Assembly: GCF_018873765.1 (NCBI RefSeq)
Contig: NC_057919.1
Coordinates: forward strand, 61,704,484 to 61,768,483
DNA length: 64,000 nucleotides
Direction of reading: 5' to 3'
Origin: Telopea speciosissima
Lineage: Eukaryota > Streptophyta > Magnoliopsida > Proteales > Proteaceae
The translations under genes were made by a program, and so were the position numbers. A model generated the notes under the pieces. The model did no database searches. It had not been told where the DNA came from and saw only the letters and a list, made by a program, of their open reading frames with translations. Positions 1 through 64,000 of this stretch are shown here, piece after piece (position 1 is the first letter of the stretch; every line of letters begins with the position of its first letter).

Positions 1-1268
1 GCTACCCAGCTCAATGGATAGCTAGTGCACCACTGAGAATCATGTTAACCACGTCGGGTGACACCCGAGTTCGGTGAGTGGGTTTTGGGTGATTTTGTTG
101 GGTTTGAATATATATATATATATATTAAGCAAACTTGATCATGCTATTATATAAATATAAGCATTGTGCACATTACATTATTTACCTCAAATATGAATTA
201 CTATGACTATGATATTATTCTCATCATTGTATTGGGTGACGGTGCCAGGTGTGCCAGTACTGGAACCCCAATCTAAATTATGAAATTTATTATTTGTCAT
301 CCTGATCTATATGTGTCGTGCCGTATTGGTGCCTGGGTACTAGATGGAATGGGACGTTGATGCACCTGGAATACCTCTTGGAACGATAGGACTTGCATGG
401 AGTATATCTGTGGCTAGGATGCTTGCTCCCTTATGCTATAACCCTTACCAACAGGGGTTTATGTGTTAGATAGTCTGAGCACCTATTGCCTGTGGAGGTG
501 GGAGAGGCCAGGTCAGGGGTAGTAATGGCTATCGTTGTCTGCCACTGGGTCGTCTGATGGCTTTTACCAGCGTAGGCTCCCGTGTGATAATTGAGGTTTC
601 ACTGGGGCGATAAGTCAAGTGACCCTCAGTGTCTCCCGAGCTATCACAGTAGCATATACTTGACTTATAGAATTTTGTGTTAGGTGGAAAATGAATCTAA
701 CATTAGTATGCATCATATTGTTTGAAATTATTTGTATATGTATGTGCATTCCCCTTTGCTCCCTCACTAGCTAATGTAGCTAACCCCGTTGCGCAACCCC
801 TTTTTAGTTGATATATAGGTAATCTCTTGATGAACACCGTTGGATGCAAATCAAGTGGAGCCATGGCTGTGACTTGGATGTCGATGTACACCCAAGAATG
901 GTGCCCTAGTGGCGTGATTTATTATTTAATTTTTGTATTCATCCACAATCATGTATAAACTTTATGTTTAATCATAAGGACATAAATGAATGGTTAAAAA
1001 TATTGAAATTGTACTATGTGTTATCATTAGAGAACCGATGCTCTATAATTCACATGATTTAATTGAATTTCGCTTCCGCTAACTCTATAATTGGAACGAT
1101 TTATTCCATTTAGGTACGTTCCTTACTGTTATGATGACTTGATGATAGGGTGGACTATGGCTCGGGACACTGTATCTGTGATCCTGGTAGGTATTGGGAT
1201 GGCACGTGTTGTCCCAGTCACCCCCTTTATCATAAAATATCTCTCATCGGGTTGGGGGAGTGACAACA
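1..1268. repeat. Repeat-like DNA, possibly the end of an LTR
   Basis: No convincing gene is seen. The stretch is AT-rich at first, then has a GC-richer block (about 470-650) of the sort found in plant Gypsy LTRs. It ends around 1268 in ACAACA, directly before sequence that is clearly Gypsy pol. The abrupt junction suggests one LTR element inserted into another, with its left part outside the window. The family was not recognised and the LTR reading is inference. Confidence 0.3.
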
Positions 1269-3520
1269 ACTCTACTTGGCCGCCACTCCAGTTGCGGTGA
1301 GCGCAGTATTACTGAAGGAGGAAGGTAAACAGCAGAGACCTATCTACTATGTCAGTCACGTCTTTATCAACGCAGAAACCAGATACATCCGGATCGAGAA
1401 GGTAGCCTATGTACTCGTGATTGCGGCAAGGAAGCTGAGGTCATACTTCCAGGCCCATACAGTCATGGTGCTCACGGACCTACCACTAAAGAAGGTTGCA
1501 TAAACAAGATAAGTCAGGATGGTTGATCACCTGGGCGGTAGAGTTGAGTAAGCACGACATCAAGTTCCAACCGCTGACGACCATCAAAGGTCAGGCCCTA
1601 GTAGACTTTGTCGCTGAGTGCACCTTATCGGAGGTCGAACCAGAAGAAACGAAACCTAAGGAGCGTGATCGAGGATTGTGGATGGTTCGAGTAACGCAGC
1701 AGGAAGCAGGGCTGGGTTTATACTCACCAGCCCTGAAGGTTTTTGGATCCAGTATGCCTCTGATTCACCTTTCAGACCTCCTACAATGAGATAGAGTACG
1801 AGGCACTACTTGTTGGACTGCGAGTAGCCAAGGCCATCCAGATCACTCACCTAGATATCCGAAGCGACTCCCAACTCGTTGTAAACCAGGTGAATGGGGA
1901 GTATGAGGCGAAAGATGAACGTATGGCAGCCTACCTAGCGAGTGCTCGAGTGTTGATCGTGGAGTTCGTGAAGTTCGAGATGGTTAAAGTCCTGAGGATC
2001 GAGAACATCACAACAGATGCTTTATCAAGGCTAGCAAATGATGAGCTTCAGAACTTAGCTAATGCCGTGTACGTTGAAATACTTCATGAGCAGACGTACC
2101 AGGAGAAACAAGTCAACGAGATCGAGGAGGGGCCAAGCTGGATGGACCCAATAGCCAACTACATACAGAACGACATACTGTCAAAAGACATGGTCAAAGC
2201 TAGGAAAGTAAGGATGGGGGCAGCAAAGTACACAGTCATCAATAGAGTGCAATACAAGAGGGCGGTCACAGCCCCACTGCTTAGGTGTCTAGGACCCAAG
2301 GGAGCCAAATACGCCTTGGCGAAAGTTCACGAAGGAATATGCGGAAGTCACTTGGGTGGGCGAGCGCTAGCCTATAAGGTCCTCCGCCAAGGGTTCTATT
2401 GGCCTCAGATGCAGGGGGAGGCCATAGAGTATGTTAGAGCCTACGAGCAATGTCAGTTGTTCGCCTCAGTGCCACACCAGCCGGCCACCAAATTGACCTC
2501 CATCCTTAACCCCATCCCGTTCGCCATGTGGAGCATGGACATCCTTGGCGACTTCACCCCGGCGTCCGGGAACAGAAAGTACCTGGTGGTCGCCATCGAT
2601 TACTTCACCAAGTGGGTCAAGGCTAAGCCGTTAGCAAAAATAATGGAAAAAGAAATGCAAAAATTTGTTCGAGACAAAGTAATCTACAGGTTCGGGGTGC
2701 CCAGGATCGTCGTCATAGACAATGGGAAATAGTTCAATAATCCCAAGTTCAAAACTTTCTGCCAGTCATACAACATTGACTATCGGCCTGTCTCCGTGGC
2801 TTACCCACAGGCCAATGGTCAGGTGGAGGTGACAAACAGACACTGCTCGAGGGAATCAAGAAAAGGCTAGAGGGAATAAAAGGAAAATGGGTCGAGGAGC
2901 TTCCTAGCGTCCTGTGGGCGTATCGAACAACAATAAGGACCCCCACAGGGGAGAGCCCATTCCGGCTTGCATATGGTACCGAGGCCGTGGCACTAGTGGA
3001 AGTCCTAACCATGTCCCACAGAGTCTTGCACTTCAACGAGCGCACATATGATGATGGACTCAGGGCAAACTTGGATTTTCTGGATGAGGTTCGCGAGAAG
3101 GCACTACTTAGGAACGTGGTATACCAGCAGCGAATGACCAAGTACTACAATGCAAGGGTCAAGGAGAGGCTGTTCCACCAGGGAGACCTAATTCTAAGGA
3201 GGGCTCGAGCATCACAGACAAGGAAAGAAGGTAAGCTGTCCACAAATTGAGAAGGACCCTACATAGTTTCCAAGCAGATACGGCTAGAGACATACCGCTT
3301 GAAAACCCCGGGGGGCAAGAAGATAGATCGAGCATGGAACTCAGAGCACCTGAAGAAGTACTACTAGTAGGACATATGGCTTTCAGCCACAGCCGCAGTA
3401 ACAATTACAATAGTCATTTAAAGTACCTTTTTTAAAGTTTTGAAGATTTTGAAGTAATAGAATTTTGTTCTTGGCTACATCTATGTATCTCTCCATCACC
3501 AATCGAGCTTCCTTAAACAC

Positions 3521-3852
3521 CAAGGCCATCGGCCACGAGGCGGAACGCCACCAAGACCATTGGCCATGAGGCTATATGCCAACCAAGGCCATAGGCCATA
3601 AGGCGTAATGCCACCAAAGCCATCAGCCACGAGGCTCTATGCCAACCAAGGCCATTGACCATAAGGCTCTATGCCACCAAGGCCATCGGCCACGAGGCTA
3701 TATGCCAACCAAGGCCATCGGCCACAAGGCTCTATGCCAGCTAAGGCCATTGACCACAAGGCTCTATGCCACCAAGGCCATCAGCCACAGGGCTCTATGC
3801 CAACCAAAGCCATCGACCATGAGGGGGAATGCCACCAAGGCCTGTTGGCCAC
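3521..3852. repeat. Tandem repeat of about 30 bp in the Gypsy tail
   Basis: A unit of roughly 30 bp built on AAGGCCATCGGCCACGAGGC with variants is repeated about eleven times. It lies between integrase and the 3' LTR of the Tat-like element, where this lineage often carries tandem repeats. Units are degenerate (CGGCCAC, TTGACCA and CAGCCAC variants), so the array is old or evolving by slippage. Open frames across it (3639-3869, 3671-3859) are by-products of the repeat. Confidence 0.85.
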
Positions 3853-4779
3853 CAGATAATGAAAAATGAGATAACATAGAAGATGCCAAAAATAATTACA
3901 CAATCAATATCCAACATTCAGAAAAACAAAAAGAAGGAAAGAGTACGACACAAGAAGTCAAGGAGGAGCTATGCCCTCCTCGGGGGGAGCCACATCCTCC
4001 TCAGGGGAAGGAGCCACACCCTCCTCAGAGGGAACAGAAGCACCAGGTGCAGGAGAAGTAGCAGGAGTTAGCCGAAGAAGCTTGAACACCAGAGAGCCCC
4101 TCCCGGGGCTAGGAGGGCTGGGACCTGCCTTCGTCTTGGCGTCCATAGCCAGAGCTATGGTGGGAGAAGGCACAATCATCTCCCCCAGGGGCGCGAAGGA
4201 TAATCTCAGAAGGTATATGGTACGATCGACGAAAAGACACCAAGTTCGATGCAGTCAAGATGCTCGAGAACCGTCCCATCCTATTATCAGGGTCCATGAC
4301 TGAGGGTGCCACCCCAGCATCATCTCTGGGAGGACTACCATCTGGGCCAGGACTATCAACGGCATCCTCCCCGTCACTAGAAATAGGCCTAGGAGAAGGC
4401 AAAGGAGGGAGAGTGTCCACGCCCAACGCAGATAAAGACGTGGACGAGCTAGAGGTCGGCCCATCAAAGGCACAACCCTCATAAGAGGTGTTAGGATCAG
4501 AATCACTGGACATAGTCGTGGAGAAGGGGGACTTACTTAGGCAACGCTCCTCGGCTCCTAGGCTAGACATCCCAGCAGTGTATTGCCACATGCACAAACA
4601 CCCAACCAAGGAAGTGTTTTAGAGACCAAATGGCAAAGGTACTCACAAAGAACGATAGCAACAACGCAAGGAAAACGTACCAAGAAGGTCGAGGTTCGAG
4701 GTCCGAGGTCGAAGTTTGCAATGGATCGAGGTCAAGGTTCGAGTAAAGATGTGTCTGTGGCAAAAGACCAATTCAAGTC

Positions 4780-5165
4780 AGCACCAAAAAAAATAAAATT
4801 GGCCATGGTCATACCTGAAGGTTGTGGGTGACGGGTAAGTGACCGCAGGCGAGAAAAAAAAAATTTTGGCCACGACCATACCTGAAGGCCGCGGGCGGAA
4901 AAAAAAATTCTTTGGCCATGGCCATGAGACCATGGGTGAAGGGCGATGGACCATGGGCGAGTAGGTGAAGGCCGATGGACCGTGGGTGAGCAAAAAATTT
5001 TTTTTTTTTGACCGCGGTCATGTGGCTGTGGGCCAAGGGCGACGGACCATGGGCAAGTAGGCGAAGGGCAATGGACAATGGGCGAGCGAAAAAAAATAAA
5101 AAAAAATTTTGGCCATGGCCTTATAAGGGCGACGGACCATGGGCGGGCGAAAAAAAAAAAAAAAA
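4780..5165. repeat. Degenerate repeat with A-runs in the Gypsy tail
   Basis: Blocks resembling GACCATGGGCGAG and GGCCATGGCC alternate with A-runs of 7-17 bases. Frames read through it on the minus strand are Phe-rich and show no domain. It is treated as part of the non-coding tail of the adjoining Tat-like element. Confidence 0.6.
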
Positions 5166-5576
5166 GAGACACAAGATATGAAGACCCATCTGCTGGACCT
5201 AAGAGGAAGAGACCAAGTGAAAGGGAGTGAGCTCAAAAGAAGAGAGAGTAAAGTAAAAAGTAAGAGAGAGACAAGAGAAAGGAAAAAGTGTGAGATGAGA
5301 AATGAGTGGAGAATGAGAGAGATAATGAAGAAATATGGAAAACCCAAAAGAAACAAAAAAGAAAGGAAAAAAGTGTAGTGGGGAATATTTGAACCCTTTA
5401 CCTCCCCCACTCACTAGAAGAATTACAAAGCACCCACCATGAAGATCAAGAATAATCGGACGGCCTAGAAAGACTTAGCATGGAGCTCCCCAAAGTAAGC
5501 TCATTTGCAATGAGCCCCTCGCCACACTAAGAAGCTACTCCCTTGAGCATTTCATTTCAAGAGAGTGGGGGGCACG

Positions 5577-6144
5577 TGATAAACCATAAATACTCGAGGC
5601 CAACCCCGATCCGCCACATGGCATGAAGGGAGGATAACCCAGACCTAGCTACATCAAGACCCATCTGCTGGACTTAAGAGGAAGAGACCCAGTAGGCCAC
5701 GCAAGGACCAAGGTCACCACCCAGATTTACATCATCCTACCTGCAAAGGAACCTTATCCCAGAGGAGATGAACCTCACCTACGCACGACCCTCAAGGATC
5801 TTATCCAATTCGCGAGGGAAGCACATGTCCATCTGCTAGGGAACACCTTCCCTACCCGGACTCTACCTCCCAAGAGGAAGCGATCTACTAATTGATGGAC
5901 TCTACTACCAAGGAGACTATCACCAACTATCTAGACTCTCCACCGCCATACACAGCTATAAATACCCAGGTAATCTACCCCATTAAGGCATCTTGAATTC
6001 CAATTATTCATCTGTTGCTCAGAGAGATCTAACTTAGGCATCGAAGAATCCTAGGCCAGAACCACACCGGTTCTCCCTTGTCCCTGACGTCCTTTTGCAG
6101 GTTACGACACCTGAAGGACCACCCGACGATTTCTTGACGCAACA
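5577..6144 (+). mobile_element. 3' LTR of the Tat-like Gypsy element
   Basis: The LTR begins TGATAAACCATAAATA right after a purine-rich tract (GAGAGTGGGGGGCACG) and ends ...ACGCAACA, giving 568 bp. A TATA-like CTATAAATACCC sits at about 5952. The 3' half (from about 6037) is clearly related to the last part of the solo LTR at 40869-41670, including the block around CCACACCGG, so the two belong to related families. No 5' partner is in the window. Confidence 0.75.
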
Positions 6145-6159
6145 CTACCTCCTTAGTTT

Positions 6160-6292
6160 GTCTTTCTCAAGTGGAAGATCTAGAGTTGAAGCATTTTGAG
6201 GAGGTGATCCAACATGTAAACAATCTAGAGGAAGCGCCAGAGTTGAACGTCATTGGGAAGACGCTCAATTCTCTACTTGGCATAGGAGGAAG
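6160..6292 (+). other. Exon-like open stretch, unrecognised
   Basis: One frame reads VEDLELKHFEEVIQHVNN followed by LEEAPELNVIGKTLNSLL and then GIGGR, with the amphipathic, charged composition of a real protein rather than random DNA. It lies directly downstream of the Gypsy LTR and ends where a dispersed repeat (about 6282) begins. The family was not recognised. It may be a relic exon or an internal fragment of a mobile element. Confidence 0.3.
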
Positions 6293-7535
6293 AGTCACCG
6301 TATTAGGTTTGTCCCTTATTTTCTAAGCTTGGCTGATTGGAAAATTGCAGGGTGAGCTAGTTGTTGCTGCTTTTTTTGGGTCGATCAAGTTTGCATTTTC
6401 CAGCAGTCTTACGGTTGATGTTTTGTGCCTATTATTTTTTGCTTTGTTTGTTCGGGGCCTAGTGCCTCTTGTTGGCATCTTTGCTTCTTTTATTTTTTTT
6501 TTGGTGCTTTTAGTCTGTGTAATTCTTAAGGGAATCATGTTTTGTATTCGGTTTTCAGATATTTTTAGTATGTATAATGCTGCTAATTTATTGGCTCTAG
6601 TTTTCATGTCTAAGATGCATGTGTTTGCTATAGATTTTCTTCATGGAAGCTTTTGCTCACGTGATGGGGGACCTTTCACTTTTGTTTATTCTATGGGTAG
6701 TTACCCATATAACACTGCCCATACAACAATGGTAGGTGATGTTTCCAAAAATCACAAGACAAATATGAGTCATTCCTTTGTATTGTTTTTAATCAAAAAC
6801 CTGTTTGTTCCCACTTATAGTGGGGAGAGTGCATGGTAATGTATAGAATATTGGTACACATGCATCAACATAAACTGGATGTGTGACAATGTAAAAAAGG
6901 GGTATTTTAATTAAAGGGTAAATTACATGTCACCCCTTAGTTTTCAAACGAAACTTAGATCACCCCCTGGTTTTAGAAAAAACTCAAATCACCCCCCTCT
7001 ACAGTGAGAGTGTTAGTCTACTGTTAGTTATTGGTGTGAAAGGACTATTTTACCCTTGTACTAAAATAATAGAATTAAATTTACAATACACTGCTAAAGG
7101 GTAGTTTAGGGATTTAAATTTATTTAACTAGGTGACATCATCACTTAATGGCATAAAACTAACATTAGGGACTAATTTGTCATATTGTGGTCTAAATCAG
7201 GGGGTGATTTGAGTTTTAAAAAAAATCAGGGGATGATCTGAGTTTCGTTTGAAAATTAGAGGATGATGTGTAATTTATCCTTTATTAAATTAGATATCGA
7301 AATTCGATACGTGACTAATCTAGACCATCCCTTTATATCCAATAGTTGGAATAGACATCACCTATCTACGTGGCAGAATAGATTTTTTGTAAAATTTGAA
7401 AAAGTAACAGGACTTCGTGACAATAATAATTCACCTTATTTTATTAAAAAAAAATAAACCTAAAAGAAGTATCACACGTTTAATTAAGATTTCAATATTG
7501 AAAGATCATCAAAATAAAGGATATTCCATTAGATA
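6282..7535. repeat. Dispersed repeat, copy A
   Basis: The sequence 6282-6907 plus 7281-7530 matches 30950-31820 in the same orientation. A frame of 164 codons (6345-6839) overlaps it but resembles no family known to me and is not kept open in the second copy. The two copies differ by the MULE-like insertion at 6916-7280, so 31571 is an empty site for that insertion. Confidence 0.7.
6916..7280. mobile_element. MULE-like MITE (365 bp), family M1
   Basis: Terminal inverted repeats of about 80 bp start GGGTAAATTACATGTCACCCC on the left and its complement on the right. The flanks TTAATTAAA (6907-6915) and TTTATTAAA (7281-7289) agree at eight of nine bases, a 9-bp target duplication as made by Mutator-like transposases. 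The duplicated repeat at about 31571 shows the uninterrupted target. There is no coding capacity. A second member lies at 18435-18789. Confidence 0.8.
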
Positions 7536-8277
7536 TTTAATCGGATAGGCACATTTGAATAATTTGATCAGATATGATTCTGATCTCCATGGTAATCAGA
7601 GCCATTTGCAGCACTGCTCCAATCAAAAGTCTAGAATTTTTTAAGTTATTAATTTCTTCTCAGGGATTTCAAACTTTATATGATCACACCAGCACAGTAT
7701 GCAGGAGAGAGAGTGTTTTTCCCTTACCCCACCCACCAACCCCCCAAAAACTAAATAAATACAAAATTTGCAGGGAGTGAAAGATAGCAGAAAGTGGGGT
7801 CTATACAATGTCCTATGCAATATAATTCACTGAATAAATAATGACAATTTGGTATTAACAAAGAATTTATGTCGCTGGACCTACTTGGTCTCTTCTTAAT
7901 TGCCTTAGATTATCCTATAATAATTGTCAATTGTTGTTTTGGAATTTGGACAGGATACCCACGATGCCAGCATGGGGAGACTCTGCATGCCACATCAATA
8001 GCGGTATAGAAAATAATATCATCCACATGGGTTTCATTTGATTAGAGAAAAATAATACTCGGACAAGAGAATAGGACAAGAGATTATTGTTTGGTTGTGT
8101 GGCGCCAGCACTAGCTTGGGGGCAAATGAGAGTAGGCCCATAGGGGGTTCAACATAGATGCGATGTTTTATTTCAGGGGGGGCAAAGTGATACTTTTGTG
8201 CGCTCTTATGTTTGAGTGTAAGAACCATAGGATTAGGTAACATTTTTTTTCCCATAAAACCCTTAATCTATTGGTAG

Positions 8278-8465
8278 GGATGTAAATGGATCGGATTCGA
8301 CTTGAATAATACTATATTCGCATCTGCATCCGATTAGTTTTCGAATGAATTCGGATACTGCTAAATGGATACGGATCGAATATTTTATTTGTTTACATGT
8401 AAATATAATTTTTCGGATAACTATATTCATATCTCCATCCGTTTATTCATTTACGCCTCTACCTA
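8278..8465. mobile_element. MITE-like repeat with GGATNCGGAT motifs
   Basis: The ends read GGGATGTAAATGGAT and, at the right, a loose complement (TTTACGCC). The body is rich in GGATACGGATCG-type words. A related longer stretch is at about 61167-61445. The family is a common plant non-autonomous repeat type. No target duplication was resolved. Confidence 0.45.
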
Positions 8466-8956
8466 TTGGTCCCTTCCTTTCCTTTGTTTTTCTTTGTTAT
8501 TTATAAAATCCGGTTAATCTTCGTGTAATCATGCTTGGTTATAAAGAGTTGTCACGATCTATGTGGCATGAAAAAGATTGAAATATCATATAAAAGACAA
8601 AGCGTCGTTATGACACCCACATGTGATTGATGTAATCTTGATATCTTGATTATTCAAAATATCTTCTACTTATTATAAAGAAATCAAGTCGAAGGGTAAA
8701 ACCGTCATGTTGATTTATCGATGATAGATCTATGTAACAGTGCTTGGTTACAGAGCATGACCTTTCCTCACGATATCAATGTGAGGGGAATCTTTCACGT
8801 TATATCAATGACAGTGACAGGAATGGTGTAATTCATCTGAGCTCACATTGTGAGCGTATACCAGTATCCTGGGCACACCATTCAAAAGAGAGAGAGAGAG
8901 CACACCATTCGTGGGCACACCATTCAAAAGAGAGAGAGAGTATACCAGTATGAATT

Positions 8957-9117
8957 TTTTTCTTCTACGGTTCCTTGACCGGTACAGTTCCTTAGTGCCT
9001 CTCACAAGAGGAAGGTGGACCCCACCCGGGTAGAATGTTCGGTCAGGTGTCCCAGGTGAATCCCACCCTTCTCTTGTGAGAGGAACTAGGGAACCGCACC
9101 GGTCAAGGAATCGTAGA
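8957..9117. mobile_element. Fold-back MITE of about 160 bp
   Basis: The ends CTACGGTTCCTTGACCGG and the complementary CCGGTCAAGGAATCGTAG pair into a long hairpin, and inner sequences (CTCTCACAAGAGGAAGG against CCTTCTCTTGTGAGAG) also pair. The matching place in arm B (about 41875) lacks it, so it is a private insertion on the copy 1 side. Confidence 0.75.
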
Positions 9118-9418
9118 TGATAATTATCCATACCAGTATCGTGGGCACACCATTCAAAAAATCATATACTGATCCGAATTGTCCATGACCTATCTTGAAT
9201 CCGATTGATTCAACATGGTAGATTCTACGGGTTTTAGTCACCCGATTGTTGAGTTTCAGATGTAAGGCAAGACCGATTGCGATTGATTTCGATCGATTCG
9301 AACAAGTACCGATTCAACCCAGATTTGAATTTGAATAACCTTACATTGGGAACTTTTTCCCATAAAAAAAATTATATTTTGAATAAGGACTTGGGAATTT
9401 CAAAAAAAAAAAAAACAA

Positions 9419-10509
9419 GGGAAATTTTTGCAATGACCCCCTAAGGTTTGCCTTAAATACAATACGCCCCCCTGTGTTTCTAAAATATACACCCAACACC
9501 TTTAAGTGGACAGTGTTAAGCATAAAATTTGAATGACAATTTTGCTCTTCAATTAAAATAACCCTATTCTAACCCTTACAAAAGAATCCATTCGAATCCT
9601 CTTTACCGTGCCATATCCTTCTTCCTCGCGAGTTGCAACCGAACCTCCGAACCTATTTTCTTCTCCGCAAGCATAGGATTTGCAACTCCTGCAATTCCAC
9701 CGCACAGATATGCCCTTCTCCACCTGCCATTATCTCTCTCTTCTCTCCTTCATCTCAATTATCCCTCTCTTCTCGAACCCTTAAATAATCAACTAGCATT
9801 TTAATAACGTTGAATCTCATATTTGAATCTTAAAATATCATTTCGAACCCTAAAATCTCATTTGATTTACAAAAATTGTAGCTTCGAAACCTAAAATCTC
9901 AGATTCGAACCCTAAAATCTCGTACAGATTGAAAAACTTATAGCTTCAAACCATAATATCTCAGATTCAAACCCCAAATTCTAATTTGATTGAAAAAAAT
10001 TACCTCCCTCATTGTCACAGGTTTTCGATGATGGCCTTAGCAGATTGCTACAGCAAGAATCCTAAAACTCTTCTTCCACTAACCCACGAATGGTTCGAGT
10101 AGCAGGGAATGGAGTTGAAGATGGCCTCAGCAGATCACCACAACAAGAACCATAAATCCCATCTTCCTTCTTCCGCGAATGATTCGAGTAATAGGGGATG
10201 GAGTTGAAGATGGCCACAACAGATCATCAGAACCCTAAACCCGTGAATAATTCGAGTAGTAGGGGAAGGGGGTGTGACATTCGGGCTGCCTTATGGGTAA
10301 ACTGGTAAGCTCACACCCCATTAAGGGTATATTTGTCATTTTAAGGCATCAATGGCCAACATGTCAACAACTAACAAGAATGCTCTAACGGAGTGGGGCT
10401 GAGTGTAACAAGTACCCTAAACTCAGAGGGTCGGAGTCTATATTTTATAAATACAGGGGGTTGCACTGTATTTAGGGCAAATCTCAAGAGGTCACCGTGT
10501 AATTTTTCC
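9419..10509. mobile_element. MULE-like TIR element (1.09 kb) in the copy 1 upstream region
   Basis: Inverted ends start GGGAAATTTTTGC on the left and GGAAAAATTACACGG when the right end is complemented, and continue for about 70 bp (TTTGCCTTAAATACA against TTTGCCCTAAATACA). Flanks AAAAAACAA (9410-9418) and GAAAAACAA (10510-10518) agree at eight of nine bases. The interior has no transposase; it repeats short words such as CGAACCCTAAAATCTC. The element is absent from the matching position in arm B (about 40740-40810). It splits the ESL upstream block of copy 1 about 350 bp before the start codon. Confidence 0.75.
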
Positions 10510-10870
10510 GAAAAACAATGGTGGTTAATCGTTGTTGAGAGGATCTAAATCTTCAAGAGCACAAAAACACAAAATATTTAAAAAATAAAGAAATAAAGAA
10601 ATAAAGAATCCAATTCCAGACCCAACAACCCTCCCCTTAAAAAAGAGGTTCCTCAGCGACTACCTTGGATCTCAGAAACAGCCAACCACAAACCAATCCA
10701 CACGCCATGCATAAATGACAAATTAGATAATCTCTGTTACTACACAAAAATAATTAGAAAAAAAAACAAAAAACAAAAAACAAAAAACAAGTAGTGATAC
10801 TGAGAGCCCTCTGTATATATTTCTTAATTGATAAAAAGAGCTAAAGTTGGAAGAGATTGGCTTCATAAAC
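10510..10870 (+). promoter_or_regulatory. ESL copy 1 proximal upstream block
   Basis: The block runs from GGTGGTTAATCGTTGTTGAGAGGATC to the start codon and is shared with the upstream DNA of copies 2, 3 and 4, so it is ancestral promoter/5' leader DNA of the family. A TATATAT stretch at about 10812 is a possible TATA element but is not kept in copy 4. The shared leader GATAAAAAGAGCTAAAGTTGGA lies just before the start region. Promoter activity is inferred from position and conservation. Confidence 0.5.
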
Positions 10871-11198
10871 ATGGAGAAGGGCAACCACCCAGTAGGAGGA
10901 GAAGGGAATGGTAATGGTTTACTATCAGAGACAGAGCCACTCCTCAAGACCCAAAAGCCACAGGATTGTTTGGATTGCTTGGAAAAGCCTGGAGAACATG
11001 ACAAGCTCAAACTCCAAACTAACAAAGGAAGGTCACTCTCCATGGTTTTTCTCAGCACTTTCGTTGCTGTTTGTGGGTCTTTCGAATTTGGATCTTGTGT
11101 ATGTCTCTCTTCTTTTCTTTTGTGAATTTTTATTTTCTCAAGTGCGGTGCACTGTCCAGTGCATCTCTTGGGCATCCGACGGTCACCATAAGACTGAG

Positions 11199-11235
<37 letters not shown>

Positions 11236-14200
11236 CTAGGGAGAAGAGTGATCTGAGCTCTTTTTTCCCATTGAATTTTAAACTTCTTTAATTTCAATTT
11301 ATTGGCTGTGCAGGTGGGCTTTACGGCTCCTCTCCAGAATGTCATGAAGGATGATCTTGGCCTGACTTTATCTCAGGTTATTCATTCTTTATGTCTTCTT
11401 CTTGTGTGCTGTGTGTTGAGCATGCTTGGTAATCTAGAGATCGGATCGGTTGATTCACTTGGATTAATTGGATCAGTATCGACAGAGGGTGCTCTCGAAT
11501 ATTGACCGATCCTATACTGTTCACTGGTATGGTCTAAGGGTAAAAATGTAACAAAATCAATTTTTTTTATTAAAACACTGAGTGGGGTCAATTCCATCTG
11601 CTCCAAACCGATCTGGTTCAAGTAAGCAGAATTGGCAACGGAAGCAGTTTCCATGGATCCTGATTCAGCCGGAATCTCTTTGCACCGTAGAACTATTTGG
11701 AATTAACCAGAATCTTAAGGCATTAAATGGAGAGAACTTCTCAACTATATAGAGGCAACAAAGATCAAAACAATTTGATGTGGGACTAAAACTCCCAACA
11801 ACGTAACACTCCTCTCGCGTGACCTCAGTTCTAATACCATGTTGGAGGGTAGCGTTGCAACAGGGTCGGGTTGGGCCCAACATTTTAAAACCCCAGCCCA
11901 ACTCTGAGTCCCCTTAGTTGAGCCTAGGCCCGGTCCGACCTGACCTTGACTAAGGGCCTAGAAAATCCAACCCTGACCCGTCCTCAAGGTCGGGTCGGGC
12001 TGACCCTGATTGGCCATGATCATTGAGTGGGGGAAGGGAGAGATGCATGGACTAGACCGAGTTCGGTTAGATTGAAGAGAAAATTATTAATTTTGTATAA
12101 AATAACATTATAATAAAATATAAAGTAAACATCTTGTATATCCCCTGAGGTTTGTTCACATGTCATGTAACTCTCAAGATTTTTAAAACCTTATTGATAG
12201 ACATCATGAGATTGACGGAATACCCATTCGGTTAGATTGAACATATTAAGTGATGATGTCAGCCGATCATAAATTCGTGAAAAGCCAAATATCTATGGCA
12301 ATAGGAGTTTTCCATAATATCCTTTTGGATAAATTAGAATCAATTAGAGGAAAAAATGAGTTCCAGAGTCTTTGGTGGGTGGCGGACGATTGCAGAGGCG
12401 CCGGAAAAGAGGAGGAAGAAGAAAGAAGGGAAAATCGGTTTTGGTTCTTCTAGAGGTCAGCGGCCATGGCTGGAATAAGGGAGAAATGGGTTTTTTTTGG
12501 TTTCCGATTTTTGGTTTTTAGGTTCAGAAATGGAGATGGGTTTCGGTGGTCGTTCTTCTGCGCAAGGTTAGTTGTTACTATCTTCTCATTCTCCTTTAAT
12601 CCTTTAAACAACGCTTTGCTTTTCTCTCCTTTAATTTCATTTCTGAATCTCGATGAATGAGCAAGCAGTAGTAGCTTTGAATGTGGTGGATGATCGATTT
12701 GCTGTCCACATTTATTTTTTCTACATTAATCTCTTGCTACTTACTTGATTTGGGGAAAATAGGAGGAAGGAGAGAAGAAGAATCTGTGTAATGTTTGGAT
12801 TTCTCCAATTTTGTTCTCTTTTCTCTTCGGTAGTCCCTACAACGTCACCTAGTCAAATCCCAGTTATTATTCCCATGGGTTGGATCCTCTCACTCAGGAT
12901 CCATATCAGGGTTTTGTTTCTTCCATCTTCCGCCCTTGCTTATTCTTCTTCTTCGTCAGTGGTGCCCAAAACCCTTTTTGGTTCGTCCTCAAAAACTGGT
13001 TTTTTGTGATGGCCATTTTAGTTTTGGTTATTTGGGAAGAAGATGTACAAAGACTATTTTGGTCTTTTACATTGTAAAACTAACAACTAACTAACACCAG
13101 AGGTTTATGGGTTTGTAAGTAAGGTTTTAAAAATCTTGGGGTTTACATGACACGTGAACAAACCTTAGGGAGTGTACAAGATGTTTACTCTAAAATATAT
13201 TATCTTTTATTATCTTCATATATAATATATGGGAAGCAGTTTTCTGTACGGGAGTGTGGCCTACACCAGCACTCCCATGTGTCTATCTCTCTCCTCCTTA
13301 AAACAAGGGGCAGAGATGTCTTTTCACATGGGGAGGAGAGAGATAAACTCACGGGAGTGTTGGTGTAGGCCACACTCCCGGACAGAGAACTTTTTCCCAT
13401 AATATATTATATAACAGAATATGTATGTAACTATGTAACAACAACTGCCTAGCGCAATTGGTGAGCTGTAGTGTGCTTCATGCCTATGCTCACCAGGAGG
13501 TCTCGAGTTCGAGTATCTTGACTGTTACCTTCTCCCTCCTCAGTTCCCCCCCCCCCCCCTTAAGAAAAATTTATAAAATTTTCAGCCCTGACCCACCCTC
13601 AGGGCCAGGTATCTCAAACCAGGCCTTGTTCGGGCTCAGGGCGGGTTTGGACCTACAAGGCCAAACTTGCACCCCTATTGGAGGGTCCAACTCAAAGCCC
13701 TAATGCATCAAGTGGAGTGAACTCTTTGAGTATATGAAGGCATGCCGATGTAGGACTAAAACTCTATAATTCCCAAGATCCCAACAATTAAGTCCAATGT
13801 GGGCTTTACTAATTTCAACTAGCCAATATGTATTATGGATGTTCTTATAGAAGTAAGATCTATAATTGGGAGTTGGGTTCCTGTTTGACTTGGTGAAACA
13901 ATGCAGTACTCCTTGTTTGGCTCCATAGTGAGTATTGGTGCGATGATCGGTGCTATCAGTAGTGGGCGGATTGCTGATTTCATTGGCCGAAAAGCTGTGA
14001 GTGATGAACATCCATTAAGAAGAGAAATTTGATATTGATAAGCTAAAATTTTTCTTCTCTAACTTGTTTTTTATTTGATTCTTTGTATGGTTTAATGAAT
14101 CAATGGATCGAGCACAGACCCTGAGAGTGTCATCGGTGTTGTGCATTGTAGGATGGCTTGCCATTTATTTCTTCAAGGTTATTAATTTGTTTGTTTCATC

Positions 14201-17200
14201 TCCACTACTTATACTCTCCAAATTTGATAAATAGCTAAACTTATTTCTTTTTCATCTCCACTACTTTACAAATTTGATAAAATTGAGTTCTTAAAATCTC
14301 TCTATATGTTCTTTTTTCTGTTTGTGACATTTTCTCAGTAACCTGATATCAATCTTAATGTTTCAAAAGGGTTATGTAATACTGGATCTTGGAAGATTCT
14401 GCACTGGCTTTGGAATTGGAGTATTTTCCTATGTGGTATGATTTTCTTCATTTTCCCTATAATTCTGCTCACTAACAAATTCTTTTACAATTATTTCCTT
14501 TTTAAATCTACATAACTGAATTTCTATGAGAAGTAGGAGTAGGAATGTAGGATACAATGTTAGGGTGACTAACTAGCAAAACCCTTTGTGTGAATCATAT
14601 ATCTTGGTTTGTAGGTGTTGCTTTTGGGTGTTTTCTTCAATTTCAAGTTTGTAATGTAGGATTCTCTGAGCAAGCAGCATAGGGGATAGCATCAATGGGT
14701 TGCGATAAAATGATGTCATCCATAGGAGGGCAGTGAGGTCATTTCATATGGGGAGGAGAGAGAGATAGACACAAAGGTGCTAGCGTGCTCTACTCTAGCG
14801 GTTTAGAGAACCTTTCCCCATGTTTTTAATGAGAAACCAAAATAACTTTGGACCAAAGTTTTTCTTCAGCCATGATGAATCCATTCACCTTGGGCTCTAG
14901 ATCGACATGAGAGGGTATCAGGAGGGTGTTTTTAGACTTATACTAAAATCCTATAGGAGTGTGTAAACCCTACGATGGTGGCTAAACCTTCATCCCACAG
15001 TGAAGGAAAATTTTATCCAATAACTTTTGATTCTTTTCCCTTAAACCTGGAAGTGATATGCAGTTATTATCCCCAGAATACACATTCCAAGGGATTTTGT
15101 CTGATCTTTCCAACACTTCTTGTAGGGGTGTCAATAGGCCGGCTCAATTTGGTTTTGGTCCGGCTGAATCTGTTTCAGTTCATAACTGGGTCAAGCTGAA
15201 GCCAAACCTGTAAAGCAACTCTCGGTTTTGGTTCGAGTTATTGCCGGCTTTAATTAAGGGACTCGTATGGGTCTGGTATGGTTTCAGTGTAAATACATAT
15301 ATTAAAAATATAATAAATGGTTTTTTTTTATTTTTTTATTATCAATTTAGTTTTAGGTTTGGTTTGATCTCCAGTTTCAGTTAGGTCATTCAGGCCCGAT
15401 AAGTTTCAATTCCTACCGGTTATAGAAAACCCAAAACAAATCCGAAATGATACACATTTGGTTCAGTTCGATTTGGGCTTAAACTGGACGATTTCAGTCA
15501 GTCCAACCGGTTCGGGCTGGAATGTGACACCCCTTGCTCCTTGTGCTTGCTTTGTGCATATCCTCAAATTAATTTTAAGATGATGATTACCTCAACTACT
15601 TGAGGTCATCAATTTTATTATTTGTAGTTCAGGTGTTTGATTTGGGCAATTGGGTTCCTACTTGTAGTGTGACTAGCCTGCCAAACCATAAATCAAATCT
15701 TCCAACTTTCCCACCAAAAGTGCTTATTGAAGAATGAACAGGTACCAGTCTTCATTTCAGAAATTGCACCAAAAGATCTCAGAGGTGGACTAGCGACTAT
15801 AAATCAGGTGAACTACTGATATTCTATTATACTATAAAGAAGAATTAGTGGGAGAACTAGCGATCCTTCATAAAATCAACAATGACACTTCTGTTTACAG
15901 TTTATGCTTAATTGTGCAGCTCATGATAGTTACTGGAGTTTCAGTTGCTTATGTCTTGGGGACTATACTGAATTGGCGGACATTGGCATTGACTGGTAAT
16001 TCCATGAGCAGTTACTGAAATTTCTGTATTTAATTCTCATCATAAATGTGAAGTAATAGATATTTACAGAGTTGAATGGCCAAATTTATAGGAATTGTTC
16101 CCTGCATTGTTCTACTACTGGGTTCGTTCTTCGTTCCTGAGTCTCCTAGATGGCTGGTAAGCTCATCTAATCCACTAGAAACAAGAAAGGAAAATCATGT
16201 AATGTGCTTGATGTTTACAGACACTATTAACTTTTCTTTCAGGCTATGGTTGGCCACCAAAAGAAGTTTGAAGATGCATTGCAAAGGTTCCGCGGCAAGG
16301 ATGCTGATATTTTAAAAGAAGCTTATGAGATCCAAGTTCATATTTTTTTTCCAGCTACATATAGATCCCCAGTTCACTTAGAGAATGTAGCAAATTTCAT
16401 TTTTATTAAGCCTTCTGTATGGCTTTGGCAGGACTCAATTGAAATTCTTCGACACCTCCCGGAAGTTAAAATGCTAGATTTGTTTCGAAGAAATTACCTG
16501 AGATCTGTCATTGTGAGTCCTTTTTTTGACCCAGTGGCAAAGAACCATGACCCATATGGAAGTTCATAAAAATTTCTCTTTTTTTGCCACTAAGCTTTTG
16601 ATGTTCAGGTAGGAGTTGGGTTGATGATGTTTCAACAAATTGGAGGGATCAATGGAATTGGATTTTACTTGAGCGAGATTTTTGTATCTGCAGGTAGACA
16701 TTGTATTAGAATCTCTCAGTGAGACTTTGTTAACATATCTTTACTAACTCTTTATCTAAATTGAGCTTTCAGGATTCCCTTCCGATGTTGGGATTGATTT
16801 TTATGCTTTTTTACAGGTTAATTTCTTCAATGTTATAGATAGTCTTATACTTTTTCTTGTTTTACAGCCCTGATTTCGCTCACTTTTTACATGATAACAT
16901 CCTGTAGGTTCCTGTGACTGTTTTGGGGGCAATCTTAATTGATAAAGTTGGTAGAAGACCTCTTCTGTTGGTAGGAAGTAGAATAAAGCCTCCATAGAAT
17001 AAGAACATATTTAAAAAAAAACCTTCTTTGATGCAATGGCTTTTGCTCTTTCCGTTTCAGATTTCTGCGTCGGGTTTGTTCATAGGCAGCACTCTTACAG
17101 GGATAGCATTCTACATGAAGGTACTCATCAAGTTTCCAACCAAGAGCAATCTTTGAACTATTTTCAGATTTCTGCATCGAGTTCGTCTAATACTTCAAGA

Positions 17201-18148
17201 TTTTGTTGTGAATCAGGTCCATGAATTATCACCTCAGTGGGTTCCTCTGCTGGTTTTTACTGGCATCATGGTAACAAGACAATACTGTATATGAAGAGAA
17301 ATTTATTTGATATTACAAAGTTTCTGCTAAGGGGAGTATGCACCTATATAGCTTGATTTGTAACAATCAAGTTAGAAATGCACTTCATACAGATCAAACA
17401 TTTTTTTTCCAAAGAAACTTTAGTTGCCAAAAGAAAGAGTCTAATTTTTTTTTTTTTTTTTAATGTGTTTGAAATGAGCTAAGTTGAGGCCATGTTGAGG
17501 ACATACTATGTTTCAGCTAGCTAGTGAGCTGCTGGACATTCAGTGTTGATGACAACTAGTTTAAGTGTTCCTGTGCTGCAACAAATGAACTAAAGTGAAT
17601 TTTTTTGCTGTGGGTAGAGTGATTTCTCCTGTATGTGTTAAATTCAATTCACTATGAATCTGGAGCAGGTATATATAGGATCTTTCTCAATTGGGATGGG
17701 AGCAGTTCCTTGGGTCTTAATGTCTGAGGTAACTTGAAGTTCTCAACGTTTGATACTATTCAGTTTATCTTAATCTTGTAACCTTCCTTTGGTTTCCTTC
17801 TCTGTCTGTATGCAGTTATTCCCCATTAATGTGAAGGGAAAGGCCGGAAGTTTGGTTACACTGATGAACTGGATTGGGTGTTTTGTGGATTCCTACACTT
17901 TCTATTATCTCATGAGTTGGAGTTCTTATGGTAAGGGGATCTAATCTTAAAACCCTCTTATGTTTGCTCATTTTTTTGATTCGATATGGTGAGAGAATCT
18001 TCACTGAAACCTGTTCATGTGGTTATTAGGTACTTTTTTCGTCTACGGTGCCATGTGTGCCCTGGCTATTCTGTTTGTGGCCAAGCTAGTACCGGAAACA
18101 AAGGGGAAAACATTAGAAGAAATCCAAGCTTCAATGACTACTTCATAG
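10871..18148 (+). CDS. ERD6-like: ERD6-like (ESL) sugar transporter, copy 1, intact, 18 exons
   Basis: Exons: 10871-11098, 11314-11376, 13907-13996, 14118-14177, 14370-14435, 15742-15807, 15920-15995, 16092-16156, 16243-16335, 16432-16512, 16609-16693, 16773-16816, 16908-16970, 17061-17120, 17217-17270, 17669-17728, 17816-17930, 18030-18148. All junctions are GT-AG, the phases agree, and the sum is 1488 nt (495 aa), the usual length for the family. Family hallmarks are [16 protein letters not shown] after loop 2-3, [24 protein letters not shown] and the terminal [12 protein letters not shown]. The N-terminus has ETEPLL, an acidic dileucine of the type that directs ESL proteins to the vacuolar membrane. 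The expected role is facilitated, probably proton-linked, monosaccharide transport out of the vacuole, with 12 membrane spans. Family members are often stress-induced; the sequence does not show that here. The ATG at 10871 is the first in frame and is conserved in all copies. Intron 2 (2.5 kb) is swollen by insertions. Confidence 0.93.
11198..11234. repeat. (CT)n microsatellite in ESL copy 1 intron 1
   Basis: About 17 CT dinucleotides occur in intron 1. The same place in copy 2 has a shorter GA run on the opposite strand (about 40153-40178) and copy 4 has a short CT run (about 57948-57961), so length varies among paralogues. Confidence 0.85.
12123..13190. mobile_element. MULE-type TIR element (1.07 kb) in ESL copy 1 intron 2
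   Basis: A perfect 9-bp target duplication TAAAATATA flanks it (12114-12122 and 13191-13199). The ends AAGTAAACATCTTGTATA and the complement of TACAAGATGTTTACTC begin inverted repeats of about 65 bp. The matching place in copy 2 (39073-39081) has a single TATATTTTA, the empty site. The interior is not transposase; it is GC-richer, with gene-like stretches (about 12350-12460 and 12840-13060) that I cannot assign. A Pack-MULE with captured host DNA is a fair guess, not proven. Confidence 0.85.
13231..13400. mobile_element. Fold-back MITE (170 bp) in ESL copy 1 intron 2
   Basis: The ends carry complementary GGGAGTGTGGCCTACACCA and TGGTGTAGGCCACACTCCC, and the middle (CATGTGTCTATCTCTCTCC against GGAGAGAGATAAAC) also pairs. 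It is flanked by AATATAT on both sides. The same spot in copy 2 reads straight through (about 39040-39060), an empty site. Related sequences near 14705, 37780 and 60370 are shared by several ESL copies. Confidence 0.8.
13441..13575 (+). mobile_element. tRNA-derived SINE in intron 2 of ESL copy 1
   Basis: The head resembles a tRNA: an A-box-like TAGCGCAATTGGTGAG at about 13450 and a B-box-like GAGTTCGAGTATC at about 13504, spaced as in RNA polymerase III promoters. A C-run and an A-rich tail follow. The same element is in copy 2 (38905-39025, opposite strand), so it predates the copy 1/copy 2 split. It is not seen in copies 3 or 4. Confidence 0.75.
15123..15533. mobile_element. TIR element with AGGGGTGTCA ends, intron 5 of ESL copy 1
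   Basis: It begins AGGGGTGTCAATAGGCC and ends GGAATGTGACACCCCT, giving a short inverted repeat. The body is rich in GGTTCGG and GGTTTGG words. The same insertion is at 37069-37476 in copy 2, and its right half is at about 60540-60738 in copy 4, so it predates all the duplications of this gene. No target duplication is clear. Confidence 0.7.
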
Positions 18149-18434
18149 AGAAAGCAGGAAGAGGGAGAAACATTGTTATTTTGTTGGGTTAGAGAAGATT
18201 GCAAATGCAGAAAGTTAATCTAGGGCATTTAATTAGACAAATCAATCCAAAAATCAATTGTAACAGAAATGCCCAAATGAATTTCTTGTCCGAACTTCAA
18301 ACAGAAATATATTTTTGAGCAAATTATATGTACCCCATTATGTTTGAAACAATAACAAAATATACTCCGTTGTTTCAACAAGTACATCCATACCCATGAA
18401 GGCTGAAGGTGTTAGTGAAGTGTTAGTTTTAAAA

Positions 18435-18789
18435 AAGGTAAATTACATGTCATCCCATGGTTTTCAAACAAAACTCAGATCATCCCTTGATTTTTGAAAA
18501 AACTCAAATCATCCCTTTGATATTAACGGTGTTAGTCTATTGTTAGTTATTGGTGTGAAAGGATTATTTTACCCTTGTATTAAAATATTATAATTAAATT
18601 TACAATATTATCTTTCTTCATCATCAACATTGGTCAAGGGTAGTTTAGGGATTTAAATTTATTAAATTGGCTGATATCATCACTTAACAGCATAAAACTA
18701 ACGGTAGGGATTAATTTGTTATATTGGGGTCTAAAGCAAGGGGTGATTTGGGTTTTTTCAAAAATCAAGGGGTGATGTGTAATTTATCC
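18435..18789. mobile_element. MULE-like MITE, family M1, nested in Pack-MULE 1
   Basis: Same family as 6916-7280, with ends GGTAAATTACATGTCATCCC and its complement and about 80 bp of inverted repeat. Flanks GTTTTAAAA (18426-18434) and GTTTTAAAT (18790-18798) agree at eight of nine bases. The empty target is visible in the paralogous element near copy 2 (about 34195-34210, complement) and in Pack-MULE 2. Confidence 0.78.
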
Positions 18790-19023
18790 GTTTTAAATTA
18801 TAAAAAGACATTTTTACCCTTATTATATCTTGAACTAAATTGATAAAATGAAAATACCATTTTTACCATTTTTACATCCTCAAATCAATCCCCAACCTCA
18901 TCCTCCTGCTACATTTCTGTCAGAAAACCTAAATTCCCAAAACTACAATGCATTAAAAAGGAAATGATATGTACAAAGGAATCCTAAAGTTGGTAGAGAA
19001 GAAGAAAAAAGGAGAGGGGAAAC

Positions 19024-19302
19024 TTAAGCCCAACCCTGTTTGTAATGGTGGAAGAGGTCTTCAGTTTGGGCGTTCTTGAAGGCACTGCAACCGATGAGGT
19101 ATACCCAAATCAAAGCGACGACGGTAATGATGAAGATGATGTTAGCCCTCCTCCATTCCTGCCTCAGGTTCCCTAACAGCCCTGCCTTGCAAGCGTTGCA
19201 ACTGTAGCACAGCTCCGACTTGTCGTGGTTCCACAAGTAGCAGTCAGGATCCACAGTTGGGTTCTCTGGGTTTGTCCACGCCGTTGGGTTCACATAACCA
19301 TA
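19024..19302 (-). pseudogene. Tetraspanin last-exon fragment captured in Pack-MULE 1
   Basis: The frame reads the end of a plant tetraspanin (TET8/TET9 type): the end of the large extracellular loop with conserved cysteines (DPDCYLWNHDKSELCYSCNACK), then the last membrane span (IIFIITVVALIWVYLIGCSA) and a short cytoplasmic tail ending in a stop at 19024. The GCCKPP motif that should precede it is deleted here but present in the second copy (53251). Only the C-terminal exon exists, without promoter or first exon, so it is a captured gene piece. It runs antisense towards the ESL 3' end. Confidence 0.85.
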
Positions 19303-19449
19303 GAATCAACAATCGAGAAATGTAGATGATGAGGAAAGAAATTTAAAAGAAGAATAAGAATGGGAATTGGGAATTGAGACATGAATTAAGAAACGGGAAA
19401 GAACAGAAGGGCAGTAAAGACCTACCATTTCTTAATTTGGGGATATTAG

Positions 19450-19590
19450 GAAGCAGTAGAGACAACGCGAGAGAGGTAGAGGCCTGCAATGAGAGGAATG
19501 AAAAAGAGGACGACGAGGCGGGGGTCGGGATCGGAGGACTGGAAGGTCTCATAAAGTCATTGACAGAGAGGGTCATCGCTGGAGCCGAAA
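19450..19590 (-). pseudogene. Hyccin-like exon fragment in Pack-MULE 1 (tentative)
   Basis: On the minus strand the sequence encodes, with a stop inside, YETFQSSDPDLRLVVLSFIP then LIAGLYLSRV. This resembles the N-terminal part of plant hyccin-family proteins (plasma-membrane PI4-kinase complex) as I remember them, but the match is from memory and short. It lies upstream of the tetraspanin exon, separated by about 150 bp of non-coding DNA, so two unrelated exons sit in one element. Confidence 0.4.
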
Positions 19591-19950
19591 ACAGTAGATG
19601 AGTTTTTTTTTTTATTAAAAAAAGAAACAGTAGATGAGTTTTGGGTTGCAGGAGGAGGAGGAAGAACAAGATTTGGGAATTTTAGGTGTTTTTTTTTTTT
19701 TTGGTAGGAGAGATTTTAGGTTTGAGAATCTAAGATGGGTAAAAATGGTATTTCCATTTTATCATTTTAGTTCAAGATATAATAAAGGTAAAAATATCTT
19801 TTTTTTTTTTTTTTGGTAATGATAAAAATCTTTTTACACTTTAAAATTAACACTGTCACCTTCATGGGTACGGATGTAATTGTTGAAACAATGGGGTGTC
19901 CTTTTATTGTTTCAAACACAAGGAGGGGGGGGGGTCCATGTAATTTGTTC

Positions 19951-20228
19951 TATACTTTTTTAATGGAAAATGAGAAGTGGGTTTGAAATGAAATGTGTGT
20001 AATAGTTGAGATCTAAGGGTCGATTTTAGGGTTTTTAGGACTGATTCCGGTTGATTTCGATCAATTCAAACAAATACCAATTCGACCCCGGTTTGGATTT
20101 GAATAACCTTACATTGGGATGTTTTTCCCATAAAATAAACTTGTATTTTGAATAAGGACTTGGGAATAAAAAAAAAAAAACCCTGTACAAGTTAATGACC
20201 AATAATTGTCATCTTTAGCCACAAAAAA
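19951..20228 (+). repeat. Orphan ESL upstream block, first part
   Basis: This matches the distal upstream DNA of ESL copies 1-4 (for example GAATAACCTTACATTGGG, also at 9335, complement of 40840, and 54120). It continues at 29269-29766 after the large insertion. Since it follows Pack-MULE 1 as the block does in front of copy 4, it once led to another ESL gene, which is now missing. Confidence 0.75.
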
Positions 20229-20691
20229 GGGTAAATTTCACAGACACCCCCTATAAGTATGAAATATATCACGAACATGCCAAACATGGTCAAAATATCA
20301 CTCTTTGATCTTTTGTATCTTTTATTTATGGGAAATTTTCAGCGCCACCCCCTCAAATGGACCAATATTTTAATGTCAGTCCACTAAGGGCCAATATATC
20401 ACTTTGGGCCCAAAACCTAAAGGAAATAGCTGAGAGTTAATTGAATGAAAGTAAAATGATTAAATTACCCTTTGACTAAAAATATTAAAAAAAAACCCAG
20501 CCTTCTCCTTCTCCGTCTCCCTCTCCTTTTCTTCTCCGTCTCTGGCTACCATGGCACCCGTCTCCCTCCCCCCTCCCTCGCCGGCTCCATCCCTCTCCCC
20601 TCCAAATCTGGCCCAAAAACTCCCTCTCCGACATCTGCCATGACCCTTACTCATAAACTGGAGGCAAGCTCCTCCGCAGAGCGACCTTGAT

Positions 20692-20862
20692 ATGGCCTCT
20701 GCCTCCCTCTCTTCCATCCTCCACGACCTTGACTTGCTCCTCAAATCCGGTGTCCTCTGCCAATCGAATGCCATCGTTGTCTCTCAACACTGTTCCGACT
20801 CCGACAAAGAAGAGCTAGGTTTTTTCATCCGCGACCTCTTCGCTCGCTTGCAGGAGGAGTTT
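20692..20862 (+). pseudogene. Captured exon-like fragment inside T2, family not recognised
   Basis: The frame begins MASASLSSILHDLDLLLKSG and continues with DKEELGFFIRDLFARLQEEF, a helical, protein-like sequence preceded by a C/T-rich leader as in a plant 5' UTR. A GTAAG-like donor follows the last residue (about 20861). It looks like the first exon of a host gene carried by a Pack-MULE. I cannot name the gene. Confidence 0.5.
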
Positions 20863-21356
20863 GTAAGAAGAGCTAGGTATTTTCATCGATCTCTCTTATA
20901 CCTTTTATCTTTCGATTTGAGAATTAGTGTAGTAGTCATACACCCTAGGACAATTCAGGCTGTTGAATCTAGGGCGGAAAGACCACCTGGTTTATGAGGT
21001 CCATAGGAAAATCAGATTTGAACCTGTGATTATTGCCAGGAGTAGTTGCAAGTCTTAAACCCCCCTTAAGAGTAGATGGGCAACCCACTAAGCACCAAAA
21101 TCTTGGCTTCCAACCAAGATTTTTTGAACAAAACGACATGCGAGAGAGAGAGAGAGACGAATAAGGGGTCTAGGATTTGAGCAAAAACAACACCCAAATG
21201 GAGTTGCATAATCCACGGACAGAAGAGACAAACTAAGAAGAAAAAAACACTTGGAATGGGGTAAAGAGAAATGGAAGAATGGAAAATCAAAGGAAAGAGA
21301 GAGATGAAGGAAATGGGGATTCAAACCTTATCACAGCAAGGAAACCCCAACGACTT

Positions 21357-21954
21357 GGTAAAAATCTTTCCAAGCAAAAGGTAACTTTGAAATAATAGAT
21401 GATACTAGGAAAGATTCGTCAAGAGAATGGCCCTTAGAGATGATTTGATTCATGAGACCTTGCAACTCACAGGTTTGTGAAATAATAGACTTATCTCGTA
21501 CCATCCTGTAATCAAACAACTTACTTATAATAAACTTCTTGTTGCCAGCATCTTCAATTTTGTACTTTTTATCGAGATCCTCCCATAGTTCTCTTGACGT
21601 GCTGTCTGCAAATTTGGGCTCATACACATCATAAAGTGTGTTTGATAACCCATTGAGGATGTAGCCCTTGCACATGAAGTCGTCTTGCTCCCACTTCTGG
21701 GGCTGCTGTTTCTGCACCGGTGCCTCTCCACTTGAAGCTTCTGCAGTGGTGTCTGTCGGTGTCAGTGCTACTGGCTTCTCTTCGTTCAGGACATGAGCAA
21801 GTTTCAAAGCAGTAAGGAAGAAATATATCTTCCCTTTCCAACGTTTGAAAAATGACCCATCAAACTTCTCAAGTTTGCTTATCTCGTTCCCAGGTATCTT
21901 TATGATTGCAGTCTCCTCCATTGAACAAGTACTGTCTTAAGATTGTTAAAAAAC
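21357..21954 (-). mobile_element. Partial second Copia unit (leader and gag only), fossil
   Basis: The stretch after the 3' LTR repeats the leader and gag start of Copia element 1 (gag frame from about 21921) with near identity, then stops abruptly near 21357 inside gag. This LTR-internal-LTR-partial-internal array is the pattern left by unequal recombination between LTRs of tandem or sister copies, or by adjacent insertion. Confidence 0.8.
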
Positions 21955-22668
21955 TGTAACAAAAGGAGAGGACAGAAAGATGGCCTGAGTCGAACGAAAT
22001 CGTTCTGTCCTTAAGACAGTATTTGCACCCTCCTAATCCTGTAAAGGGGTGCAGCAAACCTGCCTCCCAAGATAAATCAGGCGGATTGTTACTGGTTGCA
22101 GAGACAGTAACACTGTGAAGCTATCAGAGATTTTTTAATATATTGGATTGAGAGAATTCGTGGCCCATTTATAGGCCCACAAGGCCTGTTCGGATGGGTC
22201 ACACCCATTGGCTCATATGGCTTGACCTGACAGGTCATAACTATTGGGTTAGGCTCCCTTGGCTGTTCGTGTGGGCTGCAACTCTTGGGGTCAATGTTAA
22301 ACCAAGGGTTACACTCCCTCTTTGATCAGCCACCGATCCAACGGTCGGATCGATCCTAAGCACCCTTTGATCAGACACCGTCGATCCCGAAAAGATTAAG
22401 GCGACATACTGCGACGATGCGTACGTGCGAAGTGCAAAGTGCACCATCAAAGCGCCACATTGCGCCTCACACATGCGCACGCACACTAGTACGCGTATGC
22501 GCTCGGACAGTTACCGTCCTCACTCGCAAGTGCACCGTACAATCTCTTCTAGCATTACATGTGATAATAATAACTACTAACTGCTAACACATATAAACCC
22601 AATGAGCTTTCCTTTCATAGCCGATGTGGGACTAAAAGTCCACATCAATATTTTGAAAAATTCCAATA
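21955..22668 (-). mobile_element. 3' LTR of Copia element 1, shared with a second partial unit
   Basis: 714 bp, same length as the 5' LTR. On its downstream side (minus strand) it is followed not by host DNA but by the leader and gag of a second unit. The LTR is therefore shared by two tandem units. Confidence 0.85.
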
Positions 22669-25600
22669 ATTTCTCCCAATTTTTTAAAATAATTGTGCCT
22701 CAGTCAATAAATTCTCTGTACTTCTAAATTATACTTACATAAAGGTGTCTTTTGATTTGAACCTTTATGTTGTCAAAATACATTAGTACTTGTCAAAAAC
22801 GAAGTAGCCGTAGCCTTGAACTTAGAATTTTATAGCGACAAATCTAATATACTAGACATATGATTTACTTGAACTTAGTTTCAATAACACTCGCACATTT
22901 ATGGCCTTGTGCTTTCATCTTAGGTTTTCATAAGTGCCTTAGAGACAAGCTTTGAATCTCGCAGAAGCGGCCCTACTTCCTGTACTTATATAGGTGAATC
23001 TAATAAAATACAATTGTATGACTTGCATTGTCTATAAGGTATAGACTCATTGAAGGATTGATCCTACCCTCTGTCGGTTTCTCCATACAAACATGCACTA
23101 CCTGGAGATGTCAAGAGATCTTATCTCTACTAGTTGAGTGCATAGCCGGTTATTACTACAAGTATTTTTTCATTGAACTAGTTGACTAGATATTGGTCTA
23201 GTGTCTAGTTGGTTTCCACTTGCAGGTTACCTCTCATTTAAAAGCTTTAAACCCATCTCCCTGGAAGTCTTCCATACCGCATCCCTACCTAGGCCTTTTG
23301 TAAAGGGATCAACTAAACTTTCCTTTGACTTTACATAACTAATAGTCACAACTCCTTTGATGAGTTGTTCTCTTACATAGCTATGTCTTAAACTGATATG
23401 CCTTGACTTTTCATTGTAGACTTTATTATAAGCCCTTGATAATGTTACTTCATTATCACAAGATATTGATATAGCAGGCATTAGCTTAGGCCACAGAGTA
23501 ATCTCTGTTAAGAGGTTCCTAAGCCATTCTGCTTCCTTTACTGCCATTGCTAAAACGATAAATTCAGACTCCATAGTGGAGTGTGAAACTACAGTCTGTT
23601 TCTTGGATCCCCAAGAAATTGATCCTCCACCCAAGATAAATATCCAACCACTTGTGGACTTTGATTCATCGGATCCTGTGATCCAATTAGCATCTGTGTA
23701 TCCTTCTAGTACTACGGAAGAATCCTTATAACTTAATGCATAATTCATTGTGCCCTTTAAGTACTTAAGTACTCTAGAAACTGTATTTCAATGAATTTGT
23801 CCAGGGTTATGAGTAAACCTACTCAAAACACCAACATCAAAAGCTATACCAGGACGAGTACACTGCATGACATACATTAAGCTGTCAATGATACTAGCGT
23901 ATTCCAATTGAGACATACAATTTCCTTCATTAGAAGTTAATCTAATAGAATGATCATATGGGGTAGCAACTGGTTTACAGTCCTCATGATTGAATTTCTT
24001 TAATATTTTCTTTATGTAATGAGACTGTGTTAAAGAAATACAATCAGAGGATCTAACAATTTTGATTCCCAAAATTACATTTGCTTCACCCATATCTTTC
24101 ATATCAAAACACGAAGATAGGAAGGCCTTTGTCTCCAAAACAGTGCTTGTATTAATACCAAAGATTAATATATCATCAACATATAAACATATTATAACAC
24201 CATGTCCATTCTTGAATTTAGAATAAATACATTTATCAGATTCATTTATTCTAAATCCATTTGCTACAATTTTTTGGTCAAATTTATCATGCCATTGCTT
24301 AGGAGCGTGTTTTAAATCATATACAGATTTGACTAGTTTACAAACCTTACTTTCCTAGCCTTTCAAAACAAACCCTTCAGGTTGTTCCATATAAACTTCT
24401 TCTTCTAAATCTCCATTTAGAAAAACAGTTCTAACATCCATTTGGTGTATAACAAGTTTATTAATTGATGCTAAAGCAATTAACAATCTAATTGTACTAA
24501 TTCTAGCAGCAGGAGCATATGTATTGAAATAATCAATACCTTCTTTTTGCTTAAAACCCTTGGCTACAAGCCTAGCTTTAAACTTATCAATGGTTCCATC
24601 AGCTTTAAGCTTTCGCTTAAAAATCCACTTACAACCAATAGATTTAAGTTCAGGAGGTAAATCTGTTAAAACCCATGTTTTATTACCCATAAGAGAATCC
24701 ATTTCATCATTTATAGCTTCTTGCCAAAAAATAGAATCTTGAGAATTCGTGGCTTCTCGAAAAGTCAATGGATCATGTTCAACATTATACACACAAGAAT
24801 ATGTAACTTCATTTATGTTTCCTTCTACCAAGAATTGATAGAAATCTGAACCAAATGATTTTTTCACTCTAACTCTTTTGCTTCTTTTAAGTTCAACACT
24901 CTCATTATTCTCAGAATTTGATTGAACAATATCTTGATCCTCCTTGTTTGTATTTTCATTCTTTCGTTTTCTAGAGAATGAATCCTCAAAGAACTCAGCA
25001 TCTCTAGATTCTAAAATTGTATTTTGGCTAACGGTCTCTGTAGATTCCATCGTTAGAAATCTATAGGCCTTGCTATGTTGGGCATAGCCAATGAAAATAC
25101 ATTCAATTGCCTTTTTACCTAATTTAGGTCTTTTTGGATCAGTTAATCTTACCACTGCTCTACATCCCCATACTTTGAAATATCCAAGAGAAGGTTTTCT
25201 CTTCATCCAATATTTATAGGGAGTAATACTAGTCTTTTTATGGGGTATACGGTTAAGTATATATCAAGCAGTCATTAATGCTTCCCCCCATAAATTCTTT
25301 GGTAAATCAGAAGTAAGTAAAAGTGTATTCACCATTTCTGTTAGAGTCCTATTTTTCCTTTCTGCTACTCCATTCTATTGAGGACTATAGGGTGTCGTTG
25401 TTTGATGGATAATTTTATAAACTTCACAAAAATCATCAGTGGAGAAGTATTCCCTTCCCCTATTAGTTCGTAAGATTTTAATCTTACGATCCAATTGGTT
25501 TTTCACTTCGGCTTTGTAGATTTTGAATTTCTCCAAAGCCTCATCTTTAGTCCTTAACAGATATACATATGTGTATTTCGAACAGTCATCTATAAATGTG

Positions 25601-27198
25601 ATGAAATATCTTTTACCACCTCTAGTTAGAATACCTTCTAACTCACACAAATCAAAATGTACTAATTCTAAGAGTTGTGTATTCCTTTCTACTTTCTTAA
25701 AAAATTTTTTAGCAATTTTAGACTTGATGCATACAGAACATTTGTCATGACTAGAAGATGTGTATTTTGGTAATAAACCTAATTTAACCATATTTCTCAT
25801 GCACTTATAATTAACATGTCCAAGTCTAGAATGCCATGTATCAAAAGTAGAAACAATGTAAGCAGAAGATGAATTTTCATTAATCATATTAAATTTATAC
25901 ATCCTGTTCGATGCATATCTTTTCCCAACATAAACTCCCCCTTTGGACACTATGATGTTCCCTAACTCAAAGTGGATTTTAAATTCATGTTTGTCAAGCA
26001 AGCTTACAGAGATTAAATTCTTCCTAATATCAGGAACATGAAGTACATCATTCAAAGTAAGCTTTTTCCTGGATGTGAGATTTAAAACCGCTATGCCTTT
26101 ACCTATGACCTTAGCAGTTGAAGAATTTCCCATAAAGAGATCTTGTCCATTTGCTATAGGTTCATAAACTTTGAATAAATTTTTGTTCTTGACAACATGT
26201 TTGGTTGCACCGGAATCGATCCACCATTCCTCATCATCACCCACTGCATATACCTCAAATATCATAGCAACCCAGTCATCATTGTTAACCATGTTGGCTT
26301 GGTCCTTTTGTTGCTTCTCCTTGATATAAATTCTGCACTGTTTCCTGAAATGATCAGCTTTTCTGCATTTTCAGCAAGCCGCTTTGGGGTTAATAAATGT
26401 ACCCTTCTTCTGTTCAGAAACAGTGCCTTTCCCATCATACTTTCTCTTCTTGCCCTTAGAAGATGCATTTTCTATGACATGAGCCTTTGGAGATTTTTTC
26501 TCTTATTCAAGTTTATCCAGTTTGCCAGAATTCTCTTCAACTTGGATATACTTAATCAACTCTTGCATAGTCATTGCATCCTTCTTCTGTTTCAACTCTT
26601 TCTGACAATCTTTCCAAGCAAAAGGTAACTTTGAAATAATAGATGACACTTGAAAAGATTCATCAAGAGAATGGCCCTCAGAGATGATTTGATTCATGAG
26701 ACCTTGGAACTCATAGGTTTGTGAAATAATAGACTTATCTCCTACCATCCTGTAATCAAACAACTTACTTATAAGAAACTTCTTGTTGCCAGTATCCTCA
26801 ATTTTATACTTTTTGTCGAGATCCTCCCATAGTTCTCTCGACGTGCTGTCTGCAAATTTGGGCTCATACACATCATAAAGTGTGTTTGATAACCCATTGA
26901 GGATGTAGCCCTTGCACATGAAGTCGTCTTGCTCCCACTTCTGGCGCTGCTGTTTCTGCATCGGTGTCTCTCCACTTAAAGCTTCTGCAGTGGTGTCTGT
27001 CGGTGTCGGTGCTACTGGCTTCTCTTCATTTAGGACATGAGCAAGTTTCAAAGCAGTAAGGAAGAAATACATCTTCCCTTTCCAACATTTGAAAAATGAC
27101 CCATCAAACTTCTCAAGTTTGCTTATCTCGTTCCCAGGTATCTTCATGATTGCAGTCTCCTCTATTGAACAAGTACTGTCTTAAGATTGTTAAAAAAC

Positions 27199-27912
27199 TG
27201 TAACAAAAGGAGAGGACAGAAAGATGGCCTGAGTCGAATGAAATCGTTCTGTCCTTAAGACAGTATTTGCATCCTCCTAATCCTGCAAAGGGTTGCAGCA
27301 AACCTGCCTCCCAAGATAAATCAGGCGGACTGTTACTGGTTGCAGAGACAGTAACATTGTGAAGCTATTAGAGATTTTTTGATACATCGGACTGAGAGAA
27401 TTCGTGGCCCATTTATAGGCCCACAAGGCCTGTTTGGATGGGTCACACCCATTGGCTCATATGGCTTGACCTGACAGGTCATGACTATTGGGCTGGGCTC
27501 CCTTGGTTGTTCGTGTGGACTGCAACTCTTGGGGTCAATGTTAAACCAAGGGTTGCACTCCCTCTTTGATCAGCCACCGATCCAACGGTCGGATAGATCC
27601 TAAGCACCCTTTGATCAGACATCATCGATCCCAAAAAGATTAAGGCGACATACTACGACGATATGCACGTGCAAAGTGCAAAGTACGCCATCAAAGCGCC
27701 ACATTACGCCTCACGCACGCGCACGTACACACATAAGAGTACGCATTCGAACGGTTACCATCCTCGCTCGCAAGTGCCCCGTACAATCTCTTCTAGCATT
27801 ACATGTGATAATAATAACTACTAACTATTAACACATATAAACCCAATGAGCTTTTCTTTCATAGCCGATGTGGGACTAAAAGTCCACATCAATATTTTGA
27901 AAAATTCCAACA
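27199..27912 (-). mobile_element. 5' LTR of Copia element 1
   Basis: 714 bp, starting TGTTGGAATTTTTC on the minus strand and ending TTACA. The start contains AGTCCCACATCGGC, a motif common in plant Copia LTRs. The same LTR is found at 21955-22668 and, as a solo copy, at about 61874-62566. Confidence 0.85.
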
Positions 27913-29268
27913 AAGGGTGTAGAGGAGAGAGATGGACAGCGGTGCCAGTTGCAGAGATGGGAAGTCGACTGAGGAAGAAGAAGACTAGATTAGGTTTAGT
28001 TGTTTTAAGGGGAAGGGCAAAATAGTCTTTTAAAAAAAATTGACATGCTGACATCACTAATTAACAGTTAAAAAGTTTTTTCCATTAGTTTTTGGGCACA
28101 AAGTGATATATTGACCCTTAGTGGTGTGGCATTTTGACATTAAGATATTGGTCCATTTGAGGGGGTGGCGATGAAAATTTCCCTTTATTTAATACATAAA
28201 TGTGTAAACGAGCAGAGTCGAGTGATGAGTTGTAGGGATCCATGTTCTTTGAATGAAATTGGAAATTTTCGGTTTGGGAGGAATATTGAATTGGAAGTAA
28301 CCTGTAGAAACAGGTGCCCCACTCAGTTGTTCGATACCAACATTCCACCCCACACCCATACCCTCCACCCTCCCAGTCATCTCCTTTTTCTCTGATTTCT
28401 TCTGCCGATGCCAATGTAGAGAGCAACGTTACATCTTACCTTATCATATATAAAACCCATCAAACCAAGGACAAAAAAAACCCACAAATGAATCAATCTC
28501 TCTTTTTACCTTTCTTTGTTCCATAGTTGTAGTTTAGTTTATAATTATTTGGTGCATTTTGGTTGTGGGTATCTGATCATGCGTGTTTATTTGAAGGTTT
28601 TAGATTTTGGGTATCTTCTAAATTCTTTCAGTGTCTCGTATTCATTCGTCTTCCACAGTTCTACATTTGGTATAGTTGTTCTTATTGATTTGTCGATGAA
28701 GAAAATTGTTTCCATTTAGTTCGTTTAGGTCCTGTTGATTTGTTGGGTAAGAGATCCAAATTGAAACTTCAGAAAGAAAAGAAGGGGAAAAAAATAAAAG
28801 GAAAAGAGATTTCATCTCTACAAATTTTAGCCCTTCTCTATTTTGAGGATATTTTAGGAGAGAGACAATGATGATAGATCAATGGGGGAAAACATACTGG
28901 TGTTGGTGTTCTTCCTTCTTCCGTCTTCAAAGCAAGGAAATGGGTCCAACAATGGTGTCGAGTGCCTGTACAACTTCACAGTTCTTGCATCTTCTTTCTT
29001 CAGCCCAGCGAAATTTTAAAGGGGTGAAAACGATGGATGAGTTTTGTTTTTTTGGGTAAATGGGTGTTTTACCCTTAAGGGAATTATGGTAAGTTGGGTA
29101 ATTTGACCATTATAAAAAAAATAACAGCAACTTAACTACAAAAGCCTAACGGAATGGACTAAGTTGAAATATAATTATAAAATAAGGGCAGTCTGTGATA
29201 TTTTTTCAAAGTTTGGGATGTCTGTGACATAATGAATACTTACAGGGGGTGTCCATGAAATTTATCCC

Positions 29269-29766
29269 AAAAAAAAAAAACACACAATGGTGGTTAATTG
29301 TTATTGAGAGGATCAAAATCCTCAGGAGCAGAAAAGCACAAAATATTTTAAAGAGTAATGATATGCATAAAATATGCTTATACACGTGGCTGCATGGTAG
29401 GGAGGTTGTCATCAGCATACAACCGTGTGGACCCCATATCATTAATACACTTGAGATATGTTTTCTAAATCCCTTTCAAGATAGTCAAAGAAGCTATAAC
29501 AATTCACCATCCACCCAAACGGATCGTAATACAAACCGACCCGGACTATATACGGAACAATGTCTAACAAGAATAAGCATTCACATTTATTACTCTTACT
29601 GTATTTCACACTTATTTACCGATTGCCCGATTCTAACTTTATCATCGGAGTTACTACAAGTTAATCTTGGGTTCATCCGACCATTCCCTATCTCTTATAA
29701 AGGTCATCTACCTCAGCAAATTCAGAATCAAGCGGCAACAAATAAATAAAGAAATAAAGAATCCAA
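29269..29766 (+). repeat. Orphan ESL upstream block, second part
   Basis: It matches the complement of 52435-51970 (upstream of copy 3) and parts of 10510-10620, 40625-40720 and 57415-57480. It ends at AAAGAATCCAA, after which the ESL copies continue to their start codons but this one passes into LTR debris. The gene that should follow is absent. Confidence 0.75.
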
Positions 29767-30360
29767 GCGTCCAATCACCGTTGGATGGAGGACACTTGTA
29801 TAGATCCTAGTCATTCATTGTAGGTTGGGATGCCTATAAATAGAGGTGACCTCATTTGGCCAAGACACTAAACAAGTTAGCTTTCAAGCTTTGTATTCAA
29901 GCTTTCTAGTGCAATACAAGTTCCATTCACTCAAACTCTCTTGAGTTCTCTAAGATCACTTCCCAAGTCCCTTGCTAGAGTTGTAGAAAGGCTGACTTAG
30001 TGCTAGTATGAGTGCTAAGTGCCGGCGTGATTGCTTAGAGAGGTCTAAGTTCGTAACAATTGTGGTATCAGAGCTTCGGTTATGAGGGAGCATACTTGTG
30101 GAGATGTCTACTAACCCTTCCGAGGTCGTGGACATGACATTGAGCGAGCAAGCCCATGGAAGGGAAGCCAATTCCAATAGGGAGAGGCGAAAAGGTAAAG
30201 ATAAGTCCGTTGATGTATTCTTGACTCCTAGAGGTTCTAGAATAAGTCTAGCCTCTTTAAATGTGGAGATTTCTAGACCTTGGTTCTTCCTTGGCCCAAG
30301 GTCCATGTCGAAGGGCCTTACAAGTCTTGGCCTTGGGCCATAATTGGGCGGGCTATGACA
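29767..30360 (+). mobile_element. LTR fragment with primer-binding site and gag start, fossil
   Basis: A CTATAAATAG TATA-type motif (about 29832) and an LTR-like end at about 30058 are followed by TGGTATCAGAGC (30063-30074), complementary to initiator tRNA-Met and the usual primer-binding site of plant LTR elements. A short frame begins near 30102 (MSTNPSEVVD). The LTR is probably truncated at its left and the internal region stops by about 30360. The superfamily cannot be fixed. Confidence 0.6.
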
Positions 30361-30949
30361 TGTGGCTGAGATGCACCCAGCTTCGAACCATTGATGCTTC
30401 ATTTATTGGTCAGTCTACCAAATATTTTCTTTTCGAAGTACATTAGTTAGAGATCTAAAATAGACGATGTGACAAAAATTTAGTCTTGCCTGCTGGAACA
30501 ACTTTTGCAACCTAACTGCCAGAACAATTTTTACCATCAAATCCCCATGGAATTTATAAGTTCTCCAATTCGATTCCCCATGGAAAGTCTCCACTGGAAC
30601 ACCAGGGATCAATCTTGATGACTAGGAAAAACTGGTATTCTCTCAGATCTCCACAGAGATGTCAAATTTTCACTTGATTACAAGAACAAAGTTGGCATTG
30701 AATTTAAAATTATTATTTTTTCCCTTCGAGCCTACTTTAGAGACCAATTTTAGGTAACATTGTTTAGAGTCTGTTTAAAGACAAACTAGAGTTAAACAAA
30801 CCCATAACCTGGTTAAGGTCGGATAATAATACCCGATTATAGCTTGAGATCGACTGAGCTCGTCCAAGCCCGGCCGGATTAGCTAAACAGGTGGTCACAA
30901 TGCAAGGCTTGAAGTTGGTTAAGCTTGGTTTGGCCCAACTGGTTGACAC
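30361..30949. other. No gene recognised
   Basis: About 590 bp without a convincing coding region. The part 30780-30945 contains words such as GGTTGACACCCCTAGG that recall the AGGGGTGTCA repeat family found in the ESL introns. The rest shows nothing I can name. Confidence 0.5.
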
Positions 30950-31820
30950 CCCTAGGAGGAAGAATCACCGTATTAGGTTTGTCCCTTATTTTTTAAGCTC
31001 GGCCGATTGGAAAATTGTAGTTTATCCCTTATTCCCTTCAAGTTTGCATTTTCCAGCAGTCTTAGGGTTGATGTTTTGTTCCTATTATTTTTCTCTTTGT
31101 TTGTCTAGGGTATAGTGCCTCTTGGTGGCATCTTTGCCTCTCTTTTTTTCCCCCTTTCTTGGGGTTTAATATATTTGTTTATTCACCCCAAAAAATATAT
31201 ATAACTCCTAAGGGAATGATGTTTTGTGTCTGGTTTTCAAGTACTTTTAGTCTGTATAATGTTGCTAATATGCTGGCTCTTGTTTTCATGTCTAAGAAGC
31301 ATGTGTTTGCTAAAGATTTTCTTCATGGAAGTTTTTGCCCACGTGATGAGGGACCTTTCACATTTGTTTATTCTATGGGTAGTTACCCATATAACAATGC
31401 AAGGTGATGTTTCTGAAAATCACAAGATAAATATGAACCATCCTTTTTATGGTTTGTAATCAAAAACCCGTTTGTTCCCACTTATATTGGGGAGAGTGCA
31501 TGGTAATGTCTAGAATACTTATATACATGCATCAACATAAACTGGTTGTGTGGCAATACAAAAAAGGGGTATTTTATTAAATTAGATTCTGAAATTTGAC
31601 ACATGGCCAATCTTGACAATCCCTCTTTATCCAACAATTGGAATAGACGTATCAACTATCCACGTGGCAGTATAGATTCTTTGTGAAATTTGAAAAAATA
31701 ACAGGCCTTTGCAACAATAAGAGTTCACCTTGTTTTATTAAAAAAAATAAAACCTAAAAAAAAGTATCACATGTTTAATTAAGATTTCAATATTGAAAGA
31801 TCATCAAAACAAAGGGTACT
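30950..31820. repeat. Dispersed repeat, copy B
   Basis: Matches 6282-6907 and 7281-7530 in the same orientation, without the MITE of copy A (empty site at about 31571). Beyond 31820 the two diverge, copy B running into a repeat starting GGCTATGTTTGGTTGCAAGG (about 31830-32000), related to 43075-43220. Confidence 0.7.
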
Positions 31821-32082
31821 CCCTTAGGCTATGTTTGGTTGCAAGGAGAACTAAAGGGAAGGGAAGTGAAAATTTTCAAACCTTAAAAAGAAACTTTTGT
31901 AATAATTACTCCATGTGATTGTAGAAACTGCTTAAATTCCATACCATATTTAGTAATAATACATTTTACATGTAATTTTTATTTTACTTTTTACACAAAT
32001 GGCCAATTTTTATTTATTCTTTAAAATATTTGGCCATACTAAGGATAGATGTTGGATTTTGAATCCACATTTGTGCCCCAAC

Positions 32083-33775
32083 AAAGAGAAAGGTGCTGAT
32101 TTAAAAAGTGATAAAGTGGCTGCTCAAACCAGCTCAACTGAGTTTCAAATTTCCTTGGAAAAATTAAGCCAATAACTGCAACAACTTCTACAAACCAGTG
32201 GCACTCACCCTGCTGCCCCTGATTCTGGACATGTTGCTCAATTGACTGGTAAAGTTCTTACTGGTCTTCCATCAGTTCAAAATTATTTTATAGTTGATAC
32301 AGGGGCCACTGACCATATGTGTTGTTTAACACATTTTTTAACTGATTTACGCACCGATTCTAAGACTCCCAGACCACCAATTACTGTGGCTAATGGTGCT
32401 CAGGTCCCGATCCAAGGAGTTGGCAAAGACCACATTTTTTCCACTGCTTGTGATGCTTTATTTGTGCCATTCTTATCATCTAATTTATTATCTGTGAGCA
32501 AACTTACTAAAGATTTGAACTGTCACATAATTTTCTTCCCAAACAAGGTTCTATTTCAGGACAAAATCACAGGGAAGACGATTGGTGAAGGCTACCTGCG
32601 TCAAGGTCTCTACATTCTAGAGTTTACTAGTAAGGCTTTAATTAGGCATCAAGATCAAACTGATGTGTCTCAGTTGTGGCATTGGAGAATGGGACACCCT
32701 TCTGATCAAGTGCTTCACTGCCTCAGTCCCTCTTTATCACTTAATTCCAGTAATTGTGAGATTTGTCATTTTTCTAAACAACATAGATTACCTTTTTCTC
32801 ATAGTAATCATATTTCCTCTGAACTGTTTGAGATTGTTCATTCTGATGTCTGGGGTCCTGCACCCATTGATTCCTGTGATGGATACAAGTACTTTATTAC
32901 ATTTATTGATGACAAATCTCATACTGCATGGATTTATTTGTTGATCTCTAAGACTGAAGTTTTACAAGTATTCCAACAATTCTGTAATATGATTCATACT
33001 CAGTTTAATAGTCATATCAAGGTCCTTCGAACTTATAATGGTACTGAGTATACAAATAAACCTTTTGAAGCCTTTGTCACTAGTCTTGGTATTGTCCATC
33101 AAACCTCTTGTGTTGGCACACCCCCCAACAAAATGGGGTTGTTGAACGAAAGAATAGACATCTCCTTAAGGTGACTAGGTCTGTCCTTTTTCATGGGAAT
33201 CTTCCCAGAATATATTGGTCTGATGCTGTCCTCACAAGTTGTTATTAGATAAATTGCCTTCCCAGTAAGATTTTGAAATATGTATCCCCTATGGAAGTCC
33301 TTCATGGCAGATCTTTTAATACTTCTCATTTGCGCACCTTTGGCTATGTGTGCTTTGTTCATTCCCAAACTGGAGGGAATCTTGATCTAAGAGCCCATAA
33401 TTGCATTTTTTTGAGATACTCATCTGTAAAAAAGGGTTATAAGTGCTACGATCCCTCTGCGAGAAAACTCTATATTTCTCGTGATGTTACTTTTCATGAA
33501 TCTCAATTTTTCTTTGTTGCCAGGGATCAAATTCAGGGGGAGACTAGGTCACTTTCAATTGATTACAGTGACTTTGACATGGAATTTGCTCCCTTACCTC
33601 TTGTGCCAAACCAACTAGATAGTAATACCGGCGACAATGAACCCAATATTATTCCCAATGTTGATGAGAGACATGATGCTTTTGCACTTATACCTATTCG
33701 CAGGTCTACTCGAATTATCCAACAATCAACCAGACTCAGGGACTTTCCCGCCTATTACACCTCAGCCTTCCCTAT
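32083..33775 (+). mobile_element. Copia internal fragment (protease-integrase), fossil
   Basis: Homology covers the end of gag, the protease active-site region (VDTGATDHM near residue 18 of the frame starting 32242), the integrase zinc finger (H..H..C..C, about 32680-32770) and core, and the region after integrase (33273-33775). No LTR, reverse transcriptase or RNase H is present, and the frame is interrupted. This family differs from the other two Copia elements in the window. It ends next to a GGT-rich stretch. Confidence 0.85.
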
Positions 33776-34146
33776 AGGGGTTTCGACGGTGGTGGTGATG
33801 CTGGCGGTGGAAGAGGATCGGAGGTGGTAGTGGTGGCGATGATGGTGGTGCTGGCGGAAGAAGAAGAAGAAGAAGAATAAACGTACAGAGGAAGAAGAGG
33901 AAATGGGAGAACAAGACGCAAAAGGGAAAGTAGGGGAGGGCAAAATTGGAATAGAATTATATTAAGGGTATTTTGGGGTTTTAAAAATTTTGTACATGCC
34001 ACATCATCACTTAATGGCCTTTTTTAACGATTAGGGTACAGATGATAGAATCTTTAAAAAGTAGGGGAGGGCATTATTGTTTTTCAAAACTTGGGGATTG
34101 GGTTGATATTATGGAAACTTAGAGCGGAGGGGGATGATATTTCCCC
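33776..34146. repeat. GGT/GAA-rich low-complexity stretch and repeat debris
   Basis: 33780-33880 is rich in GGTGGTGG and GAAGAAGAA triplets. 33900-34146 has the style of a TIR-element end (GGGGATGATATTTCCCC at the right) but no left partner was found. There is no gene. Confidence 0.5.
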
Positions 34147-34317
34147 TTTATCATTTTGGTTCAAAATATAATAAAGGTAAAAATGTCTTTTTATATTTTA
34201 AAACTAACACTTTACTAACACTGTCAGCCTTCATGGGTATGGGGACGTAATTGTTGAAACAACAGGGGATGTTCTATTATTGTTTCAAACATGAGAGGGG
34301 GTGCATATAATTTGCTC
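34147..34317. mobile_element. Truncated end of a Pack-MULE next to ESL copy 2
   Basis: It matches the gene-proximal end of Pack-MULE 1 (complement of 18317-18434 and beyond), with GAGCAAATTATATGC at its tip and AAAAATATA, the complement of TATATTTTT, as the flank (34318-34326). Its position relative to the ESL stop codon is the same as for copy 1, so the element was in place before the copy 1/copy 2 duplication. The cargo is lost. Confidence 0.75.
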
Positions 34318-34511
34318 AAAAATATATTAATTTCTGTTTGAAGTTGGACAAAAAACCCATTTGGGCATTTCTGTTACAATAGATTTTTGGATTGATCTGT
34401 CAAACTAAATGCCCTAGATTAACTTTCGACAATTGCATTCTTCTCTAACTCAACAAAATAACAATGATTCTCCCTCTTGTTTTCTGTTTCTCCTCTCTTC
34501 TGCTTTCTCTA

Positions 34512-37500
34512 TTAAGTATTCATGGAAGCTTGGATTTCTTCCAATGTTTTCCCCTTTGTTTCTGGTACAACCTTGGCCACAAATAGAAAAGCCAGAGCAC
34601 ACACGAAAGCGTAGAAGAAAAAAGTACCTAAAACCACAAGAACAAGTTTGAGTAAGGATTCTCTCACCATATCGAATCAAAAAATGAGCAAACATAAAGA
34701 GGGTTTTAAGATCAGATCTCCTTACCATAAGAACTCCAACTAATGAGATAATTGAAAGTGTAAGAATTCACAAAACACCCAAACCAGTTCACAAGTGTAA
34801 CAAAACTTCCAGCCGTTCCCTTCACATTAATGGGGAATATCTGCATACAGACAGAGAAGGAAACCAAAAGGAAAGTTATAAAAGATTAAGATAAGCTGAA
34901 TAATATTAAACTTTGAGAACTTCCAAGTTACCTCAGACATTATGACCCAAGGAACTGCACCCATCCCTATTGAGAAAGATCCTACATATACCTGCTCCCG
35001 GATTCACAATAAATTCAATTTAACACATACAGGGGAAATCACTCTACCCACATCAAAAAATTTCACTTTAGTTCATTTTGTTGCAGCACAGGAACACTTC
35101 AAACTAGTTATCATCACTAGCCAGCTGAAACATAGCAGAACTTCTACATGGCCTCAACATAACTCATTTCAAACACATAAATAAAGAAATTAGACTCTTT
35201 CTCTTGGCAACAAAGTTTCTTTGGAAAAAAACTGTTTGATCTGTATGAAGTGCATTTACTAACTTGATTGTTACAAATCTAGCTATATGGATGCAGAAAC
35301 TTTGTAATATCAAATAAATTTCTCATCATATACAGTACAGTCTTGTTACCATGATGCCAGTAAGAACCAACAGAGGAACCCACTGAGGTGATAATTCATT
35401 GACCTGATTCACAACAGAATCTTGAAGTGTTAGAAGAACAGCTAGATAGTGGAGGCCTGAAAATAATTCAAGGATTGCTCTTGGTTGGAAACTTGATGAT
35501 CAGTACCTTCATGTAGAATGATATCCCTGTAAGAGTGCTGCCTATGAACAACCCCAACGCAGAAATCTGAAACGAAAAGAGCAAAAACTATTGTATCAAA
35601 GAAGGTTTCTTTTTTAATGTGTTCTTATTCTGTGGAGGCTTTATTCTAATCCTTACCAACAGAAGAGGTCTTCTACCAGCTTTATCAATTAAGATTGCAC
35701 CCAAAGCAGTCACAGGAACCTGCAGGATGTTATCATGTAAGACATGAGGGAAATCTGCTCTGTAAAACAAGAGAAAGTATAAGAATGTCTGGGACATTGA
35801 GGGAGTTAACCTGTAAACAAGCATAAAGCACAATCCCAACATTGGTAGGGAATCCTGAGAGCTCAATTTAGATAAAGAGTTAGTATAGATATGTTAACAG
35901 AGTCTCATTGAGAGAGAATGATTCTAATACAATGTCTACCTGCAGTTGCGAAAATTTCGCTCAAGTAAAATGAAATTCCATTGATTCCTCCAAATTGTTG
36001 AAACATCATCAACCCAACTCCTACCTGAACATCAAAAGCTTAGTAGCCCAAAAAGGGAAATTTTTATGAAATCCCATCTAGGTCATGGTTCTTTGCTACT
36101 GGGTCAGAAAAAAGACTTACAATTACAGATCTCAGGTTACTTCTTTGAAACAAATCTAGCATTTTAGCTTCTGGGAGGTGTTGAAGAGTTTCAATTGAAT
36201 CCTGCCAAAACCATACAGAAGGCTTAATAAAAATGAAATTTGCTACATTCTCCAAGTGAATTGGGGTTCTATAGCTGAAAAAAAAATATGAACTTGGATC
36301 TCATAAGCTTCTTTTAAAATATCAGCATCCTTGCCGCGGAGCCTTTGCAATGCAGCTTCAAACTTATTTTGGCGGCCAGCCATAGCCTGAAAGAAAAGTC
36401 AATAGTGTATGTAAACATCAAGCGCATTACATGATTTCCTTTCTTGTTTCTAGTGGAGTAGATGAGCTTACCAGCCATCTAGGAGACTCAGGAATGAAGG
36501 ACAAACCCAGTAGTAGAACAATGCAGGGAATAATTCCTGTAAATTTGGCCATTCAACTCTGTAAATCTCCATTACTTCACATTTATGATGAAAGTTAAAT
36601 GAAGAAATTTCAGTAACTGTACATGGAATTACCAGTCAGTGCCAATGTCCGCCAGTTCAGTATAGTCCCCAATATAAAAGCAACCGAAACTCCAGTAACT
36701 ATCATGAGCTGCACAATTAAGTATAAACTGTAAACAGAAGTGTCATTGTTGATTATATGAAGGATCTCTAGTTCTAATAGAATATGAGTAGTTCACCTGA
36801 TTTGCAGTGGCTAGTCCACCTCTGAGATCTTTTGGTGCAATTTCTGAAATGAAGACTGGTACCTGTTCATTCATCAGTAAGCACTTTTGGTAGGAAAGTT
36901 GGAAGATTTGATTTATGGTTTGGCAGGAAAGTCACACTACAAGTAGGAACCCAGTTTCCCAAATCAAACACCTCAACTACAAATAATAAAATTGATGACC
37001 TCAAGTAGTTGAGGTAATCATCATCTTTAAATTAATTTGAGGATATGCACAAAGCAAGCACAAGGAGCTAGGGGTGTCACATTCCAGCCCGAACCAGTTG
37101 GACCGATTGAAATTGTCTGGTTTAACCTAAATCGAACTAAACCAACTGTGTATCATTTCGGCTTTGTTTTGGGTTTTCCAAAACCAGTAGAAATTGAAAC
37201 TTATCGGCCCGAATGAACTGACTGAAACTGGAGATCAAACCAAACCTAAAACTAAACTGACAATAAAACAAAAAAACCATTTATTATATTTTTAATTTGT
37301 GTATTTAACACCGAAACCATACCAAACCAATACGAGCCCCTTAATGAAAGCCGGCAAAAACTCGGACCAAAACCGAGAGTTGCCTTACAGGTTTGGCTTT
37401 GCTGACCCAGTTATGAACTGAAACAGATTCAGCCTGACAAAACCGAACTGAGCAGGCCAATTGACACCCCTACAAGGAGGGTTGGAAAGATGAGACAGAA

Positions 37501-40479
37501 TCCCTTGGAATATGTATTCTGGGGATAATAACTGCATATCACTTCCAGGATTAAGGGAAAAGAATCGAAAGTTATTGGACAAAATTTTCCTTCACTATGG
37601 GATGAAGGTTCAACCACCATCCTAGGGTTTACAAACTCCTATAGGATTTTAGTATAAGTCTAAAAGCATCCTCCTGATACCCTGTCTTGTCAATCTAGAG
37701 GCCAGGGTGAATGGATTCACCGTGGCTGAAGAAAAACTTGGTCCAAAGTTATTTTGGTTTCTCATTAAAAGCATGGGGAAAGCTTTCCTAAGCCGCTAGA
37801 GTAGAGTATGCTAGCACCTTTGTGTCTATCTCTCTCCTTCTCATATGAAATGACCTCACTACCCTCGTATGGATGATATTATTTTATCGCAACCCACTGG
37901 TGCTATCCCCTATATATGCTGTTTGCTCAGAGAATCCTCTCTCTAAATATATATGGTTAATTGACATTACAAACTTGAAATTGATGAAAACACCCAACAG
38001 CAACACCTACAAACCAAAATAACTTTGAAATTGATTCACACAAAGGGTTTTGCTAGTTAGACACCTTGACATTGTATCCTACTTCTCATAGAAATTCAGT
38101 TATGTAGATTTAAAAAGGAAATAATTGTAAAAGCATTTGTTCGTGAGCAGAATTATAGGGAAAATGAAGAAAATCATACCACATAGGAAAACACTCCAAT
38201 TCCATAGCCATTGCAGAATCTTCCAAGATCCAGTAATATATAACCCTTTTGAAACATTAAGATTGATATCAGGTTACTGAGAAAATGTCACAAACAGAAA
38301 AAAGAACATATAGGGAGATTTTAAGAACTCAATTTTATCAAATTTGTAAGGAGAGTATAAGTAGTGGAGATGAAACAAACAAATTAATAACCTTGGAGAA
38401 ATAAATGGCAAGCCATCCTACAATGCACAACACCGATGACACTCTCAGGGTCTGTGCTCGATCCATTGATTCATTAAACCACACAAAGAATGAAATCAAA
38501 AAGAAGTTAGAGAAGGAAATTTTAGTTTATCAATATCAAATTCCTCATCTTAATGGATGTTCATCACTCACAGCTTTTCGGCCAAGGAAATCAGCAATCC
38601 ACCCACTACTGATTGCACCGATCATTGCACCAATACTCACTATGGAGCCAAACAAGGAGTACTGCATTTTTTCACCAAGTCAAACAAGAACCCAATTCCC
38701 AATTATAGATATTACTTCTATAAGAACATCCATAATACATATTGGCTAGTTGAAAGTAGTAAAGCCCACATTGAGCTTAATTTTTGAATGTCACAAATAT
38801 TTTGTTTTTTTTTTTTTTTTCTTTTTTTTCTGAATTGTGAGCTTTTATATATATATTTCTTTAGGGGGGAGGGGGAGGGGGAGGGAGAGGGGGGGGGGGG
38901 GGGGAGGAACTGTGGAGTGGGGAAGGTAACAGCTTGCAGGAGATTCGAACTTGAGACCTCTTAGTGAGCATGGGCATAAAGCACACCACAACTCACAAAT
39001 CGCGCTAGGCAGCTGTTGTTACACACATATTTTGTTATATAATATATTATATATGAAGATAATAAATGATAATATATTTTATTATAGTGTTATTTTATGT
39101 AAATTTGATAATTTTCTCCACGACCCAACCGAACTCAGTCTAGTCCATGCATCTCTCCCTTCCCCCGCTCCATGACCAGGGCCAATCAGGGTCAGCCAAG
39201 CCTGACCCTGAGGACGGGTCAAAGTTGGATTTTCTAGGCCCTTAGTCAGGGTCGAGCCGGGTTGGGTCTAGGCCAAACTAAGGGGACTCAGAGTTGGACT
39301 GGGGTTTTAAAATGTTCGGCACAACCCGACCCTGTTGCACCCCTACCCTCCAACATGGTATCAGAACTGAGGTCACGCGAGAGGGGTATTAAGATGTTGG
39401 GAATTTTAGTCCCACGTCAAATTGTTCTGATCTTTGTTCCCTCTATTTATTTTGAGAAGTTCTCTCCATCTAATGCTTTAAGATTCTGGTTGATTCCAAA
39501 TATTTCTAAGGTATTTCCAGGGTCCACTAAGATTCCGGCTTAATCAGAATCCATGGAAACTGCTTCCATTGCCAATTCTGCTTACTTGAACCAAATCGGT
39601 TTGGAGCGGATGGAATTGACCTTGCCTTTTAATAAAAAAATGGATTTTTATTACATTTTTACCCTTAGACCATACCAGTGATTCAGTGAATTGGTATAGG
39701 ATCAGTCAATATTTGAGATCAGTCTCAGTCGATACTCATCCAATCTAATTATGAGGCATGCTCCACACACACTACATGGATCTTTATCATCTCCAATTAT
39801 CTGCCCCTCCATGTCCTCCAACTCCTCTCATAGGGGGCGGAAATGACCACCCTATCCCCTGCCCGAACACACTATCCGGGTGGGGTCCACTCCCCCCTTA
39901 TTAGAGGAATTGGAAGAAATGGAGGGGCAGATAATTGGAGACGATAATTTAGCCAGCTAGTAAGAATGCAAGTAAAAAAGCAAACAAGAGGAAGACATAA
40001 TGAACGAACCTGAGACAAAGTCAGGCCAAGATCATCCTTGATGACATTATGGAGAGGAGCCGTAAAGCCCACCTGCACAGCCAATAAATTGAAATTAAAG
40101 AAGTTTTGAATGGGAAAAAATAGCTCATATCAATCTTCTCCATAGATATAGAAATAGAGAGAGAGAGAGAGAGAGAGATGCACTAAGCAGTGCACCGCAC
40201 TTGAAAAAATAAAAATTTGCAAAAGAAAGAGAGACATACGCAAGATCCAAACTCGAAAGACCCACAAACAGCAACGAAAGTGCTGAGGAGAACCATGGAG
40301 AGTGACCTTCCTTGGTGGGTTTGGAATATGAGCTCATCTTGTTCTCCAGGCTTTTCCAAGCAAACCAAACAATCCTGTGGCTCCTGGGCCTTGAGGAGTG
40401 GCTCAGTCGCTGATAGTAAACCATTACCATTCCCTTCTCCCACTGGGTGGTTGCCCTTCTCCATGTTTATGATGCCCAT
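34512..40479 (-). CDS. ERD6-like: ERD6-like (ESL) sugar transporter, copy 2, intact, 18 exons
   Basis: Exons in coding order: 40479-40240, 40072-40010, 38661-38572, 38451-38392, 38245-38180, 36862-36797, 36708-36633, 36536-36472, 36386-36294, 36201-36121, 36024-35940, 35854-35811, 35719-35657, 35566-35507, 35403-35350, 34991-34932, 34840-34726, 34627-34512. All introns are GT-AG and the phases match copy 1 exon by exon. The protein is 498 aa from 40479 or 493 aa from the ATG at 40464; the latter is the start shared with copy 1. [24 protein letters not shown] and [12 protein letters not shown] are present, as is the N-terminal acidic dileucine (ATEPLL). It ends ASMNT instead of ASMTTS. It differs from copy 1 at [11 protein letters not shown]. 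Same predicted function: tonoplast monosaccharide carrier. Reading convergently with copy 1 across 16 kb. Confidence 0.93.
37069..37476. mobile_element. TIR element with AGGGGTGTCA ends, intron 5 of ESL copy 2
   Basis: Complement of the element at 15123-15533, same place in the gene and similar length, showing it was present before the copies separated. Confidence 0.7.
38864..38905. repeat. G-rich run in intron 2 of ESL copy 2
   Basis: A purine run with up to about 14 consecutive G bases at the tail of the SINE. It corresponds to the C-run of the SINE tail in copy 1 (13545-13558). Confidence 0.8.
38905..39025 (-). mobile_element. tRNA-derived SINE in intron 2 of ESL copy 2
   Basis: Complement of the SINE at 13441-13575, with A-box-like and B-box-like blocks retained. 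It is followed at 39180-39350 by another repeat (GGGTCAGGGTCGAG style) also shared with copy 1 (11850-12040). Confidence 0.72.
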
Positions 40480-40868
40480 CTCCTCCAACTTTAGCTCTTT
40501 TTATCAGTTAATTGAGAAAGTTTAATTAGCTCATCATGATCAAAGTCCAATTACGTACTTATAGAAGAGTCAGACGGGGCAGTCACTGAGGAACCTGTTA
40601 ATTATGGGGAAGGGTTGTTGGATCTAAAATTTGGAATCTTTATTTCTTTATCTATCTTTTAAATATTTTGTGCTTTTCTGCTCTTGAGGATTTGGATCCT
40701 CTCAATAACGATTAACTATTTTTTTTTTTGTGGTTGCTAGAGATGAGAATTAATTACAGGCCATTTACACACCATCCCCTTAAGCATATTTTTTAATCCT
40801 CAATTCCTTATTCAAAATGCAAGTTTCTTTGATGGGAAAAGGTTCCCAATGTAAGGTCATTCAAATCC

Positions 40869-41670
40869 CGATGAGCCATAAAATAGCCCTCCATTCAGAG
40901 GGTGACACGTGGATGGAGCCAAGCCGAACCAGAGGATCAAGCCGAACCAAACAATGAGGCCCCAAGCCAGGCACCGAAGAGGAGGACGATCACCTCACTC
41001 ACCGACATGGCCGAGCTCGAGGCCGACCGCTGTCGGTCTGCTGAGCACCGAGCCGGGCCCACTCTGCTTGGCCATACTGCTGAGGATCACCAAGGACGAA
41101 TACATGCCTGAGCTCCCGCGTAACCTACAACGAGAACAAGTTGGCCGAGTCGAGCATCGCGTCGAGGTTCAAAACACCGACCATCTGGGCCAAGCCCGAA
41201 GCCGAACAGTAGGGGCATGGCCATCCGAGGCCGAGGCCCCGCCAGAAGCGATAACTACGGCCCACCAGGAATCACGGGGCCACGAAATCATACCCCGACG
41301 ATTGCGGGACGTGAATCGGGCCGCAATCCAGCAGCGGAATCGAATCACACTCCAATAAGGATTCTTACCTCATTAGGATTCCAACTCCGAGAATAACTCT
41401 CTACTCTGCTCCGCATGGAAGAGCCCAACCAAAAGAGGGCTCTTACCATACAAGGACTTATCCGACCGCCTCAACTCATCCTATAAATACCCAGGTATGG
41501 AGCTCAAATGCTCATCTCACTTTCACTAAGTTGATACGCTATTGCACCGGAGACCTAACTTAAGCATCGGAGAGTCCTTAGCCAGAGCCACACCGGCTCT
41601 CTTGTGCTCACTCGATTTTTGTAGGCTCATCCGTGGGCGAATCGGACGACAGAGTTTTTCACACGCAACA
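40869..41670 (+). mobile_element. Gypsy solo LTR (about 800 bp) upstream of ESL copy 2
   Basis: Flanked by a 5-bp duplication AATCC (40864-40868 and 41671-41675). It starts CGATGAGCCATAAAATAG and ends CACGCAACA, with CCTATAAATACCC at about 41480. The last third is related to the LTR at 5577-6144. It is GC-rich and carries long but meaningless frames. It splits the ESL upstream block, which reads uninterrupted at 9330, 20090, 52520 and 54110. A single LTR with a target duplication is the product of LTR-LTR recombination. Confidence 0.85.
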
Positions 41671-41675
41671 AATCC

Positions 41676-43072
41676 AAATCGGGGTCGAATCAGTACTTGT
41701 TCGAATTGATCCTAAAAACCCTAATATCGGCCCTTAGATCCGAAACTCAAAAATTGGGTGACCAAAAAACCCTTAGAATTTGTTATGTTGAATCAATCGG
41801 ATTCAGGATAGGTCACACGATTTGGTTTAGAATACGATTTTTGGAACGATGTCCCCACGACACTGATATACCATCATTCTCTTTTTTTTTTTTTTTTTTT
41901 TGTCTCTCTCTCCTACTCTGACCATGTGAGCTCATATGAATTATACCATTCCTCTCTTTGTCATTAGTATGGCATAAAAAGTACCCCCTTACACTGGTGT
42001 CGTGAGGAACCTTCCCCTTATTTTATAGGTCATGCTCAGTGTAACCAAGCACTGATAAACAGAGTTAATTATCAACAAATCAACATATTGGTTTTGCCCT
42101 TTGGTTTAATTTTTTTACAATAGAGTTAGAGTATTTTAAAAATCAAGATATCAATATTATATCAATCACACGTGGGCGTCTTAACAACGTTTTGACTTAT
42201 AACCAGGCATGATACACCAAAACAAAACAAAAAATCATCTTTTTCATGCCACATAGACTGTGACAACTCTTTATAACCACACATGATTACACTAAGACTA
42301 ACCGTATTTTATAAATAACAAAGAAAAACAAAGCAAATGAAGGGCCAATAGACTAAGAGTTTTATGGGACAAAGAACACTTCCTTGGTCCTATGACTCCT
42401 ACACCCAAACACAGGAGCGCACAAAAATACCACCTTCCCCCTCCCCCCCCCCCCCCAACCAATGAAATAAAACATCGCATCTATGTTGATGCCCCTACGC
42501 GCCTGCTCTCATTTGCCCCCGAGATGGTGTAGGCGCTACATGACCAAACAATAATCTCTTGCCCGAGTATTAATTTTCTCTCATAATGTGGGTCCCATGC
42601 GGATGATATTATTTTTTATACCGCTATTGATGTGGCATGCAGATTCTCCCCATGCTGGCATCGTGGGTACCCTGTCCAAAACAACAATTGACAACTATTA
42701 TAGGATGATCTAAGGCATTTAAGAAGCGATTTTGTTAATGCCAAACTGTCATTATTTATTCAGTGGAGTATATTGCATAGGACATTGTGTTGATCCCACT
42801 TTCTCCTATATTCTCACTACCTGCAATATTTTTATTTTTTATTTTTTTGGGGGGTTTTGGGGTGGGGGGAGGAAGGGGAAACACCATCTCACCTGCATAT
42901 TGTGCTGGTGTGACCATATTAAGTTTGAAGTCCCTACGAAGAAATTTATAACTTAAAAATACTAGACTTTAATCAGTTGATTGGAGCAGTGCTGCAAATG
43001 GATCCGATTACCATGGAGATCAGAACCAGATCTGATCAAATTATTCAAATGTGCCTATCCAATTAAATATCT
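41676..43072. repeat. Distal upstream region of ESL copy 2, arm B of the inverted duplication
   Basis: Matches the complement of 7531-9330. It contains a run of T (41880-41900) and short repeats. No coding region is supported. The match stops at 43072. Confidence 0.7.
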
Positions 43073-43630
43073 ATGGCTCCGTTTGATTGCAAGAGAAATT
43101 AAAGGGAAGGGATGTGAAATTTTTATAATTATTACCCCATGCGACTATATCACTTGCTCCAAATCATTTCATATTTGATTATTAAATTTTACTTTACTCT
43201 GCATCCAATTTCCTTTGGTTTAAAATAAAAATTAGGGTTAAATACGCATACCCCCTAAAATACACACAATATTCCTCATGCCCCTCTAAGGTTTTGAAAA
43301 TTCCATGTACCACCCCTACTTTACCCCCTAAAGCCATTTAAGTCTACACCAGCGTTAAATGCTAAAAAATGATCAAACTACCATTTTTTCTATCTTTTCT
43401 AAAATTTGAAAAGACCTAATTACCCTGACTTATTTGTTAAAATTTGAAAAGACCAAAATGCCCTCATCTTCTTTTACAATGTAGATACCCAATACTACTA
43501 CCACCACCACCATTAACACCATCACCACCGTGAAACCCCACCTCCACCACCACCTCCAACTCCTCCACCTCTACCAATTCCACCCCTGAGTTCCCCTCCC
43601 TTGCCTATTCCTCCACCAACACCGCCGCCC
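43073..43630. repeat. Repeat debris between ESL copies 2 and 3
   Basis: 43075-43220 resembles a MITE end (GCTCCGTTTGATTGCAAG) also seen at 31830. 43235-43330 has the style of a TIR end (AGGGTTAAATACGCATACCCC). 43495-43620 is CCACCA-rich simple sequence. No gene is supported. Confidence 0.45.
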
Positions 43631-43836
43631 TAAATATATATATGGTTAATTGACCTTACAAACTTGAAATTGATGAAAACACCCAAAAACAAAACCTACA
43701 AACTAGGACATATGATTCACACAAAGGGTTTTGCTAGTGTAAGAAACCCTGAGATTGTATACTCCTTCTCAAAGAAATTCAGATATGTAGATTTAAAATG
43801 GAAATAATTGTAAAAGCACTTGCCCTTACTCCTTAA

Positions 43837-44468
43837 TTAAAAGAGTTTGAACTCTAGAATTCCAGTACTCGGCTGAAATCGAAATTGGGATCGGTTTCCT
43901 CCATACGACAACGGGCGTGCGGCCTAGCCTAACAGCCCAGCAAACTTTGGGACCATTACCTAATGAAGGAGATTGGGCCTGGGCCTGCATCTGGATCTGG
44001 GCCAGGCCATATGCTCTTTATACCATGAAATGGCCCCAACAATTAAGTATGCAAGAACTGTGATAAGGCTTTACCACACAAACCCCAACGTTGTTGTTTC
44101 AGTCAGCAACTTTACTTTTTCCAATCTTCACAAGGGTTGGAGGAATCGGGTCATGGTTTCAAATATCGGCATAAAATCGGCTGTATTGGCCAATTGGCCA
44201 ATATCAATACTTGGCCAATACCGGATCAGCATAATGGTTCATAGTAAGAGTAAAACCGTCCAAAAATTAATTTATGTAAAAATAAAATAGGGAAAAATCT
44301 TTAGATACGGCTGATTCGTATCAGTATTGGCCAAGACTGATCCCAATACTGTTATGCAGAATCAGCCTATTTGGACAGAAATATAAAGTGACTTGTAGCC
44401 GATTTAAGGTTTTTGTAACCGATTCGACCCAATTCCAGCTCCACCCCTCGCACAACAACAAATAGGAG
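43837..44468. mobile_element. Insertion in intron 5 shared by ESL copies 3 and 4
   Basis: Its complement matches 59702-60178 (GGTCGAATCGGTTAC, TTGGCCAATA words). Copies 1 and 2 read through without it (TCACTAACAAATTC at 14468; complement at 38130). The copy here has an extra block at about 43905-44070. Type unknown, probably a TIR element. Confidence 0.65.
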
Positions 44469-45293
44469 TGCTAGTGAGCAGAATTATATATAGGAAAAAT
44501 AAAGAAAATCATACCACATAGGAAAACACTCCAATTCCATAGCCATTGCAGAATCTTCCAAGATCCAGTATTACATAACCCTTTTTGAAACATTAAGATT
44601 GATATCAGGTGACTGAGAAAATGTCACAAAGAGAAAAAAGAAGATATAGGGAGATTTTAAGAACATAAAATTATTAAATTTGTAAGAGTATAAGTAGTGG
44701 AGATGAAACAAACAAATTAATAACCTTGGAGAAATAAATGGCAAGCCATCCTGCAGATGACACTCTCATGATCTGTGCTCGATCCATTGATTCATTAAAC
44801 CACACAGAGAATCAAATAAAAAAGAAGTTAGAGAAGGAAAATTTTAGCTCATCAATATAAATTTCTCATCTTAATGGGTGTTCATCACTCACAGCTTTTC
44901 GGCCAAGGAAATCAGCAATCCACCCACTACTGATAGCACCGATCATTGCATCAATACTCATTTTCGAGCCAAACAAGGAGTACTGCATTGTTTCACCAAG
45001 TCAAATAGGAACCCAACTCCCAAATATCACTTTTATAAGGACATATTGGCTAGTTGAAATTAGTAATGTCCAAATTCGACTTAATTGTTGGGATGTTGGT
45101 AGTTATAGAGTTATAATCCAACATCGGCATGTTCTTGTCTCCGGTGTCTTCATATACTCGAAGAGTTCACTCCACTTAATGCATTATGGTTTTGAGTTTG
45201 ACCCTCCAACATGGTATCAAAACGAGGTCACACAAGAGGGTTGTTAAGATGTTAGGAGTTTTAGTCCCACATCAGATTGTTCTGATCTTTGTT

Positions 45294-45362
45294 TTTTGTT
45301 TTTTTTTTTTGATAAACCAAAGCAAATTCATTAATTAAAATATCCAAGGTTATTGAACATGA
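45294..45362 (-). mobile_element. Very short 5'-truncated LINE tail, intron 2 of ESL copy 3
   Basis: 69 bp between two copies of TGTTCTGATCTTTGTT (45278-45293 and 45363-45378), with a T-run at the left that is the poly-A tail of a minus-strand insert. The sequence GAATTTGCTTTGGTTTATC before the tail is typical of plant L1 3' ends. The same insert is at about 58819-58886 in copy 4 and missing from copies 1 and 2. Confidence 0.8.
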
Positions 45363-45770
45363 TGTTCTGATCTTTGTTGCCTTTATATAATTGAGAAGTT
45401 CTCTCCACCTAATGGCTTAAGATTCTGGTTGATTCCAAATATTTCTAGGGTTCACAGCGATTCTGGCTGAATCAGAATCCATGGAAACTGATTCTGTTGC
45501 CAATTTCGCTTACTTAAACCAGATCGGTATTGCCCTGAATCGGTTGGGATTGGATGGAATTGCCCCTGCCATTTAATAAAAATTGATTTATTATATTCTT
45601 CCCCTAAGACCGTACCGATGAATCGGTATAGGATCGGTCAATATTCAGGATCAGCCTCAGTCGATACTGATCCACTCCGGGCGAATCAACCAATCCGATT
45701 TCAAGATTACAAACCATCATAGTTCAAACACTCGCCAAATTTCGGATATTTTGGCTAGCCGAGATGAGAT

Positions 45771-46018
45771 TATTACATTTGATATGCAAAGTGAATCTGT
45801 ATCATCATTATTAATGAGATAAACAGTATATATATACAAGGATTAATAGAGCAATCTGCTCAAGATAAAAGGAAATAAATAAACAGAAAATATAAAACTA
45901 CCTAAACAGTATTAAATTAATATGTACAGCCTAGAATCAAGCAACGGCTATAATCCAAGGATTAAGCCCAAGAATAATGCAACGGTTATCTTCATCTATG
46001 CCAAGATGTACGCTAACA
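45771..46018 (-). mobile_element. 3' LTR of Copia element 2
   Basis: 248 bp, from TGTTAGC on the minus strand to ...TGTAATA, next to GAGAT at its outer edge and the purine tract at its inner edge. Confidence 0.88.
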
Positions 46019-49000
46019 CTCCCCCTCAAGGTGGAGCATGAAGGTCTCGAATGCCCATCTTGGACTTGAGATGTTGAAATTGTACCCTACCCAGAGACTT
46101 GGTAAAAATATCGGCGACTTGTTCTGCAGAGGGAATCTTGGTAGGGTGAAGCAAACCCAGCTGAATTTTCTCACGAACCACATGACAATCTATTTCAATA
46201 TGTTTTGTGTGTTCATGATATACTGGATTGGCGGCAATGTGAAGGGCCGCTTGATTGTCACAATAGAGAGGGATACGCGCCGGGGGGGATAATCCTAAAT
46301 CCTGAAAAAGATACGATAGCCAAGTGAGTTCACATATAGCAACGGCCATGGCACGGTATTCTGCTTCAGCCAAGGAACGAGACACGGTGGTCTGTTTCTT
46401 TATTTTCCAAGATATCGGAACAATGCCAAGGAGAATACAATATCCTGTGGTAGACCGACGAGTCATAGGGCACCTCGCCCAGTCAGAGTCACAAAAGGCT
46501 GTCAACTGTAAAGTAGTAGTGGCAGGAATAAGAATACCCTGACCCGGAGTTCCTTTGAGATAACGAAGCAATCGATGTGCCGCATCTAAGTGTAGTTGGC
46601 AAGGCTGGTGCATGAACTGACTCAAGATATGAACGGTGTGCACAATGTCAGGTCTTCTAACAGTAAGATAGATCAAGCGCCCGACTAAGCGCCTGTAAGA
46701 GGATGGCTCTGAGAGAACCTCGCCTGTAGAATCAGATAATTTCAGATTTTGTTCCATTGGAAAATCTGCCGGCCTAGCCCCTGTAAGGCCACAATCATTA
46801 AGAATATCAAGTGTGTATTTTCGTTGGCAGAGATAGAGGTCCGTGTTGGAACGAGCGACTTCGATGCCAAGGAAATATTTTAAAATGCCAATGTCTTTAG
46901 TATGAAACTGGTGGCAGATTCGGGTTTTCACATCTTGTAATAAAGTAGCATCTGAACCGGTGATGATGATGTCATCCACATAAACGAGGATGAAGATGGA
47001 GGCGGAGTCTTGATGGAGCATAAAAAGAGAATGGTCAGCCTGTGATTGAGCAAAGCCAAAACTTAGTAAAGCAGTGGATAATTTGGAGAACCAATTACGC
47101 GACGCTTGTTTAAGGCCGTAGAGAGAGCGTTGTAATTTACAAACAATATTCTCCCCCTTGCAACGATAACCAGGTGGGGGAGTCATGTAAACATCCTCCA
47201 AAAGATCCCCATGTAGAAAGGCATTATGGACATCCAATTGATGAAGTGGCCAAGCATTAGCAGTTGCAACAGCGAAAAGAACTCAGACAGTGACTAGTTT
47301 AGCAATAGGGGCAAAGGTGTCGTGATAGTCAACACCCTCAATTTGGGTGTAGGCCTTAGCAACAAGGCGGGCTTTGCATCTGTCAACCGAACCATCAGCC
47401 CGCCGTTTGATTTTAAAAACCCATTTTGAACCAATGCCCCTCTTGCCATCAGGGAGCGGGACAAGAGTCCAAGTTTTATTGTTGGTGAGTGCAACAATTT
47501 TAGCATGCATTGCATCTCACCATTCTGGATGTTTCATAGCTTCTGTAAAGGTGGAAGGCTCAGAAGAGACGGTTAGAGCAGTAAGAAATGACATATGAGG
47601 AGTAGTAAAACGGTGATAGCTTAAGGAATTAGCAAGAGGGTGAGCAGTACTTGACTAGTAAGCGAAGACGGAAATGCGCGGGCAACAGATACATAATAGT
47701 CGTTGACATAACTTGGAGGGCGGGTGGTCCGAGTGGGACGTGTGGAGAGGATAATGGCATTGGTTGGGTTTGGGGAAGGAGTTTCGGTAGGAAGTAGGGG
47801 AAGGTTGGTGATGGGTGGTGTTGGTGATGGTTGAGATTGTGGGGTGATGGGGGCGATAGAAGGTGATGGCTCATCATTATGGTTGGGAAAGAGACCGGGA
47901 GAACGTGGGACAGGGAAGGGGTGGGATTTGAATGGGTTTGAAAAGGAAAGATTTTAGTAGAAAGATCATAAATTTTGTAACCTTTTTGGCCATGAGGGTA
48001 TCCAACAAAGACGCCGGGGAAAGCGCGTTGGTCAAATTTGTGCTTGATGGTGTGGTTGCGACCAAAACAAAGACAACCAAAACTCGTAGATGGGAAAAAT
48101 TAGGGTGTTTTTTGAAGAGGATTTCATGTGGGGTTTTACCTTTGAGCACTAGGGTAGGTAATCGGTTTATCAAATGACAAGCAGTGAGAACACATTCCCC
48201 CCAAAATGACAAAGGTAAGTTGGCTTGGAAGCAGAGGGCACGATCTACAGCAAGAAGGTGCCGATGTTTGCGCTCTACAACCCCATTTTGTTGAGGGGTG
48301 TAGGTGCAACTAGATTGTTGAAGAACTCCCAATGTTTGAAAAAAAGTCAAAGTGTCTCTATTGAAAAATTCACGAGCATTGTCAGTTCGAATTTTACAAA
48401 CATTGGTTTGAAATTGGGTGGGTACCATAGTGAAAAAAAACAGGAATAAGTGTACTAGCCTCAGATTTATGATTCATTAAGTAAAGCCATGTAGTACGTG
48501 AGTAATCATCAATGATAGTTAAAAAATAACGAGCCCCAAAAAGAGAGGGGATGTGATATGGTCCCCAAATGTCCGCATGAATCAATTCAAAGCAATTTGT
48601 AGTGTTAATAAAACTAGAAGGAAATGGCAATCTAGATTGTTTTGCAAGGGGACATACGGTGCATACATTATTATTCAAAACAGAAATTTTTGAATCTAAA
48701 AGTTTTAATTTGGGTATGATGGAAGGGGAAGGATGACCAAGGCGTGAGTGCCATATGTCAAACTGTGGTGTTGAAGTGATGGCAGAAGCAACGGGAGGGG
48801 ATTCCAAGTAGTATAGATCGCCATGCCGTTTACCCGTCGCAAAAATCGTCTTCGTCTGTTGGTCCTAGAAAAGACAAGAATCACGAAAAAAAGTAATGAA
48901 ACAATTAGTTTGGGTAGTAAGTTTGCTAATGGATAAAAGATTAAAATGAAAAGAGGGGACATGAAGAACGTGAGTAAGTGTAATGGTAAGAAAAAGTGTA

Positions 49001-50280
49001 ACGGTACCAATATGGGTGATTGGAGCAGCTGACCCATTTGGTAGGTGGATGGATGATGGGTGAGTAGATGGGGAAAAGGATGAAAATAAAAGAGAGTTGG
49101 AGACCATGTGATCAGTTGCTCCTGTGTCTATGATCCAGGGGGAATGGGGTAAGGCAAGAAGTACGGTACTTGCGGTGTTGATGAGGGGGTGGGGAGTATC
49201 AGTTGGAAGAAGTGACAAGAGTTGTTGTATCTACTCGGCAGAAATGCTGGGAGAAGCCATTAGAGGTGCTGTAGTTGTAGACTGCGTTAGATTGGCTGCT
49301 GGTGGGCGGGAATGGTTCTTTGATCCTTCAGTGGTTCGGGGCGTCCAATTAGGAGGGTAGCCATGTTGTTTAAAACATCGGGAATCGGAATGACCATCCA
49401 TGTTACAGTGATTGCAGTGATAGCGAGGCTTGGTGGTGCCCTTATTAGACTGTTGAGAAGCTGTGTTTTGCACAGCCAAGGTGACTTGTTCCGGGGCAGC
49501 GGGGCGAGAACCTTGGAGGGAACGTTGGCATTCCTCTTGTAGAAGTAATGAATATGCCTTGGCCATGGGTGATAAGGGGTCCATGAGAAGAATCTGACTG
49601 CGAACAGCAGAAAAGGATTCATTGAGGCCTTGTAAGAAGTCAATAAGTGCATCAGTTTCCACATAAGAGGAGAGTGTGATCATGGCGCCACAAGTGCAAG
49701 ATGGTAACGGCCGATAAGAAGCAAGTACATCACGGTAAGCCTTCAATTTGGTGTAGTAAGTGGACAGAGAATCCGTCCCTTGGGTAAGGTTGGAGATAGA
49801 ATGTCGAATCTCAAAAAAACGTGGTGCGTTCTGTTGAGAAAAACGTTCATTGAGGTCAAGCCAAACATTGTGAGCATTGGTGCTCCAAAGAACACTGTTA
49901 GCTATGGAGGGAATGACCGAATGAATAAGGCAAGATGAGACCATGGAATTGTAGCGACCCCAAACAAGAAAATCTGGGGAATCATCAGCTGGAGCCTTAA
50001 TGGATCCATCGATGAAACCAAGTTTATTTTTCGCTTAGAGTGCCATGGTGATGGCGCGGCGCCAAGTCGGAAAGTTGTCACTATTAAGAAGTTAGGTGAC
50101 AAGAGGAGTTCTAGGATGATCAGAGCTATGTAAAAAAAAAGGTGAGGTGGAATCCAAAGTTGCAGGTGTGGAAGAACCCATGGAAGTTGTGTTGGAAGCT
50201 GGTGTAGTGGCCATTGGGAAGATGAAAGATTGCAGAAAAATGAGAGCTTGAAGAAGGATAGGACCGTTAAGGTGATACCA

Positions 50281-50528
50281 TATTACGTTTGGTATGCAAA
50301 GTGAATCTGTATCATTATTATTAATGAGATAAACAGTATATATATAAAAGGATTGATAGAGCAATCTGCTCAAGATAAAAGGAAATAAATAAACAGAAAA
50401 TATAAAACTACCTAAACAGTATTAAATTAATATGTACAGCCTAGAATCAAGCAACGGCTATAATCCAAGGATTAAGCCCAAGAATAATGCCACTGTTGTC
50501 TTCATCTATGCCAAGATGTACACTAACA
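50281..50528 (-). mobile_element. 5' LTR of Copia element 2
   Basis: 248 bp, TGTTAGTG on the minus strand to ...CGTAATA, followed at once by TGGTATCA. GAGAT follows its outer edge. Confidence 0.88.
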
Positions 50529-51419
50529 GAGATGCTATGTCAAAATGAAAGAATGCAATATTTCGGAAATTTCGTTCATATTGCTTTGAAAATTTAGGTC
50601 TAAAAATGCACCGTTTTGTCAAAATTTTGGTTATTTTGGTCATTTTGTTTTGGTATTTTGGTCATTTCAGCATTGCTAAGCAAAACTCATAGAAAAAGAC
50701 AATATTTCGATGAAATTTCAGCGAGATTTCGGTATCTCAAAAATTTCGATCAGACTAAAATGGCTTTCCGAAACGAGATTTAATATTATGGCTCCACTCA
50801 CACCACACAAGCCAGCAAGTTAGAATGCAAGTGAGAAAAAAAAACACAAGAGGAGGAAGACATAAAGAATGAACCTGAGATAAAGTCAGGCCAAGAGCAT
50901 CTTTGATGCCATTCTGGGTTGGAGCCGTAAAGCCCACCTGCAGAGCCAATAAATTGAAATTAAAAAAATTTACAGTTGAATGGAAAAAAAGAGCTCAGAT
51001 CACTCTTTTCCTTAGATATAGAAAAACACACACACACACACAGATCCTCTCCAGTCTCATGGTGACCGTCGGATGCTCAAGAAAGTTACACTGGGCAATG
51101 CACGGCACTTAAGAGGATAAAAATTTACAAAAGAAAGAGAGACATACACAAGATCCAAACTCCAAAGACCCACAAACAGCAACAAAAATGCTGAGGAGAA
51201 CCGGAGAGAGACCTTCCTTGGTGGCTTTGGGATTTGAGCTTTATCCTGTTCTCCAGTCTTTTCCAAGCAAACCAAACAAGCCTGTGGCTTTTGGGCCTTG
51301 AGGAGTGGCTCAGTATCTGATAGTAAACCATTACCATTCCCTTCTCCCATTGAATGGTCGCCCTTCTCCATGTTTATGATGACAATCTCCTCCACTTTAG
51401 CTCTTTTTATCAGTTAAGA

Positions 51420-52661
51420 GGCTCATCATGATCAAAGTCCAATTACAGAACTATTCAAGAAGTAAAGACTGAGGGCTCCCAGTATATTAGCTAATCACTA
51501 CTTGTTTTTTTTTTTTTAAATTATTTTAGTTTAACTACAGAGATGATCCCATTTGTCATTTACATACTTAGTTGATATAAAGAGTCAGTCCACACCATGG
51601 TTTTAGTGCACGGTATCGGAACGGGTATCGGCAACACGGAAAACCGATACGATACCGATATGGTATCGGCCTGAATCAGTTGTATCGAACAAAATTATCC
51701 CTGAAATTCCTTAAAAAATGAGTTTTCTGACCATTTTACTCCTTGTTCGTACCCTGCTACTGATATGGTATCGGCACAGTATCGATATCGGTGACTAGCA
51801 AAATCAATACATATCGCCCGATACGAGTGATATGATACCAACACTTAGAACCATGGTCTACACACACGCAGTGGAGTGGTTGTGGTTGGCTGTTCTGAGA
51901 TCCGACAGATCCTAAGGAACCTATTATTTAAGGGTATTGGTTGTTGGATCTAAAATTTGGATTCTTTATCTCTTTATTTATTTGTTGCTGCTTGATTCTG
52001 AATTTGCTGAGGTGGATGAAAGGTACAAAAGATAGGGAATAGTCGGATGAGCCCGAGATTAACTCATAGTAACTCCAATGATAAAGTTAGAATCGGGCAA
52101 TCGGTAAACAAATGTGAAATACAATAAGAGTAATAATTGTGAATAGTTATTTCTGTCAGACACTGTTCCTTCTATAGTCCGAATTGGTTTATATTACGAT
52201 CTGTTTGGGTGGATGGTGAGCTATTACAACTTCTTTGACCATTCTGAAAGAGATTTAGAAGACATAACTTGTCAAGTGTATTAATAATATGGGGTCCACA
52301 CGGTTGTACGCTAATTAGGATCTCCCTACTATGCAGCCATGTGTATAAGCATATTTTATGTATATCATGATTCTTTAAATATTTTGTGCTTTTCTGCTCC
52401 TGAGGATTTGGATTCTCTCAATAACGACCACCACTTTGTTTTTTCTTTTTTTTTTTTCAGCTAAAGAGGACCTCCCTATTATGCAGCCACGTGTATAAAC
52501 TTCTCAATAATAAGGTTATTCAAATCCAAATCGAGGTCGAATTGATACTTGTTCGAATCGATCAAAATCAACCGAAATCAGTCCCAAAAACCCTAAAATC
52601 GACCCTTAAATCTCAACTATTACGTTTCAAACCTACTTCTCATTTTCCATTAAAAAAATAT
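51420..52661 (-). promoter_or_regulatory. Upstream block of ESL copy 3
   Basis: The complement matches the upstream DNA of copies 1, 2 and 4 and the orphan block at 29269-29766. A MITE interrupts it at 51594-51857. It ends at Pack-MULE 2. Any promoter activity is now attached to a pseudogene. Confidence 0.5.
51594..51857. mobile_element. MITE with ACCATGGTT ends in the copy 3 upstream block
   Basis: It begins ACCATGGTTTTAG and ends CTTAGAACCATGGT, an inverted repeat of about 13 bp. The body is rich in GGTATCGG words. It is not present in the orphan block or in copies 1, 2 and 4. Confidence 0.65.
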
Positions 52662-52954
52662 AAAGCAAATTGCATGCACCCACCCCCCCCCCCCCTCCCC
52701 CCTCTCGTGTAGTCGTGTTTGAACCAATAGAAGGATACCCCAGTTGTTTCAACAATTACGTCCGTACCCATGAAGGCTAACGGTGCTAGATGCTAATTTT
52801 AAAATGTAAAAATATATTTTTATCTTTATTATATCTTGAATTAAAATGATAAAATGGAAATGCCATATTTACCCTTTTTAATTCTCAAACCTAAAATCCC
52901 CAAATCTTCTTCTTCCTCTTCGCCCTGCGACCCAAAACTCATCTAGTTTTTTTG

Positions 52955-53093
52955 GCTCCGGCGACGACCCTCTCTGTCAATGACTTTATGAGACCTTCCA
53001 GTCCTCCGATCCCGACCTCCGCCTCGTCGTCCTCTCCTTCATTCCTCTCATTGCAGGCCTCTACCTCTCTCGTGTTGTCTCTACTGCTTCCTA
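52955..53093 (+). pseudogene. Hyccin-like exon fragment in Pack-MULE 2 (tentative)
   Basis: Same piece as in Pack-MULE 1: YETFQSSDPDLRLVVLSFIP and LIAGLYLSRV, with one stop before YETF and one after SRVVSTAS. The identification as hyccin-like is from memory and weak. Confidence 0.4.
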
Positions 53094-53250
53094 GAATCCC
53101 CAAATTAAGAAAACGATAGGTCTTTACTGCCCTTCTGTTCTTTCCCGTTTCTTAATTCATGTCTCAATTCCCAATTCCCAATTCCCATTCTTATTCTTCT
53201 TTTAAATTTCTTTCCTCATCATCTACATTTCTCGATTGTTGATTCTATAG

Positions 53251-53592
53251 TCAGGATGTTGCAAGCCTCCTACGGTTTGTGGCTATGGTTATGTGAACCA
53301 AACGGTGTGGACAAACCCAGAGAACCCAACTGTGGATCCTGACTGCTACTTGTGGAACAACGACAAGTCGCAGCTGTGCTACAATTTCAACGCCTGCATG
53401 GCAGGGCTATTAGGGAACCTGAGGCAGGAATGGAGGAGGGCTAACATCATCTTCATCAATACCGTCGTCGCTTTGATTTGGGTATACCTCATCGGTTGCA
53501 GTGCCTTCAAGAACGCCCAAACTGAAGACCTCTTCCGCCATTACGGCTTAGGGTTTCCCCTCTCCTTTTGCCTTCTTCTCTGCCCACTATAG
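53251..53592 (+). pseudogene. Tetraspanin last-exon fragment in Pack-MULE 2
   Basis: It begins after an intron-like acceptor (GATTCTATAG) with SGCCKPPTVCGYGYVNQTVW, carrying the GCCK motif of plant tetraspanins, then the cysteine-rich loop, the fourth membrane span (VALIWVYLIGCSA) and a tail that has lost the original ending (LFRHYGLGFPLSF... to a stop at 53592). It is a captured exon without the first three membrane spans. The retained acceptor shows genomic rather than mRNA-derived capture. Confidence 0.87.
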
Positions 53593-54285
53593 GATTTTCT
53601 TTGTATGTTACCTTTTCCTTCTAAATTAACGATAAAAATTATGCAGGTTTGTTCCATAGCCATCACTAGTGTACATATCATTTCCTTTTTTTAATGCATT
53701 GTAGTTTTGGGAATTTAGGTTTCTGCCAGAAATGTAGAAGGATGAGGAAGAAGAAGAAGATTTGGGGACTCTAGGTTTGAGGATGTAAAAAGGGTAAAAA
53801 TGGTATTTTTATTTTATCATTTTAGTTAATGATATAATAAAGGTAAAAATGTCTTTTTACATTTTAAAATTATCACCATCGGCTTTCATGGGTATAGACT
53901 TAATTGTTGAAACAACGGGGTGTCCTCTTATTGTTTCAAACACGAGGGGGGGGGGGGGGGGGTTGCATGTAATTTGCTCTATACTTTTTTAATGGAAAAT
54001 GAGAAATGGGTTTGAAACGAAGTATGTGTAACAGTCTAGATTTAAGGGCCGATCTTAGGGTCTTTAGGACTGATTCCGATTGATTCGAACAAGTACCAAT
54101 TCGACCCCGATTTGGATTCGAATAACCTCACATTGGGAAGTTTTTCCCATAAAATAAACTTGTATTTTGAATAAGAACACGGGGATAAAAAAAATATAAA
54201 ACTTTGGAGAGTTAATGGCCTGTAATTGTCATCTTTAGCAAAAAAAGAAAAAAAAGAAAAAATACAATGGTGGTTAATCGTTATT

Positions 54286-57200
54286 AATTTATTTTTTTGG
54301 TAAACATATGTCTAGTGATTTGCAGGTGAGGGACTCATGGTTGGTTTAAACAGATCAATCAATCATGGAGTGGAAAGAGGCCATTTTGTCGCACACGGCA
54401 AAGACATGGCTTTCCTGGTTAGGGAGTCAGCAACATTGTTTGACTCCCTAAGAATAAAAGAGAAATTACAAGAGAGCAAGTAAGGAATGAAGAAGTGGAT
54501 ATCTGAGACGATTGGTTGCACATAGAGCGGAGGGACCTTGGACGGATGCTGAATATAAGAGATAACCTCACTACAATCAGATTCCACTTCAACATAGTCC
54601 AACCCCTATGAGATGCATTCCAAGAGACCTCGCCGGATAGCCAAAGCCTCCCCTTCCGATATGTTCTCAAATCTACAAATCTCTGAAACAGCTGAGATTG
54701 GTTTGCCTTCAAAGTCTCTAATAATAAACCCAATTCCTCCTTCACGGTTTTTGTGATTCTTGGAAGCATCACAATTAAGTTTGTAGAAGGGCTGTTTGGG
54801 GGGTTCCCATGGCCTATTAGGAGGGGGGAACTTCGACTGTAGAGGTCTGATTCCCTGAACTAGTAAGCAAAAAGGCTTTGTGAAATTCAGAATGAGCTCC
54901 CTGAGCTGCTTGGATCACCTCTAGGGGATCCAGGTTCGCCTCCGGAAATGACCTCCATGAAAACCTAATTATGAAGCTGCTGAGACTATCAGCCAATCTT
55001 TTATCTTTCTTCCCCAAGGTGCTGCATCTATTCCAGTCATTGACACAATCAAAGAGAGACCTATCAGAAGGAGCTTAAAGGATAGAGGGCAGCCGAACTA
55101 GACAACCTGGGCAAACTGGCACTGAAGAAGAACATGTTCCACCGATTCAAAAGGATATCCGCACCTTGAACAAGTAGGGTCGATGTTCATTTTCTGTTGG
55201 TTACAACCATCTCCAGTAGCAATGCCATTCGCACAAGCTCGCCAAATGAAGGAGCGGATCTTTGGGTAGGTCTGATAGTTCCATATCGCTTTCCAAACCG
55301 AAGTTGGTGTTGCTTCCCATTTACTAAGGTTTGAAGAAGACGAACAAGCATTCATACAGTCATCTCTTTCATTGCTTAGAAGATGGTAGGCTGTTTTGAC
55401 TGAGAATTTTCCATTTTTCGCAGCCCTCCACACAACTTTATCTTCAGTTGGAAAGAGAGGGATTTGAATTTGTTATTGTAAAACGTTAATGGGCTTGAGG
55501 CCCAGCTGGTCCGCCCACATGGGGCAGGCCGGCTGAGCCGAAAATGAGAGAAAGAGAGGGTCACTTAAGTGACCGATCCCTCCTCTGATTGGCCTATCCC
55601 ATGGCTTTAGCCTATATATAGGTATAAGGCATAAACCCTAGGAATGCATTAATTAATTAGATCTCTCCCTCTCTTTCAAGTTCTGCGTTTCCTAGGGTTT
55701 CCATCGTTGCCCAGGGTTTTGTGGTGTGGAGTTCTCTGTGGAGAAGCCTGTAGAGATCACGTTGTGCTCGTAACTGCAAGCTGCTTTCGATCATCCCTTC
55801 CGCTGCGATTCCATTCGGTTCAGGTAATCCCTAAACCTCTATGGGATGCTAATATGCTAACAGTTATATTAACTCCTTCTCATTGGAATTAAAAGTAGAG
55901 TCTAATTACAAATAACTTTTCCATTGTCTGCTTTCCTGATCGATCAACTCTGCTACCCATTGAAGAGTGGTAGTATTATTAATGGATGGGTGAATTTGAG
56001 AGGACGACATAGATGGTATCCATTTATAGTTCCGGATGTGTATCTTGTCACCATTTCCCACCTTCCAAATCAAACCTATCTTCAAGATTTTTCTTCCCTC
56101 CAAGCCCACGAAGGGCTGTTACCCAATTTTGCTTCCATGAAACCGCATTTAGGGAAGTATAAACTCTTCATGAATTGAGCCTAGTGGGAATCTGGTTCGC
56201 TCAGAAGGTTCCAAGCAGCCTTTGCTAGTAGTGCCCTGTTATGAAGAGATGGTTCCCTGAAACCCAGACCTCCCCTTTCCTTCGAATGACTAAGTTTATG
56301 CCAAGAAAGCCAATGAGTTTTTGTTTTTCCATATTTTCCTTTCCCCTAATAAAAGCAAGCTGCCTCTCTTCGAATACGATCAAGGTGGGATTGAGGGAGT
56401 TTAATGTGACCTGCAGAGAAATTTGAGGAAGAATAACATATTTGAGGAGGACTTCGCGGCCAGCATGGGTAAGAAACTTTTGAGACCAACCATACATTTT
56501 CTTGCTTGCTTGGTCACTAATCTCGTGAAATAGATCAACTTTATTCACCCCCAAATCTGTTGGCAAACCAAGGTATTTTGATGGCTCCTCTCCATAAGGA
56601 ATTTTTAGAATTCTTGAGAACCATCTTTTCACCTATGATGGAGTGTTGGGACTAAAGCATAGACTTGAATTTTTCATATTGATGGCTTGACCACTGGCTT
56701 GACAATAGAGGTCCATGCAGTCCTTCAAGTTATGGATCTCATTCAAATTCACAATCGTCGACAGTTTCGGACCTTGATGCCATTGATCATCCTTGCTGAT
56801 TCTGCTTTGTTCAACAGACTACTCAAAGCTTGGGCACAAATAACAAAAATAGTTGGGGAGAGGGGGTCCCCCTGTTGAATCCCCCTTGTCGATTTTATCA
56901 AAACATCGTTCAATCCCATTGGCAAGGATGGTATAGGATACAATCGTGAGGCACTCCATAAGTAAGGACACAAATGTTGCATCAAACCCCAATTTTGTCA
57001 GTAAAGCTTTCATGAAAGGCCACTCAACTCTATCGTATGCTTTTTTCATGTCCAGTTTGATGATGACAACTTTGTTTTGCCTTTCTTCTTCCTTGTCAAA
57101 TAGTGAAAAATTTCATGAGCCATGTAGATATTGTCGGATATTTAACGGCCCGACACAAACGTTGAGTGGGAGCAGGAGCTATAATATGAGGGAGAAATAA

Positions 57201-57414
57201 CTACAAACGGCTGGCCATGATTTTAGTGACCACTTTGATGGTCACACTACACAAGCTGATGGGTCTATATTGATCGATTGATTCCGGGTTCCCAAAGTTG
57301 GGAATAAGGCAAATCAATGTCTCGTTGCAAACAGCTGGAATAGAACCTATGGAGAAAGCAGTAACCACAAATGCATAGAGATCTATGTATGTTAAATCCC
57401 AAAATTTTTTTAAA
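54286..57414 (-). mobile_element. 5'-truncated L1-type LINE (RT, zf-RVT, RNase H), broken
   Basis: On the minus strand: part of the reverse transcriptase (IDQYRPISLCSV at about 57260; KAYDRVEWPFM at about 57045; RGIQQGDPLSPTIF at about 56885), thumb region (about 56632-56240), zf-RVT (about 55433-55100, CSRCGYPFESVEHVLLQC) and RNase H (about 54770-54370, EVESDCSEVI). ORF1, endonuclease and early RT are missing, as usual for 5'-truncated copies. Frameshifts split the domains, and the segment that should hold the F/YADD catalytic motif (near 56765) is deleted, joining KVRNCRR straight to IVNLNEIHNL. An A-rich tail is at 54286-54300. A solo LTR interrupts it at 55477-55862. Confidence 0.88.
55477..55862. 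mobile_element. Solo LTR (386 bp) inside the LINE
   Basis: It starts TGTAAAACGTTAATGGG and ends GCTAACA, flanked by GTTAT on both sides (55472-55476 and 55863-55867). CCTATATATAGG at about 55611 is a TATA-type motif. The LINE frame on the two sides fits together around it (NEKELI before, LFPTEDKVVW after). The family is unassigned, and no internal region exists in the window. Confidence 0.85.
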
Positions 57415-57693
57415 GAGAGGATCCAAATAAGCATAAAATATTTTAAAGAATAAATAAAGAAATAATCCAAATTTTAGATCCAACAACCATCCCCCCTAAA
57501 TAATAGGTTTCCTCAGTGACTACCTGTCGGACTGACTCTTCATATGAACTAAGTATGTAAATGGAAGAATCGATCATCCCTGTAATTAAACTAAAATAAT
57601 TAGAAAAAACAAAAAAGAACACGTAGTGATTAGCAAATATACTGAGAGCCCTCAGTCTTTCTTAACTGATAAAAAGAGCTAAAGTTGGAGGAG

Positions 57694-60600
57694 ATGGGTA
57701 TCATAAACATGGAGAAGGTCAACCATTCAGTAGGAGAAGGGAATGGTAATGGTTTACTATCAGAGACTGAGCCACTCCTCAAGGCCCAAAAGCCACAGGA
57801 TTATTTGGTTTGCTTGGAAAAGCCTAGAGAACATGATAAGCTCAAACTCCAAACTCACCAAGGAAGGTCACTCTCAATGGTTCTTCTCAGCACTTTCGTT
57901 GCTGTTTGTGGGTCTTTCGAGTTTGGATCTTGTGTATGTCTCAACTTTCTCTCTCTCTCTATCTATGGAGAAGAGTGATCTGAGCTCTTTTTTCCCATTC
58001 AACTGTAAACTTCTTTAATTTTCAATTTATTGGCTGTGCAGGTGGGCTTTACGGCTCCTACCCAGAATGGCATCAAAGATGATCTTGGCCTGACTTTATC
58101 TCAGGTTCATTCGTTATGTCTTCCTCTTATTTATTTTTTTTTTTACTTGCATTTTTACTTGCTGACTTGTGTGGTATGAGTAGAGCCATAGTATTAAATC
58201 TCATCTTGAAAGGATATTTCAGTCGGATCGAAATTTTCAAGATACTGAAATCTCGTTGAAATTTCATCGAAATATTGTAATTTTTCTATGATTTTTGCTT
58301 AGCCATTTCAGGGTATAAAATGCTAAAATGATCCAAATAACCGAATTTTTGACGAAACGGTGCATTTTTAGACCTAAATTTCCAAAACAATATGATCGAA
58401 ATTTCCGAAATATTGCATTTTTTCATTTCAACATAGCATCTTATCTCAGCCCAGCCAAAATATCCGAAATTCGGCGAGTTTTTGAACTATGATGGTTCGT
58501 AATCTTGAAATCGGATTGGTTGATTCACCAGATTAGATCGATATCGATTGAGGTTGATCCCGAATATTGACCGATCCTACACCGATTCACCGGTATGGTC
58601 TTAGGGTAAAAATATAATAAATCAATTTTTATTAAAAGACGGGCGACAATTCCATCCGATCCAAACCAATTTAGGGCAATACCGATCTGGTTCAAGTAAG
58701 CGGAATTGGCAATAGAATCAGTTTCCATGGATTTTGATTCAGCTAGATCAGAATCTTAAGACATTAAGTGGAGAGAACTTCTCAATTATATAAAGGCAAC
58801 AAAGATCAGAACATCATGTTCAATAACCTTGGATATTTTAATTAATGAATTTGCTTTGGTTCATCCAAAAAAAATATATATATCAGAATACTCTGATGTG
58901 GGAATAAAACTCCTAACATCTTATAACCCCTCTCGTGTGATCTCGTTCTGATACCATGTTAAAGGGTCAAACTTAAAACCATAATGCATTAAGTGGAGTG
59001 AACTCTTCGAGTATATGAAGACACTAGAGACAAGAACATGCCGATGTAGGACTATAACTCTATAACTACCAACATCCCAACAATTAAGTCGAATTTGCAC
59101 ATTACTAATTTCACATAGCCAATGTGTATTATGGATGTTCTTATAAAAGTAATATTTGGGAGTTGGGTTCCTATTTGACTTGGTGAAACAATGCAGTACT
59201 CCTTGTTTGGCTCGATAATCAGCATTGGTGCAATGATCGGTGCTATCAGTAGCGGTTGGATTGCTGATTTCCTTGGCCGAAAAGCTGTGAGTGATGAACA
59301 TCCCTTAAGATGAGAAATTTGATATTGATGAGCTAAAATTTTCCTTCTCTAACTTCCTTTTTATTTGATTCTCTGTGTGGTTTAATGAATCAATGGAGCA
59401 CAGACCATGAGAATGTCATCAGTGTTGTGCATTGCAGGATGGCTTGCCATTTATTTCTCCAAGGTTATTAATTTGTTTGTTTCATCTCCACTACAAATTT
59501 GATAATTTTGGGTTCTTAAAATCTCCCTATAAATTCTCTGTTTTCTTTGTGACATTTTCTCAGTAACCTGATATCCATCTTAATGTTTCAAAAAGGGTTA
59601 TGTAATACTGGATCTTGGAAGATTCTGCAATGGCTATGGAATTGGAGTGTTTTCCTATGTGGTATGATTTTCTTCATTTCCCCTATAATTATGCTCACTA
59701 ACGCTCCTATTTATTGTTGTGTGAGGGGTGGGGCTGGAATCGGGTCGAATCGGTTACAAAAAACCTTAAATTGGCTACAAGTCACTTTAGATTTCTAACC
59801 AAATAGGCTGATTCCGCCGAATGCTATTGGAATCAGTCTTGGCCAATATTGATACAGATCGGCCGTATCAGAAGATTTTTCCCTTTTCTTTTTTTTTTTG
59901 CATAAATCAATTTTTGGACGGTTTTACTTTTACTTCGAACCATTATGCTGATCCGATATCGGCCAAGTATTGGTATTGGCCAATACAGCCGATTTGATGC
60001 CCATGATCCGATTCCTCGAACCCTATTGAAGATTGGAATAAGTAAAGCATTATCCCAGTTCTTGCATACTTAATTCTTGGGCCTAGTTCATGGTATAAGG
60101 AAACTGATCCCGATTTCGATTTCAGCCGAGTTCTGGAATTCTAGAGTTCAAACTCTATTAATTAAGGAGTAAGGACCACTGCTTTTACAATTATTTCCAT
60201 TTTAAATCTACATATCTGAATTTCTATGAGAAGTAGAATACAATCTCAGGGTGTCTACACTAGCAAAACCCTTTGTGTGAATCATATGTCTTGGTTTGTA
60301 GGTGTTGTTTTTGGGTGTTTTCATCAATTTCAAGTTTGTAATGTCAATTAACCACATATATTTAGAGAGAGGATTCTCTGAGCAAGCGGCATAGGGGATA
60401 CCACCAATGGGTTGCGATTAAAATGGTATCAATTATAGGAGAACAGTGAGGTCATTTCATATGGGGAGGAGAGAGATAGACATAAAGGTGCTAGCGTACT
60501 CTACTCTAGCGGTTAAGAGAACCTTTTCCTATGTTTTATTATCAGTTTGGTTCTAGGTTTGGTTTGATCTCCAGTTTCAGTCAGGTTACTCGGTCGGCCT

Positions 60601-63600
60601 GATCAGTTTTGATTTCTACCGGTTTTGGAAAACCCAAAACAAAGCCGAAATGATAAACATTCGGCTTGGTTCGATTGGGGCTACATTGGACGATTTCGGT
60701 TGGCCCAACCGGTTCAGGCTGGAAGGTGACACCCCTAGCTCCTTATGCTTGCTTTGGGCATATCGTCAAATTAATTTTAAGACGATGATTACCTCAACTA
60801 CTTGAGGTCATCAATTTTATTATATGTAGTTCAGGTATTTGATTTGGGCAACTGGGTTCTTACTTGGTAGTGTGACTAGCCTGCCAAACCATAAATCAAA
60901 TCTTCCAACTTTCCCACCAAAAGTGCTTATTGATGAATGAACAGGTACCCGTCTTCATAGCAGAAATTGCACCAAAAGATCTAAGAGGTGGACTAGCGAC
61001 TGCAAATCAGGTGAACTACTGATATTCTATTATACTATAAAGAAGAATAGTGGGAGAACTAGACTCTCTATGGCAACAATTTGTGTTTTTTGAGCGTTTC
61101 TGGGTCTGACACAGTTTTGTGTTTCTGTGTTTTTTGAGCGTTTCTGGGTTCTCAAATGCGATAGGATATAGGGTGTAAATGAATAGCCGAAATCTGTTTC
61201 CGAAATCCGTGTCCGTATCTGTTTAGCACTATCCAAATCCATCCGAAAAATGGATACGGATACGGACAGGCTATAGCTAGCCGAAAAGCTATATTTACAT
61301 GTAAACGGATAAAATATCCGATTCGTATCCTTGTCCGTATCCGTTTAGCACTATCCGAATCCGTCCGATAGCTAATCGGATGCGGATGCGGATGCGTATA
61401 TAGCACTATCCGAGCCGAATCCGATCCGTTTATAGCCCTAATAGGATAACACTGCCAAAAAAAAAAAAAAAAAATCGTTTCTGTAACTAAGAAGAAACAT
61501 AAACATGTATGGGTAAAATAGGGGTGCCACAGGTAGTAATTCAAGGTTCTAATAATGCAGATCAACAAGAACAGATTGAAGAGATGAAATCATCCAATGC
61601 TTTCAAGAAAAAGACATTCAAAATGAACATAATTATCAGATTATTATCATTTGTGCTTTCATGAAGAGCACAAAACTGCAACATTAGGAACAAAGTTGCA
61701 TTCAAATAGGTAGAAGAAGATTTCAAACACCACAACATCAATAAAAACCCCTAAATCAAAATGTAGACCAATACTCATTTTAGGACAATGTTATACTTCA
61801 TATCTTGGGTTGAGGAGCACAGGTCGAGTGCGAAGAAGAGTTGCAGAGGTCGAGCGACGAGAGTTTGTTAGAAATCAACAAAAGGAGAGGACAGAAAGAA
61901 GGCCCGAGTCGAACGAAATCGTTCGTCCTTAAGCATGATTTGCACCCTCCTAATCCGCAAAGGGTTGCAAACCCGCCTCCCAAGATAAATCAGCGGATTA
62001 TCGTGCGAGACAGAACACTGTGAAGCTATCAGAGAATCTTTTTTTAATCCTCGGACGAGAGAATTCGTGGCCCATTTATAGGCCCACAAGGCCTGTCGGA
62101 TGGGTCACACCCATTGGCTCATATGGCTTGACCGACAGTCATGACTATTGGGCGGCCCCTTGGCTGTTCGGTGGGCTGCAACTCTTGGGGTCAATGTTAA
62201 ACCAAGGGTTGCACTCCTCTTTGATCAGCCACCGATCCAACGGTCGGATCGATCCTAAGCACCCTTTGATCGACACCGTCGATCCCAAAAGATTAAGGCG
62301 ACATATCTGACGATGCGCACGTGCAAAGTGCAAAGTGCAAAGTGCGCCATCAAAGCGCCACATTGCGCCTCACGCACACGCACGCGCGACGCTGCACGCG
62401 CCGGACGGGTACCGTCCTCATTCGCAAGTGCACCGTACAATCTCTTCTAACATTACATGTGATAATAATAACTACTTACTACTAACACATATAAATCCAA
62501 TGAGCTTTCCTTTCATAGCCGATGTGGGACTAAAAGTCCACATCAATATTTTGAAAAATTCCAACAGTTGCAAAGGTCGAGCACGAAGAAGATGAGAGCG
62601 GACGATTGCAAAAAAGAGTTGTAGGTCAAGAACCTAGTTGCAGAGGTCGAGCGCAAAGAGAGCACCAGAGGTTGATCGGATTTACAGAGGTCGAGCAAGA
62701 AGAAGATGAGAGTAGTCTTCCGAGAGAAGAGTTAGATTTTAGGGCAAGGTTTCACCTATTATTATGTTTTTCTGGCAAATTCCAGTATTGCCCCTCGTTA
62801 ACTTAAGTGGGAATGGTGTTTCTTCAAAAATTGGTAGAAGTGTTTCTCTAATGTGAGAAACATCATTTTGGTGTTTTCAAATGGGGCTCAAAAAATAAAA
62901 CCGGACATACCATATAGTTTTCACCCCGTTTCTATTCTAAAAAAGGAGAAAAACACTACAATTGATTTTTAAGAACGTTTCCATACAGAGCCCTAGCGAT
63001 CCTTCATATAAACAACAATAAAACTTCTGTTTACAGTTGATACTTAATTGTGCAGCTCATGATAGTTACTGGAGTTTCAGTTGCTTTTGTCATGGGGACT
63101 ATACTGAACTGGCGGACATTGGCACTGACTGGTAATTCCATGTAGTTACTAAAATTTCTTCATTTAACTTTCATCATAAATGTGAAGTAATAGAGATTTA
63201 CAGAGTTGAATGGCCAAATTTACAGGAATTATTCCCTGCATTGTTCTACTACTGGGTTTGTTCTTCATTCCAGAATCTCCTAGATGGCTGGTAAGCTCAT
63301 CTGCTCTGCTAAAAATAAAAAAAGGAAGTCACGTAATGTGCTTGATGTTTACAGACACTATTAACTTTTCTTTCAGGCTATGGTTGGACACCAAAAGAAT
63401 TTTGAAGCTGCATTGCAAAGGCTTCGTGGCAAGGACGCGGATATTTCAAAAGAAGCTTATGATATCCAAGTTCATATGTTTTTTTCAGCTCTAGATCCCC
63501 AATTAACTTAGAGAATATAGCGAATTTCGATTTTATTAAGCCTTCTGTATGGCTTTGGCAGCACTCAATTGAAACTCTTCAACACCTCCCAGAAGCTAAA

Positions 63601-64000
63601 ATGCTAGATTTGTTTCAAAGAAGTTACCTGAGATCTGTCATTGTGAGTCCTTTTTCTGACCCAGTAGCAAAGAACCATGACCCATATGGGAGTTCATAAA
63701 AATTTCCCTTTTTTGACCACTAAGCTTTTGATGTTCAGGTAGGAGTTGGGTTGATGATGTTTCAACAATTTGGAGGAATCAATGGAATTGGATTTTACTT
63801 GACCAAAATTTTTGCATCAGCAGGTAAACATTGTATTAGAATCATTATTTTTCAGCGAGACTTTGTTAACATATCTATACTGACTCTATCTAAATTGAGC
63901 TTTCAGGGTTCCCTTCCAATGTTGGGATTGTGCTTTATGCTTGTTTACAGGTTCACTCCCTCAATGTCCCAGACTTTCTTGTACTTTTTCCTGTTTTACA
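57694..64000 (+). CDS. ERD6-like: ERD6-like (ESL) sugar transporter, copy 4, exons 1-12, runs off the window
   Basis: Exons: 57694-57933 (second ATG at 57709), 58042-58104, 59197-59286, 59404-59463, 59596-59661, 60945-61010, 63056-63131, 63226-63290, 63377-63469, 63562-63642, 63739-63823, 63907-63950. Exon lengths and phases equal those of copies 1 and 2, and every exon is open. Exons 13-18 lie beyond the right edge. Family marks: [30 protein letters not shown] and [19 protein letters not shown] gives the N-terminal acidic dileucine. One oddity is that exon 10 begins with His instead of Asp because the acceptor is followed by CAC. Intron 6 is about 2 kb through insertion (about 110 bp in copies 1 and 2). 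The predicted role is as for copy 1; whether it is complete cannot be judged here. Confidence 0.9.
58190..58500. mobile_element. TIR-like repeat in intron 2, shared by ESL copies 3 and 4
   Basis: It begins near AGCCATAGTATTAAATCTC and ends near TTTGAACTATGATGGTTCG, with many GAAATTTC/TTTCGGA words. The complement is in copy 3 at 50529-50790 and 45715-45770, split there by Copia element 2. Copies 1 and 2 lack it. The stretch near 58443 is the empty Copia target (GAGATAAGATGCTATG when complemented). Confidence 0.65.
58819..58886 (+). mobile_element. Very short 5'-truncated LINE tail, intron 2 of ESL copy 4
   Basis: Sister of the insert at 45294-45362: GAATTTGCTTTGGTTCATCC followed by an A-run and TATATA. 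Confidence 0.75.
59702..60178. mobile_element. Insertion in intron 5 shared with ESL copy 3
   Basis: Counterpart of 43837-44468, lying between GCTCACTAAC and CTTTTACAATTATTTCC, which are adjacent in copy 1 (about 14468-14495). Confidence 0.65.
60540..60738. mobile_element. Partial AGGGGTGTCA element, intron 5 of ESL copy 4
   Basis: Matches the right half of 15123-15533, ending GGTGACACCCCT. The left half is missing, so it is truncated in this copy. Confidence 0.6.
61167..61445. mobile_element. MITE-like repeat rich in GGATACGGAT words
   Basis: It begins TAGGGTGTAAATGAAT and ends GTTTATAGCCCTA, loosely complementary. Related to 8278-8465. Confidence 0.5.
61874..62566 (-). mobile_element. Solo LTR of the Copia element 1 family
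   Basis: Matches 21955-22668 and 27199-27912 from AACAAAAGGAGAGG to TTCCAACA, in the same orientation, but with many small length differences against both. It lies inside an array of GTTGCAGAGGTCGAGC repeats. No target duplication is clear, so the copy is old or rearranged. Confidence 0.8.

Follow-up and report, generated by a model that had tools for sequence, protein, structure and literature searches.

Shared intron insertions and segment-dependent similarity in a four-copy ERD6-like sugar transporter cluster of Telopea speciosissima

The window analyzed here, a stretch of 64,000 nucleotides of the Telopea speciosissima genome (C4:61704484-61768483), contains four copies of one sugar-transporter gene (Table 1). 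The gene models give intact reading frames for copies 1, 2 and 4 and a broken one for copy 3, a pseudogene; an earlier sequence-only reading of the locus as a four-copy ESL transporter cluster is thus borne out. All 17 introns are GT-AG in each intact copy, with zero internal stops. Model borders were set by hand in the light of what is generally known of the ESL family, and the models were then checked for GT-AG introns and an open frame; one listing of the last exon of copy 2 extends it by three bases to take in a second stop. Copy 4 overshoots the window end by 1.2 kb, with exons 1-12 inside (57709..64000) and exons 13-18 in the flanking sequence. In copy 3, exon 1 is short by one nt, which shifts the frame, and exon 4 by 12 nt; homology runs on into intron 5 to about 43636, with nothing recognizable thereafter. 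The flanks examined, 30 kb on the left of the window and 36 kb on its right, showed no additional ESL copy, and the 130 kb examined contain no N bases. Tetraspanin fragments also lie in the cluster, and the longer pieces differ by K of 0.084 (a-b), 0.122 (a-c) and 0.120 (b-c). Their use as a second clock was dropped, since they have no certain assignment to individual ESL copies.

Table 1. Genes, repeats and segments of the cluster, in window coordinates
Feature	Position	Strand	Details or basis
ESL copy 1	10871..18148	+	18 exons, open 495-aa frame; gene model
Copy 1 segment with unusual 1-2 similarity, putative exchange tract, intron 2 to start of exon 10	11525..16432	+	scan
hAT-type element, copy 1 intron 2, with nested insertions	11851..13677	+	TSD TTGGAGGGT at 11842-11850 and 13678-13686
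tRNA-type SINE nested in hAT, copy 1	13436..13560	+	sequence and position
Second hAT-type element, AGGGGTGTCA ends, copy 1 intron 5	15124..15534	+	411 bp
Tetraspanin fragment, next to copy 1	18791..20124	-	sequence match
ESL copy 2	34512..40464	-	18 exons, open 493-aa frame; gene model
AGGGGTGTCA hAT-type element, copy 2	37070..37471	-	402 bp
SINE, corresponding place, copy 2	38894..39021	-	position
Same hAT-type element as in copy 1 intron 2, copy 2, left part	39073..39344	-	right end lost
Intron 5 block, copy 3, with additional own sequence	43818..44469	-	alignment
ESL copy 3, pseudogene	44515..51371	-	exons 1-5 only
LINE tail, copy 3, base identical to copy 4	45293..45362	-	TSD ACAAAGATCAGAACA
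Copia-type LTR element, copy 3 intron 2	45771..50528	-	LTRs 45771-46018 and 50281-50528, TSD GAGAT
Counterpart of copy 4 dispersed repeat, copy 3	50530..50782	-	interrupted by Copia insertion
Tetraspanin fragment, between copies 3 and 4	52497..53869	+	sequence match
ESL copy 4	57709..65217	+	18 exons, 494 aa; gene model
Dispersed repeat, copy 4 intron 2	58195..58490	+	family search
LINE tail, copy 4 intron 2	58814..58880	+	alignment
Intron 5 block, copy 4, missing from copies 1 and 2	59703..60180	+	alignment
AGGGGTGTCA hAT-type element, copy 4, right half; left half missing	60534..60736	+	alignment

The four copies, named here from exon structure and sequence features of the family, belong to the major facilitator superfamily and form a local cluster of ERD6-like (ESL) monosaccharide transporters. 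The two copies searched for domains, 1 and 4, match Sugar_tr (PF00083) over 427 residues each (E 7.3e-94 and 5.6e-94, respectively). The sugar porter domain spans nearly the whole protein in both, and the best solved structures for the copy 4 protein are GlcP and GLUT1. Nelumbo, for which ESL duplicates have been described, belongs to the same order as the host plant. A published ESL study (PMC8450595) names 18 exons as "structure 1", the commonest layout of the family (50.49% of ESL sequences), and describes tandem expansion as common, with 14 ESL reading frames in tandem on grapevine chromosome 14. The same study states that more than 70% of duplicated ESL genes in Nelumbo are apparently ESL2, and gives hexose transport at the tonoplast for only some members, from Arabidopsis and apple. 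Copies 1, 2 and 4 have this typical 18-exon layout. On family knowledge, the cluster proteins are predicted to be hexose transporters, probably of the vacuolar membrane.

Copies 1 and 2 share a hAT-type element in intron 2. Its TSD TTGGAGGGT is found on both sides in copy 1 and on the left side only in copy 2, and copies 3 and 4 have the empty site. The hAT family is large (3129 first-look candidates, 40 of them scored). The hAT copies of 1 and 2 were placed in a tree together with 20 of the 38 further family places listed; they form a clade at 96%, with a stem of 0.032 and tips of 0.087 and 0.096. Judged by its sequence, the element in copies 1 and 2 is one insertion. A rough upper bound from 276 bases suggests that the insertion is no older than about 1.35 times the age of the common ancestor of its two copies. 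The SINE that the sequence-only reading had placed in intron 2 of copies 1 and 2 lies inside this element. It occupies the same place in both copies and its left flank is common to them, and three other listed SINE places reach partly into that flank. The SINE copies do not group by sequence: 2 differences are common to both, and 12 and 11 are confined to one copy each. The positional half of the claim stands; as a sequence-proven common insertion the SINE was dropped, leaving position as its case.

Copies 3 and 4 share a different set of insertions in intron 2. The tiny LINE tail ascribed to them, and missing from copies 1 and 2, indeed sits at the same base, with a 15-bp TSD that is perfect in copy 3 and eroded in its second arm in copy 4; elsewhere in the genome the tail has one other partial match. 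The repeat said to be common to both introns is likewise present, and it is a member of a dispersed family (40 of 530 candidates scored). The Copia element that interrupts it in copy 3 has LTRs that differ at 3.6% of sites (K 0.037).

The characters in intron 5 and exon 2 are less straightforward. The block that had been taken as an intron 5 insertion common to copies 3 and 4 (652 and 478 bp, respectively) is located at the same base in both and is missing from copies 1 and 2. No TSD was seen, and a genome search found just two weak partial matches outside the cluster. The block was dropped as a proven insertion on these grounds; it may be an insertion in copies 3 and 4 or a deletion in copies 1 and 2. 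The AGGGGTGTCA element, reported for copies 1, 2 and 4, is whole in the first two, and copy 4 has just its right half. It is silent on copy 3, where homology stops (about 43636) before that place, and as a character against copy 3 it was dropped. The AGGGGTGTCA 10-mer alone is near chance: 8 were found with one mismatch allowed, against a mean expectation of 4.0, and 8 were reached in 4 of 100 shuffles. In exon 2, the residues APLQNV/APLHNV of copies 1 and 2 and APTQNGIKD of copies 3 and 4 were confirmed. APTQN as a novelty common to copies 3 and 4 was dropped because PTQ occurs in three of the four outgroup loci (SSPTQ, SAPTQ, SSPAQ and SSPTQ); PTQ is probably ancestral.

As read from these sequences, the insertions reveal, for the middle of copies 1 and 2, an ancestor not common to copies 3 and 4. 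From the LINE tail and dispersed repeat, the equivalent holds for the middle of copies 3 and 4. The insertions do not give the birth order of the loci. The nested order, described as independent of any substitution model, had been taken for the history of the loci. Every insertion, however, is located in intron 2 or intron 5 of a single segment, and the markers are hence mutually linked.

Four loci with exons of high identity, one on C10 and the rest on C7, served as outgroups to root the exon trees; they come from a searched genome of 822,943,500 bases in 1287 contigs. Outgroup candidates were drawn from the 87 of 354 that were scored, and the C10 locus came from a separate search. Outgroup exons 2-17 fit the cluster lengths and exon 18 is close, under a fitting script that favored such lengths; this length-guided fitting did not recognize exon 12 in one locus (L048). 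The outgroups have 66-71% DNA identity to copies 1, 2 and 4 over exons 2-18. In maximum likelihood (ML) trees of exons 2-18, copies 1 and 2 are joined at 93%, with AU values of 0.060 and 0.059 for the alternatives, and exon tree and insertion matrix agree overall. Exons 2-9 join them at 95% (alternatives 0.045 and 0.076), and exons 2-5, with copy 3 and outgroups included, give (1,2) at 88% and (3,4) at 61%. With the four copies alone, exons 2-5 place 12|34 ahead by 24 log units and both alternatives are rejected (AU p 0.0014 each); when aligned columns from the start of exon 2 onward are used, AU for the alternatives is <1e-19. In exons 10-18 the three rooted orders lie within 0.4 log units of each other, and copies 2 and 4 are joined at 61%. 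Exon 1 favors 14|23 over 12|34 by a non-significant 3.3 log units (AU 0.81 vs 0.26), so that no strong exon tree groups copy 1 with copy 3 or 4.

Site patterns follow the same division. Among columns aligned in all four copies, there are 33 two-against-two sites from exon 2 onward, and 12|34 is the split at 30 of them. Before exon 2 there are 2 such sites for 12|34, 1 for 13|24 and 5 for 14|23, and the share of 12|34 differs between the two regions (2/8 vs 30/33; Fisher p 0.0004). Outgroup-polarized changes, counted with 20 unpolarized sites omitted, support (1,2) in 11 of 15 cases in exons 2-9; exons 10-18 have 3 of 15 for (1,2), 8 for (2,4) and 4 for (1,4) (exons 2-9 vs 10-18, Fisher p 0.009). 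By these sequence comparisons, the exon-tree support for (1,2),(3,4) originates in one part of the gene, exons 2-5 above all. The grouping of 1 with 2 is strong inside the segment of Table 1 and gives way outside it to weak leanings, 14|23 in exon 1 and (2,4) in exons 10-18, and the grouping of 3 with 4 likewise fails to reach upstream of exon 2. The order (1,2),(3,4) put forward from the insertions is retained from exon 2 to about exon 9. It is not retained as the history of the loci, since the ends of the gene do not carry the signal.

The distance between copies 1 and 2 changes along the gene. The bounds of the segment are approximate and derived from a scan; three of the four alignment and filter settings recovered it and the fourth gave only 14121-14551. 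Noncoding p-distances inside are 0.061 (0.047-0.074) for 1-2, 0.101 for 1-4 and 0.101 for 2-4, and those outside are 0.112 (0.096-0.127), 0.110 and 0.111, respectively, a contrast that is inflated because the bounds were chosen by the scan. In exons 2-9, dS is 0.066 for 1-2, 0.161 for 1-4 and 0.169 for 2-4; the corresponding values are 0.144, 0.157 and 0.139 in exons 10-18 and 0.182, 0.109 and 0.155 in exon 1. One pair is unusually alike within the bounds and the other pairs are unchanged, a pattern that is weaker in some settings. Rate differences between regions would shift all three pairs; only 1-2 shifts, arguing against a regional rate effect. In intron 2 alone the contrast is smaller, with about 0.10 for 1-2 vs 0.15-0.17. 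Measured against the ratio for this intron (about 1.45), the date of the hAT element has almost zero margin.

The scan bears on whether duplication without exchange could suffice, an ancestor giving rise to two lines, (1,2) and (3,4), that each split again, with the star-like ends of the gene reflecting a short internal branch. Such a history accounts well for common insertions at identical bases, for the 93% grouping over exons 2-18 and its alternatives at 0.060 and 0.059, and for the rejection of alternatives from exon 2 on at AU <1e-19. Exons 10-18, where the orders are near-equal, back no different tree. A single tree, however, predicts uniform site patterns, and those of the segment differ from those outside: among copies 1, 2 and 4, copy 4 is the odd one at 121 of 229 sites inside and 104 of 336 outside, and none of 1000 site permutations was as good. 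Moreover, the 1-2 distance is the only one to change along the gene. When the alignment and filter were varied and blocks of 8 sites permuted, 2, 31, 9 and 72 of 300 permutations equaled the scan result, the last of these again in keeping with plain duplication. The stricter alignment filter discards many variable sites, and the statistical strength of the scan depends on the filter. On balance, we consider duplication without exchange unlikely.

With moderate confidence, we favor the view that the middle tract was homogenized between copies 1 and 2 by ectopic gene conversion, as the sequence comparisons suggest. At the gene ends, copies 1, 2 and 4 are equally distant, with noncoding divergence of about 0.11 per pair. 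These three copies would have separated first (about 0.11), after which mobile elements would have inserted into introns. The region that begins in intron 2 and ends as exon 10 starts would then have been copied between copies 1 and 2 (about 0.06), which would be the conversion partners as inverted copies 16 kb apart. The Copia element would have entered copy 3 later (LTR K 0.037). This order is relative only, with no calendar dates attached.

An equal contrast in 1-2 distance would result if copies 1 and 2 were true young sisters and both ends of one had been replaced from a more distant copy. One tract is favored as simplest because replacement of both ends needs two exchanges. In addition, the non-genic flanks of copies 1 and 2 are at the older divergence too, with K of 0.106 downstream (275 nt) and 0.13-0.23 upstream; among the matches listed, an upstream part (about 7530-8064) matches solely at the copy 1 and 2 places. 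Replacement of the ends is, in our judgment, quite improbable. It is very improbable that an alignment or assembly artefact lies behind the contrast. The drop in significance in some settings might be read that way, yet exon dS, taken from a nearly gap-free alignment, has the contrast too, and zero N occur in the 130 kb. Conversion of one tract leaves two anomalies unexplained. Beyond the segment, in windows at 16991-17498, the 1-2 distance is low again (0.063-0.070 vs 0.090-0.110). In exon 7 and its intron, inside the segment, the odd copy is copy 1 at 10 sites, copy 2 at 4 and copy 4 at 2. Both may be due to chance or to further small exchanges.

Under conversion of the middle tract, a hAT element common to copies 1 and 2 would mark exchange, not the order of duplication. 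The age bound of about 1.35 is below the ratio of end to middle divergence, 1.8 (0.112/0.061), suggesting, without proving, that the hAT entered one locus and was then copied to the other. A tentative extension, which we hold somewhat short of probable, is that hAT and SINE together entered one locus after copies 1, 2 and 4 had split, and then passed by conversion across the inverted pair. Clean markers, complete with target duplications and empty sites, would in that case back a locus tree that never existed.

Biologically, the cluster is an ordinary local sugar-transporter expansion; tandem ESL arrays are well known. The arrays described in PMC8450595 have the same 18-exon structure and the same tandem expansion. 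The present cluster differs from them in being from Proteaceae, in having copies in both orientations and one dead copy, and in a history that varies along the gene. The earlier observation was correct and its reading over-extended; the locus is ordinary in kind, with an instructive twist. In retroposon presence/absence phylogeny, common insertions at one base and empty sites are used as characters. Between paralogues, in contrast, conversion can move markers, making conflict possible. Ectopic exchange occurs among clustered plant duplicates such as the RPP8 resistance genes (PMC6771003), where neighboring paralogues reportedly swap tracts. Here, unlike at RPP8, the gene encodes a transporter, and one main tract of about 5 kb is known from a single genome. 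A limited literature search found no paper joining gene conversion with tandem ERD6 sugar transporters, and no claim of novelty is based on it. Insertion markers are often taken as near-perfect for descent; in gene clusters they are safe only for their own segment. This cluster is a compact example for comparing markers, exon trees and distances along a gene.

Finally, among the unique codon changes of copy 1, those that alter an amino acid are in excess, with 41 vs 16 silent, compared to 43 vs 43 for copies 2 and 4 jointly (Fisher p 0.01). This excess may reflect relaxed constraint or adaptation.

The duplicated unit of copies 1 and 2 of the ESL (ERD6-like sugar transporter) genes is larger than the genes themselves. 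Both copies share an upstream flank, the first ~530 bases of which occur at these two places only among the matches listed, indicating that the unit extends about 3 kb upstream. Three related fragments that adjoin ESL copies also seem to have been co-duplicated with the ESL genes. In a Pfam search, the two fragments within the window matched only the C-terminal part of tetraspanin, with scores below the Pfam cut-off.

Copy 1 (10871-18148) has retained an intact frame alongside 41 unique codon changes that alter the amino acid, compared to 16 that are silent. By Fisher's test (p 0.01), amino-acid changes make up a larger share of the unique codon changes in copy 1 than they do in copies 2 and 4.

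The end pieces of the Copia-type element are 94% identical to each other and are read as an LTR plus the start of gag. The resulting order, LTR-body-LTR-partial gag, resembles the product of recombination between elements. A part of the insertion in copy 4, at 61862-62566, resembles the LTR of the element at 21.9-27.9 kb.

In the clusters of distant sugar transporter genes, drawn from the 87 of 354 genome candidates that were scored, most genes have one long open frame each (455-550 aa), and the products share 30-33% identity with copy 4.

Features in and beyond the window (C4 and C9, contigs of the same genome; K, divergence between aligned sequences)
Feature	Position	Strand	Remark
Tandem array	3487-3842		unit 31-32 bases; adjoins retrotransposon remains
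Upstream flank, copies 1 and 2	7530-8274 and 42345-43073		K ~0.14
Tetraspanin-like fragment	18791-20124	-	adjoins ESL copy; related to the other two
Copia-type element	21363-27913		1307-bp piece at both ends
Tetraspanin-like fragment	52497-53869	+	adjoins ESL copy; related to the other two
Insertion private to copy 4, intron 6	61063-62992		~1.9 kb
Third related fragment	~71.6-75.9 kb, beyond window	-	adjoins ESL copy
Distant sugar transporter clusters	C4:14.53-14.66 Mb; C4:9.76-9.86 Mb; C9:12.47-12.49 Mb
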